From the NCBI RefSeq assembly GCF_964204865.1, contig NC_135259.1, forward strand, positions 9,000,974 through 9,064,973: a stretch of 64,000 nucleotides of DNA, written 5' to 3'. A program made the position numbers and the translations under genes. Numbering within the stretch: the stretch's first letter is position 1; each line of letters starts with the position of its first letter. The notes under the pieces were generated by a model. The model was given only the letters and a program-made list of their open reading frames with translations. It searched no databases and was not told where the DNA came from. Below are positions 1-64,000 of the stretch, piece by piece. Source of the stretch: Styela clava. Taxonomy: Eukaryota; Chordata; Ascidiacea; Stolidobranchia; Styelidae.

Positions 1-249
1 AGTCGGCTCACAAGTCAAGCTCGTTATGTATCCAAGGTACAATCTGTATTGTTTGTTACCCGGACGTGTATTATCAAGTCGCCCGTAATTTCTCTGCGCT
101 ATATATTAGCACTATATCATCTAACTAAATCATACCATCATATTTAAACCTAATTCAAATTTGATAGAATTTTTTTTTGAAAAAATACAATTGCTGTATG
201 AATATAATTCAAAAGTATTACCTAACGTTCTATAATATTTCAATTCCAG

Positions 250-956
250 GGCGGAATTTTCAAAAAATCATCGTTGTCAAGAATTTCTGGATGTTGAACT
301 AAATGATAGATATGCACCGCATACCATGAGATGGTAAGAAATAACTGAGATTGATTTGTGCCTGCTCTTGATAGAAATATTATATTAAAAATTATTAATT
401 CATCGAACATTTTTCCGCAGTTTGTATAATTTGAAGTTGATTGTTGAGGTAAAATATCAATTTTATCTCAACTCCAACATATCATCATTCATGGGAAAAA
501 TAATAATGTGCTTATACCGTATATACACTAACATGATCCTTGTGATTTTGTAAAGGTTCGAATGTACGAACATGGTTCCCTCAACATACTCAAATACGAC
601 TTGTCCACTAAGATGTAGAGATCCTGAAACAAATCAGTTTCTACCTCTTTCAAGTTTCCGACAGCTGCCTGTATTTGCATGTGAAAGTTTTGAGGTCAGG
701 AGAAATGGAAAAATTTTCAAAGAATCTGTTGCAATTGTAAAAGGGTGCAGGTGAATTAGTTTTTACTCAACATTTTTTTGGTTGAAGTATTTTAACATTG
801 TAAAAAGTAAATAGGGATTTCTTAAAAAACAAGTCCACTACATTTCAATTAACACTACAGGATAAGCTATCAATTTTAATTTATTATTTTTTCATTTTAT
901 CTAGTTGTGTGGAAGCTGCAACTGCAACTAGTAATACATATAGCGTCATGTGTTGA
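250..956 (+). CDS. IL-17-like secreted cytokine, copy 1 (5' end outside window)
   Basis: Three coding exons are visible: 250-333, 556-750 and 905-956, with the stop TGA at 954-956. The first begins in phase 2 with E-F-S-K and one Cys, followed by the motif RYAPHT, the equivalent of NGFAPY in the other copies. The core exon has F-E-C, N-T-T-C-P-L-R-C-R-DP, then F-A-C-E-S-F, V-R-R-N-G-K and K-G-C at the donor. The last exon completes a C-S-C-V ending and adds a short Ala/Thr/Ser tail that itself ends in Cys. All joins keep frame (donors gtaaga and gtgaat; acceptors cag, aag and tag). The signal-peptide exons must lie before base 1. The pattern of a pre-core aromatic-Pro motif, E/T-x-C-x(3)-C and a terminal C-x-C matches the IL-17 fold (family knowledge). 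A secreted ligand role is inferred. AU-rich elements follow the stop. Confidence 0.72.
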
Positions 957-3383
957 TAACAAAGAAATGATATTACAACGAACACATGCAACGTAGCTCT
1001 GGATAACTATGACGAACGCACAAATATTTTCCATTTTTATGTTAAAGATTTTTATTTAAAAATTTATATTTTTATATTAATATTTCATTTATTTATTTAT
1101 CATTATGCAATTTTATTCACATTATATTTATTTTTTATTGACGAATACTGCATACACGATGGGTTGCAATATTTCTACGGGAAAATTGTGCAATATATGC
1201 AATAGTATTCGAAAATTGCTAATTTATTTACAAAGAAATGTACTCTTTTAGTCTATACAAGTATTTTATTTATTTAATCAATCTTTTGCACTCAAAAATA
1301 TTTTAAAAATGTTATATTTTTTAGTATCTTCATAATAAAAAGTTTTATTAATATTTATTTAACAGTTTACTTCCATTGTAATAAACATTTATATATTGAG
1401 CAGAAATATCATTTGTATTGTAATTAACTGCAGTGAAATCAGGAGGATTTATCGTAAAAAATAAACTGAGGGCACGTGTTAGAACTTATACTATTAATAT
1501 CTTATTCACTAGTGCTACTATATATTAAACATAATAGCTTGTGAAATAGAACAACTGCATCCGCAAGCAGAAAGTTCCATAATCGAATATCGGTTAGAAT
1601 GGTTTAAATAACAAGATATTAGTGCTCAAATATACGGTCACGTAGGCCACAACAAAGTAGTACGGGTATCAATTCGGTACTCATAGTCTTCAAGACTTCG
1701 ACTGACCACCAGAACGCGAAAACCTCCACACGCTGTGTAATTTTTAATTTTTATGACGGGATCACACATGCATTAAATACCGTATACCACACAGGCCGCA
1801 GGTATTTTTGAAACAAATAAAAGTAATAGCCTTCTAGCGACAACGAAAATACATTAGTTGGTACAGTCGTTCTGAAGTAGATCGTTTTGAAACCTTTACA
1901 AAGATCTCAAATTGCGTGTTCCTCGTCATTACTTTGCAAATCACGAAAGAAGCGTCTAATGACATCATTTATTATTACTTTAACAAGAAACTCTTCTCCT
2001 CCTATTTATTCTAATGCATTTGAAGAACATATGTTTATTTGAAAGTGTATATGTATATATATTATTTTTTTCCTTATTTATGTACTTACATATTCATAAC
2101 ATATAAATATATATATATATATCCAATTGGCATAATCAAAGACAGTCAAAGATATGTTTAATCGTAGGAAAAAAATCAAGTGTCATTTGCTTAATCATTG
2201 ATTCTTTATTACGATCTGGTGCATACTACCGAATCTTGTTTGCCAAATATCATCATGCTTTAAAAGAATTTTTCCACACTTCTTAATAACTCCCATAACG
2301 CGATAGGACATGCTTCTTCTCTTTTGTTATAATTCAGAACGTTTCATTACTAACTAAAAGTGATCAATTTCACCCGACAATGAACAGGGAGGCATAGACA
2401 CGGCCATTTAGTATGTATATGATCACAAAACAAAATGTTTATTCCATATCACAGATAGTATAGGAGGATATAATATCTATTCGCATTGTCAAGAAAGCAA
2501 ATTATGAACTTTAGATACAATAATAAACAACGGATGATTGTTGACGATATGATTCGCCTCTAGTGAAATCGTTTGTATTCCCCAAAGCGCAATTATTTCA
2601 ACTAAATATGCTTGTTGCATCACCACGAATTTTAAATGCCACTATTGCTTTCAGGGAGTAATTAGACGACATTGGTTTCGAATGCAATCAACACGTAAAT
2701 GTTATTCACGTTCTACGTGACGAATAAGATACTGAGATGACATACGTCAAGTTTTCAGCAGTTTTTATCAACGCAGTTTGTTGCAAGATTTGAATGTACC
2801 CGAATTACTTACTTTGTTATAAAGACGTTTGTCACGAGGTGTTCTAAATTGAATGAAAGGTATCCAATTCAGATTGTTTTCCTGTATTAAAATATTATAA
2901 AATGGAATATAATGAAAAGTTCAAAAAATAACGATCTACATTCTACACAAACATCGTTTCAATTTAATTCATTTTAAATATGCGTCAACATGAACATGCA
3001 TTCTAAAAATATTGAAAATAACAAAGATGATAGCTAAATGGATATTTTTTTTATAAATTGTTGTTGAAAATCACGTTGTGAATTAACTTGGATGGCGTTT
3101 TGTGATGGCATATTTCTCGTTTTTCATGCTGCTGTCATACAGAGAGTTCAGAAGAATTTCAGATCAAATTGCATGCGCAATCCCAGGAGTGTCATTCGTA
3201 ATGCTTTGTAGAAACCTGCAGTACCAATCGAAGTTGCGATTACGTAATTTGGAAAGTACCTTCCAAGATATTATACGTAGGGAATATTGGTTTTCCTGTA
3301 TCAAAACAATATTTTTCCAAATTAACTTATACTCCGGTAAAAACTTGGATATTACTAAAGGTAAATATGGGAAAAAGTTTCTG
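957..3383. other. Intergenic stretch between copies 1 and 2
   Basis: Apart from the AU-rich elements at its start and an AT dinucleotide run near 2107-2121, I see nothing here. Open frames in this stretch are short and lack splice-site context or a recognisable motif. Confidence 0.5.
1087..1276 (+). promoter_or_regulatory. AU-rich elements downstream of copy 1
   Basis: Three overlapping ATTTA pentamers (1087-1100) and a further TTATTTATT (1266-1274) lie 130-320 bases after the stop of copy 1. UUAUUUAUU nonamers are known destabilising signals of cytokine mRNAs. Whether the transcript extends this far is not visible. Confidence 0.4.
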
Positions 3384-3391
3384 TATAAATA
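3384..3391 (+). promoter_or_regulatory. TATA box of copy 2
   Basis: TATAAATA sits 88 bases before the ATG at 3479. The same spacing recurs at copies 5, 6 and 9, which supports its use and suggests a 5' leader of about 55-65 bases. Confidence 0.45.
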
Positions 3392-3478
3392 ACACTCGCG
3401 CGCTAATGAGAAATGTAAGAAATCTGACCAGTGTGTTGAAGAAAAGGAGAATTTACTTTGGAGAAAAGACAAAGAAAC

Positions 3479-4711
3479 ATGAAGATCTCATTTATTAGCA
3501 CAGCCGTAAGTTTTATAATTTTTGTTAGATCTCAAATATATTTGTTCTAATATACGCATTGTGTTGTTTAAAACTTTCCGATTTCTTTTTTTCACAGACA
3601 AAAATCTTTACAATGATTATTACTATGATACACTTTTTTGGACACAACACATTAGCATTCGATCCTGAGTAAGTTGTAATTGTATTATCTACTTTCTTGT
3701 GATTTATATCAAATTAAACAGGTATTACTTTGATGTACAAAACTGTTATTACGTGTTTTTAACTTTTTTCAAATATATTGATTTTAGCTCTGAATTTTCA
3801 AAACTGTACGATTGCAAGCATTTGGAAACGTTGGATATTGAATATAACAATGGATTTGCTCCCTACACCCTGCAATGGTAAGTAAAACAAAATAAATTAC
3901 AAATGTTGTTTTTTAGAAGTAACACTACAAGTGCAGCAATCAAAATACGAAAAATGAAAAATTCAACTCAGAATATAATATATAAGAAATAAAGTTGCGC
4001 AAATGCTCTACCTGTAATCTTTAATGCTAATATTTTCAGGATTGATTGTGGACGCAATATCTCTCCTTCAATGTATTCCAACACAACATGTTCTACAAGA
4101 TGTCAAAGATCCTTCTACTAATCAGTTTTTATCCGAAATATATCAACAGCAACCGATTCTTGTTTGTGAAACTTTTCAAATCCGAAAAAGAGGACAAATT
4201 TCAAAAATTAGAATTAAACTGGCCAAGGGCTGCAAGTAAAACATTTTATTTTTTGCTTATTTTTCTTATGTGATTCTATCTAAAAGCTGGCAATGGGACT
4301 GGTAATAAAACTAAAATATATAAAATTAGAATATAAATATGTCCTAACCCTAACCTGGTACACATACCGCTGGAGTACCATATTTTTAACATTTTAACCC
4401 AGTTTTCTCTCTCACTTAGTGTTTTTTTTCTGGTAGGGAAAATCTGATGTTACTGCTAATTATCAGATATGCTTGCTTATAAAACACATTTTAAGCAGTA
4501 GGAAAGATATCAAGATAAAATTATTTTAATTAAGTCTAGTTTCTATTTTAATTTCATAAAAATTTAGATGTAGAAAAGTCTAAATCTCTAAATTCTTACA
4601 CACTATATATCAAGTAGCAATTAATAAATTATTTGAATTTAAAAGAAATCTTTTTCCAGGTGTGTCAGATATTCTGACGAATACAGAGATAATATTGAAA
4701 TTGACTGCTAA
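3479..4711 (+). pseudogene. IL-17-like cytokine, copy 2, with a frameshift in the core exon
   Basis: Five exons: 3479-3505, 3598-3668, 3788-3877, 4040-4235 and 4660-4711 (stop TAA 4709-4711). Exons 1-2 give a signal peptide whose hydrophobic core ends in L-A-F-DP. Exon 3 has S-E-F-S-K, one Cys and NGFAPYTLQW. Exon 4 opens with I-D-C and N-T-T-C-S-T-R-C in frame. Directly after the second Cys of that pair (near 4104) there is one base too many compared with the other copies. The expected K-DP-S-T-N-Q...A-K-G-C-K continues in another frame, and the first frame stops a few codons later. Exon 5 continues correctly from the downstream frame with K-C-V and a 17-residue acidic tail. All splice sites are intact. 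This is either a recent pseudogene or a single-base sequence error or polymorphism. The intact splice sites, TATA box and AU-rich element argue that any loss is young. Confidence 0.75.
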
Positions 4712-4856
4712 GATATTTTATGGTGAAAAGGAGAATATTATTCAAGGACAGCATTATGAGATTCTAGTTTTATTTTTTACTATTTAAATTTCCCTCGTGT
4801 ATGCAATGTTAAAACCTTATTTAATATTTATTCGCACATAGCTTCTATTATGCTCT

Positions 4857-4870
4857 CATTTTATTTATTA
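4857..4870 (+). promoter_or_regulatory. AU-rich element downstream of copy 2
   Basis: A TTATTTATT nonamer lies about 150 bases after the stop codon of copy 2, in the position expected for a 3' untranslated region. It parallels the elements behind copies 1, 6 and 8. Confidence 0.35.
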
Positions 4871-7309
4871 CACTTTAATTTATCTAGTAGTCACTTATAT
4901 TTATGAGATTTTCGTAGAAACATTCGTCATTACTAACTTGACGTTGAAAGAAAGTATATTGTGTATAATTGGTTGCAAATTTTATTATAAAATGTTCTAA
5001 TGTATGAGGTTTTGGATTACATTACATGTGAACCTTGAATACAAAGAAATACTTATTCAAAAATTCAGTAATACAAATGCCAATCATCATGCAAATTTCA
5101 GTTGCATATAGAATTTAGGAAAGCGTTAGGACCTTGATGGCTTAACGGTTTTCCCCGTAATATGAAGAATTACGTTGAGCTTTGAAGTGGTATCATAGCT
5201 TGTGAATAATATGAAGCTTACAATATTGCAACATGTAGTGAAATATTCCTAATTATAGCCAAGTAAATAGATATTGCCGGACATGTTTTGGTTCTAAAAT
5301 TGCGGAACTACAATCGCTCACCAGCTTAACATATAAAACTTCCCTGGTTTTATACTAGGTCACAGATATCCATGATTGATATTTATCTAGAAACCATGCG
5401 TACGACGTAATTAATCTAATGATGCAACTAAGTTGCGTCTAATGTCCAAAAGGTAAATTTTGCGACTTTGGACTCATGAAATTTTGTTGCAAAATATCCC
5501 TAATAAGTTTTCCTTAACTATTTATGTATCGCTTTTGCATTGCTCAATAGAAATTGACGAAAATATTGAGGCTTGTCTTACGCCGTAGATTTAAATTAAT
5601 AAACAACAATGGGATCTACTTACACGGATAATAACAATACTCATGCGTCGAAACATAAAATGAAGTATATTATACATTAAATAAAATACAGACAAATAAT
5701 TTCTAAAAATTAGTTCGATAAGCTCAACCCAGTCTTTCAATTTAGAGTAATTTTTATTTTTATTTTCCATTCAAGCTTGTAATCGAAAATCAGCAAATTT
5801 GCAACTTTCAATAACTTGAAGTTAAATTTTACATTGAATAAAAGTTCGAATACATTTATCAAATAGATATTCATAAAACATTATACATTAAATATCTTTA
5901 GCGCATAATTTGTGCTTGAATATTTACCGCGCAAAAATTAGTATATGATCAGTTTCAGATTTACTAGAATTGATAAATGGACCTAAAATATATAATATCT
6001 TCAGCATGGGAGTCTTTTTTGGATTACGAATCTGATTCTTTTTCGTAATATATTGTTATATGATATTCATTTGAAGGCGTTTTATATAACTGTTCATTTT
6101 ATGTATATACCTTTTCTAACACAATTTTATTCACATAATTAGAAAAGGAATTCTCGAGTTAATTTCCCCAAAATGACATACAAACGAGAGAAATGATACT
6201 AAAACGAGAGAATAATGTTACAATATGGAGAAGACCTTACTTGCCCGTTTGTACATGCGTGACACATTTAAAACCAAGTTGAATAATTCAATATCAAACT
6301 AAATTGGTTTATGTCACGATTAGGCCTATTTTGGGTTATACTGTTACGAAATCAAAACAAATCTTGTCAAAGGGCTAATTACATTAAACCATGAACTACA
6401 CGTCAGTCATGTGATAGAATTAGGTTTTGAATGTTGAACCGTGAACATTATTTATTATGATTCACGTTACATTTGTATACATTCGAGACAAACCATGCAA
6501 TCTCAACATTCTTAAATTTATGATACTAACATAATGGAGATTAGAAAAGCAAAGCCGAAGTTTAGACCTTGAATTCTATTTTCAGACGTTTTGTCATAAA
6601 CGATAGAGTATGTTACTCTCTGGTTTAGTTATATTCGATTTATTTTGCAGTACTTCATTAATTTCAACAATCATAATAGGGGAAAGGGAATTCCAAATTT
6701 TTTCCGAAATTTTTTGTGGGCGAAATATTCTTTAAAATATAATAGCGCAAACACGGAATCGATACCAACAGCATGTGCAAAAATGTTTAAATTTCAGGTA
6801 GATTTAAACACCAGCGAGTGGGTTACGCTCTAACGATTTTAAATTTGATAAACCTCACATCGAAGGACAAAAGTTAACAGTCAGTTCAAACTTGAACATT
6901 GACTGGGGCTACTGGAGGACAGAGTATTATCAATTGTTACATCATATCTAACACAAATATTCCACTGAACCCACGTACGATTCACGCTGAATGACTTTTG
7001 TTTAGCATGTCGGAAAATAACCGCCATCAAAAAAAAAATATCTATAATATACTATAATTGTTCAATTTACCAAAATATATCAGTTTTGGCTAATATTTAT
7101 ATTGGCAATTTCCCGTTTTGGGGTTGGTAATATCCACTTAGATAGGTATAAATTCTAGGAAAGTATCTCCTAAATATCACTCTACGAAAAGACATTAAGA
7201 CATTGACATCATTGAAAAAGATTGAAAAACAGACATACGCACTGAATTTACAACTTGGATCAAACGTTGGAGTTTTCTTTTAAATTTTACATGATAAAAA
7301 CTGACCAGG
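4871..7309. other. Intergenic stretch between copies 2 and 3
   Basis: No gene is recognised. A pair of 11-mers AAACGAGAGAA occurs at 6182-6192 and 6202-6212. A possible TATA box (TATAAATT, 7147-7154) lies about 160 bases before copy 3. Confidence 0.45.
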
Positions 7310-8502
7310 ATGGCAAACTTAAAAATCCAGTTAAGGGTAAGTCAAGATAATTCTGAGCCTAAATGTCATATCTCGGGCCCTAAACCTACCTCGAAAGCTT
7401 TTAATATATTATTCCTAAAGAATTTCTACTAATCACAGCAAATAGTTCAAAATTTATTCAAATTATACTCGATTTTTTACAGTTATAATACCGAGTACAA
7501 TGATCAATAAATCGGAGCAATTTTGTCGTGACATAGTCGATAAAATTTAATGCACAGTAATCAAATGTTTATTTTATCGTCTTATTGAGACAGTAGATAT
7601 CTTCAAATGTTCAAGTCGGTAAATGGAAATATAAACCTATTTTTTTATATTTAGATTTCTACTATTTTCACCATTTGCGTCTTGAGCATATCAGCATTTG
7701 ACCCCGAGTAAGAGTCTAAATATTATCTAAACTTAATTTCTAAACGTGAGGATTTCATAATTATAAATCAAAAATACTTTTATTGTTGAACTTCCAAATC
7801 GTAATTCCTCAAATAGATATGAATAGAATTAGAAATACTATATATTTAATTTATAAATCCATTTTTCTATTACTTTTTCACACAAACTTAATCTACTGTC
7901 ACATTTTACGTTAACAGTTCAGAATTTTTAAACACGCACAAATGCAAAGTTGTCGAAACGGAATCAGTGACCAATGGATTTGCAACTTATTACGTAGAAA
8001 AGTAAGTGAAATATCTTCTAATACCATTTTATACGTATTTGCAATATCATTGTATATCATAGCCCAAAGTAGCTCAATTACTTAATGCTTTCAGAATTGA
8101 ATGTAGAAATCTTTCACCATCATTGTTTGTAAACGCGACATGTTCATCTGCAAGATGTCAGGACCCTCAAAACGGCAAACTTCTGTCTGGTAGAGAATAC
8201 AAACCAGAAAAAGTAGTCTACGTGGAACATTTTGGAAGCCGAAACGTATCGATTACACAAACATTGACAGTTGCATGCAGGTGTTTACTTATATTTATAT
8301 TGGTAATATTCCATGCTTCTGGAATGGTTTCTCACTAACATCCCGAATAATTTTGAAAATAAAAATAATAATGTTATTTGAAACGACAAAAAGTTAAAAC
8401 AAAAGGATTAATCCAAATTTTATATTTACTCATTGAAGATGCGTGAAAGTTGATAACTTGCGTAGCCAGGAATTTGTAGGAAGGGGACAAAGAAGGGGAT
8501 AA
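7310..8502 (+). CDS. IL-17-like secreted cytokine, copy 3
   Basis: Exons 7310-7336, 7655-7707, 7918-8001, 8095-8280 and 8439-8502 give about 137 codons with intron phases 0, 2, 2, 2. Exons 1-2 encode a short signal peptide (MANLKIQLR then a hydrophobic stretch ending SISAFDP). Exon 3 has S-E-F, one Cys and NGFATYYVEK. Exon 4 has I-E-C, the N-A-T-C-S-S-A-R-C-Q-DP signature, Y-K-P-E-K-V-V-Y-V-E, and ends V-A-C-R. The seventh Cys seen in some copies is Tyr here. Exon 5 uses the acceptor gaag at 8435-8438 and begins C-V-K, with a basic tail. If the weak donor (gtgttt) at 8281 is not used, read-through gives C-L-L-I and a hydrophobic end closed by TAA at 8336-8338, a possible alternative C-terminus. 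The word gcgtagccag inside exon 5 also occurs near 39.94 kb, so the tail may be repeat-derived. Confidence 0.75.
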
Positions 8503-9554
8503 GCAATGATAGAAAAGCTCGGCGAGGAAAAAAAAAGAAAAAATACCAATGACTCGTAATTTCACCTAACGTTTTCAACAGAATACCTAATTGAGCAAAT
8601 GGCCGTGTTTGACGCATAGTTTAAAAACTAGAAAAGTATTCTATTTTATTGTTTTAGCAGTAAATCAATCTTGATTTGTTACTTCATTGAAGTGTATAAT
8701 AATTGTTGATTTACGGAGGTATCAAGTTTTTGCTTATTATCTATTATATGTGCTGAAATATTTTGAGTTCCGTATTATTTCAAATGTTGCTTATGTTTCA
8801 TGTTGCTTATACCTTTTATATTATGCAATGTATATTACTCAAATATGGATCGTATTATTTTGAAAACCTATCATGCCGACTTTTATACAAAGCCGCCGCA
8901 GAAGACGCGGCGAATAACTCTAACTCAACAATGAAACTTTAAAATTACACGTGTGTGTCACAAAAATCGTCGGGATTCTATAATAGCTCTAACAGTGAGC
9001 CGATTGTCAATTGAGTATGTCAATTTGAAATCATCGATGGTTACATTGAGATTAAGAGCAATAAAAGGTCTGTGTTCCGAATCGCTAAGAGCAGAAATTC
9101 CGGCCAAAGTAAAATGACCATTACGACACCTGTTTGCGCATGCAGCCATTATTAGCACTTTCGTAATTTCCATGTAAAAACCTGTACACAGTGCCGCCTT
9201 ATGTAATACGATTGTTATATCGCAAAGACGTAATAGTAATATTAAGATAATTTCACTACATATCGAATCACAAGTTTTGGGTCTGAATAAATTTCAGTCG
9301 ACTGACCTCTAAGTTAGCGAGGTTTATTTTAGTAAATATATAGTTTTACAATAAATGTGTATAACTACGGATTTTATGAAATTATCCTCTTAAGTAGTCT
9401 TCACATTTTTGAATTAGATTGATTTTTAATGTTTTTCACATTTACTTTCCTATGAAGCTCTTATGGAGCGGACAAATGCAGGGTGAAGTTGGTGTCGAGA
9501 ATTAAGTACTTGTTTCTTATGCTATTTTATATTTTTTCTATTTTATGCCAAATT
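8503..9554. other. Intergenic stretch after copy 3
   Basis: I see no supported gene or clear repeat. Open frames on the minus strand near 8374-9173 are short and lack motifs. Confidence 0.4.
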
Positions 9555-10077
9555 TCAATGAAGTGGTATTCCCATCGTCGATACAACTTTAGAATACAGC
9601 TTTAAAAGGTAGACGGCAGCAGGATGTCGAAAATGTACCAGCATGGCAAGCATTGAGGTCAATCGCGAAGCGGAAAGTCCACACAAATACATTCCCCCGT
9701 TGTCGAGAATCATAAGGAAAAAGTGTAATAAAACGAGAGAACCACAAATCAGCTGATGCAACTCGACAAATGTATTGTAGACAAATATCACAATGACGTG
9801 TTCCCGATGCTAGTTGAAGTGACCCGCGCACAATAAACTCTAAAGATACTGTTACAAAGCAAATAATTCGAATGTACAAATTCCAAGCGACCTATTTTAA
9901 ATGTAAACTTACTTGATCTGAAATTGATGTATTGATTTGACCCGCCAGTAATAGATATAAAAATCCCCCCATATGAATGAGTGCGATACCCCAATTTATT
10001 TTTTTGTAAATTATATCTTTTTCTATAATGTCTTTATGAAAGAGCATAAACGTTAGGATAATAAAAATCTTTTGCAA
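9555..10077 (-). pseudogene. Possible adhesion/secretin-type GPCR fragment, TM1-TM3
   Basis: Two minus-strand pieces join in frame through a 103-base intron (donor gtaagt at 9912-9907, acceptor ctag at 9813-9810). The first piece (down to 9913) reads F-M-L-F-H-K, then I-N-W-G-I-A-L-I-H and F-L-Y-L-L-L-A-G, resembling the end of TM1 and TM2 of family B/adhesion receptors. The second piece (9809-9555) has L-I-C-G-S-L-V-L-L-H-F-F-L, like the conserved Cys and the H-(Y/F)-F start of TM3. It then diverges and stops at H-TGA. No N-terminal domain, start codon or later membrane segments were found. I read it as a truncated remnant, but a real small gene or chance hydrophobic frames are possible. Confidence 0.28.
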
Positions 10078-11374
10078 AAAATTGTTAAAATATTTCTTTG
10101 TAACGCTTCCCCATTATTGACTATATTATTATTGTTCACTATTGTTTGTATTAGCGGAACTAAATATATACCATACTCACGGGGAATTTTGCACTCTAAG
10201 TGAGACTGTAGTTTAATAAATTGGACATTGACATGAAATTTCTAATATCCTATTTGAGCTTTTTTTGCGTCTACGGAAAAAGTAATTTCTTTTCTGATTT
10301 TTCATGGTAGTCAAAATTTTGTGGAAATTTGCAGCGGGCATTATCAAAGGTTCTATATAATCATCTTTGTTATGAAAAATCGCCCAAGAAAAATCAATTA
10401 CATATAAACTAAACATTGTGTTTTTTTATCGAATAAAAATGTGTGATGGCTGGGGTGTACCAGCATTGTGGAAGGGTATGCCATTTCGAAAAAGGTTGAC
10501 AATTAAGCACTGTCCTAGGTTATTTCATTTGTGAGAACCATCTTTAACGAATGCGTCACAAAGATCCATGGAATCAATTATGTCGACTTGGTAGGCTTTT
10601 GAATGGCATGTTAAATACATTATTGCGTCATAATCAAATTTTGAATTCTGTGAAATACGAAATTTCAGGCAATATACGTACATTAATAACCCAAATAGAT
10701 TGTACAGTAAGTTAAATTCAAAATAAACTTCAAGTTTAAGAAACCCAGCTGTAACTAAAGCTGTAACTGAAGGTCAAAAACAACCTGAGAAAATATAAAT
10801 GAAACAATTAAAAATTAAATGCCGAGGCCCCCAAGACCCGAGACCCCAGGCTTCCGCCTACCTTGGCTAATGACCTTGACACAATAGCTAAATATATCAA
10901 AAAAGAAGACAATTGTGCAATATTTCATCAGATAATATAGTTAAAATATAAGTTTTGGAATGGAAGACCAATAAATCGACAAGTCAAAGTACAATATGCA
11001 TATAAAAATTTGCTAGCTAATTACGTTGACTGCATATTTGGTTTGTGTCTCTATGTTTAAGCACACACGAATGAAGCTGATCAGAATAGGGGGAAATTAA
11101 AGACAAATATCAGGCTTAATGATAGCATATTTCTCTGTATAAAACAAACATACCAAAAGAAATGTTTGACAGATGAAATCATATACATGACTTGTGATTC
11201 GATGGCTTTTCAGTTAATTAAAACAATATTTACATAGTTTTAGGACCTTTGATTGCTTCTCTGGCTTTAAATTGAGTGCGATGCCTTTTCTAGGTATACC
11301 TTGTTTAATGCAGCCCGAAAGACGAACAGCATCATTTTTATGAAATATAGAGCAACGGCAAAAATAGGTCTAAA
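10078..11374. other. Intergenic stretch before copy 4
   Basis: No gene is recognised. TATAAAAC at 11138-11145 is a possible TATA box, but it lies about 230 bases before the copy 4 ATG, further than in the other copies. Confidence 0.4.
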
Positions 11375-12883
11375 ATGGAAAGGTCATGTTTACAAGTAAG
11401 GATTATTATCAACAGTATCTAAATTAAATTATAATATTTAAATTTAAACTATTGACTAGCATGTTAGAAATTTAAAATGCTTAATTTAAAAAAGCTAACT
11501 GACTGAAGTATCTGGTTTTACTTTTTGTTGCAGATTTTTGCGACATTGCTTCTTCTTTACGCAATAGTGCCATCAACACCAGCGTCCGGTACTGAGTAAG
11601 TATATTATTTCATGTATTCAAGTGTTGTCATGACCAAATTCGTTATGCTCAAATAATTCAAGTTGATATTTGGATTTGCAATTTTAATAATATATTTACA
11701 TACAATACCACACTATCCAGCTCAAATCGGATGAACGTAGGCTACATTCATACAACGGGAAATTGATAAATATATTCAATCAATTTCGACGTCATCTTCT
11801 TCATTGTTTCAAAACTCAGATAAGACTTATTGTTTAACAAATCTAAATAGTTTCATTTTATTACAGCTTTCCGTTGTCTTCTGCTCACGAATGCTTAGTA
11901 ACACATACACATAGACGTGTAAACGGATTTGCTCCTTACTACACAAAACAGTGAGTTTTTTTCCTAATTTAATTTTTTAGTTTAAAAGTTTATTTGTCAG
12001 AACATTCTTCTTTCTTCATCAAAAATGGTTGTTGGTAGTTTCACAAGATTTTCTGTTAGATATTATTTATACAATGTAGAGATTTTTGCCAAGGAACTTT
12101 CTAAGAAAAAAAGGTGTCAAAAATAAACTTTCGCTTTGATAGAATCTCTCTCTTCGAATTTTAATTTGACAGTTTTGATCTAACTTGTTCCAAGTCTTTT
12201 GTCAACCGCTACTTACTGGCATCTTTGACTCATTTTTCACATAAATACACAGTTCCTACAGTGTCTGTTGACGCCTTCATTTCTCCCATCTGATAATAGC
12301 CTAGAACTTCAAGTTAAGCAAATCAGTAAATATAACTACAAAAATAAATTTTTTAGAATTAAATGCAAGCATTTTGAATTTACAAACGCAACATGCTCTT
12401 CCACTTGTCGAGATCCTCGGACGGGAAAACTGCTGTCAAAGAAAAAATATCGTCCGGACCCAATTTCTTGTGTTCAAACTTTTGACAGCAGAATTGAAGG
12501 AAAAATAGAGCTTTCCGTAACAATTTCATGCAGGTGAAAAATTGAACTTATATATTTATATAAGCTCGCCTATTCCTAAAGATGAGGGTAAATAAATTTG
12601 GAAGTGAATCGTATTATTTATATCAATATTAGGCAATATTGAAATCATAAAATGCTAGCTTCCTAATTTTTAAAATATTTATTTAATTAGTTAAATATTG
12701 AGCAACAATAAAGTTGCCATAATAAAAACTTAATGTATTCAATTACTTCGGGATACTAGATGCATTAAACGGGGAAAACAAACAAAACAAAAGCATGGAA
12801 GAAAGCAAAAGACAAGAACTGGCCAAAGAAAGAACGAAAAAAAAAAGCAAAAACAAAAAATCATAAATGAACCATATTTCTAG
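11375..12883 (+). CDS. IL-17-like secreted cytokine, copy 4, with long basic tail
   Basis: Exons 11375-11395, 11534-11595, 11867-11950, 12357-12533 and 12760-12883 give about 155 codons, phases 0, 2, 2, 2. Exon 1 has seven codons (MERSCLQ). Exon 2 is a hydrophobic signal segment ending T-P-A-S-G-T. Exon 3 has one Cys and NGFAPYYTK. The core exon has I-K-C, N-A-T-C-S-S-T-C-R-DP, T-G-K-L-L-S, an extra Cys in I-S-C-V-Q-T-F, E-G-K-I, and ends I-S-C-R. Exon 5 starts C-I-K-R-G-K and continues with a 41-residue tail very rich in Lys and Gln. Its acceptor (actag, 12755-12759) is supported by frame and by the R-C-I junction. A second acceptor (tttag at 12953) would give R-L-N and lose the final Cys, so I prefer the first. 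The basic tail might bind sulphated matrix polymers (inference). Confidence 0.72.
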
Positions 12884-14215
12884 TAATGTAGAAGTATAAT
12901 TCATAATTCAAGTATATTGTTTTTTAATGTCGTGTTATTTTATATTTTTTTAGATTGAATAGTATTGAGATTGTAAAACTACAGTTATAGTAAATTAGCG
13001 TTTACGTTTCTGCTTGTTTAAGATTTTTAATAACCGTTTTTGATTTTACTTTATTCTACAATAAATACAATGCAGATGAAATATATTGGCTATGACGTGG
13101 TAATATGATAATATTACATCGAAAGCAGACGAATGAAAATTATGATGGAGATACATATACGCTAGCAGTAATAGTAATTATCTTTAAAAGCGTATAATCA
13201 AGGGTATTGCACGATGTTTGTTCGGGTATCGGTTAGGGTAACATAAAAATGTTTTTTCTAAAAATGCGAATATATCGCGATATTGAAACCTGAATTTTTT
13301 ATAAAAAAAGCTGCTGCAAACAGTATACTTCATTTTCATAAATTATGCGCACGTATAAAAATACCTGAATAAGGATTTAGATTTCAAAGATCAAAAACGT
13401 TCTATTCAATAAACATATAACAGTCTTAAAAATTAAGCTATTAAGGTAGTTTGAAAAACTTGTAATTTCCATTTCAAATTTTTAAAAAATCTTTTTTGAA
13501 ATTTTTCAGGTATATGGAAGTTTTTCACTACATATCATGCAGTGCTATGTCTTTTTGAAATGAAAAATTGCCATGTATACGAATTTTTCACTGCGGTTTG
13601 TTTGTGAGGCCACTTCGGTTTGTGCTCTATTCTACTACACAAATTACCACAATTTACAGAACAGGGGTTACTCTGTCATGATTAATTCAATTATATCTAA
13701 ATTATATAACCCATACATGATAAATTCATTATATTTTCTAGATTTACCTTTACAATACGAATTCAACCTATGGGTAGCTTTAATAAAATCAAGGTTTTAC
13801 TGTTGAGATTTAAGCTGCTGTTGTTGTTAAAATACTAATTTTCTTAGCAAATTATGAATCAATCAAGTTCAAATTTTTATCACTTAAAAGCTTAAAGCTT
13901 AAAACGTTTTATTTTATCAAGCTTTTCCCCTCCGCCACGTTTGAGCGCCAATCTCTTCAGCATTGCTATGCATTTTTGTGTTAGAGATACAATTTACAAA
14001 TATATCAACGTCGTAATAGAAAATACTAAACAAAGGAGCACTCAATTCTGCAGTCAAAGTATAGATGTTCACAAAACACAACTAATAATCGAAACATACA
14101 ATTTAAAACATTCTATCGGGTGTCTATTTGAAAGTATTTCTAGGATTATTGTAATTAATAGGTAGAATCGAAAGATTTCATTGAACTGACTTTAAAAATG
14201 TACGATTTTCATTGA

Positions 14216-14256
14216 CTTTATTTCTGTCATGAACCTTTATTTCTGTCATGAATACA
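14216..14256. repeat. Short tandem duplication
   Basis: The 17-base unit ctttatttctgtcatga occurs twice in immediate succession, about 20 bases apart. It is probably replication slippage with no evident function. Confidence 0.6.
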
Positions 14257-15189
14257 TTTACGAACATGATATTCATTGTGGACAGAAATTGTAAATATAC
14301 TTCTTCTTTCCATTTGAGGCATAACCGCAATGGAACTTGAAGCATGTATTTCTGTAGATATAAAAAAAACATTCCGGTGATTTAAAAGTATCAATTGTCA
14401 ATAAAAACTGAATTCAATTTCACCATCAAAGCATTTAATAACTTCTAAGATATTTTTCTCAGTTAGGTTGAATATTTTCTAAATTTATGCGCAACTGGAA
14501 TCGAATTGAATGCTAACTTTCCCCGATTATTTTTACGGTTCTCATTTTATAATATTAATAGCAAAATTAACGAAACACACGTAATCAAGTTGATGATGTA
14601 AACAGTTGCCATGATAAAATAAAAAGTAATTGATTTCATCTAGAAAGAATATTATATATTCCCCGAGGACACTTCCTGCTGCTATATGTAATGTAGTAAG
14701 ACATATTAGGTCGTCATGCGCGTTACACGCAGTTAATTACTTCTTACAACAAATAAATGCTGCGAATATGGATAGAGGAATCTGAGTAGGACATAACAGT
14801 ATATGAGCTGTGTAAAAAATTAACAACCACGCGGATAAATTAAAATTTGAAATATTCCACATGAAAATAATATACCGAAGTTTCCAAAATCGTTATTTTA
14901 TAATAGTTACTGCATCACTTAAGCACAACACACATTACAAAACAATAGATACAATTAAATGATTGTGATTGTATTTTTGAGTGAAAACTTTAGATTGCCT
15001 CATGGCAGTATATGAGCTCCAAGTTCACTTTTCGATATACTGATAAGCTTTCGTGTTTCGTTCCGCCATTACATCGTCTCGAAACAACAAATAAAAAAAA
15101 GCAAAGCATGTTATATTTCCCAGGTTTATTTTTCGTGTGAATCTGTTCAATGAAAAACAATAAAAACACAAAACGTAATTTAAACAATG

Positions 15190-15440
15190 ATGTAAACACA
15201 GCTTTCTGTGACATCATCAAAAGTAATTTTTATGGTTTTTAAAATTGGAAGCATTGATTTCCCCTAGGCCTTTTTTGCAGACTTACCTATTTATAAATAT
15301 GCAGGCACTAACACGAAACGTAACTAATTCAATACTGTTGATATTGTGGCTTATGATATCATCAAGAGGTGTTTCCATGACGTCCGAAATAGGAAATATC
15401 AATATTCCCTAGGCCTTTTTGGCAGACGTCCCGATGCTAA
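15190..15440. repeat. Diverged tandem pair, period about 148 bases
   Basis: The word ccctaggcctttttt (allowing one change) followed by gcagac recurs at about 15262 and 15411. Each is preceded by a related ga(c/t)atcatcaa word and followed by a similar ctaacacga word. This looks like an old tandem duplication, perhaps of a short mobile element. Confidence 0.45.
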
Positions 15441-17758
15441 CACGAGCTAATCATGAAATGTTTGATTTCCTATGCGCATGCATAAAAAGCAATGTATTTC
15501 GAGCAATCTAAAAAAACGTAGTTTTTTTTATATTGATATGTATATTTCCATTTTGTATAACCCTTCGAAATTAAAGTTAGTAAGCACTTGCATCAATGCA
15601 AATATCACCAAAATTATAAATGATTATCCCTTGAAGAAAATTGCAATCTCATAATTAGTAGCCCACAAAATAATTTTCACCAATCTGTTTATTTCAAAGT
15701 ATGGGTAAATGGGATCACTATGTAACAAAATGCTCAAAAATAAGTTTTTTTTCCAAACAAATAATATTTAATGTACAACCATGCTTTCTGAATATTACCA
15801 TCATTATTTAATGATGCATTTCAGTTTTTTTTTACAATTAAGTTATTATATAAAGACAATGTTTTATCTTTTATTTTAAAATTCATTTATATGAATTTAT
15901 GAAAAACAAAAACTAATGTGTGCCGTTAATTGTGTAGAAATCCAGTTTTGGAATCTTGATGGTTTTAAAAAAATATTAAAAAATAATATTTAGAATCACG
16001 AGCAACGGCAAGAATTAATAAACTATACTTGTTACTTTTTTAATATTATTTTGCATTATTGATTCTTTTTCAATTTGTACTCACATGGACTGGCGTGAAC
16101 ATGTTTTTATGTCACGCTTAGTTTAATATTATTTAAGAAATAAATGTTCGATTGATTTTTCTAATATACCGAATTCGTGATAGAAGGCTTATAAGATATA
16201 TTACCTATATTTGACAACAATAAGTCATTACTTATTGATATGGACCATGTTTGAAAAGCATAAGAACGCACGCACGTTGCGATACTGATCAATAAATGCG
16301 CTTCCGCGCAGAAAATTGCTTAGAACTTTCAGTGGAAAATTTCATAAAACTGGCCCGCATCGAGAATTTTATAAAATGTAATATTTTTTAAAATCGAAAT
16401 CTAAACTTTGTAAATGTTTCACAAATCTATTTTAAAACATGACAAACACGACAGCAACCATATATTGTTTTACTAAAAAATAAATAAACTTTATGCTTGA
16501 GGCAGATTTTCCTGGAATCGTAAATAGGTTGAGATACGTAAATAGTAATTTGGTTTCGGCATTGTAATTTTATCAAAAGGTGTTGTTAATGTACAAGTAA
16601 TTTATAGTCTTTTGATGCCGTGATGATTACAAATTTGTTTGAAATGATGAAGCAGCGGATGAAGTTGGTATATAGGTAATATAAAATGTCCCGTTCCATT
16701 ATTCAAGAAAGAAATTATACTATTCACAAAGCTTGTTTACCACCATGGTCAATTCAATACGGGTTTTAATATATACTTTATCCCAATATACAAAATTCGA
16801 TTTATAATAAAGAGAATTGTCAAGTAGTGCTTGCAAAATCGAAATGTATCTACGTATCGTATGAGAAGAAACATGAAAGGTAAAAATTATATGTTTTGCT
16901 TGGGTTGTAATACTTGAACATAGATTTAAAATCATATAGTCCACCGAACGTACTGATATCAGTATCAATTCTTTCACTATTCAGGCCCGTGTCGTTGCGT
17001 CGTAACATTTCATTTTGTTTCTATTTTCGAATCGAGTAATCACAAAACTACGGTAGGTGTATCCACCCGGGGAATTACCGCCACAAGTTCCCACCGATGA
17101 AACAAAAAACGAGAGAATAGCGTGGGAAAACGAGAGAAGAATTTATAACAGATGATGTAATCGTCTACAAACTATTTCGGAAAAACGCGCGCTGAAATTT
17201 AGTTAAAGTTTTTAGTTAAAATTGATGATACGTCTTAAATTCAAAACTTATATTTTAGATATTTCATTTGATTACATCATACACACATTTTCATAGTAAT
17301 AATCAGTTAATATTGCTTATTGTCCGTAGAAATCCAAAGGGTAAATATTAAACTCTATGATAAAACATGCTTTGTATGATTTGTGCACTAGGACTTACAA
17401 AAATACCTGAATTTATTACTATTTCCACCCTTCCTTCATATTGGTTTCAGAAAAATAAAAAAAATTTGCGCAATTTTGAAATTTATTAATATTGCCTTAA
17501 ATATTCCAGATCATACTTTAATAGATAAGTTTAAAGATTTTTTCCGTTGAACATAAAAAATTACCTCACTTGTAAAATGACTTCATTGCTTGTTAGACAG
17601 TGATGTAATATAGACAATTTCTCACGAAAATAACTTTTTTAAACAAAAGAAGTAAGAGTTACACAAAAATCCTTTCATCCGGCGTGTGGTTACTGCCCTT
17701 AGGGCTGTTGTATTTCTTGCCTAGCTGTCCAGTTGGGGTTTTTCACAACACAGAATAG

Positions 17759-17766
17759 TATATAAT
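17759..17766 (+). promoter_or_regulatory. TATA box of copy 5
   Basis: TATATAAT lies 85-92 bases before the ATG at 17851, the same distance as in copies 2, 6 and 9. Confidence 0.4.
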
Positions 17767-17850
17767 GACGAATGTTACACAATCGAGTCATCATCAAATT
17801 TTATTTGAGTATATACTTTGCTACAAAACGCTTTCAGTATCAATTTCAGA

Positions 17851-19955
17851 ATGGAATATTGTGCCGCTCAACGAGTAACGAAGGTAATGTTTGAATTCAA
17901 ATATAACTTACATTTTGTGCAGTATAATACAATATGTATGAGTATTTTACGGATATGATATTAAAGAATGAGGAAATCAATTTATCACCTAATTGCAAAT
18001 AGTTTGTCTTGGTAAAATATGTATGAAAATATGTTTTATTATCTAAAAATATCGTCATTATTGTTACAAAATTCATACAATACAAACAAAGTAATCGGAA
18101 CAATAATAAACAATTTTCACAAAAAATTGTTGATTCTGTAGTTTAACTTAAAAAATAATTTATGGATAAAACTTAATTTGTGCTTTCATTCAATGATAGA
18201 CCTAGATAGAACCAAAGACATTTACAGTATAATATAATTTTTCTTATATATGATATTTTTTACTACGAATACCTCTCTATAAGTTTTACTATTTTACTGT
18301 TTCACTATTATACTTTAGAGGAAGTTTGTAATATTCACTGAGATCGTTAATATTATATGAATAGTAATATTATTATTATCTCTTATTTTGTGAACATCTT
18401 TCCTTTATTATATATACATAAATATATATTTGTGTTTCAGATCGTCAAACGCACAATTGTCTTCGTATTATGTCTTTTCTTCGTGTTACATGTGACTACG
18501 TGTTTTGATCCAGAGTGAGTACGCTGACTTATATACATTTTTGTTTTAATAATTTGCACTAGATTTCTTCGTCCAATCCTGCGCTCTAAGGTTTTTGAGT
18601 GAGAAGAAAAATGTATTCAATAAACCGTTGAATGTAGTATACGAAATAGGGCTGTGACAGAATTATAACTTATTCCACAAAGTTGTCACCTGGCAATTAA
18701 TTTTTCATTCAAAGGAAGGGCAAAATCGCAGTTTTGTCACCAATCTTATATTTTCTAATGCTGCTTTTGTACAAAAGATATTTAATAAAAATGTAAAATT
18801 AAAAACAAGCCTTCTCATGTTTGAACTTTAATTTTATATTGAAGTCATCGTTTTTTCTATTTTAGATCTGAATTTTCCAAAGCGCATAACTGTAAAATAA
18901 TTGACAACGGTACTCAGCGGGATGGATTTGCACCATACACTGTATTTGTGTAAGCACTTTAGTTTGTAAAGTACATACCATACGGTACTGTAGTGTACAG
19001 GTACTTGTTCGATATCAGATTGATACAATAACTCCAAGACGAAAAAGTTTACACTCGAAAAACCTAACATATTTCCAATTATTAACCATTTATGTACCTT
19101 AGTTAAAATTTATAAATTCACAGATTTTAGTTATTTCAGCTCTTTAATTTTTATGCGTCTCTGCACCGATATTTGTCTACTGAAAGCATATTACAGAAAT
19201 AAAAAACCAGATTTTGAATTGTAAAATATATAATATTATTTCTAGTGAGGGATTCAATATATTAAATAGTCCAAATATATCCACGTGAACAAATGCCTTA
19301 TTTACATGTATTTCTCGGGAAATTATGAACAAAATAATAAAATAATTTTTATGTTTTCAGAATCGAATGCCAAAACATTTCGCCTTCAGTATACACGGAG
19401 GCGACATGTTGGTTGAAATGTCGACAACCTCGAGTAAGAAGAAATTTACCACTAACAAGATTTCGACCTAAACCTATTTATTCCTACATGGTGTTTCAAG
19501 TGCGACGAGGTGGAAAATTGTTCACGCATACCGAGAGAATAATAAGAGCTTGCAGGTCAGTTAAATTTATGACTTTAACTTATTTTACCAAAAGTCTAAG
19601 CAAACTTCAAGCAAGTAGAGAAAAAACTAGCAATTATAGATAATTGAATTATTTTGCGAAAATTTTATTTATGATTTTCACGTTGAAACTGTGATAAAAT
19701 CTTAATCTTATTATCTCGTAATGAATAAACAGAATGTCATCTAATGAGATAACAACCACTTCGTTGTTGTCTTCTAGATAAAAAATTAAGAAATTTCTGT
19801 AAAACCAAGCAGGGTTTGCATTGCATACATCCTTACAAATAAAGTAAAATCACTATTTCAGATGTGTTATAACTAAAAGACAAGATCGCTGGAGAATCTT
19901 TAAAACACTCGATGAAAGAACTTTCAGTTTACCAACCGTGGGGGTTCAATCGTAA
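17851..19955 (+). CDS. IL-17-like secreted cytokine, copy 5
   Basis: Exons 17851-17883, 18441-18514, 18866-18949, 19361-19555 and 19862-19955 give about 159 codons, phases 0, 2, 2, 2. Exon 1 has 11 codons, the longest first exon in the family. Exon 2 is strongly hydrophobic and ends T-T-C-F-DP. Exon 3 has S-E-F-S-K, one Cys and DGFAPYTVFV. The core exon is the most IL-17-like: I-E-C, N-I-S-P-S-V-Y-T-E-A-T-C-W-L-K-C, then P-K-P-I, F-Q-V-R-R-G-G-K and ending R-A-C-R. This fits the IL-17 pattern Y-P-x-x-I-x-E-A-x-C...C...V-P-I...V-L-R-R...G-C-x-C-V. The DP after the Cys pair is changed to QP and the seventh Cys is Tyr. Exon 5 starts C-V-I-T-K-R and has a 27-residue tail with Trp and several Arg. 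Confidence 0.8.
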
Positions 19956-22900
19956 TTCTTTTAGTCATTGAAAACACTGTGTTACTTATCCTAACTTGCA
20001 TGTATTTACAATAACTGTATATACAGGGTGGGCCAAAACAAGTTTACCATTCTTTTTTTCGGCCCACCCTGTATGTTTCATTGTATTTGAATATATTATA
20101 CCGCCAAATATTCTGTTTTCATCCTTCTGGATTTTAACATAATATGTATGCAGGAATGGTAAAAGTCGGTCGGAATACCTGATAAATGATATTGCCATGT
20201 TTTGAAATTTACCTGACTCTTGCCATAAATGGAAATAGTAAATTTTAAACTGCTAACTTGTTGAAGTGATAACTTATTTAATAACTTTAATATTTATGTA
20301 AAAAAAACATACACCACGTGAAATTTTAATATATAATATAAAATTATGTTCCGCTGTGATATATTATTGTATATTGTTTTTTTTGCAAAACAGAAACTGT
20401 ATAAATTTTTTGCACAATTTTTGTACTACTTTGTACATGCTTTTTTAAATTTGCAATATTCATTCAGACATATCAAGTTTGTGATGCTTTATATCATCGC
20501 GATCATTTGTTCTGAATTTTGAACTGTTAAACTTTTTATAATTATATATATGAATAAATGATATTGAATAAAAACATGCCTACAAATTTGAATATATTTA
20601 TATATATATCCAATAACACATATGCTAGACATGATGCGAACCGTGAAACATTACATTTGAACTACATTAGCCTCAGGGTAAAATAATTCCCTATTCGGAT
20701 AACCCGGTATCAAATAAAAGATTTATTTTTATAAACTTCAGCGCTCTGTTGGCGTAAAAATCCTCACGAATATAAAACATAATATGGACAATTTTTAGCA
20801 ACACAGCTCATAGACTTAGGCTGTGCCTGTGATTTCCCACCGCACCGACCGGACGAACCGTCGACCAACATGGACTTACAAATGTTTCTCGTTTCACTAC
20901 GTGACGTCTTCCAAGCTTTGACAACAAAACCATTTGAATTACACGGTTAATCAATGTATATATATATAAATATATATTTATTTATTAGAATTAACTAGAA
21001 TAAAAATTTAATACGAATTATGAGGTTATGACATTCTGATTTATGTTAAAATCCATCTCTCATATCTTCAATTGCGTTACGGAAATAAATTAATCGATGA
21101 GACTCGGCAACGCAACGTATGTAAGTAAATACATTCTTGACATTCTACCTTGTTAATACGTGTTCTTTATTGAAAGTTTGTTTTATTTTATTTTGTTTAC
21201 CTTCAGAGCTAGAGAGCATAGAAAAAGCAATAAACTGTAATCGTACTTTCGCATCAAATCATGACATGTAAATTAATATTATACTATTGCAGAAGTAATC
21301 TATGCATGTGCTAATACGACAAAATTAACATTCAATATACATATTGTCATCATCGAACGTTTACTAGTTTTAAAAATAGTTTATACCACGCACGACTGAT
21401 TTCGACAATACTTGAGTAGTTCTGAAAACGGAAAGACGGACACGTCACATATCAATTATACGCCTTTCAATATAAGGAGCACATTCATAATGTTTCCTAT
21501 GTAATATTCGATGAAAAAATAACTTAACATTTTGATCAAATCGTCATTTTGCAAAATGATTACCTGCTTTCACTCAATTTTGTTTGTTCGATCTTAAAAC
21601 TCCTTATACGGAAGATTGTTCTAACAGGTAATAATGTAAAGGAATTGAGGGGTTCATCTACTTCCTTATAAGGGCAACAAAGAACACTCATCTAACCTAT
21701 GGGTTCTGCTTCCCTTACATCGCAAAAGCACCTCACTATAATTTCCAAATTGTTGTGGATAATATAGTCAATGTTGGATGTTGTAATATACTGCTTATAC
21801 AAAATATACAACATAACGACATAGCTACTATTGTATCATCAAATTTAGGTAATGTACTAATGTGCCCAGAGTAATACTATTATTGTGTTATTGTCGGAGC
21901 CAGTGGTGAACACATTGCGTAAAATTGATTACAACCTATACCTATACCATATCACAGAAGTTACATGCGATAAGTTACTTTTTACTCATCTTTATTAACT
22001 ATTGTTTTTAATCATATTTTATAAGCATGAGGTATTCCAAATTCAGATGGACTCATACATTTAAAAACGCTCCGGCATGCTGCAATATATTTAGAAGTGC
22101 GTTTCTCCTCTGTAAAGTGCACAACCCCAGAGAATATTAAACTTCGAAATTATTTTGAACAAATCGAAAATCATGCATTTGACATGTGCAATGTCTACGT
22201 TTGGCCATGCATAAATACACTAATAAATATCTATTTAATGTGATTCTGTTGGAAATACCGGAATTATTTTTATTTTCCAGTGTTAAATAAATACACGATG
22301 TATCGATACTCGTCAACAAGATCATTCATCAAAATTCACCCATTTGCTAAATTTACGAGTTCAATATGGTAGACATCCTCAACCTAGTAAATATAGCAAA
22401 TACGCCTGAAAACACGTCGCAGCTACTTTGGTAATTTGAGTCAGTCGACTGGTTGAGTCAATCATTGTTGTAATATTCTGCAGTACTTTTCGTGAAGTGA
22501 CGTAAAATGAATTTTTTTTGTGAATAAAGTGCACAATGCAACAAATATTAGTCAATAAATCCCGGGGTACGTCATAAAAATATTAGACGCCATCATGAAC
22601 AATTTGTCCATATATTGTTGTCGTTGTCTAACAAGAATAAATGCTAGATAAATATCTGAAATAGCTGAATATATATGTAAACGATCATATAGTAATAGTG
22701 AGCAGTAGGCTTGTGTTGGTTCTGGACTTCCTAATAACTTTAGAATAGCACTAACCATACATTGTTGTATTAAATATATATTTATTTTCAAATAAAATAG
22801 ACAAAAGTTGTAAATTGTGTCGTAATTCGAAAAAGAAAAATTTTGAAACGAAATCAATAAATACTATGATTTTTTTTAATGCAATAAATATATTAAATAA

Positions 22901-23358
22901 ATTAAGTTAATAACAATATAAAAATAAATTTCTCAAAAAAATACGTGGAATCTTACCAAAACTCGCTAATATTAAACAAACTGTAGGCTGTAGAATAAAA
23001 TGATAGAACAACACGATAAAAATGATCCATGTAAACATAAAGTATACAAAAATTTTTAAATAACTTTCTTCCGTAAATATATAAATGAATTTATCCAATA
23101 ATGAATTAATATATATAAATTTATCTAATTACTACTACTGTTAGTTACAAAAGTTTATAGTATAGTTTAGTACATTTGGAACCATAATTTGGAAGCACTT
23201 CACTTGATCTGCAATAAATTTGGTGGGCAAAACCCGATCCGACATTTAATTGAGCCTTATACAGAGTTTGAGGGTTGAAACGCCGCATTATCAAAAATTG
23301 GTATATTGCAACATATTTCGAAATTCAATATGTGACTATTACGTTTGAGGCACGTCAC
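19956..23358. other. Intergenic stretch between the convergent copies 5 and 6
   Basis: Copies 5 (plus) and 6 (minus) converge on this stretch of about 3.4 kb. It contains a perfect short inverted repeat at 20021-20074. No coding region is recognised; the open frames near 22.1-23.1 kb on the minus strand are AT-driven and lack motifs. Confidence 0.45.
20021..20074. repeat. Inverted repeat with 14-base arms (miniature transposon or hairpin)
   Basis: The arm atacagggtgggcc (20021-20034) is perfectly complementary to ggcccaccctgtat (20061-20074), across a 26-base spacer. ACAGGGTGGGCC-type ends flanked by AT-rich bases are typical of Tc1/mariner-like termini, so this may be two ends joined after internal loss. 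It lies just downstream of the copy 5 stop and would fold into a hairpin if transcribed. Confidence 0.6.
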
Positions 23359-23372
23359 AATAAATAAATAAA
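23359..23372 (-). promoter_or_regulatory. AU-rich element downstream of copy 6
   Basis: Read on the minus strand this is TTATTTATTTATT, about 230 bases after the stop codon of copy 6. Confidence 0.4.
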
Positions 23373-23600
23373 ATAGTCAAATCAACGATTCAAAAATAAA
23401 AAATAGGTGTCAAAGTTCTAGACTGTTTAGATACATCACAAAAGGCAGGTGACGCTTTTGTGACTTGTCAAATGTTAGTTAATGTAAAAAAAAGTTTTGA
23501 CGAGATAACATAATATTGATTACAGTGTTTTTAATATACTCAGTGATAATGCCATATGCCGTATCATTCGTACGCCCTGTTTGATCACATTCTTGCAGAA

Positions 23601-25125
23601 TTAGCGATTGATCTCCACAGTTGGTGTGGTGCTGTCTACTTCGTTTCCTGAGTGATCATTTTGTAAATAACCATCATGTTTTTTTGTCTTTACGCACCTG
23701 ATTTGGGGAAAAAATAGAACCATTACAATAACTCTAAAATTAAGCTTTGTCGATCAGCAAATTTTTTGAGGAATATTATAAAAGCTCATTTTATAGACTA
23801 AAGCACATGTGAATATGCCAAGATGTTCTTTATTCTTTAAGTAAATGGCAATATATTCACGACATATTTTACGAATACACGAAAAATTAAAATAGTAGTT
23901 GCTTGAGAGGAGTAAAGTTGGACAACTCAATTTTAGTAGATCAAAGACCGGTCTTACCTGCATGCCTGAGTTACTCTGACAGTGTGGCTGTATTCTTTAT
24001 CATCTTTTCTGACTGTTAATTCAACGAGTGATTCAATGGGTACTGGGTGATACTTCTTTAGAGTAAGACTTCGTTTACTTCGTGGATCTTTGCAAAACTT
24101 CCAACATTTTCCGTCAACGAAAATACTTGGTGAGGTGTTGACACATTCGATACTGTAAAATTTAAGGTAAAATATAAATACAATGAAACTTTTTAAATAT
24201 TAAGAAGTTGATGTTTTGTAAACAATTATAAACAAGTACGTATTTCGAATCCAAGACATTCATTACGTGTTTTATGATAGCTGTAATATCTGCATTTTTG
24301 TTTTATTGGAAGCAAAGTAAAGCGGAAGGTGGTGAAAAATAAAAGTGAAGCTAAATCTATTACTTTTGAGAATATTCAATGTGCCACTAAAATATAGCGA
24401 ATAAAAAGTAAATAATTTATTTGCTCAAAATACCCTCATTGTATACACGACCCAAAAATTACCTTCCAGAACAAGCAAAAACACTCACATTTACTTGAAT
24501 TAAAATTTTCATACTAAATAATTGGACTCCGTGGAAAATAATAAATTGAGTTACTCACATTTCCAGTTTATAAGGAGCAAACCCATCTCGTTTCACAATT
24601 CTGTCTATAATATTGCACTTATGATCTTTCGCGAACTGTGATCTACAAAATAAATGTTCAAATACTTTAAGCATATTATTAGTCGTATGGATACTGCAGT
24701 TTCAACATTCAACAATTGCTATTCAAATGCTGCTAGTCAGTCGCAATATTGATTGATTAACCTGAGAAAAAATCGCAAAGAGGCTTTTTGATCACGTATT
24801 ACGATATATAGGCTTGTATAAATCAATTTTATGAAAAAATACACTATATAGTAGTGATATTCTGCGATTCTGTACTTTGTATGTATAAAATGTACTTATG
24901 TGCTACATACTTACTCGGGATCAAATGCTTTCGCTCCGGTTATCAAATGTAATAATTCGCAAGTCATTGCAAATATTGCAAGTGTCTTGAACACCTAAAA
25001 GTAAGTTAGGAACGAGTTATTAACTTGTTTACATTATACTATATGAAAAAATATTTAAAGTTTTAACCTAAGAATAATTGTACAAAATCTTTACTTACTT
25101 TTGGTGACAACAATTTAGCTGGCAT
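23601..25125 (-). CDS. IL-17-like secreted cytokine, copy 6
   Basis: Minus-strand exons 25125-25099, 24994-24915, 24642-24559, 24152-23958 and 23697-23601 give about 160 codons, phases 0, 2, 2, 2. Exon 1 is MPAKLLSPK. Exon 2 is hydrophobic and ends G-A-K-A-F-DP, a good signal-peptide end. Exon 3 has S-Q-F-A-K, one Cys and DGFAPYKLE. The core exon has I-E-C, N-T-S-P-S-I-F, G-K-C-W-K-F-C-K-DP, Y-H-P-V-P-I-E, V-R-K-D-D-K and ends Q-A-C-R; the variable seventh Cys is absent. Exon 5 opens C-V-K-T-K-K and has a 31-residue hydrophilic end. A TATA box precedes the gene and an AU-rich element follows it. The gene converges with copy 5 and points away from copies 7 and 8. Confidence 0.8.
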
Positions 25126-25210
25126 TTCTATATATCATCCGCGATATTTTGAGCGTATGGAGTGATTGTCTAATCTTCATGTAAATAAATAATGTGGTAG
25201 CAGATGGTGC

Positions 25211-25219
25211 TTATTTATA
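25211..25219 (-). promoter_or_regulatory. TATA box of copy 6
   Basis: On the minus strand this reads TATAAATAA, 86-94 bases before the ATG of copy 6. Confidence 0.45.
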
Positions 25220-28200
25220 TTCTTGCTGGGATTGGTGGAAAAAACCGCGATGAAAACTACTTCCAAACTATGGTAATATTCTTTCAAGTATACAGGGACG
25301 CCCCCGTTCTACGCATATCAGCACGTGCACTTTCGAGAGAAAGAGCAAACGAGAGTTTCCCTGAATGATGTCATCGTTGCCTTCGCGCTATCTCGTTTTG
25401 ACCGAATCAGTGCCGCCTGTAGTAACATTATCAGTACCTCTGTAGTACACATGTCATAGCCAGTTTTATGGGTAGTTTTCAAATAAAAGTGATTTTAAAA
25501 AAACTATAACGGAAATACTTTTTATATAGGCTAGGCTTTAAAGTCTACAATCGACAATGTCATATTTTCTCAACCATTGGCATTTTATTCTCATTTTAAA
25601 GTAGTTATTTGAACAATTGAATAGGCGTGTTTAAATTTTTATTTTTCAATATGCTGGAAATCGAATTTATCCCCCTGTAAAGAAGCATTCTATTAAATGT
25701 TGTAATTTCAACAGAACTCCTCGGAGAGAAGGAAAATTTTAGTGCGCAACTGCAATTTGTCACTTAAATTTTGCCGCTTTCGTGCATTAGACTTCCCTGG
25801 GCTGTTTCGCTACTGTACCGTTTTCTACTTTTTACAGAATAACCAATCAATTAACTATTTGTTCATTTTTTTGAATGTAATATACTTCCTCTGACCATAT
25901 CATACCCACTTCGTTCGCCAATAACACTTTGAACGTACGACTTTTGTTGTTGGCATACGTACAGTTAATTTGTCATTTAATAATGATAATTGAACTTACC
26001 AATATTATTGGGACCGATGACAACGTTATTTATTGTATTAATTTTTAAGTAATACTTTATTCTATATATACGCTTAAAAATAGAGTTTTACATGAGAATA
26101 CAACAAATAAATCTACCTATAATAATAAAAGGTATGCATCACCTATATTTTTTTAGCGTGTTCATAAAACAATTTGTAAACTTTTACACATTTCGGAATA
26201 CACGGAACTAATTTGTTCACTTCATTCTGTCAATACGTCAGCTAATTACATTAATATCACGTCCAAGTATCATACGTCACAGCGTTGGTTGGTCACAGAC
26301 GGAATGTTATAGGATTTGTCCAGTAAAATCCCAGCAATGTTTTAATTCTGTGTAAGGTGCCTAAACAGGACACATGGAAGTTATTGGTGTTTAAAGTGAT
26401 GATAGGCGTCCGGAGAGTATTTTTGAACAATTCAACATTCTATAAAAATGACTAATAGGCATTTCTCCTTGTGTCTATATTTATTTATATGGTTATTTAA
26501 GATCTTGTATTTAATTATGAATCTCAATCTCCAAGTATTCCTAACTAAGATACAACATCTTATAGAATACGTGACCCCATAAATCCGTTACTAACAATAA
26601 ATATACATATAGATAGATACTCGTTAACAATGTCCAGACTTTAATGAAGAATATGTAATGTAGGTATAATCGTGCGCTGATTGGCAAATCCTTTTGCTAA
26701 ATTTATATGTCGTTTCTCTCATATAAAAATGTGTATGTGTACAAACGAAAGAGATGGTACTAAAATATACCATCCAAATATATCTCAAGAATACTAGTTT
26801 CTCGTTTAAAATTTTCACATATAAAAAAATAATAATGTTGTAAAAATACAGTAGTTGGAAATTACTTAACAATCAGTTCTAGTGTTTAAAGTGGTGAATT
26901 AAAAAACTATCTACAGAGGTTGTACGTTATAAATTAGGTTGAAGTTTAGCAAAAACTTGCATGAATTTCATTTGTTTAAAAAATGGAGCAAAAAAAAGTC
27001 AATAACGTTTTATGTGAAATCTCGATTGATGTAAAATCTGGTAGGCTTGAATCAAGATTACTCAGCTTGATATAAAACCACTATGAATAACCGCTATGCA
27101 ATATATTAAGAGAAAAGCATCTAAATTAACCTGCGATATTAAATTGCATAAGCTAGTTATGTCTGGCTTTTAATGAATTAATTCAAAAAGAGAATTAGAT
27201 GCTTTTCAAGCATTGAATTGCATTGTACGCCATAATGTCAAAGCAATATTTCTGAAAATATTTGTTGAAGCATTTCTATGAAAATCAGTTATGACTAGGA
27301 AATATGTTAATTCAATTTTTTGACCTAATTACGACAATAATGTAAATTCGGAAAGTAAATTTTAGTCAGTATCCACTAGAAGTAAAAAGAATCTTATATT
27401 ATACCTAATCAAGAACTCCAACAGTATACATGCCTGTGTAAGTGACTGTTGAACTTAACTTCGTTTAGGGGAATAGTATGTAGCACTTATTATAAAATCA
27501 CTATTTTTTCCATGTTCAGTTATAAAAATCAAAAAATATCCACGGGAAACTGATAAACAAAATCTACGACAAGCAACCAATTTAGTAGACAAAATTTTAC
27601 ACTTTCTTGACTATACTTACCATTTTTCTAGTTTCTATTTCACCCAGTTTAATTGTTTTTTTTTTAAATATACCAAGTCTTGGGATTCTGTCTAAAAGTT
27701 TGATGATAATAATACATTTACCATTGTTGTCTCTTACGTATATGTACGTCTGCGTCATTTAGAGTATAACAGACGTAAATATCTGAACAAAATTTATTCG
27801 AAGTTAAATTTGAGTGACTCAACAACAGCAAACTAACTTTAGGCATGCCTGGATTTTATAAAATATTAGAGGGAAATATTAGAGATTATTGATATATCCA
27901 TTGACAATAACAAATCTCTATTTAAAGGCAATATGAAACTACTTGCTGTACGCAGCCTCGGAAATGATTCATATTGCTATGACGCCAGATAACTGGAACG
28001 TACGTTTATTTTTGTATAGTAGTCCTTGCATCGATTAATGACCAATTTCATTGTTTTGAAGTCTATTATTAAATACGGTTCTGTCAGTGGTCTACCCCGG
28101 ATCTCGTTGAGTGGCATTCCATGATTTGAAAATTACGAGGTCATGATATGACGCCAGACTTGATTTTTCAAATACGCATAATACATATCATTGCCGTTAT

Positions 28201-28549
28201 GGACAAATACCGATGCAAATCGAGCAATGTTACAGGTTTCTTCTGGTTTGTGCATATATATACCCTTAATTGGGCACTTAATTTTTTCCTATGTCTCAAA
28301 TATTTTTCTGTTTCTTTTAAGATATCTGCTTCAACGTAGCAGATTTTTCCTAATTATAATGAGACAGAAGCATTAACAAAGCCTGCTTCATGGTCTCAGC
28401 CTATGTACGACACCTCTCTATCAACTGGCGAAGTGCAGCCCAGCAATTCGCAGGAATATGAAAAATAGGTATGATTTTATTTGAAATGATAAAAACGATA
28501 AAATAACATTTCCCAAACTTTTGAATATATAATTACAATGAAATTTATT
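25220..28549. other. Intergenic stretch between copies 6 and 7
   Basis: No gene is recognised. A block with somewhat higher GC at 25290-25400 contains AAACGAGAG. The remainder is AT-rich. Open frames near 26.7 and 28.2 kb lack splice context or motifs. Confidence 0.4.
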
Positions 28550-29835
28550 CTAAGAAGTTCTAGCAGGCCAACGCCTTGAGTAATGCTTCTCCCGCCATCT
28601 GAGAACACATCTAAATCATAAAAAGAAAGCCATATGAGATGATAATTTTATAATATAATACTAAAGTTGTATTAATTTCAAGCATACATGTGAAATTACC
28701 TGCATCCTCTAATCAACCTTTTCGTCATAACGAATATTTTTGAGTTTCTTCTTGCTTCGAAGCTATAAATAGCTTCAATAGGCTGAATTCGGTATTTTCT
28801 TAAAGAAAGAAATGATTGTGTTCGTGGGTTTTGACATCGGGTCATGCAGGTGGCATGCATAAAAACACTCGGAAATAAATTATCGCATTCAATCCTAAAA
28901 AAATATCGTAAGAAACGATTAAATGAACATGTTTGAATACTATGTAAAATATTTTGTCTGTCCAAAGCAGAGTTTCCCAAGCTGGAGTCTTCGGACACCT
29001 GTAGCTTTGCGACAGTTGCGATATGATAAGAGTCTGAATGATCTTCAATGATTGATTTCATAAAAAAGCCATTGCATCTTTTTAGTTGAGGGTTGCGGAA
29101 AAATATCACCGGCTATTAGAAAAGGAAATTAATTTTTTTTGCCTTTTGCAACGACCTACATGTGTAAGGCAGCATTTTCAGCTCTTACCAATTTGATGAC
29201 AAAATACTGGACGAGACTTGATGTAGAGTCGGAGTTTGCTTGTCACAAATTGCGCCAGGAATTGATAAATTGTGCAGTGAAAAGCAAGCGTATCCGTCAC
29301 ATAAATGCCGTTTGCATTGTTTTGTTGTGAATGAAACATTATCCTTCCTCGTCGGTCAGGCACAAGAATTAATACGACATATAATGGGGAACCGCCATAG
29401 ATAAGATTCACAAACAGGGGTCCGCGCCTAGAAAGTTTGGGAAACCCTGGTCTAAAGAATGTCCGTTTGTTTACTTACATAAATACACGAAAAATACATA
29501 GAAAATGTATCTTTATGAAACTATATACTGGAATGCGACTGATTGGCTCTGAAATTGATATGATAACCATATACTCACCATTTTAAGTTAAATGGAGCGA
29601 GACCATTATTTATCATTTCGTTGCTAATGATTCTGCAGTTGAACTGTTTTGCGAATTCTGACCTAAATAAATAAAATACTGAAATTGAAAGATAAAAAAA
29701 AATATCATGCAGATAATCAACAATAGCAAGTAGTGATAAACGAACTCTGACAATCTCAGATACTCACTCAGGATCGTAAGCATTCGCATTTGACTTCAGA
29801 TGGTTAAACGTCATATACAAAATCAATACCAAAAC
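28550..29835 (-). CDS. IL-17-like secreted cytokine, copy 7 (first exon not located)
   Basis: Minus-strand exons 29835-29768, 29662-29579, 28894-28700 and 28610-28550 join in frame (phases 2, 2, 2), with the stop TAG at 28552-28550. The first of these is a hydrophobic signal segment (V-L-V-L-I-L-Y...A-N-A-Y-DP). The next has S-E-F-A-K, one Cys and NGLAPFNLKW. The core has I-E-C, M-H-A-T-C-M-T-R-C-Q-N-P, Q-P-I-E-A-I-Y-S-F-E-A-R-R-N-S-K and ends R-G-C-R. The last exon starts C-V-L-R-W-R-E-K and is basic. By family rule a tiny exon with the ATG should lie upstream between 29840 and about 30400; several ATG codons exist, but none precedes a good phase-0 donor, so I leave it open. A hAT-derived element (28968-29449) interrupts the intron before the core exon. 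The coding frame is otherwise intact. Confidence 0.72.
28968..29449 (+). mobile_element. Non-autonomous hAT-type element inside the copy 7 intron
   Basis: The ends are near-inverted: cagagtttcccaagc at the left, and at the right gtttgggaaaccctg, whose complement is cagggtttcccaaac. They are flanked by an 8-base duplication, gtccaaag / gtctaaag (7 of 8 matching), which is the hAT hallmark. The interior keeps a piece of transposase. At about 480 bases it is far too short to be autonomous. Confidence 0.75.
29139..29330 (+). pseudogene. Fragment of hAT transposase C-terminal dimerisation region
   Basis: This frame contains K-A-A-F-S-A-L-T-N-L-M-T-K-Y and S-R-L-D-V-E-like residues (written here as T-R-L-D-V-E-S-E-F). 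The order matches the F-S-A-L-T...K-Y-R-S-R-L-x-V-E region near the C-terminus of hAT/ZBED-type transposases. It has no start codon of its own and no catalytic residues, and is enclosed by the inverted ends of the surrounding element. Confidence 0.6.
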
Positions 29836-32800
29836 CTGGTAATAAAAAAATGTTTAAATATTACAAATTGTTGATCATATTACCACTGGTTTCTTAACTA
29901 TTTGGGATATTTTAGAATGTACTCTCAGTTCATGAATTTCCTTCCAATACCTACTTTTATCTACAAATCAATATAGAATGCTGATAGTTCGTCAACAAAC
30001 ATTTGATGAAATTTAACTCCCATATTAGTTGCACAAAGCACGAAAGAGTTGCTTCATAAACAAATAGTAAAACCTCTTGCTCATCTGTATCAGCATGATA
30101 TTACACTTATTGTTACAAAGTTTATAAAGTAAATTTAGTAGAACGATTACACCAGTGTTTTTAAGTACAAATATACATAATATTATAGTATGTAATTAAG
30201 CACTTTGCAATAGTATTGGGTCCAACTCTGTTGGCCTCGAATACTATAAATTCTAGATTACATGTCCATGACATCAGTCGGAATGCACTACAACAGATAG
30301 GCGTGTGCATAATATCTGCAAAAATGTCGGCGCTTCAGAAGTATGTGTACCAATATGGAGGTAACTAATTTTGTTCGCCTACTTTAGATCAAGTTATGTA
30401 GAGGGACTGAAGCCTATGGGCGGGGGCTATATTCCCTTGGCTTACACAGACATGTCCCAAACTCGTGATAGAACTAAAATAAAGAAAATCGGAATAAAAT
30501 TATGGCCTAACCCTAAACTGGTACACATACTACGGGTGTGCCAAAATGCCATTGTACACCCCATTACTATATTTCTTATTGTTTGGTTCCTCGACAGGCA
30601 ATTGATTTAGCTTTTCAATTAATAATAACCTAATTTGATGCATTTTGTCTAAACAAATCTACAATCCTTAGAGTATTACCTTATGTTCCCCGCATGCCAT
30701 CAAAAGCGTATATGTCTAAAACTGCTACACTTCCAAATATGAAATTCATTAATCAGAAACGTTCTGTAACCAAATCACATGTACTACAACAGAATCATTT
30801 TGATTCATTATGTTTCATGAAACTGTCGGTTCTTTCCAACCTAAAAATATTATTATTTGGTTGAAACTGAAATATTTTTCGAGGGACCCTCAGGTTATGG
30901 AAACCATATAATGAGTTTGTGAACTAGGCATACCTCATTCTGAGGAATTACTAGAATGGTTCAACCTACGCGGCTAGGCTGTCTGTTTTCCAATCTTCTA
31001 ATATGTTAAATGTAGACAAGTAGGTTGATGCCGCCGGCGCGCAAAATTCTATGTTGTAAGACTTAATGGTGAAGACATGACGCCCTAATCAAAACATTGC
31101 TTTTCTCCCACAACAAATATCCCAATGCTGGTAAATACTATTCAAATATGTAATTCTTACCCATGAAGCATAAAGCTTTCGCCAATTACTCAAATAAGAA
31201 ATTACACCAAACACATTACTTCGAAGAGAGAAGAGATTGATGGGAAAATAGTAATAACAGGTTACAGTAATTGCTAATTTCTTAGGGCACACGATACTAA
31301 ATCTCAAACACTCAACATGAAAAGCGTAAAGGACTTGAAATGTAAATTTTAAATTGCGTTGGTATGTAGACTAAAAAGTCACAATAAATATATATACAAG
31401 ATTTGAAAATAATAATAGGTAAAAGCAATCGACCACAACTTAAAAATTGCGGATATAAGAAAGACGTTATAGTTGTGGTATCCCTTCTAGATTGAACTTG
31501 ATAATTGATTATAAATAAACTTTTAGGTCGATTACAAGTTTAATATACAATTATTGGTTTGGTTATATTCAACGAGAAGTTCGAGAATAATTTAAAAACA
31601 ATTTTTCTCTACCTTAGTTTTTTCTTTTTTAATTTCTATTTGGACCAAAGCAAAAAGCAAGCTAGACAAACGCCACTATAATAGATGTCCTTTACCAATC
31701 CTTCTGAAAATGTTCAACATCAGATATTTGACTGTCGAAATTCAATACTTGGAAACTACGGAGGGTGATGGCAATTGATCTTATGCGTAGTAATATTAGA
31801 ACGTAGCCACCCTTATGAACACACACACAAAAAACAATTGCTTTTACTTTGTGCACTCAGGATGAAGCACCATGAAGAGTAGCAATTTGAAATGGGTGTC
31901 TGTTGGTGACATTGTAGGTTTCAGATTTTGCGTTCGAGTGCCGGTGATACCCATTATCTATAATACGGTGTAAAATATTACAATGACTGTGCATACGCGA
32001 ATCTTGATTTACTTGGAATAGTTTGATTTTCCAACATAAATTCTCAAACGCACAAAAAAGACACAACTTGGGAAACTTTCAAAATAATAGATCTCTGATG
32101 TTGAGCGAAATAATTTTTTCTTTTTCTTAGTGACATCAAACAATCAAATTCACGACAATTATATTCAATATCCACCACAAGACATGGTTATTTCTTCGAT
32201 AATTTTGAAACTGTGGAAGTAAAGTTATTTCTACTTGAATTTAGATTAGATATTTAGTACACTGAACAGAGTCAATTTGTATTATAAAATTTATTAAATT
32301 TTGAAAAATCCTTTACTTCCCGACTGAATACAAAATTGAATTCTAATCCACCGAGCGCATTTTTGTGAATGGTATATTCGTAAAACGTCTATTTGGTTTA
32401 AGTGAGCGAAAAAATCTCAAGTTGACTCGGAGGTTAAATTGTGGTTGTGACTTACGGGTCAAAGCTTATCAAACTAATATACTGTTCTGGTTACACACAT
32501 TGACGTTACGATTGATACCGCGCTACCTTAGATCAGCTGTTGAGCGATTTCGTCATCAATTCTCTCGAAATATATCGCTCGTAATTCAATCGATTGCGGG
32601 GAATCACCTGGTAGAGTTCTATTTCATTCAAACAGATATAGACCTCACAGGTGTTACTTTTCCGTGGTTCAAGCTTGTCAAGTTATAATTTATTTGAAAT
32701 GACTTTTCGAATTTATTTAACACTAAATGGCAGACTATCAATTATCTCTTATGCTAAATTTCGCAACACGTAATCCACGTGATATTGGATTCAATCGTGC

Positions 32801-35800
32801 GACGTATTTTATTTGTTAATGCACCACCCAGACAAATATAGTTTATTTCGTCACGAAAAAACAATAAAAATATGTCGAATGTGATTAAATTAAAATATCG
32901 TTTTACAATTGGGAGGATATATTTAACAAAAGAGAAGAATATTACAAATCTGATGCAAACTTCAATTCATTCTCTCCGAGATATATATATATATAATAAG
33001 GTTTTTTTTATTTTAAATTTTTTTAGATGTTCTACAATGTTAGCTCAGTAAATGGAAATATCATTATGTACATTTTTGAAAATCGGCTAGTTAAAATACC
33101 ATGTGATAATATACCCGTGGTTTTATACATTTTATATAAAAATTTGAAACGAGTTTCAGTATCTCCAATAAAAAGCTTTCCTATCAACTCTGCCAGATCT
33201 GCCTTTATTATAACAAATTTTCGGTTTTGAAAGGAAATAACTGGCATATTGTAATGAATCGACAAAATAATTTTAAAAAGATCGGATATTCTAACAGCGC
33301 TACACGCAAGAAGGTTTGGGAGATATTGACGAGCGAAGAAACAAGCATATATGTGACCAGAATTAATAGTTCAATTTATGATTACTTTGAGAACGAACTG
33401 AACAATCAACCAGAAGTGTATCGACGGCTATTCACGGTTAGCTGTAAGGATATCACACTGTCTTATTTGCCCAGTGTAACTATGACCCAGTTTCAACCCT
33501 GTAACGTTTAGTTATTGTCTGTTTGCGTTCTCTTCACGCAAGAGGAAATAACCAAACGTCGAACACGCACGCGGTTATTGTTCAAATAGCTCTCGCATCG
33601 ATGGTTCACAATGTGGGGTAAATAGATTACGATAACAAAGTACACGCCTACCATTGGAAATTCCGCCCATCGCAAAATCTTCAATAGGTGCAGCGCATAA
33701 AAAATTTTACATTTCGAAGTGGGACTTAATTTGCTTTATTATTTTTGGGTATGCATCGAAGTGATATATTTATATTTGTACACCCACACATAAGAGTTTG
33801 TTTGTATTGATTCTTTAATACACGTGGGACTAAATTAGGAAAGTTAATGTTTCATACAAGGGTAATTCTTATATATTCGGATAATCCATTTCAAACTGAA
33901 TACCCATTTTTAAGCTGGCATACTCAGACCCTTTAAGTGTAATTTTGAACCGAACATATAACTGCACCCTCAAACCCGGCACATAACGACTTCAATATTT
34001 GAATTGCTAATAACAAAACGATACATATGTACATTTCGTGTCAAAATTAGCTTTTTGCTGTGGTCCAATATTCAAAGACAAGGTCCCGTCCAAGCAACTC
34101 ATGACTTTTCCTCTTGCGCTACTTACTATACATGTCAAAATTAACGTGTTCAATTTAGAAAAATTTAATTCTTTTTGCGGGATGGACAGAATACTTTACC
34201 ACAAGGGAAATATTTATCAGCAACAGTTTTTTATTTATAATACCAAGATCAAACATAATAAAATAACACGAAACAGTCACATTTTTGCTAGATAATTCAA
34301 ATTTAGAAAGTTATTTAATTTTTTTTTCATAATAAAACTGCCCCAAGCAAGAATATATGACAATATATTGTTCTATAGTGTCTTTAAACAGAGAACCATA
34401 TTTCAGACAAGGGTATTGTATTCAATTTCTGATCAGATATTAACGATTGTTACACTCCACACTTAATGGTAATCGTTATGTTGATTCAATATTGAATTAC
34501 AAAATATTTTTATGGCTACGTATATCACTCATAATGTAAATATACCTATAAATAATTATCATTTCAGCGCATCACGTGGCTTGAAATCCCGCCGGTAGAT
34601 ATATCTACATTCTACTTTTTAATCACGGTACTTTTGTATTTGCTTTACCGGACGTACGCAACATATTGAATGGAGTAGTTTTTTTGAGTATAATATGGAG
34701 TTCTGCGTTCATGATTTACAACTGATCACACCTAACACATTGCTTTAGTGTTAGAGGAAGCCAAAGAATGCCATTTATGGATGTGATATGATTACATTTA
34801 ATACACTATCATAATTTTCCCGGCATCGGAACTTATGATGTAATTTTTTGACGAATATTGAGATAATATTAGTGAGTTTGCAATATTTATGCAAATAAAA
34901 TGTGAAAATATTATCATTTTTATGGTCTTTGGTTTAAATATGTTGAGAAATTGTATGTATAATGAAGAATGTTTAACATGGAAGGGGAACGAAATTAGTT
35001 TTATAGGTCAGAAAAATATGCAATATAACGTGTGCGAAGAATGAAATTTGGATTTAATATGAACGTACACATGTAGTCTTTTTATTCATATTACAAAAAA
35101 ATATAATAAGCTGACATGCAATTGGGAAAAGTTATTTACTTAAACCAAATATTGTAATTTATAGAAACTGTACCGATCATATATGATTTTAATTTCACGT
35201 AAAGATTTTTTGCCAATTATGAAACATTTGCACAGCGTTGAAGAACGTACGCTACAAAAATAAATCAGCTAATTGTGAAAGTCTGTTTGTCAGATGTATG
35301 GACGCTGCGAGTTGCAGATGGGTAATATCCCGATAAAAAAAGTGAGCGCAATCATTGGCGATAGTTTCATGTTTCATCAGCAACTATATGGTACATAAAG
35401 GTGTAGATAAATTTAGAAACCGACATAGTCAACAGCCCGATCACGGTGAAATGTGACGTGAACCCGTGTGGTTAATCAAGACAGACATGTCCCAATTTGA
35501 GATAAAATATTTTTCCACGTGTTGTCGGGAGTAACGCTGAACGCCTCCATCACTTGACATATTTGTTGGTGAGTGACGTCATCAACGCCCACTAGTACAC
35601 CATTCTGCATTATTTTTGAAATTTTTTTTTTTTTTATTTATTACCAAAACATTTGAGAAAGTTTGTAGCCAATCACATGTAGAAGCAATGTTAAATAGAT
35701 GGAATTTCCTATATTGTGTACTCTCAAGATATGTTGATCTAAAAGTAGTAAAACTAGGATATGAATGTATATATCAAAAATTATAGGACTGGCGGAACCT

Positions 35801-36464
35801 TTATGTTTGTGAATTTATCAAGTATGAATACGTTAATTGAATTGCGTAAAATATCTGAAATACTCCTATCCATCCTATTTAAAAATCATTATAAACAATA
35901 TTTAATAAACTAATGCGCATAATAATTGTATTTTGATGTGACTGCGATACATTCAAAGTAGACTTGGCCAAAATTCGCATTAACGTAGTAAATTTGATTA
36001 GTATTCGTCAGCCATCACGACAATGAAACGAATAATTTCTGATTAGTATCACATAGTACGAGATATCACTTGGTCCACGTTAAAAAGATCATATTCAAAG
36101 TTTTTCACAGTGCGCCCATGCACGACGAAGAACACATTGTATTATTTATCTCATGTCGCGATATAAAATGACGATTGACTCTAGGAATACAAACGAGAGA
36201 ACTACACACAAACCTCTCGCGTTACGCAAAGCTACGTCGTCTCAAAGCCGTGCGTGTTTCCTTTTTTTGCAAACTGAAATTCCCAATCTTGAGAACATAG
36301 TTAGCTCACTTTATTTCCAACGTGAACAACTGCGACGGGGCCTCGGCCCGCGGCGGAGGAGGCGTGGGTGTGGGTTTTGGAAAGCAAAGAAGGGAATCCC
36401 CGTCAGGGATCTGGCTGATATTTAATTCACAATATGAACATGTTTCTTACAGCATTCCAGAGGG
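29836..36464. other. Long stretch between copies 7 and 8 with no recognised gene
   Basis: The copy 7 first exon should lie in the first 500 bases. A block near 30500-30545 (cctaaccctaa then ctggtacacatac) resembles one at 4343-4365, which suggests a dispersed short repeat. An open frame at 33140-33511 is listed separately. A GC-rich patch occurs at 36336-36375. Otherwise AT-rich with nothing identifiable. Confidence 0.4.
33140..33511 (+). other. Unrecognised open frame, possibly an exon
   Basis: An uninterrupted frame of about 123 codons ends in TAG at 33511. It has a mixed, non-AT-biased composition with Trp, four Cys and charged stretches (for example K-K-V-W-E-I-L-T-S-E-E-T and V-Y-R-R-L-F-T-V). 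A candidate acceptor, ttcag, sits near 33160. I find no start codon with context, no partner exon and no family resemblance. It may be chance or a decayed exon. Confidence 0.2.
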
Positions 36465-36472
36465 TATAAAAG
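36465..36472 (+). promoter_or_regulatory. TATA box of copy 8
   Basis: TATAAAAG in the context aggg(TATAAAAG)tt lies 125 bases before the ATG at 36597. It is a near-consensus core promoter. Confidence 0.5.
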
Positions 36473-36596
36473 TTACCAATCATGGAATACATTCATTTAA
36501 TCCAGCATTTGGTTGAAACTAAGCAGAGACTTTTAGTGTCAGTGAATTTTTTGAAATTTTATTGCAGTTCAAGTTTTATCTGCAAAAGCAACAGCG

Positions 36597-38204
36597 ATGA
36601 AGAAGGTATTTGCATTAACGATAAAATTCAACTATTATCAGAAGTCAAAATTCAAAGTACTAACGTATTACTTGCTTTTAAGTCTACGGTAGACGAGTTA
36701 ATGTTTGAATTTATAACCTCCCAGTCGTAGGCAATTACCATAGATGCGCATTATTCGTACTATTAATTCAGTAATCTTAATTCATCTTTTTTGAATTCAG
36801 GTTTGTTGGTTTTCGTTTGGAGTTATTTTACTTGTTGTAGTAAGTGGTCCTGTAGAAGCTGCAAAGATGAGAAAAGGACTAACTTGTTTGTCGTGAGTAT
36901 ATTTCATGCAATAATTTTAAATCAAAACTTTAATTAAAGTATAAAGCAGATATTTATATATATATATATACATTGTAAATTTGGAAAAATAACTAACCCC
37001 GTTCATGAATATTGTTTTTGTACATGACCGAATAACAAAATTTAGCGATTGTTAAAACGATCTAAAATACCTATGCTTCAGACTGCAGCAAAAAATAGGT
37101 CAAATTGCAAAAGTTACGTTGAACTATTCCAATTTTGGAATACATTATCTTTTTTTATTATATAATAGAAAATATATCCGATGCTCAAACACGTAGCACT
37201 TTGGAAAACAATGATAATAAACATATTAATATTATTTTATTTTTATAGGAAAAGATTTATTAGAAAATACTGCACCTCAACTGATGAAGAAATCGAGAGA
37301 GATGAAAAGGGATTTGTACCTCATGAAATTAGAAAGTAAGTAATGTAGCCTACTTAATTTTAGTAAAATTGAAGTACTTGACACTAATAATTGATTCGCA
37401 AATGGCAAAGCATCCAACGGAAAACTTCGAGATCTTTAATCAGTATAGATATAAATAAATTTTATATTTCAAGATTTAAATTTTTATTTAATCGTTCAAA
37501 TACAGGTACGATTGCCGTAACTTGAATGTCACACAAATAATTGACAAACCATGCGATAAAAAATGTCGAGACCCTGTGACAAAAAAGAAGAAGCCTGGTA
37601 AATTATACAAGGTTGAAAGAATTTGTTATTACAGAGAGTATGAAAACAGAGACGGAAAAATTGAAAAAATAAAATTGACTGCTGGATGCAGGTGAGATAA
37701 TATTTTTCAAAACCTCAAAGTCAAATCTTCAGAAGACAAAATCTAAGGATTTCATAAAATGCGCGAAGTGTCCAATTGAAAGTTCTGTGCCTCATGTTAG
37801 ATACTTTGACACAGATACTTGTATAACTATTTGTTTGCATTTTACTGTCAACCGGGTGCATGGCACATATAGATAAAACTAGGCACAAAGTAGTTTCTGA
37901 TAGAATAATACACGCGTTCTATAAAATAATAGTTTCTGCAAATAAATTATGCGAATAAAACTATGTTCCCTTGACAAGCTCGTAAAATTTCGTTTTTCGG
38001 GCCGAATTTTTCATCAACGAATTTCAAGAGATACTGCTCTAATACTAAATTTGTACAAAATTATTAAATAATAAGGTTGTTAACATAATTATTTTTATAA
38101 GGTGAAAATTGAACACGCTTTTACGCAACGTCGAAATTGTCGAAACAAATATTACAAACACTTTTTATTTCTACAGATGCGTCAAGAGACGACAAAAATC
38201 ATGA
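36597..38204 (+). CDS. IL-17-like secreted cytokine, copy 8 (divergent)
   Basis: Exons 36597-36605, 36801-36892, 37249-37335, 37506-37691 and 38177-38204 give 133 codons, phases 0, 2, 2, 2. Exon 1 is only MKK, joined to V-C-W-F-S-F-G-V-I-L-L-V-V-V-S-G-P-V-E-A, a classical signal peptide. Exon 2 lacks the FDP end of the other copies and carries an extra Cys. Exon 3 has one Cys and K-G-F-V-P-H. The core exon has Y-D-C, N-V-T as a glycosylation site, K-P-C-D-K-K-C-R-DP, R-I-C-Y-Y-R, R-D-G-K-I-E-K and ends A-G-C-R. The last exon gives C-V-K-R-R-Q-K-S-stop. The DP and GK landmarks keep it in the family, while the rest is the most Lys-rich and diverged. It follows a strong TATA box and is followed by AU-rich elements. 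Confidence 0.78.
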
Positions 38205-38389
38205 TAGCGCGGAACACGAATAGCAATTCAAATCGAGTGGAATAAAATTAAAAGACAATGTATTTATTCTATCCTCTTCTTCACCAACACATTTCATGAA
38301 AATTCTCTGAATTAGCTAATCGTACTGGTTAATGAACAATTGACAACTCTCAAATCAACATTTCTTCAATGTCTAAAAAATTTATTCAT

Positions 38390-38446
38390 ATTTATTTATT
38401 TATACTTATTTATTGTTGTCGATTATTGCTTGTATTTATTGTTCGC
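38390..38446 (+). promoter_or_regulatory. AU-rich element cluster downstream of copy 8
   Basis: Five or more ATTTA pentamers, including overlapping TTATTTATT nonamers, are packed within 57 bases about 190 bases after the stop. An AATAAA at 38241-38246 lies upstream, so the elements would be transcribed only if a later poly(A) site is used. Confidence 0.42.
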
Positions 38447-40226
38447 TAAACATAAAGTGGTATCTCTAATTTGATTATTTTTTAATTTGGTACTTTCCTA
38501 CATTCGCATTTATAATTAATGTCCCAGAGCAAAATACAAAAGTCACTGAAAAGCAGTATTGTGGTTCCCTTGGATACGTAAAGTTAATTTGAATCCTTGC
38601 AACCCCGTACGATAACAAAATAATGTCGATAACGTTGAAAGCACTAAATGGCGACTTCTGTGCGCAAAAGTGGACAACTCACCGTGTCTAAACTTGAAAA
38701 CATTGACGGTTGATTAATTGACTAACACCGTTATATATGAAGAATGTATCTCTAGAGACATATCATATACCTCTATCAGAAACAGTTTTGAATGTTGTTG
38801 AGTTCTCGTGAAAACATATTAAACCGTATTGACTGTAACTTTTCGCTTTCCTGATCATTTATATTTTTTTGTACAATTTTGGTGCAAAACAGATTATATA
38901 GCAAAATTGACTAGTACTTTTATACATGCTTTCAGATGTATTATCCATTTTTATGCTTTGGAAACGTACATAACACTTTTTTATTATATACATTATTTTT
39001 TTTTATCATAGTATTGTTTCAAATTTTTAATTGATATGACCTGTGAATTTTTTTATTTAAATTGAAATACATTCACGCTGCTTTAAATCTATACCATTGG
39101 AAATATGGTCAAGATTATTTGAACAGTGCAAACATCGGTCCGATTCAACTCATTACATACGATGGTTGTGTTTACTTTACCTTGACCCAACTTCGTGGAA
39201 GACGACTGTCCTTATGTCATCGTCTAGCGGTCTGAATCGGGCATGCAAGAGAATTATTAGATCGGGCATGGAAAACAGTAATATATTATAGAAAGAATTC
39301 GAGTATCGAAAGTTCACTCTCCGGCGTCTTCGCTTAGCTATTTGCATCTCAGTGTAGTATTTTCGAGGTTAATTTTGGAATTTTTTTAAACAGAAATGGC
39401 TCTGCTGAGCTTGACAAGCCATTACATTCACTGCAAAAATTTACATTTTCCAAATTTTGTCTTCTGATGAGCCCTTTCCCCCAATATTTTGAAAACGCTC
39501 TGAGGGCAGGATAGTTGTTGTACAAAATTTACCGTACGCTATACATTTTTTTGGCACTTTAAAAACTAAAACAGTTTGTTATAACTTCTTGAAACGCAGT
39601 GTTCTTGAACTACGGGAACCGTTTTCGAACTAACTAAAGCTCAAAAGCGGGCGTAGCGTCAACGCTATCGGTAAGATACGGCGTTACAAACAGTCAAAAG
39701 TTGCCAGAGGCCTACTGAGAATCGATCTCTGACCACAAAAGGGGTCAAGGTCGCAGTTTTATTAACGACAGTCTAAGGCTCTCGCATGATCACAAAAATG
39801 AGTTTCCTGCAAAAAAGTCTTCTTGACCTTTGATGCACAAATTGCCTTGAAAACCTGAATCTTAGTCGCGCAAGAAAACAACACGGAATTTGAAACATTC
39901 CCTCGCTTACCTTCACAATAAATATCCGAGCCATAGGCGTAGCCAGTACTATCTGATTTTTTGTATTAAATAGGTTGAGGAAAAATGGATGTAAATACTT
40001 GCCAAGCGCTACATATTTGCAATAAATCCATTTAAACGCCACAAATATCGATAAAGGCTCATGCACACTTTCTCAAGCTGTAGTTCAGTGGTGGGCGCAG
40101 TAAGACGCAATCGATAAGCCATTACGTGAACGACCCTGCGACGAAACCACCTTGCAAAAATTGAAATGCGATCAAATGAATGAGTTTGTATAATCTTGAA
40201 AAACTCTATCACTTCAAGCTTTAAAA

Positions 40227-40640
40227 CTGAGGTCGACAAACTTGTGTCGTTCGCGGGCCAAAATTAAAGTCATTTGCGGGCCGCACATATTTTTAGAAAG
40301 TTTGAAACCGAGGGAATGGCTAATGAATCACATATTTTCACACAGATTTCAGTTAAATTTCAAGCAGCGTGCAAAGACTGAGTGTTTTCTGCGCCATTAA
40401 ACCATTTGCACTTAGCATCAACTTTTTACGTTTTGTTGCCATTTGTCTAATTATAATCAATTCATAGGCTCATTAAACGAGTGATTGTGAATTATATACT
40501 TGTCAGGTTATAATATAATTTAGTGTCTCTAAACAAATTCTGTTACGTAAAGAATATAATCGTCAAAACAGCTGTTAATATAATTCAGTGAAGCGTCGCG
40601 GACCGGATCTGTCCCGCGGGTCGTATTTTGCCGACCCCTG
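40227..40640. mobile_element. hAT-type miniature element
   Basis: Left end ctgaggtcgacaaac and right end gccgacccctg are imperfect inverted repeats, flanked on both sides by the exact 8-base duplication ctttaaaa (40219-40226 and 40641-40648). It is 414 bases with no transposase frame. Confidence 0.75.
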
Positions 40641-42065
40641 CTTTAAAACAAGGTATGCTAGGCATAACCGGACAGTATTCACGTAATGCCTTCATTTTAT
40701 GAGAAAAATGTCAATACATGAACTCGAAATCTATATTTTGGCGTCATAACAAATTGGTTGTGGCGTCTCTGCAACCAATGACATTAAACAACATGATAGG
40801 CAACTCTGACGTCACTCCATAAGACTACAGGCAAAACATTGTATTTCATGATACGCTCCAATGCACATATTTCTCGTCGCCTTTCGCGTCCGTTTTCCGC
40901 TCGCTTTTGCTACTCGGCGTCTTTTTTACGTGTAGTACCTGCCTTTTTGCGCCTGTAACGAAACAAAATAATCTCTATATCTAAAAAGTTTTGCTTACTT
41001 GGAAAGCTGGAATAACAGGCAAGCTGTAAAGAGCAATTCTGGACATCATAGACGTTTTTTTTTATCAGAGAAGATTACAAACGCGATAGCGGAAAGATTT
41101 GTGTGGAACATTTTGCAGATAATGACAAAGTTCAAAGTTAGTAATTTTTATGTTTGCGCTTAATCATTGAAATTTCATTTAAAGAGGGTGTCATACAAAA
41201 CTGTGCTGCGATACAATTCCATAACACAAAGTTTGCACCTATCGAACTTGCTTTTGTAGGTGAATTTATTAGACATATTACATATTCAGTTAATCGTAGG
41301 TAACATTGCTGGTACATAATGCATCGTAGATAGGTTTGTTTAAATTTAGGAATTTAGCTCATAGCCCACTAATTAATATTATCTTCTATGCAGGAGGTTG
41401 CAGGGCTGAATTCAACTTGCAGCCTTACCGATCACCTGACGATGCTCATTTAGTTTGGCTCGAGCAAGTCTTCTTGAAATGCTTGTGTGGATGGAAACTA
41501 CCCATATTTTTTGCCTTCCTCCGATTTTAGACAAATTTATTCTGAGGGATTTCGCATATAATTCTCACTGATTGTTGGCTGTTTATAATTCCTATTGATT
41601 GTGAATTCTGATTATAACAATGAGTTGAAAATTTTTTTACCTAATTTACTGGCACCTTTTTCTTGTCAATACTCCAAGCTGAGGTAATAAACATGACAAT
41701 ACATTTATGTCATCTGGAAGCAAAATATGCACACTAATTAATAGTTTGGCACATTGAGATAATACATCATGACAGAAAATACAAGTTAAAGATATGTATG
41801 ACCATCACATGGTAATTAAAATTAAAAAAAATTAATAGGGGCTGTGGAGTATGGAAAGTTCAAGACAAAGAAAAGAACAAATGTTCATAGCTCATGAACT
41901 CTCAAATTTGCCTCCATTGCTTTGTGAAGGCCAATATATTTCGAGTGGCTGAATTGGTTTACCTTTATGATAGCAACGATTTTGTATTTAATATAGCGAG
42001 ATTATTTCAATTTAATTGAAGTGATATAATTTCCCAAAGCAATGCTTGAATCGTCTAGAATAGAT

Positions 42066-43254
42066 CAGTGGTGTCAAACTCATGGGTTTTCGAGAGCCGC
42101 ATTGCATTTTGAAAATTGTAAAAAGAGCCGCAAACAGTTTTTGATAATGTATACTTAAAAGATATTTTTAAGATAGTTTTAGTTTGTGACATATATTGTG
42201 ATGCAACTAAACAGTTGGATTAAGTTTTATTATTTTCTTCAATTTCAAATGCAATTACATATTAATATTTGCATTCCACTATTATTGCAACATTTGCAAG
42301 TTACAGTATTTATTATAGAAAATCGTAAAATTCTATGTACAACCATCAAAATCATTTTTGAACAAGCTTTGAATAAGGAAAGAATAATACATACACTAAA
42401 AATAACTTAATCTAAATATATGAACCTAAAATTAACAAAAATACTACAGTATAAACTCAATGTTTTAATAATTACATTTGTCCTGGCGTTTGGCATCTTT
42501 TTTGTGTCACCAGCATACTAAGGCCAGTCTGAAATGATTTTATAGTACCAACTCTAACTAACGAGGCCACATGATCATGGGTTTATCTGGATCTTTACGA
42601 ATGTTTAATTAATTCCAGTAATGCAAAAAAGTTACTTTTATCATTTCATGTATAGATCAGTAAAAAAACAAATGACAGATTTTTTCGACAAGACATTTCG
42701 CACTACATTGCGTGGCATAGGATTGCTTGAATTATTATTGATATTGATTTTTAGTAACTAAGTCGTTGTATAATTATATTAATATACAAACACATGGAAA
42801 TTTTCTGTTCGAAGTTGGTCTTCGAATTTGTCATATTGACTGCTGAGCTTATTGTGTTTTTTGATTGTATTGACGGAAATATGACAAATTAAACAATGTG
42901 CTTCAGAATTTTGTGAAGAGCAGAAATGTTACAACTCCCATTTTCTTTGAAAATGCCACCTTCTTCATGTACTTTGCGTTTAATTTAATTACTCAAGTGT
43001 TTTATTCAAGTATTCTTTTGCTAGCTTGATGTGTATTCTTAATTGGGTCAAAATGTAGACAAAAAAATTAATATTCCAAAACTACTTTCAGTAAATTGTT
43101 TTCTGTGTGAATAATCAATTTCACTTTAGAAAGTTTGAAAAATCTATTACATTTGGATAAAAAAAAAAAAGCTTCAAAAATACTATTACAATTATTGTTA
43201 AGCGTTCGAGGGCCGCACTGGAAGTTCTCTGGGGCCGCGAGTTTGAGATCCCTG
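42066..43254. mobile_element. hAT-type element, about 1.2 kb
   Basis: Ends cagtggtgtcaaactc and gagtttgagatccctg are complementary with few mismatches. The flanking octamers gaatagat / gtctagat match at six of eight positions. Sub-terminal gagggccgc-like words appear at both ends. The interior is AT-rich with no recognisable transposase. Confidence 0.65.
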
Positions 43255-44531
43255 GTCTAGATTGAAGTTGTTCAAAAAATATATGATAGTATTTTATCAT
43301 GAATGATGATTATACCCCTTCCGGAATTTCTTCTATAGTACTACCAAAAGTTGATGAACCAAATATAACACAGGTGCAGTGAGGTACCCGTAATCCTCAT
43401 TTCCAAAGCTGTTTTAAGTATGTCTGGCGTGTTTTGTGCCTTTTTACAAATAAGACCGCTTATGCAATCTTACGCTTTGGAATTTTTAGTTATTTTCCTC
43501 AAGCCCTGCAGGATGTGGGGGCCATACACAACTCTACCGGAGGGTCAAATGTCTTTGCATGCCTCCATAGGTTGTTTTTCTATTGCAATTTTCAATTGCA
43601 TTATATTTCTTGGAATCACACTGTCACTGATATGTCGCCAGACTTCTGATATCTCCCCGTCTGCTATAGTTGTCCTGTGAATAAATAATAGGAAATTGAG
43701 ATTAGACGAATAGTTGAAAGTTTTGCTTTATGTCGGCTTAATTTCTTGATTGATATACTTACTATTTCTGCTATTGCCTCTTGTGCTGCAAGAGTCTCAC
43801 AATGCTAAATAAAGCAGTCTATATGATTCAGAATGGAAAAGCTAATAAATCCAATATCTCATGTTTTATTTAAAAAATATTTTACTGAATTTGGTATATA
43901 AACCAAAATTACAAGCATTCGTGGCTCCAAATACTTGAAAAAACAGACTATACAATATAGACCGGTATGAGTGAAATGTTAGGTGAACTTGTTAACACTT
44001 TGATTCAATACGCAAATAAAAGTGAATGCGTAATAGTATGTTACAATGAGCAGCAATCAACAATGAGTATATATCCTCACTGATTAAAAAAATCTAACTG
44101 GAGGTGCATGAACTATTTGAAACCATAAGGGGTAAGTAAATATGTAATTTCGGCAAATGGGCAACTACGTACCGTACTGAATTAATAACTTCGTAGTATT
44201 TGACAAAGGCTGGCTTTCCCACATGTACTTAACAGTGCGATGCCCGGGTGTGATATACAACAATAGTATTCACCTTACCTTTTACCGATTTCTTTTTACC
44301 CCAACTTTCAAAAATATCATTAAAATCGACAACAACTGTCAAAGCAGACACGAACACCATTCGTGCTACGCCTTGAAAGCAGCACACATCCGCTCGTTTT
44401 CGTCTCGTCAAGTATGTGCATTGGAGCGTGCTATCGAATACGATCTTCGGACAAAAATGCCGGAGTTGCGCATCATGTTGTTTAATGTCATTGCTGCAAC
44501 AAAGGACTCTAACAATTAGCATAGGCTAGAG

Positions 44532-45832
44532 CAGCGGTCGGCAACCTTTTTCAAGTGACGGACCGGTAAAGCTTGACCAAACTTTTGGCGGACCACCTTT
44601 ATACAAACGAACTAAGCTTATGCAATAAGTTATACGCATTAGGAAATTTATGTTGACAATATACTAAAAATGACGGTGATGCTATTTAATGTGATGTCTG
44701 TATTTGTTTGATGGCCATTAACTGTTCCCATATTCGAGATATGGTCGACATTGACACGCGTAACGTGTTTCTTACTTCCAGCCTATTTCGTTTTTGTAGT
44801 TATCAATATTGAAAACCAGGCCTCACATTAAGATTTCGGGAAAGTTAACAATGTTTTGTTGGGGAGATCTTAGTCGGACTGATGAGAGATATTCTTATAC
44901 GGGCGTAAAGAAAACAATCGACCCAGCATCATTGCGACATACTGACATGGCAATTGTGTATGAAATCAGACATGTTGCTCAATAGTGTTATGCAGTGGTC
45001 GGCAAACTTAATGTACTTGCGGGCCAAATATAAACATTTCTGGTAGCGCGCGGGCCGCAATATTTCCGCCTTCGAACAATCGCTACCATAATTAAACTTC
45101 AAATTATGGCGCATCCGCATTGCTACACTGCTATTGCTGTGTTGAAAGTCTGTCCCAATGAGATGTATATGTGGCGTTTCTTTATTATCCAACAATACAT
45201 TGTTTTTATATACTTATTATCAATGTGAAAGATGATGTTTTTATCACAATTCGTCGTCCAAATGATGCTCTATGACGAGTTCATAGAGTTCGTCAAATGA
45301 CGAGTTTAACATTGAAACCCTTAACAACTGCGATGCTGACTGGGCATATCAAGCAAACTGGTTTTGAAATGCGCAAGAAAAAAAAATATTTTTCCGTTCA
45401 AGCACTTTGGAATGGTCGACCCGCGTCGCTCCGTTTTCCAGACATTTTCAAATTTTAAAAATCAAAATTAACTCGAACGACATACAACCGACGCTACTTG
45501 TTACATAAGAAGCGCCGTACAGCAGCACTTGTCACCGCATAAACCCGTGTAGAGACAATATTAAATTTGAGATTAATTTTTGTTTTATTTATTAAATGTC
45601 GGGTCTTTCAAGGGCCGCAACAAATTAGCTCGCGGGCCGCATTTTTTCCGACCCCTGGTGTTGTGTTTGTCTGATTTACTGTTGGGTGCTGTTTTTTAGT
45701 CGTAGGGTTTGTGGTGAGATTGTGAAGGTTTTATTACGGCCTTGTCCGTTTTTGTGTCACCTCTCTGCGGACCGGCAGTAACCTTTCCGCGGACCGGCGA
45801 CCGCGGACCATAGGTCCCCAATTTGACCGCTT
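44532..45832. mobile_element. Older hAT-type element carrying a nested insertion
   Basis: The left end is cagcggtcggcaacc, and the right side has repeated gcggaccgg words and ends near gaccgctt, roughly complementary. No target duplication is preserved at the right. A second element (44993-45657) with its own duplication sits inside, which dates this one as older. Confidence 0.5.
44993..45657. mobile_element. hAT-type miniature element nested in another
   Basis: Ends cagtggtcggcaaac and ccgacccctg are inverted repeats flanked by gtgttatg / gtgttgtg (seven of eight). Sub-terminal cgggcc(gc) words are mirrored at both ends. It is 665 bases with no transposase frame. Confidence 0.72.
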
Positions 45833-46674
45833 CAAGCCCACGTACCTATGACCTAAACCAATCAAAAAAATTCCTAAGTAATTGTAATGTGTTGCTTCTT
45901 ACCGATGGTTCTCAACAAGCTGGGGTAGGTATTCTAGTTTTCGTTCGCCGACAATGCATATCTTAGCGCCGACGCAGAAGTGGTCTCTAAGACGACGGCC
46001 ACCGCGGTAAACTCCAAAACTAATCAAATCTTAAGAATACTGAACAATGACACAGAAATATTCAAAGAATCTTAATTATAAATAAATTATCCCATCGAAA
46101 ATAGCGTTTTTATATTTATGATTATTTCAAATGTGTAGATAAATTGTGCAGCAAAGATTAGATGATGCACCAATGCATCAGTATTCCAATTAGTAAGCAT
46201 TAAAAACTGTGGAAGACATTATTAAAATACAGTAGTACCAATATGACAGTGACAGATATAAAATTAAAAGAAAAAATAATGCATCTGGGTTTTTGGCTAG
46301 TGAGTCGGTAGGAGAGGTGCATCAGATTTTATTTGATAGAAAAGTTAATTTAAATGTATTAATGGTGAATATATTGTGATGCGAAGGTTGTACAATAACA
46401 GGACCTGAAAACATCGGTATAAATGACGATGAATATTTCAATTGTACAATTGTAATTCTATAGCAAAATACAGCTCTATAAATTTTACAAAAATTAGTAC
46501 GGTAAGTGGTTCCCAAAAATATATGTGTATTTTACATTTAAAAACCACGGATGTCTGGCAAACTGGTAATGTATAGAGATCCATTTTACATTTTGCGTCT
46601 ATCTATTGCATTGCGGTTCATTTCTGCATATCCTGAATAGCCAATAATATGCCAAAAAAATTCATTTGATGATA

Positions 46675-49600
46675 TCAGTCTAACAATGGATGGGTTTCAG
46701 AAGCATCACCTGAATTTGATTCTGTGGCATTGAGTGATCTTAAGTCACTGTCAGCAGAACTAGTTCTGTGGATGAGAGTGGTCAATTCATCACCATTTAT
46801 GACACTTGAACCAGACTGTATTTTTACAGGTACAACATGATTTCTTGAAGTTGATGACAAATCGATTTCTTTAATATAATTTGGGAATGTTTCGAAAGAA
46901 TTACTTATTGCGTTATGATTGGAGTTGTTGGAATCAATGATTTGGGTGAGGGGTGAAAATTTAACTGCAGGAAGAGTAGCAGATTGATATGCAGATGATA
47001 CTTTTTTAGTATGAAAAGATTGAGTCTTCGTATCATTTTTCACCGATAGCATATGAGAAGAATCTTCTAGTTCGCTTTCAATGAAGAATGTAACCGATGG
47101 CTGTTTTTCCTTCTTTTTTAAAACATCTGGTCTGTTATTTTCTTCTATTTCAGGGAGTAGTGGAATGTCAGTGATTTCAATTATTGGGGGAGGTCTACCG
47201 GATAACATTTGCATAGATGATCTTAAGGGCATTTCCGACATTTGCACTGAAGATGAAATATCATCATTGAAAATTTTTCTAACAAATATAAAGGTAGAAT
47301 TGCTTTTTACCTAAATTAAGATATATTAGACACAGCTCGCCAATATGAATAGAGCCCCGTGCTCCAGATATGAAAAGTGAAACTAGTATACAGGGTGTTT
47401 AAAAAAGTCCAGTTACAATCAAAACTATGTTATGAAGTCAGTTGTCGATATATCTTTAACCATGTCTGTTTTATTTAATATTTTAATCATTATTAGTTTA
47501 AGTTTTTTCTACTTCATTCAATTTACCTCTATATGCTTAATATTGATCGATGAACAAATATCTGTGTAATTAATTCGACACGAGTAGGCTACCTTTACTC
47601 AAGTAAAAATTGAGTTTCAAAATTCAAAACATAAAACCTGGATTTGCAAATGACGTCAGTTTTTCCTTCCATTCAGGAAACATAAAAACAACAAAATAAG
47701 GAAGAATTTTAGGACAAGCTTCTTCAAATAAATGGAGTAAAATTGCAACATCGTTAAATACTGGAGGATTATCAGAAAACCTGTAATTGAAAAGGTATTG
47801 TAAGTTATTAGCTCAGATTGAATATGAAAATTCATATGCGATCTTAGAGAAGAAAATAAGCTGATGTTTTGAATAGTTGTAATTGTTGACCTGTAAAGCC
47901 CAGTGCTGCGGGTAAGGGTGCCAAGCCTTCAATCAGCCCAGAAATACAGCAAAATGAAGTTTATAGGAAATAAGACTTATGAAGAATTTTTCTTTGTTAG
48001 TTAGTACTGACCTGAAAGCCCTGCAAGTCAACAGTGGTGTATCATCTGAAGTATACAGTGTTCTATGTCTTCGTAAGCAGCTATAAAACAAAGCATCTGA
48101 AATCTAAACATTGGGTACTCCAATATTCATTTGAAAAAATATCCCTAAATTAGAATTTTAGGTGAAACTTGGAAATCTACATCAATGAGGTATATAAATC
48201 ATTTAAGCAGATTGAAAATATATTACCTGGATATATTGCAGCATGATCTTCGTCTCACAATTGATTTTTCATTAATCCATTTCAATGTTTTACAGTTGAA
48301 TACACCATAAATTAAAATCACAGTTTGACCCATAAACCAAATTATTCTAAAAAATAGACATCGAGAACTTACAAAAAAACATAAAATAAACCAGTCAATA
48401 TGAATCCATAGTAACAAGAACACTCTTTGACAGAAACAATGTAAAAACTAATTTAAATAAAAAAAGAATTGTTCTGCTAAACTATTGTTGTGAAAAAATC
48501 TACTTACTACTGTACAAATTGATGCTAAATTATGAAATGACTAATAACTTCTAACTAATTACTTTGAATTTTTTCCATGTGGCAAAATGACCTCCGGTTT
48601 ATATTTTGATTCAAAGAAACAATATTTTGATAATTGCCTATTCTCTATCTATATATTTCAGCATTCATTCTTCATTTATAAATAACTGGTATTGAAATTT
48701 AAAGCAATAAAATATTTGAATATAGACGCGCATAGGTATATAGAAGAGAATTTTTTTGAAATATTTTTTTTCAATTTTCTCAACAAGTTGAAAAATGTAG
48801 CCTTATTCAGCAAAATCTGTAATTTTTAGAATAAATACATTCATATAAAATTTGGAATTTCAAGCACTCATTAAGAGTTAAAAAATGAAAAAAAAAAACA
48901 TCACTTTCTTACCTTAAAAATGTATCATGATCACAGGGTACTATAGAATCTTCTGGACATATATAATAAAATTCGAGAGTGACAAATAAAACAAGATTAA
49001 TATTGAAGATAGTAATCCATAAAATAAATTGTAACAGTGACTTGATTATATATGTGTTCCATATATTTGTTTGCACTGAATGGCTTTCACAGAAAGTCTG
49101 AAAAAGAAGTCTAAAATATCACAATTGAATTTAAAATTCAGGTTTCCATGAAATACTGTATATCCTCGCGTATAGGTCGAGTTTAAAGTAAAAAATGTGG
49201 CCAAACTAAGGGGTCAGCTTGTATGCTCATAACTCTGATCGCACTAACAATGTAACAAACAACAATTTGTAGGGTCAGCTTATATGCGAATTTTTATATG
49301 TGACGATACACAAGAAAACACTAATATATCAGAATACAAATAGTTAACAGAATATACATACATTGCATTGATAGTTCTTATCATGATATATAAATAAATG
49401 CAATCAATTGCCTATATGCCATTCATAACAATAACTGTAAATTGATCCAAAATTTTATTTTGTATAAACCACACATAATCTGATTCAAAACCAAAGACTC
49501 GCTCCACTATGCTGTACTTAATTTGCCTAGTAACCTAATCCACATATTTCAGATTTATTGGATATTTATAACAGTATACCTGTACTTTCTCATATAAATG

Positions 49601-52119
49601 TCTAGCTTTTGCTTTAGCTTTATAGTCTCCATTAGGATGAAATAATGTGTCGAGTAAAGACTTCATATCATAAATTGTCTGTAAAGAGTTGTATTATGTA
49701 AAATATTATTATAACAAAGTACTGATATATGCCATAATATGCTACTTGATCCAAAAAGTTGGCCAAAGATTTTGCATTGATGTCATTAATATTTATATAT
49801 AGAAGTCTGCAGTAGAATGCTTCAACTCTAAACAAGAATTATGGACAAACTGAGCCAAATATATTTTTACATAAACCAGTGTCTTGAAATTATAGGTGAT
49901 ATCCTATTTTTTTATTATACAGCAGAACAGATTAGATTTGTCGATAATCCTGGTTGAACATATTATACACGGTATTATGTCATCTGCAATATCCTCATGA
50001 TATATCATTTGTTTAATAATCACTGGATGCTGGCATACGCCCTCATTACTAAAATATTATTCCCTTGGTTGGCCTAGATGATTTCGCAATAACAAATATT
50101 AGATATCTGTTAATAAACACATTTAAGATATAGGATGATAACTGAATGGAAAACAACTTTGCTCACATTTTCACTGCTTATAACCGAGTAGAGAGATTGA
50201 GAAATATCAGAAGATTGACGTTTATCAGTGATTATGTTTAATGCATTTTTAACCCAGTCACTTGCTTGGCACTCCTCAACAATTTCAGTGAATCTCTTTA
50301 GAGTGTGCGTTACTTTAGGTACCTAAAAATAAAAAAAAGCAAGTTAAAATCATGATTATAATATCCTTACAGTTATAGTTGACAGGATCAATTTGCAACA
50401 TATTCATTTGAGCTGTAAAAAGCTTGATAAGTGTGGCTTTATTAACTGAAGAAATCTGTAATGAGTAAACTCCAGTAACGTTTTACCAAAACTCTTTGGT
50501 AAGCATAGCTTCAAGATTAATTAATTAGATTAATTTAGTTGATGCTATGCTACTACATCAGCGTCTTGACATAAAATCTGCTTTCATTGTTAGTTACACA
50601 CCTTGTCCCATATCAATCCTGAAAACAGTAGAATAGTAGATTCAACAAGAAGAATATAAGCAAATACTGTTTGATAATATTTTGCACATTGGACAATTGA
50701 CCCTGATTCATTCAATGATTCGTTCAACTTGTTCACACCTACATTATCTGTCAAGATAAAATGTATTGTTGAATAATGAAGTACATATAAGTCAAAGCAG
50801 AGATGGCTATTCTACACCAAACATCATAGATTCATATTAGATGCACTGCATATTATGAAACACTAGCAGTAAATGTAGTAGTGACAGTGAACATGTAAAA
50901 ATTTATAAAACACACAACTCTCGAATTATTCTCAATTCATTATAATAGAATTTAAAATATATTTTAATCATTCAGTGTTGCCAAATATGATAATAGCGCA
51001 AATAATGATTCGAAAAGGTATGAAAGATTCTCCTTATCAATATACTTTGAATAAAGCACACCCACTGTTTTCAGATTTTCTTGAAATGATATGAAAATAG
51101 AGAAAGTTTGAAAGGTGATATTATTACCGTACTTACTGAATACAGCGCAAAACACCGCTAAGAGCGCGAAATACAAGGAAACCAGCGCAAAACACGAGAT
51201 GCAGTTATTACCACCTCCTGCCGCGAAAGAACCACGGCACCTCTCGCCATGGTTTTATGGCGCAATTCCGGCATTATTTAAAAGGTTATGTACCGGATTC
51301 TAGGTCATCATGCGAAATTTTAGCTACTTTTTTTCATATAACCCTAACCCTAAAGCCAAATCAATCAAAGCTGTATCCAAATGGAAAATGTTCTAAATTA
51401 TGGTACCCAAAATGTGTCACCAGCAGGGGCAGACCTGCCATTACAGCCTTGGTTTGTGTTTTTAACTTGCTGCCGTGGTACCTCAAAAAAAAAGGTGGCC
51501 CAACTCATCGCAAATTTTTTTTCTGCTTTGCGCTGTTTCCCTCTGTTTCACACTGTTTTGTGCAGTTTCGCGCTGTTTGCGGTGTTTTGCGCTGTATTCA
51601 GTAAGTAGTAAGACCAGGTAAACTTTCATTGATTAAAATGTATTATTCTTTGTAGTCTATTTGAATTCACAGACAGAAGGGTAATATGTGTCCTGATTGT
51701 GGTGAGAACTGAAGAATGAAACTTCTATGGTTGAATAAAATTATTAGATATTGTTATCTCATCTTTTATACAATAGCCAGTGCAAAAATTTACAAAATTA
51801 TATTAAAATATTCACCTGGTGATGTAAATTCATTAAACTTCCCATTTCCTGATAATAATTCTTCATTTTCTTCCAAATCAGATTGAAGAGGTGATGGCCT
51901 GGATGTATATACCAAAGTGCCAAATTCTTTCGGAAATTGGTCAGACTTTTCAAAAAGTTCTTGGGGGCAATTAATTCTCATTGTTGATCCACCAATCCAT
52001 ACCCTCGCTACTCCAATTAAAGCAATGACGATGATGAAATAGGAACAGTAATCCAAAAAGCCCTCTCTGGTAGGCTTAATAATTGATGCAAATATTTTGT
52101 TGATCGATGAACAATGCAT
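46675..52119 (-). CDS. LRRC8-like channel subunit lacking leucine-rich repeats
   Basis: Nine minus-strand exons join in frame to 597 codons: 52119-51816, 50747-50602, 50322-50167, 49678-49580, 49097-48913, 48346-48227, 48080-48012, 47780-47638 and 47246-46675 (stop TGA). Exon 1 has K-P-x-R-E-G-F-L-D-Y followed by TM1, as in the LRRC8 N-terminus. Exon 2 holds TM2 (V-F-A-Y-I-L-L-V-E-S). Exon 3 fits the P-x(5)-L-x(2)-F-x(2)-I-x(3)-C-x(2)-S-x-W-x(3)-A-L signature after TM2. Exon 4 ends A-K-A-R-H-L-Y-E-K-V. Exon 5 is TM3 and an extracellular loop with Cys. Exon 6 is TM4, aligning without gap to T-L-F-K-I-L. Exon 8 parallels the F-x-D-V-x(3)-L-H-L segment before the repeats. Instead of leucine-rich repeats, exon 9 gives 190 residues rich in Ser, Asn and acidic residues, ending H-P-L-L-D. 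LRRC8 proteins form volume-regulated anion channels. The family call is by motif memory, and the joint before exon 9 is chosen by phase. Confidence 0.68.
47392..47420 (+). repeat. Possible mariner-like terminal sequence
   Basis: tatacagggtgtttaaaaaa, beginning at a TA, resembles terminal repeats of Tc1/mariner elements and shares ATACAGGGTG with the inverted repeat at 20021. No opposite end was seen in the same intron of the channel gene. Confidence 0.3.
51130..51607. mobile_element. Terminal-inverted-repeat element in intron 1 of the channel gene
   Basis: The left end (51130-51158, beginning tacttactgaatacagcgc) is perfectly complementary over 29 bases to the right end (51579-51607). Weaker complementarity continues inward through repeated cagcgcaaaac and gttttg(c/t)gc words. 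The interior has only chance frames. It is a miniature DNA transposon of about 478 bases of unknown superfamily; no clear target duplication was found. Confidence 0.7.
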
Positions 52120-52209
52120 ATTGCCTGAGCAAGAGATGGCTCATACATCATCATACACTCACTGACTCATATAATATTGCAGTGACAGAAATACATCACC
52201 ATAAGGCTA

Positions 52210-52561
52210 TGTAGGATAGGATTTACATATTTATCCCGGCGGAGAGGAAACCCGATAAGACAGCTTATCCATATGACGAACCACAGCCTCTCGTCCAGTT
52301 ACCATTCCGAGTCGCGTATGGGATTAGTTATATTGTTTTGTTTTCGGAAGAATGGACTTGGTGGTGGAGGAAGCCGTAACCGACCAGCGGTTACGTGAAC
52401 CACCCAACGACGGCGAGGAGTCCAGCAATCCTCTCGCACATAATCATCCCTGCATGAGATTCGAACCCGCGAACCCACGCAGAGTAATTAGAGGTGTGGT
52501 GGCGAGCGTATTCCTAACGCTTAGCCCGTTGAGAATACGCTCGCCACCGCAAGTTCATCCA
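52210..52561 (-). mobile_element. tRNA-derived SINE, minus orientation
   Basis: Read on the minus strand it has the head aacgggctaagcgttaggaa and, about 50 bases on, a box B-like gggttcgaatct. The body is shared with the copy at 53.5-53.9 kb down to the common end (...gtaaatcctatccta). Unlike that copy its head is replaced by an inverted copy of gaatacgctcgccacc, making a stem of 16 pairs or more at 52500-52549. Confidence 0.7.
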
Positions 52562-53003
52562 TCTCCGAACTCCATAAAAAAAAAAATCTATCTGATTATC
52601 AGAAACCTCGAAAAATATTATATAATACCAGATGGTTATTTTCTAGAATCAGAATATAATTACTTTGAACGACTGATTTTACAAACAAGAAATTCTGAAT
52701 TAGGTCTACAGTCCAAAGCGTGGGTCTCGTGTAGTTTCATACCACGATACAGATTGCATTTTTTGCTAGATGAATAATATTTATAGGCTATACCGTATTC
52801 AGGTATTTATTTCAAAAATTTCTGTTGGCTCAATGGGCAGATGGCAGGCAGGATGGGCACATGTTTACCAAACGACGTACCGGTAACCTACTTCTAGTCG
52901 GCGTGATACAAACATTTTTGCATATGTATTCCTAACTCCCTCCTGAGTCAGTTATCCAAAAATTACGTCACTAGTTACTAGGACGTCAAAACACCCCATA
53001 GAG

Positions 53004-53060
53004 CAGTGGTTTCAACCTTTTATGGCCCCGTTCCGAATCATTTTTGCATTCGTGGCCCAC
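53004..53060 (+). mobile_element. One end of a hAT-like element
   Basis: cagtggtttcaacctttt has the form of hAT terminal repeats (CAGTGGTTC-x-CAACC). The matching right end was not found, so the extent is unknown; the SINE at 53.5 kb may lie inside it. Confidence 0.35.
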
Positions 53061-53502
53061 TGTTCGCTTTTTCAAAAACCTAAACATGTTGGATTGTATT
53101 ATGTTTCACGACCTTTTATGGAATGCGAAACCAGACCCCAGACTAGGAACTAAATGCTTTTTAACTGCCGGTAACTGTTGTACAGTAAAATGCTTGTGTG
53201 AAGAAGTCTGACCTCGGCTTTCTTGTTAAGTAGTGAATGAGATTCTGATATGCCACTTCATAGCTGCATCCGAGAGCGGACTTTTCCTACGACAGAAACC
53301 CGAACTTGGTCAATGTTGCTTCCTTGTCAAACCTAGCTCGCTTGACAGCCAAGAAACCTAGGTCAACTTCTTTCACCGGAGGGTAATTTTTGTCACGATG
53401 AATGTCGTTCCATATTCTTTCTTGGGCATTACCGTAGCAATTTATTATAGGTTTTTGGGGTTTAGTACCCCATGCACTTCTAGTTGGCCTGGCTTAACAA
53501 GT

Positions 53503-53887
53503 TGGTGCGGCGGTGTGGCTGAACGGGCAAAGCGTTAGAAATACGCTCGCGACCGCACCTCTAATTACTCTGCGTGGGTTGGCGGGTTCGAATCCCATGC
53601 AGGGATGGGTATGTGCGAGAGGATTGCTGGACTCCTCGCCGTCGTTCGTTGGGTGGTTCAGGTACGGTAACCGCTGGTCGGTTACGGTACGGCTTCCTCC
53701 ACCACCAAGTCCTGAAGTCCATGCTTCCGAAAACAAACAATATGACTAAACTAATCCCATACCTGCACACCGGTACGGTACCCGACTTGGAATGATGACC
53801 GGACGAGAGGCCGCGGTTCGGCATATAGATAAGCCGTCTTATCGGCTTTCCTCTCCCGCGGGATAAATATGTAAATCCTATCCTATA
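53503..53887 (+). mobile_element. tRNA-derived SINE, plus orientation
   Basis: The head has tRNA promoter boxes: A-like gtggctgaacgggc (53514-53527) and B-like gggttcgaatccc (53583-53595), with the spacing of a tRNA with a variable arm. The unrelated body agrees almost base for base with the minus copy at 52.2-52.6 kb. It has no coding function and is likely dependent on a LINE for movement. Confidence 0.75.
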
Positions 53888-54722
53888 GCGGTACCGTATG
53901 GTTTGAAACAAATAGTTCAATTTACAGGCGCTACCGTGACTCGCGAAATCACTTTTAAAATAAGACCCGAAAGTTTGCAATGGTAAAGTATAGGAAGAAT
54001 TTTTCGGGATCAAAGGTCGGGGAAAGGTCCATACTTTGTATTTTGCAATTTACTTATAATATATAAATATTGAAATATATTTGGCGGACCGGCAGCAAGG
54101 TTGCCGCGGACGAAAGGCAAACCCAAATATTTTATCATCAATTACCCGAAAATCATGAGCGGTACTGGTAAATTACTGTACTAGCAGCCTCATCGGGTGG
54201 CCTACAATTCGACTACCGGTACCGGTACACGGACATTTCATAATAGACAACTCGCGAATGTCATAACTTTTCCGGGTCCTGTGACGATGACCCATTCTTC
54301 ATGATATTGAAATACCAACTGTTCCGAGTCACTTCTGTATTACAATATATGGTAGGATATGGAAAAATTTCCCACTTTCGCCGTACGAAATTTGCCGACT
54401 TTCTGACCACGAGAACTGCTGATATGCTTCCATACCGCCATAGGAAAGTCGAAAAAACTAAACCGGTTACCGAACAGCGACGCCCAGGGTTGATGCATGC
54501 ACTCGCACTTTTCTACAATTGGAAATAAAATGATCGAACGGTTTACTTATACTAGAAAGGATGACTTTGAGCAATATATGGGACATCCCAGTAAAACCCC
54601 CATGTTCCTTGCCACGACAACAGCTTTTGAAGTCCAAAATGTTCTGTGAAATCTTATCGACCCCAAACCAGTTGTGGAATAGATAGAATTCCCTTTGGAG
54701 TTATACGAATGATACCCTGGAA

Positions 54723-56252
54723 TTGTATTTGTGCTCTCACGCATATCTGCATAACTGCTCCTTACAATCTGGTAAACACATAGACCAGTTCAAATTCTCC
54801 AGAGTCCTTCCGTTGCCAAAAAAAGGAAATGCAAAGGATGTGAAAAAAAACTACCGACCAACCAGCTCACTTCCTGCATTTTCCAAAATTCTAGAAAAAA
54901 ACTTTGTACAAGAGACTCAACCATTTCCTAGACCAAAACAATTTATTCTATTCCCAGCAATTTGGCTTCCGCCAAAATTACTCAACATGTCATGCAACAT
55001 CCCTACTTGTCAGTAAAATTTTAGAAGGATTTGGAAAGAATGAGTATACTCTTAGTATGTTTTTGAACCTTTCCGCAAGCAACACTCCACTGCTATGGCT
55101 GCTAATGTTTTGGTACACAAACTTACCAAGGCTTTTGAAGGCAAACAACATGCAATTGGAATATTCCTTGATATTTCAAAAGCATTTGACACCATTGACC
55201 ATTCCATCCTTTTAAGTAAGCTCTATCACTATGGAATTAGAGGCGTCCCATTCAATTGGATCAGGAGCTACCTGCAAGACAGAAAACAAATTGTGCAATA
55301 TGACAACTCATTCTCTACAAATATTTGTGTCATGAAGCACGGAGTTCCACAAGGATCTTTACTTGGCCCATTATTTTTTCTAGCTTACATTAATGACATG
55401 TCCAGGTGTCTGAAATCCTCTGAGTCAATCATGTTTGCTGATGACACTGACTTGATTCTTCATGGGGAAAACCTTGAAGATCTGTTCACAGTTGCAAACT
55501 ACGAACTAGCCAACATTCATAGCTGGATGTTAGTTAATAAATTATCTCTTAATGCTAACAAGACTAAATTTGTATTATTCCATCCAAGCAAGCATAAAAG
55601 TGTGAGTTGTACAAAACCACTGCTGCTCAATGGCAATGAAATTGAAAGAGTGAAAGAAATAAAATTTCTAGGAGTTATCTTCGATGAAAATCTGTCTTGG
55701 AAATCACACATATTGCATGTTATTGGTAAAACAAAAAGAAACTTGGCAGTTGCTGCCAAAGTATCCCAGTGTGTTAATCAATCAGCTTTACTAGCAATGT
55801 TTCAATCATTACTACTCAGCCATATCCGATATTGTTGCTCTGTCTGGCTCCATGGTAATAAAACACTTGTCTCAAAATTGCAAAGTATTTGTAATAATTT
55901 TTTAAGAATTCTTTTTAGGAAAGTTAAACGTGAAAGTGTAAACCATTTCTATAAAAAGCTAAATATACTCAAAGTTGAAGATATAATGAAATTTGAAGTA
56001 TTATCATTAGTCCATGATTTCCATAACAATTCCTTGCCAAACTGCTTCGACGACATACTAACTAAAATTACTTCCAATCGAAGAAGTAGTTCCAACCTGT
56101 TCATACCTTTTATGAGTACATCTGTGAGCCAGCATGCCTTATGTTATACTGGGCCCAAGCTGTGGAATTCTCTCCCCTTGAATTTAAAGACATTGAAATC
56201 CAAAAAATCTTTTCAGAAAAAAGTCAAGTCCTACTTGGTATCAAAATATTAA
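54723..56252 (+). pseudogene. Reverse transcriptase of the LINE, frameshifted at its start
   Basis: The main frame, 55095-56252 (385 codons), carries the RT blocks in order: L-D-I-S-K-A-F-D-T-I-D-H, G-V-P-Q-G-S-L-L-G-P-L, and the catalytic F-A-D-D at 55434-55445. A thumb-like region ending W-N-S-L-P follows. Upstream, R-V-L-P-L-P-K-K-G and N-Y-R-P-T-S-S-L-P (54.80-54.90 kb) and Q-Q-F-G-F-R-Q-N-Y-S-T (54.95-55.0 kb) lie in other frames, so at least two frameshifts separate the fingers from the palm. It copies RNA at a nicked target in related active elements. This copy has no endonuclease and an interrupted N-terminal part, so it is inactive. The clade (jockey/CR1/L2-like) is a guess. Confidence 0.8.
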
Positions 56253-56396
56253 AATTTATTATTAGAATCACACTGTTATATATTTTTCATATGTAATTAG
56301 CTACAACTTCAAAAGAAAGACCATGACATAAGTTGGGACACTCAGCACTTGCACATACTTATTGTTTTCATGAGAATGTTGAACAGCCATAACATT

Positions 56397-57035
56397 GTTA
56401 TTGTCTCTGAGATTGCTAATTTATTTTTGAACAAGCAGTTGAGCTCTCTTCATCTGTTTTGCATTCTAGTTGGCCATTTATTTTGTTCTATAGCATAAGA
56501 TTTTCCTTAATATGGCTGTTCACATTCTGATATCTGCATGTGCATGTTTCCTTTTCTTTCAATGTTGGGTGTCTGATATTCCACATGCGTGAACTTTGTT
56601 TTCTATTTCAGTATTTGGGTGGTGTGGTTCTTTGTGATGGTTGTAGACAGTAGAATTAAACTCCTGTACCTAATATTGTAATTAGGTGACCAGTCGAGGT
56701 ATATTTGGATTCTCCCCTATTGTTATTGTTTCTGAGATCACTAATTAATTTTGAACAAGCAGTTGAGCTCTCTCCATCTGTTTGCATTCTAGTTGGCCAT
56801 TTATTTTGTTCTATAGCATAAGATTTTCCTCAATATGGCTGTTCACATTCTGATATCTGCATGCGCATGTTTCCTTTTTTTTCAATGTTGGGTTTCTGAT
56901 ATTCCACATGCGTGTACTTTGTTTTCTGTTTGGGTGGTGTGATTTATTGTGAGGGTTGTAGACGGTATAATTTAACTCCTGTACCTAATATTGTAATTAG
57001 GTGACCAGTCGAGGTATATTTGGATTCTCCCCTAC
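56397..57035. repeat. Direct duplication of about 325 bases in the LINE 3' region
   Basis: Copy one (56397-56721) and copy two (56722-57035) share long nearly identical stretches, such as gaacaagcagttgagctctc and gtgaccagtcgaggtata, with small indels. Tandem 3' units are known in some LINE families and may affect template recognition. Confidence 0.75.
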
Positions 57036-58034
57036 ATTATGCTGTGTCCTGCGTGTGTACAAAGTTTTTATCCTTGGTCGAATTTATGCTGTGTATAGCA
57101 TGCAAATGTGTAAGGGTTAGTGTGATGTTAATGACTAATGAAGATAATGGCATACATGTGTGTGGTTTGACCGACATCGAAAGGTTTTTGCATGGTTTGT
57201 GAACAATTTCTCTTGTGTCCCAACCACAATCTCTTCTTTCTCAGGTCTTTCAACTAGCAGTCTAATGATATTTAATTAATATTAATCAATATTTACACAA
57301 TTCAACAACTTCCACTCAAAGGTGTAGGGTAGTTTTCTATTGATTCCTTATTTGCAATCATTGAATATTGTACTCGCAGATATATTTTTCGTTTTTCAGG
57401 ACGTCATGATGATCAATTCAAATGCTATCTATGTCAACATGAAAGGTGTATACATCAACAAAACTTGCAGACTGATGAATCATCCGTGATGAATTTGAAC
57501 TGACCGCAGTGATCAACAACCTCAATTAAAGTTACTTGCCTATAATCCATGACCCTAGAAACTTTACTTGAACCTTAAACACCATATATATTCCCTTAAC
57601 CAATTTTCCTACCTCTGTATCATACCGCCCTAATTAATTTTAATTATGATTACCGGTACTGTTATTGATTAATAGTATTTAAAATAATTTGGACGTTATT
57701 TGGCTTGTTGTGGCTTCTATTTGATGAGTGAAGCAGGTCTAGCCCACCTCTTCATACATCCAACTTGGCAATTCTGATTGGGCAATTTGACATTAGGTGA
57801 CTCCAATTATAATCAGCTTGACGATATCTTTTGAGGAATACTTTTCTATCCACAATACATTACTCTTGTTGACTAATTAGGTATCCAATTTGGCAATCCT
57901 CATAAAATTATTAATTTGGTGTGGCAAAAGAATTTATTCATTTTTTTATTTTTTATTTGTTTGTATATTTTCGTTCCTTTTTACTTTTAAGTCTCGCTTT
58001 TTTCGCTTCCGACAGTATCATGTCTCGATGATTG

Positions 58035-58052
58035 TGTGTGTGTGTGTGTGAG
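58035..58052. repeat. (TG)n microsatellite
   Basis: About nine TG units within the LINE 3' region. It is simple sequence with no further signal. Confidence 0.7.
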
Positions 58053-58273
58053 TTTTTTTTTTACTTTTGGGTGAGCAAACACGTACTACTTCTTTTATCA
58101 ATACCTTTCCATCTAAAATCTGTACGTTTCAAACCTTATTCGAGGTTTTGTTCGCTTTCCCGATTCTATAATCAGTTACTTTTACTTTTGTTTTTATCTA
58201 TTTTTTTATCGTCTATTGCTGATTATGGAGTCGAAATAAACTTATACTTATACTTATACTTATACTAGCCAAA

Positions 58274-58427
58274 TTGCATCATATTGGCGTTTAAGGTCAG
58301 AGTTATAATTGGTTCAAAGGCTACCTATCAGGAAGGAAACAAGTAGTAATATACAATGATGTAGCATCCAGCACATACTGTAATTTGACTGTAGGCACAT
58401 TACAAGGTTCTATTTTGATTCCAGAAA
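58274..58427 (+). pseudogene. Older reverse transcriptase fragment
   Basis: One frame reads Y-N-W-F-K-G-Y-L-S-G-R-K-Q-V-V and then T-L-Q-G-S-I-L-I-P, corresponding to the W-x-x-S-Y-L-x-x-R-x-Q and G-V-P-Q-G-S blocks of LINE RTs, with an early in-frame stop and altered catalytic surroundings. It begins where the (TTATAC)n tail of the neighbouring LINE ends. Confidence 0.6.
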
Positions 58428-60001
58428 TATAGAAATAGACCAACTTTTATTTACTACAGTAAAAAATTCTAGTTTCCCCGGAAAATCTCAAATTTATACG
58501 GCGAAGCGCTGACAATCGATCAGTGAGTATAAATTACACATGTCTATGTAAATTTCAAAAATATGATATGAAAATAATCTCATAATTGTGAAATTATTCA
58601 AATCTGCCTTTTGGTTAATTGAATTTTGACAAGCTATATACTCGACCACTTAAATATAAAAAAAATCTTTTTTATCAGTCGAAGGTGAATTCGTTTTCTG
58701 TAATCAGTTTTAATATTTGAATATTGACAAAAGAAAAATAAAGAAAGTAGAAATTTTTATCCACGATAGAGTTCCGCTAACAAAGAGATAACATCTTTAA
58801 AAGCAAGAAAGTTTTCGTTTTATTCTCTCGTATGCGAAGTCGTTGTTGGTAACTTAGAAACCTTAACTTAACATATATATATATCTGAATTTGATTGCCC
58901 AACTAATTTATACCTTTCGATGTTTGTACGAGAGATGTAAAGGTCTGGATGAATAGATCATGTTGCATGCTAGGACCTTAGCACATCTAGCACAGGCTAA
59001 GCACAACCGAGAGAAGTGTGTATAGCAGCACCATCACATGATCTTGGCTGAAAGGTCGAGCTCGTCAATTTTTTTGCAATCAATATACTAAACCAGTTTT
59101 TGTATATTCAATTTTAAGTAACCTCATGTTTTTCAATTTTTTATTGACACTGCTACCAATACCATGGCAAAAAGCTCATTCACGTAAAGTTCTAATTCTT
59201 CAAGGTCCGTTCATAGAATTCATTTGTGAGAAATTCGTGTTATTGAAATTAATAGTATTCTACAAATTAATAAAAATCTCAGAATTATACGACGGCTCAG
59301 CTATACAATTACATACTTTATTGCATTTAAGATTTTTCATGTGCATCATGATTATTTGAATCATTTTCTAAAAAACTATACGGCCACCTCAACGAGAATG
59401 AGCACCACTGAAAGATTAATGAAGGGACATGCAAGAATAAATCAAAAAACAATGAAAACTTTGTCATGCCCACACAAGTACGTGGTAGCGAAGCCATAAT
59501 AGGTTTTTGATGTTTTCAACAATGAAAGAGTACACTGTATGAAAACTTACTGGAAAACTACTTCTATACTTTTGTAAATTTTGAGACAATTTCCAACTAG
59601 TCGCCAATTTCTCAAATTTTCCGTTGTCGTATATATATGTACAAATTTTGTATGGAAAACCGAATGGAGGGACTAAAGTGATCTATTTTCCTACAAGCAA
59701 CATTATGATGGTCAATAAAACCATCTCAGAATAATATCTGTCGAGCCACGGCTTATTCAACGAGTAAATTAAAGAATACTATGAAATAAATATAAAATTG
59801 TCTAGTTTGCCACAGCTGTTATTTATTTTCGCTGCAAATCATTAAAAAGATTAAACAGTAAAAACATCTTGGTTAGTAAAAAACAATCAAAAACATTTTT
59901 TTTTTGAAAAAACAATGATATGTGTTAAATGCATGAAATATATCTTAATGATATTTGCTGTTTCATCAATTCATTGGTCTTCGCTCAATTATGTATACAT
60001 A
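58428..60001. other. Intergenic stretch before copy 9
   Basis: AT-rich with no recognised gene. The frame at 59.13-59.36 kb is hydrophobic by composition only. The 3' end of the minus-strand copy 9 transcript should lie here. Confidence 0.4.
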
Positions 60002-61409
60002 TTATCTTTTCACACATCTGCAAAAAATAAATATATTATCTGAATCATAAAATTGGATAATGAACTGGTACATGTATACTTTTCAAGATCAAGTAGTTTC
60101 GATATTAATTAAAAATGAAAATGTACTTGATAAGAATTGATGGCCATTCATAAAGCAAACCATTGAATATCAAAACACTGAATGAAACAATCCTAGATTG
60201 GTTAAATGCCAAAAACATGTCAATCAAATATTTTTAGACTCGCTGTTAACTTGTCAGCCAGCTACAAACGATTACTTATCATGAAAACTTCAATCACGTA
60301 AAACAACAAAACTACATAAATATTATTGTTTTAGGTATTTATATCAATGAAGTAATTTAACTTGTGTACTTTTTGGAATGTTTGAAGTTTCATACCTGCA
60401 AGTATTTACTGATGTGATCGTCTCAGTTTCAACCCTATTGTTTTTTCGAACTTGAAAACTCATTTCGTATTCGACCTCTTCAGTTTTGTACCGTAATGAG
60501 CTGAAGTCTTTGCCAGTAACAGGATCTTTGCAACGTGAAGAACACTCCGCTCGTAGAAATATCGAAGGGTGTACATTACGAGGGCAACGAATCCTGAAGT
60601 TAAATTTATATATGTCGAAGCAGTGAGAATTTACTAATAATTAACAATAAAAAACATCAAATGAATACGTAGTTGCCAACCATCTAAACATGTTATCAAC
60701 CTGTTAGTAAAAATTACAATTACGGTTTTCTTTTTTTTTCTCCAATCATTGAAAATCAAAGCTGATTATGAAACAAATGAATGACTTCACATTTAATTGA
60801 TTCAAAAATACAAAACTTGACAAGATGTGTCAACAACTAATGCTCAAATGCATACCTATTTTATGATGCGAATGAAGAAAAGCAAGATTTTAATCATTTG
60901 TCTACTTTACAATTTTCTTTATACCGATAAAGAGTAGGCTACAAAATAATATCTTTATTCGAATCTAACACGTAGTCATATTACAAAAATGTACAAACCA
61001 ATTCAATGTTACTGGAACGAATAGGTTGTTGTCATATCTTGTTAATACAATGTAGCAAGAATTATCGTTGATGAATCTGAAAAATAATTTCAAATATATA
61101 GAATAATGATATATTACTACCTACAAAACATTTTCAAAATTTTCAATATTGCAAATTGAAACAGCTCAAATCCTAAATTTAAATGATCAAATACACTAGT
61201 AATAATTTACAAAAATAGGAAAATATACACAGATATATGTAATTGATACTTACTGATCTACACTCAATGCTTCACAGTACATGGAGAAAAGTAGGACTGT
61301 TGTCAAACATATCTGAAACACGAGGAATTTATAAAAAGTTCAAAATTTATTACTCATAGAAGATTTTATGAAAAGCCGTTCTTACCGTAGTGAATGAAAG
61401 TTTGTTCAT
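60002..61409 (-). CDS. IL-17-like secreted cytokine, copy 9
   Basis: Minus-strand exons 61409-61386, 61312-61254, 61076-60999, 60593-60396 and 60017-60002 give 124 codons, phases 0, 2, 2, 2. Exon 1 is MNKLSFTT. Exon 2 (I-C-L-T-T-V-L-L-F-S...C-E-A-L-S-V) completes a signal peptide but lacks FDP. Exon 3 has one Cys and N-L-F-V-P-V-T-L-N-W. The core exon has I-R-C, H-P-S-I-F-L-R-A-E-C-S-S-R-C-K-DP, T-G-K-D-F, F-Q-V-R-K-N-N-R and ends N-T-C-R. Here the R-A-E-C resembles the E-A-x-C of IL-17 closely. Exon 5 is just C-V-K-R-stop, behind the acceptor tttttgcag. The variable seventh Cys is absent. It stands about 22 kb from the nearest copy, beyond the channel gene and repeat island, so the family may continue outside the window. 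Confidence 0.78.
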
Positions 61410-61501
61410 TTTTTTTGTTTCTTCTCTTAATCTTTATACACGCTCTGATGTGATTCTTCAAATATATCGACGATCTTATGATTCGTGTATCTCATTGTGC
61501 T

Positions 61502-61515
61502 CATATATATATATA
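61502..61515 (-). promoter_or_regulatory. TATA-like run upstream of copy 9
   Basis: An alternating TATATATATATA run, read on the minus strand, lies 93-106 bases before the ATG, matching the spacing at copies 2, 5 and 6. It could equally be a short AT microsatellite. Confidence 0.3.
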
Positions 61516-63325
61516 AGTTTAGGCACAATTAGATTTTTTCAAAGATTAATTTTATTTCCAAATGGCGTTCACAAAATTAGGGCGTGCTCAAGTAAACATT
61601 TATTACAGCTGAATATGCGAAAAATGGAAAATGTTTTATCGAACCTATTTTCGATTCGTGAGGACCTCTCCTTTCCTATATTCACAGTATCCGGTACATG
61701 ATATGTGTATTTTTTTTACAATGTGTACAACCTGGTACACGAATTTATTCTCTTAGTCTTGATTTTAAAATATGTTTGTTACATACATTATTTCAATAAT
61801 GTTGTTTTTCATCTCAGCTATTTTTCATGATTAAAAATTTACGAATAACGAAGGCTGATTTTGTAAAACTTGTTACTAGGAAAAGACTTTTAAAATTTTA
61901 CAAGATTTTGATATATTATAAAAATTTATATCGAGAATTCAGTAACTTTGTTTATAGCTGATATTACACATGGATATATTGACAACTCCACTAAATTTTA
62001 TCCGTTAAGCAGGTGGTGATTTAACGTTTTGTTAATTTCTGAGTTGAAAGAGATTTGTTATACTGAAGATTGTTGTACTCAAAATTAAGCTTTTCTACTC
62101 CAAAATATCGCACTCAAAAATGCAAGAAATATAAAGTCATAATTTTGTTTAAATTTTTTCCTCAAAGAAAACTCTTGAAAATAATACACCAGATTTGTGA
62201 GTATATGCAATTACAAAATCATATTTAGTCAATTATCATTTTATTTATGATATTTCGAAACAATGGCTTTGTGCTCATTATTCTAACTCATTTTTTAAAT
62301 CAATATTTTTGGCGAGACAAGTAGAAAATTGATTTTGCCTAAAATACAACTTTCAATATGAATAAATTGGTTGGATCTAGTGATATTTATGTTAGATTTG
62401 CCTACATATAACTTCTGTTACTTCAACTATCCGTGCAAGATGTCTGTTTTACTAGGACCCAAAATACCCATATTTATAAAAATGTTGGTCGATGCGAAAG
62501 CCATTGCAATGTTTTCTATACATTTGAAAGAAAGTTTCATAACTTTGGATTACAAAGTTTCTTGAGAAAAATTTCACACGATGTCCGAGATCGGTAACTT
62601 GAAAATTATGAAAGAGATTCCTATGTGATAAAGCTCAGCATGATAACAATTGATTAAACTAATTATATAACATAAGAGTGATTTTGCGGAGTTTTTCAGG
62701 CCTCATGTTTATTGCCTGATGAATGTCAGATATAATGTTTCTTACTTTTTGATCAGAAGATGAAGAGTAAGGTTTTGATTCGTATAAACCAAAAAATCAA
62801 CCTTTAGATAAATTATTATCTCAATTGCAAAACAGAGTTTTCCTTATTAAATACCATGCTGTGTGCGCCAATGATATCAATGCGCATAACAATTGATGTC
62901 TGTTTTCAGTCTCTTTTCTTCATTTGAACTTGTAACTTTAATTTTAGAAAAGCAAAGTCACTAATAATAGAATGGGCAACGTGAATACAGATGAAGACAC
63001 AGGAATGAACTGAAAAAATAAACAAATATTAATCAGAAGTGATTATCACTTCTGGTGTGGAAGACGTAAACTGCATTAAGATCGTTTGCTTTCTGACTAA
63101 AACGACATCAAGAACGACAACAAGGCTTAAAATACGCATCGAATCCAATTTTTATACCAAAAAAAGCTGAGTGGCGATTTGTTTTTCCTTCGAGAATTCA
63201 ACTTAAGCAGACGGGCATCGAGATATAAATAGGTACATTAACAAACATATGGCATAACTTACTTGTTACCAGCAATAATTTACTAAATACTAAAATGATT
63301 AGTTTTAACAAATGTTTTCAGTTAA
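61516..63325. other. Intergenic stretch after the copy 9 promoter
   Basis: AT-rich with no gene recognised. The frame at 62.37-62.57 kb lacks supporting motifs or splice context. Confidence 0.4.
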
Positions 63326-63840
63326 GCTTGTTTATGAAAATTGATATTAGCGCCCCACAATTTTCTTATGTTTTGAAAATGACATATCAATGACATCATT
63401 CCTGAATATAATGGCACAAACAAATTATACACCAATTTTATTGATGAATTGCTTTATTATGATGTTCCGTCAATGTTACGGTCATTTATTTATACCATAA
63501 CATTTCAGCATAGTCAGCATGACGTAAAATGTTTAATTTGTTAATGTAAAGATGTTTCTATTTTGATATCATTGTCAGGTTGTTTCTAAACATTGATATT
63601 ATTGCACCACATTCCTTTTTTAAATGACATATATATCAATTACATCATTCCTGATTATAATAGCAAAAAGAATTATATACGCCAATATTATTGATGAATT
63701 GATGTATTATGATGTTCCCACAATGTTATAGTCATTTATCTAAAGTCTAAACCGTAACATTTCAGTATAGTCAGCATGACGTAATATGTTTAGTTTAATA
63801 ATATTGATGTGAAGATGTTCTTATTTTGATATCATTGTCA
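63326..63840. repeat. Direct tandem duplication, period about 253 bases
   Basis: Two adjacent units (about 63326-63578 and 63579-63840) share blocks such as gatgaattg, ttatgatgttcc, tagtcagcatgacgtaa and ttttgatatcattgtca, with about 15-20% divergence by eye. No coding frame is conserved between them. Confidence 0.7.
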
Positions 63841-64000
63841 AAAAATAAGTAATTCCAATTCGTACGGTTGTTTAAATTTACTAAACAATAATATTTGTAG
63901 ATGGTATATTTGTGTTTCAATCTTATCAGAAAGTTAGAATTTATTACATATACATGTATAAGCGATATTAGCGAAGTAATTGCAAAATACCATAAAACAT

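What the first reader, a model, noticed from the sequence alone, without database searches (positions are those of the whole stretch)
250..61409. A nine-member IL-17-like cytokine family in one 61-kb stretch
Nine loci share the same five-exon plan, the same intron phases (0, 2, 2, 2) where visible, a signal peptide, a G-F-A-P-Y-type motif, a C-x(2-3)-C-x-DP block and a C-x-C-V end. The order of landmarks parallels IL-17 (RSLSPW, E-A-x-C, V-P-I, V-L-R-R, G-C-x-C-V). From memory only about three IL-17 genes are described in Ciona, so an array of nine would be a large lineage expansion of secreted ligands.
Basis: partly seen in the sequence, partly recalled or inferred. Interest (0 to 1): 0.88.

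Follow-up and report, generated by a model that had tools for sequence, protein, structure and literature searches.

The report
Hidden second IL-17 cytokine gene array
A sea-squirt-like animal carries a long row of small secreted-protein genes that look like distant, fast-multiplying relatives of the immune signal interleukin-17 and that a standard family search only half sees.

Summary
The nine loci are real: nine gene models with AG/GT edges and phases 0,2,2,2; W2 carries a one-base frame break. They are not confined to 61 kb: the row runs over 269 kb (34 places), and 54 places turn up genome-wide, broken copies included. These are separate from 32 ordinary IL-17 (PF06083) matches, none of which lies in the window.

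Differences: an intron six codons upstream, a new cysteine pair, very basic tails in some copies. Expression, receptor and dimer could not be tested. Most likely: a divergent, expanded IL-17 branch in a tunicate.

The parts
250..956 (+). W1: exons 3-5 (250-333, 556-750, 905-956); exons 1-2 lie upstream of the window
   Evidence: likely exon 2 seen near C13:9000.8 kb
3479..4711 (+). W2: exons 3479-3505, 3598-3668, 3788-3877, 4040-4235, 4660-4711; exon 4 out of frame by one base (pseudogene, allele or assembly error)
7310..8502 (+). W3: exons 7310-7336, 7655-7707, 7918-8001, 8095-8280, 8439-8502; complete frame, 137 aa
   Evidence: IL17 E 0.11
11375..12883 (+). W4: exons 11375-11395, 11534-11595, 11867-11950, 12357-12533, 12760-12883; 155 aa, basic tail net +14 of 38
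   Evidence: no IL17 match
17851..19955 (+). W5: exons 17851-17883, 18441-18514, 18866-18949, 19361-19555, 19862-19955; 159 aa
   Evidence: IL17 E 0.0047; exon 4 folded
23601..25125 (-). W6: exons 25125-25099, 24994-24915, 24642-24559, 24152-23958, 23697-23601; 160 aa
   Evidence: IL17 E 0.032
28550..29835 (-). W7: exons 29835-29768 (exon 2), 29662-29579, 28894-28700, 28610-28550; exon 1 not found
   Evidence: IL17 E 5.4e-4, 20.7 bits; exon 4 folded
36597..38204 (+). W8: exons 36597-36605 (the script printed 36597-36602; end read by eye), 36801-36892, 37249-37335, 37506-37691, 38177-38204; lowest identity to W5 of the aligned window members (22%)
   Evidence: no IL17 match
60002..61409 (-). 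W9: exons 61409-61386, 61312-61254, 61076-60999, 60593-60396, 60017-60002; 124 aa, first member of the right-hand group
   Evidence: no IL17 match
58890..58931 (+). Possible relic of a right-group exon 4 (14 residues resembling its start)
   Evidence: weak (domain E 0.17); not in the census

Best explanation
A divergent, tandemly expanded branch of the IL-17 cytokine superfamily. Each gene encodes a signal peptide (exons 1-2) and a mature domain of about 100 residues (exons 3-5). The four knot cysteines of IL-17 (C..C and the terminal C-x-C) and a long beta hairpin between them are kept, and a further cysteine pair has been added. By analogy to IL-17 the proteins are secreted, form dimers and act on SEFIR-domain receptors (7 SEFIR exon matches in this genome); copies with highly basic tails probably also stick to glycosaminoglycans or tunic matrix. 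Shown here: gene structure, copy number, sequence relationship and a partial predicted fold. Inferred: secretion, dimerisation, receptor, immune role.
Confidence: 0.85

Rival explanations
1. IL-17-fold proteins that have left signalling: the domain is kept as a scaffold for a non-cytokine job, such as a basic antimicrobial or glycosaminoglycan-binding effector, a tunic protein or a gamete or self-recognition ligand.
For: Basic tails, net +16 to +18 in 37-38 residues for the 7 left-group copies and +14 in W4; rapid copy turnover with many repeat units 91-98% identical; mild constraint only; an added cysteine pair.
Against: The four knot cysteines are kept in 16 of 16 rows of A4; the right-group copies shown have tails of two residues only; the genome has SEFIR matches. 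Nothing here tests receptor binding.
Confidence: 0.25
2. An unrelated cystine-knot secreted family that resembles IL-17 by convergence.
For: Individual matches are sub-threshold; cystine knots recur in several growth factor families.
Against: Signal is not carried by cysteines alone (Cys-fixed shuffles); it rises with wider alignments (34, 49, 74); no other knot family is among the Pfam matches at E<=10; phase-2 intron in both.
Confidence: 0.08
3. Mostly dead or unexpressed tandem copies.
For: W2 out of frame; C13:9072k has lost knot cysteines, 9132k has an in-frame TGA, 9139k three stops.
Against: Of 28 exon-4 copies between 8.962 and 9.133 Mb, 26 keep the exon-4 frame open and 25 also keep its cysteines; pN/pS is below 1 overall; splice sites are kept.
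Confidence: 0.06

Closest known systems
Ordinary IL-17 family (PF06083), including the 32 matches in this same genome (7 of them in profile A2)
   Same: Landmark order SPW-like, AxC, C-x(3-4)-C, C-x-DP-x-T-like, terminal C-x-C; spacing of about 21 residues; phase-2 intron between SPW and knot Cys
   Different: Intron six codons upstream; extra intron inside the terminal C-x-C; extra Cys before the YPS-like stretch; lacks the C-x-C-x2-C of the genome's own IL-17s; below Pfam cut-off
Sea urchin IL-17 repertoire (35 genes, 10 subfamilies, 2 receptors: PMC5457136, start of abstract in listing; many linked in tandem arrays: PMC4517768, passage)
   Same: Large repertoire, tandem arrays
   Different: There the genes are recognised as IL-17; here a second branch of 54 places is seen by Pfam only below its cut-off
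Ciona IL-17s (three, induced by LPS: PMC8353272 and PMC5465252, passages; 7 and 6 in PMC8353272's table)
   Same: Tunicate IL-17; a Ciona IL-17D-like gene with 4 introns, as here, is reported in PMC4517768 (passage)

Membership tests
IL-17 (PF06083) | Match to the curated profile at its gathering score (24 bits) | tested here: not met
   Best 20.7 bits (W7); 6 of 16 A4 members match, best E 3.8e-4, bits shown for one only (18.2); 0 of 6 outlying copies. Hence filed as IL-17 superfamily, not as a Pfam IL17 member.
IL-17 | Four knot cysteines: C-x(3-4)-C and terminal C-x-C | tested here: met
   All four in 16 of 16 rows of A4 and in 16 of 17 rows of A6; the remaining A6 row is cut before the last one. 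Damaged copies such as 9072k were not in these alignments.
IL-17 | Significant profile similarity to accepted family members | tested here: met
   hhalign prob 90.6%, E 1.3e-6 for one comparison, beyond all 200 shuffles
IL-17 | IL-17 beta topology | tested here: inconclusive
IL-17 | Secreted dimer | not testable with these tools
   Hydrophobic N-terminal segment present; no dimer test
IL-17 | Signals through SEFIR receptors | not testable with these tools
   7 SEFIR exon matches exist in the genome; binding untested

The most novel reading that the evidence does not exclude
A chordate has built a second IL-17 branch that Pfam sees only below its cut-off and that outnumbers any per-genome IL-17 count in the passages I saw (54 places plus 32 ordinary matches here, broken copies included, against at most 35). 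Its fast tandem turnover, alternating two-gene units and basic tails make it a variable ligand set for mucosal or self/non-self recognition at the tunic and pharynx rather than a few hormone-like cytokines.
Probability: 0.2. Interest if true: 0.85.

Novelty: new variant of a known kind. Interest (0 to 1): 0.62.

Why it matters
IL-17 is an old cytokine system shared by vertebrates and invertebrates. If this branch is real, the IL-17 content of tunicates, the sister group of vertebrates, may have been undercounted because current profiles score it below cut-off, and a large family of ligands beside a handful of receptor matches becomes available to ask how such arrays diversify. The profile built here could be run on other tunicate genomes at once.

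Tried and rejected
Rfam scan of the window: no match. COX1 search to name the species: no match in the assembly; the tunicate reading rests on a cellulose synthase match and a GH6 match 2.0 kb apart on one strand of C9, a pairing I recall as a tunicate hallmark. NCBIfam: no family for any of the 8 members of A1. A1 profile against PDB: no match. Other Pfam matches judged chance: chi-conotoxin for W4 (E 0.013, residues 5-38, the signal-peptide region and start of exon 3), E217_Gp32 for W3 (0.24), Ets1_N_flank and GBBH-like_N for one A4 member each (0.16, 0.25), Carlavirus C4 for one outlying copy (0.0061). Foldseek alone: nothing at E<=0.001. A match on C14 (E 0.72) was dropped from the census. 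Three weak HMM matches (domain E 0.17-0.54) were left out of the census; one is the relic listed under parts. A4 and A6 use 16 and 17 rows of the 54 places, chosen for diversity; near-identical or damaged copies and places whose letters I did not hold were left out. A2 uses 7 of the 8 ordinary loci held, of 32 matches. A6 also drops the tails that A4 kept, so its higher score is not due to added rows alone. The pN/pS count left out 9072k and 9133k.

Papers: PMC8353272, PMC4517768, PMC5465252: passages by term. PMC5457136: search listing only. No paper on this branch appeared in the listings (0 papers; 9 of 9; 30 of 60; 20 of 22; 15 of 96; 10 of 10; 5 of 26), in a library of open-licence papers only.

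Full report
What was claimed. Nine IL-17-like genes between 250 and 61409, each with five exons and intron phases 0, 2, 2, 2.

The observation. The window is C13:9000974-9064973 of a 376.6-Mb, 379-contig genome. I rebuilt all nine loci (W1-W9) with explicit exon coordinates. Every internal exon edge that could be seen has AG before and GT after. Exons 1-2 of W1 lie left of the window; exon 1 of W7 was not found; W2 has a one-base frame break in exon 4. The eight readable mature domains share six invariant cysteines.

Extent. An exon-4 HMM and protein searches show the row continuing on both sides. A union gives 54 places: 44 on C13, 6 on C1, 4 on C6; 34 of them lie in C13:8.962-9.231 Mb. The count includes broken, damaged or partial copies (among them W2, 9072k, 9132k, 9139k, 2690k, 8022k). 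The tool calls its counts lower bounds. The left group repeats in units of about 6 kb, mostly 92-96% identical; the right group has units of about 12.5 kb, up to about 98% identical, each holding two alternating gene types (types read). Two outlying copies on C6 (12881638, 12853742) are intronless with an N-terminal hydrophobic stretch. The C1 copy whose letters I hold (9808002) and 5 of 6 copies held from C13:8.01-8.04 Mb have exons 3-5 fused; the sixth has exons 4-5 fused. In the two C6 copies and the C1 copy the residue count across the 3/4 and 4/5 junctions is the same as in the window models (seven residues from APY/APF to the next Cys; C-x-C at the end). This supports the joins without RNA data.

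Is it IL-17? None of the 32 PF06083 matches in this genome lies in the window or within 5 kb of any of the 54 places. Yet IL17 is the best Pfam family for 4 of 8 spliced window models (E 0.11, 0.0047, 0.032, 5.4e-4), all below the 24-bit cut-off; the other four show no IL17 match. 6 of 16 members of A4 match, 0 of 6 outlying copies, 0 of 10 Cys-fixed shuffles. Against a profile of seven ordinary IL-17s from the same genome (A2, which itself finds IL-17A, IL-17F and IL-25 in PDB), hhalign scores 30.7, 34.1 and 38.8 for alignments A1, A4 and A6. Shuffles that leave the cysteine columns in place reach at most 21.3 (150 of A1) and 20.1 (200 of A6); A4 was not shuffled. Rows of A6 from outside the window alone score 40.2; five outlying rows with fused exons alone 30.8. 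A profile search of 177635 PDB sequences returned nothing with A1, only IL-17F with A4 (E about 0.5), and IL-17F first with A6 (E 0.019; dynein next at 0.47). Signal that grows as the alignment widens is what homology predicts, though A6 also dropped the tails that A4 kept.

Anatomy against IL-17. From the proline of the SPW-like motif (T or S in two new rows) to the first knot cysteine: 21 residues in IL-17F and in 6 of 6 ordinary IL-17s that have both, 21-22 in 13 of 15 new members, 18 and 24 in the other two; next cysteine after 4-5; then 40-47 residues to the C-x-C (42-53 in the ordinary ones). In 7 of 7 ordinary genes examined a phase-2 intron follows the SPW motif, in an arginine codon. 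The window genes have a phase-2 intron six codons further upstream (5 against 11 residues after the proline; read). They also have an intron inside the terminal C-x-C, which the ordinary loci read through. C13 and C35 (W5 mature numbering) are extra cysteines and may pair with each other (inference); C13 may correspond to the CP cysteine of the ordinary genes.

How it probably works. Hydrophobic N-terminal segments suggest secretion. By family analogy the products would be dimeric cytokines acting on SEFIR receptors, for which the genome has 7 exon matches. The left group's tails (net +16 to +18 in 37-38 residues) and W4's (+14 in 38) suggest matrix or glycosaminoglycan binding (inference). 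pN/pS in exon 4 pooled over pairs is 0.74 (11 right copies) and 0.62 (7 left copies): mild constraint. A few close pairs have more amino-acid than silent changes (for example 4 to 0), on too few sites to claim positive selection.

What animal. Cellulose-synthase and GH6 matches lie 2.0 kb apart on one strand of C9. I recall this fusion as peculiar to tunicates. The species was not identified, and nothing shows it to be Ciona.

Comparison with print. Ciona is credited with three IL-17s (PMC5465252 and PMC8353272, passages), with 7 and 6 in PMC8353272's table; sea urchin with 35 genes (PMC5457136, listing); the mussel reference genome with 33 (PMC8353272, passage). PMC4517768 (passages) reports a Ciona IL-17D-like gene with four introns, the same number as here; I could not compare sequences. 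The listings I saw showed no paper on this branch.

Verdict. I file it as a new, divergent branch of a known kind rather than as a Pfam IL17 member, because that cut-off was tested and not met.

Noticed in passing
window 55056-56252 (+): 398-residue open frame with a reverse transcriptase match (PF00078, E 2.4e-25): a retroelement in the GC-richer stretch between W8 and W9.
   Followed up: no
C13:9076-9109 kb: Two exon-4 types of the right group alternate in about 12.5-kb units of about 98% identity; might supply heterodimer partners.
   Followed up: partly
C3:14.84-14.87, C3:2.19-2.23, C5:15.02-15.08, C2:18.35-18.38 Mb: The ordinary PF06083 matches are themselves clustered: 32 exon matches (one with stops inside), above the Ciona counts in print that I saw.
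   Followed up: partly
C4 and C5: Seven SEFIR exon matches, some side by side (C5:17.29 and 19.48-19.50 Mb): an IL-17 receptor-like set worth annotating.
   Followed up: no
window about 40200-40640 and 44525-45840: Repeats with 'gcgggccgc' and 'ggtcggcaa' stretches read by eye, like hAT-type transposon ends (recalled).
   Followed up: no
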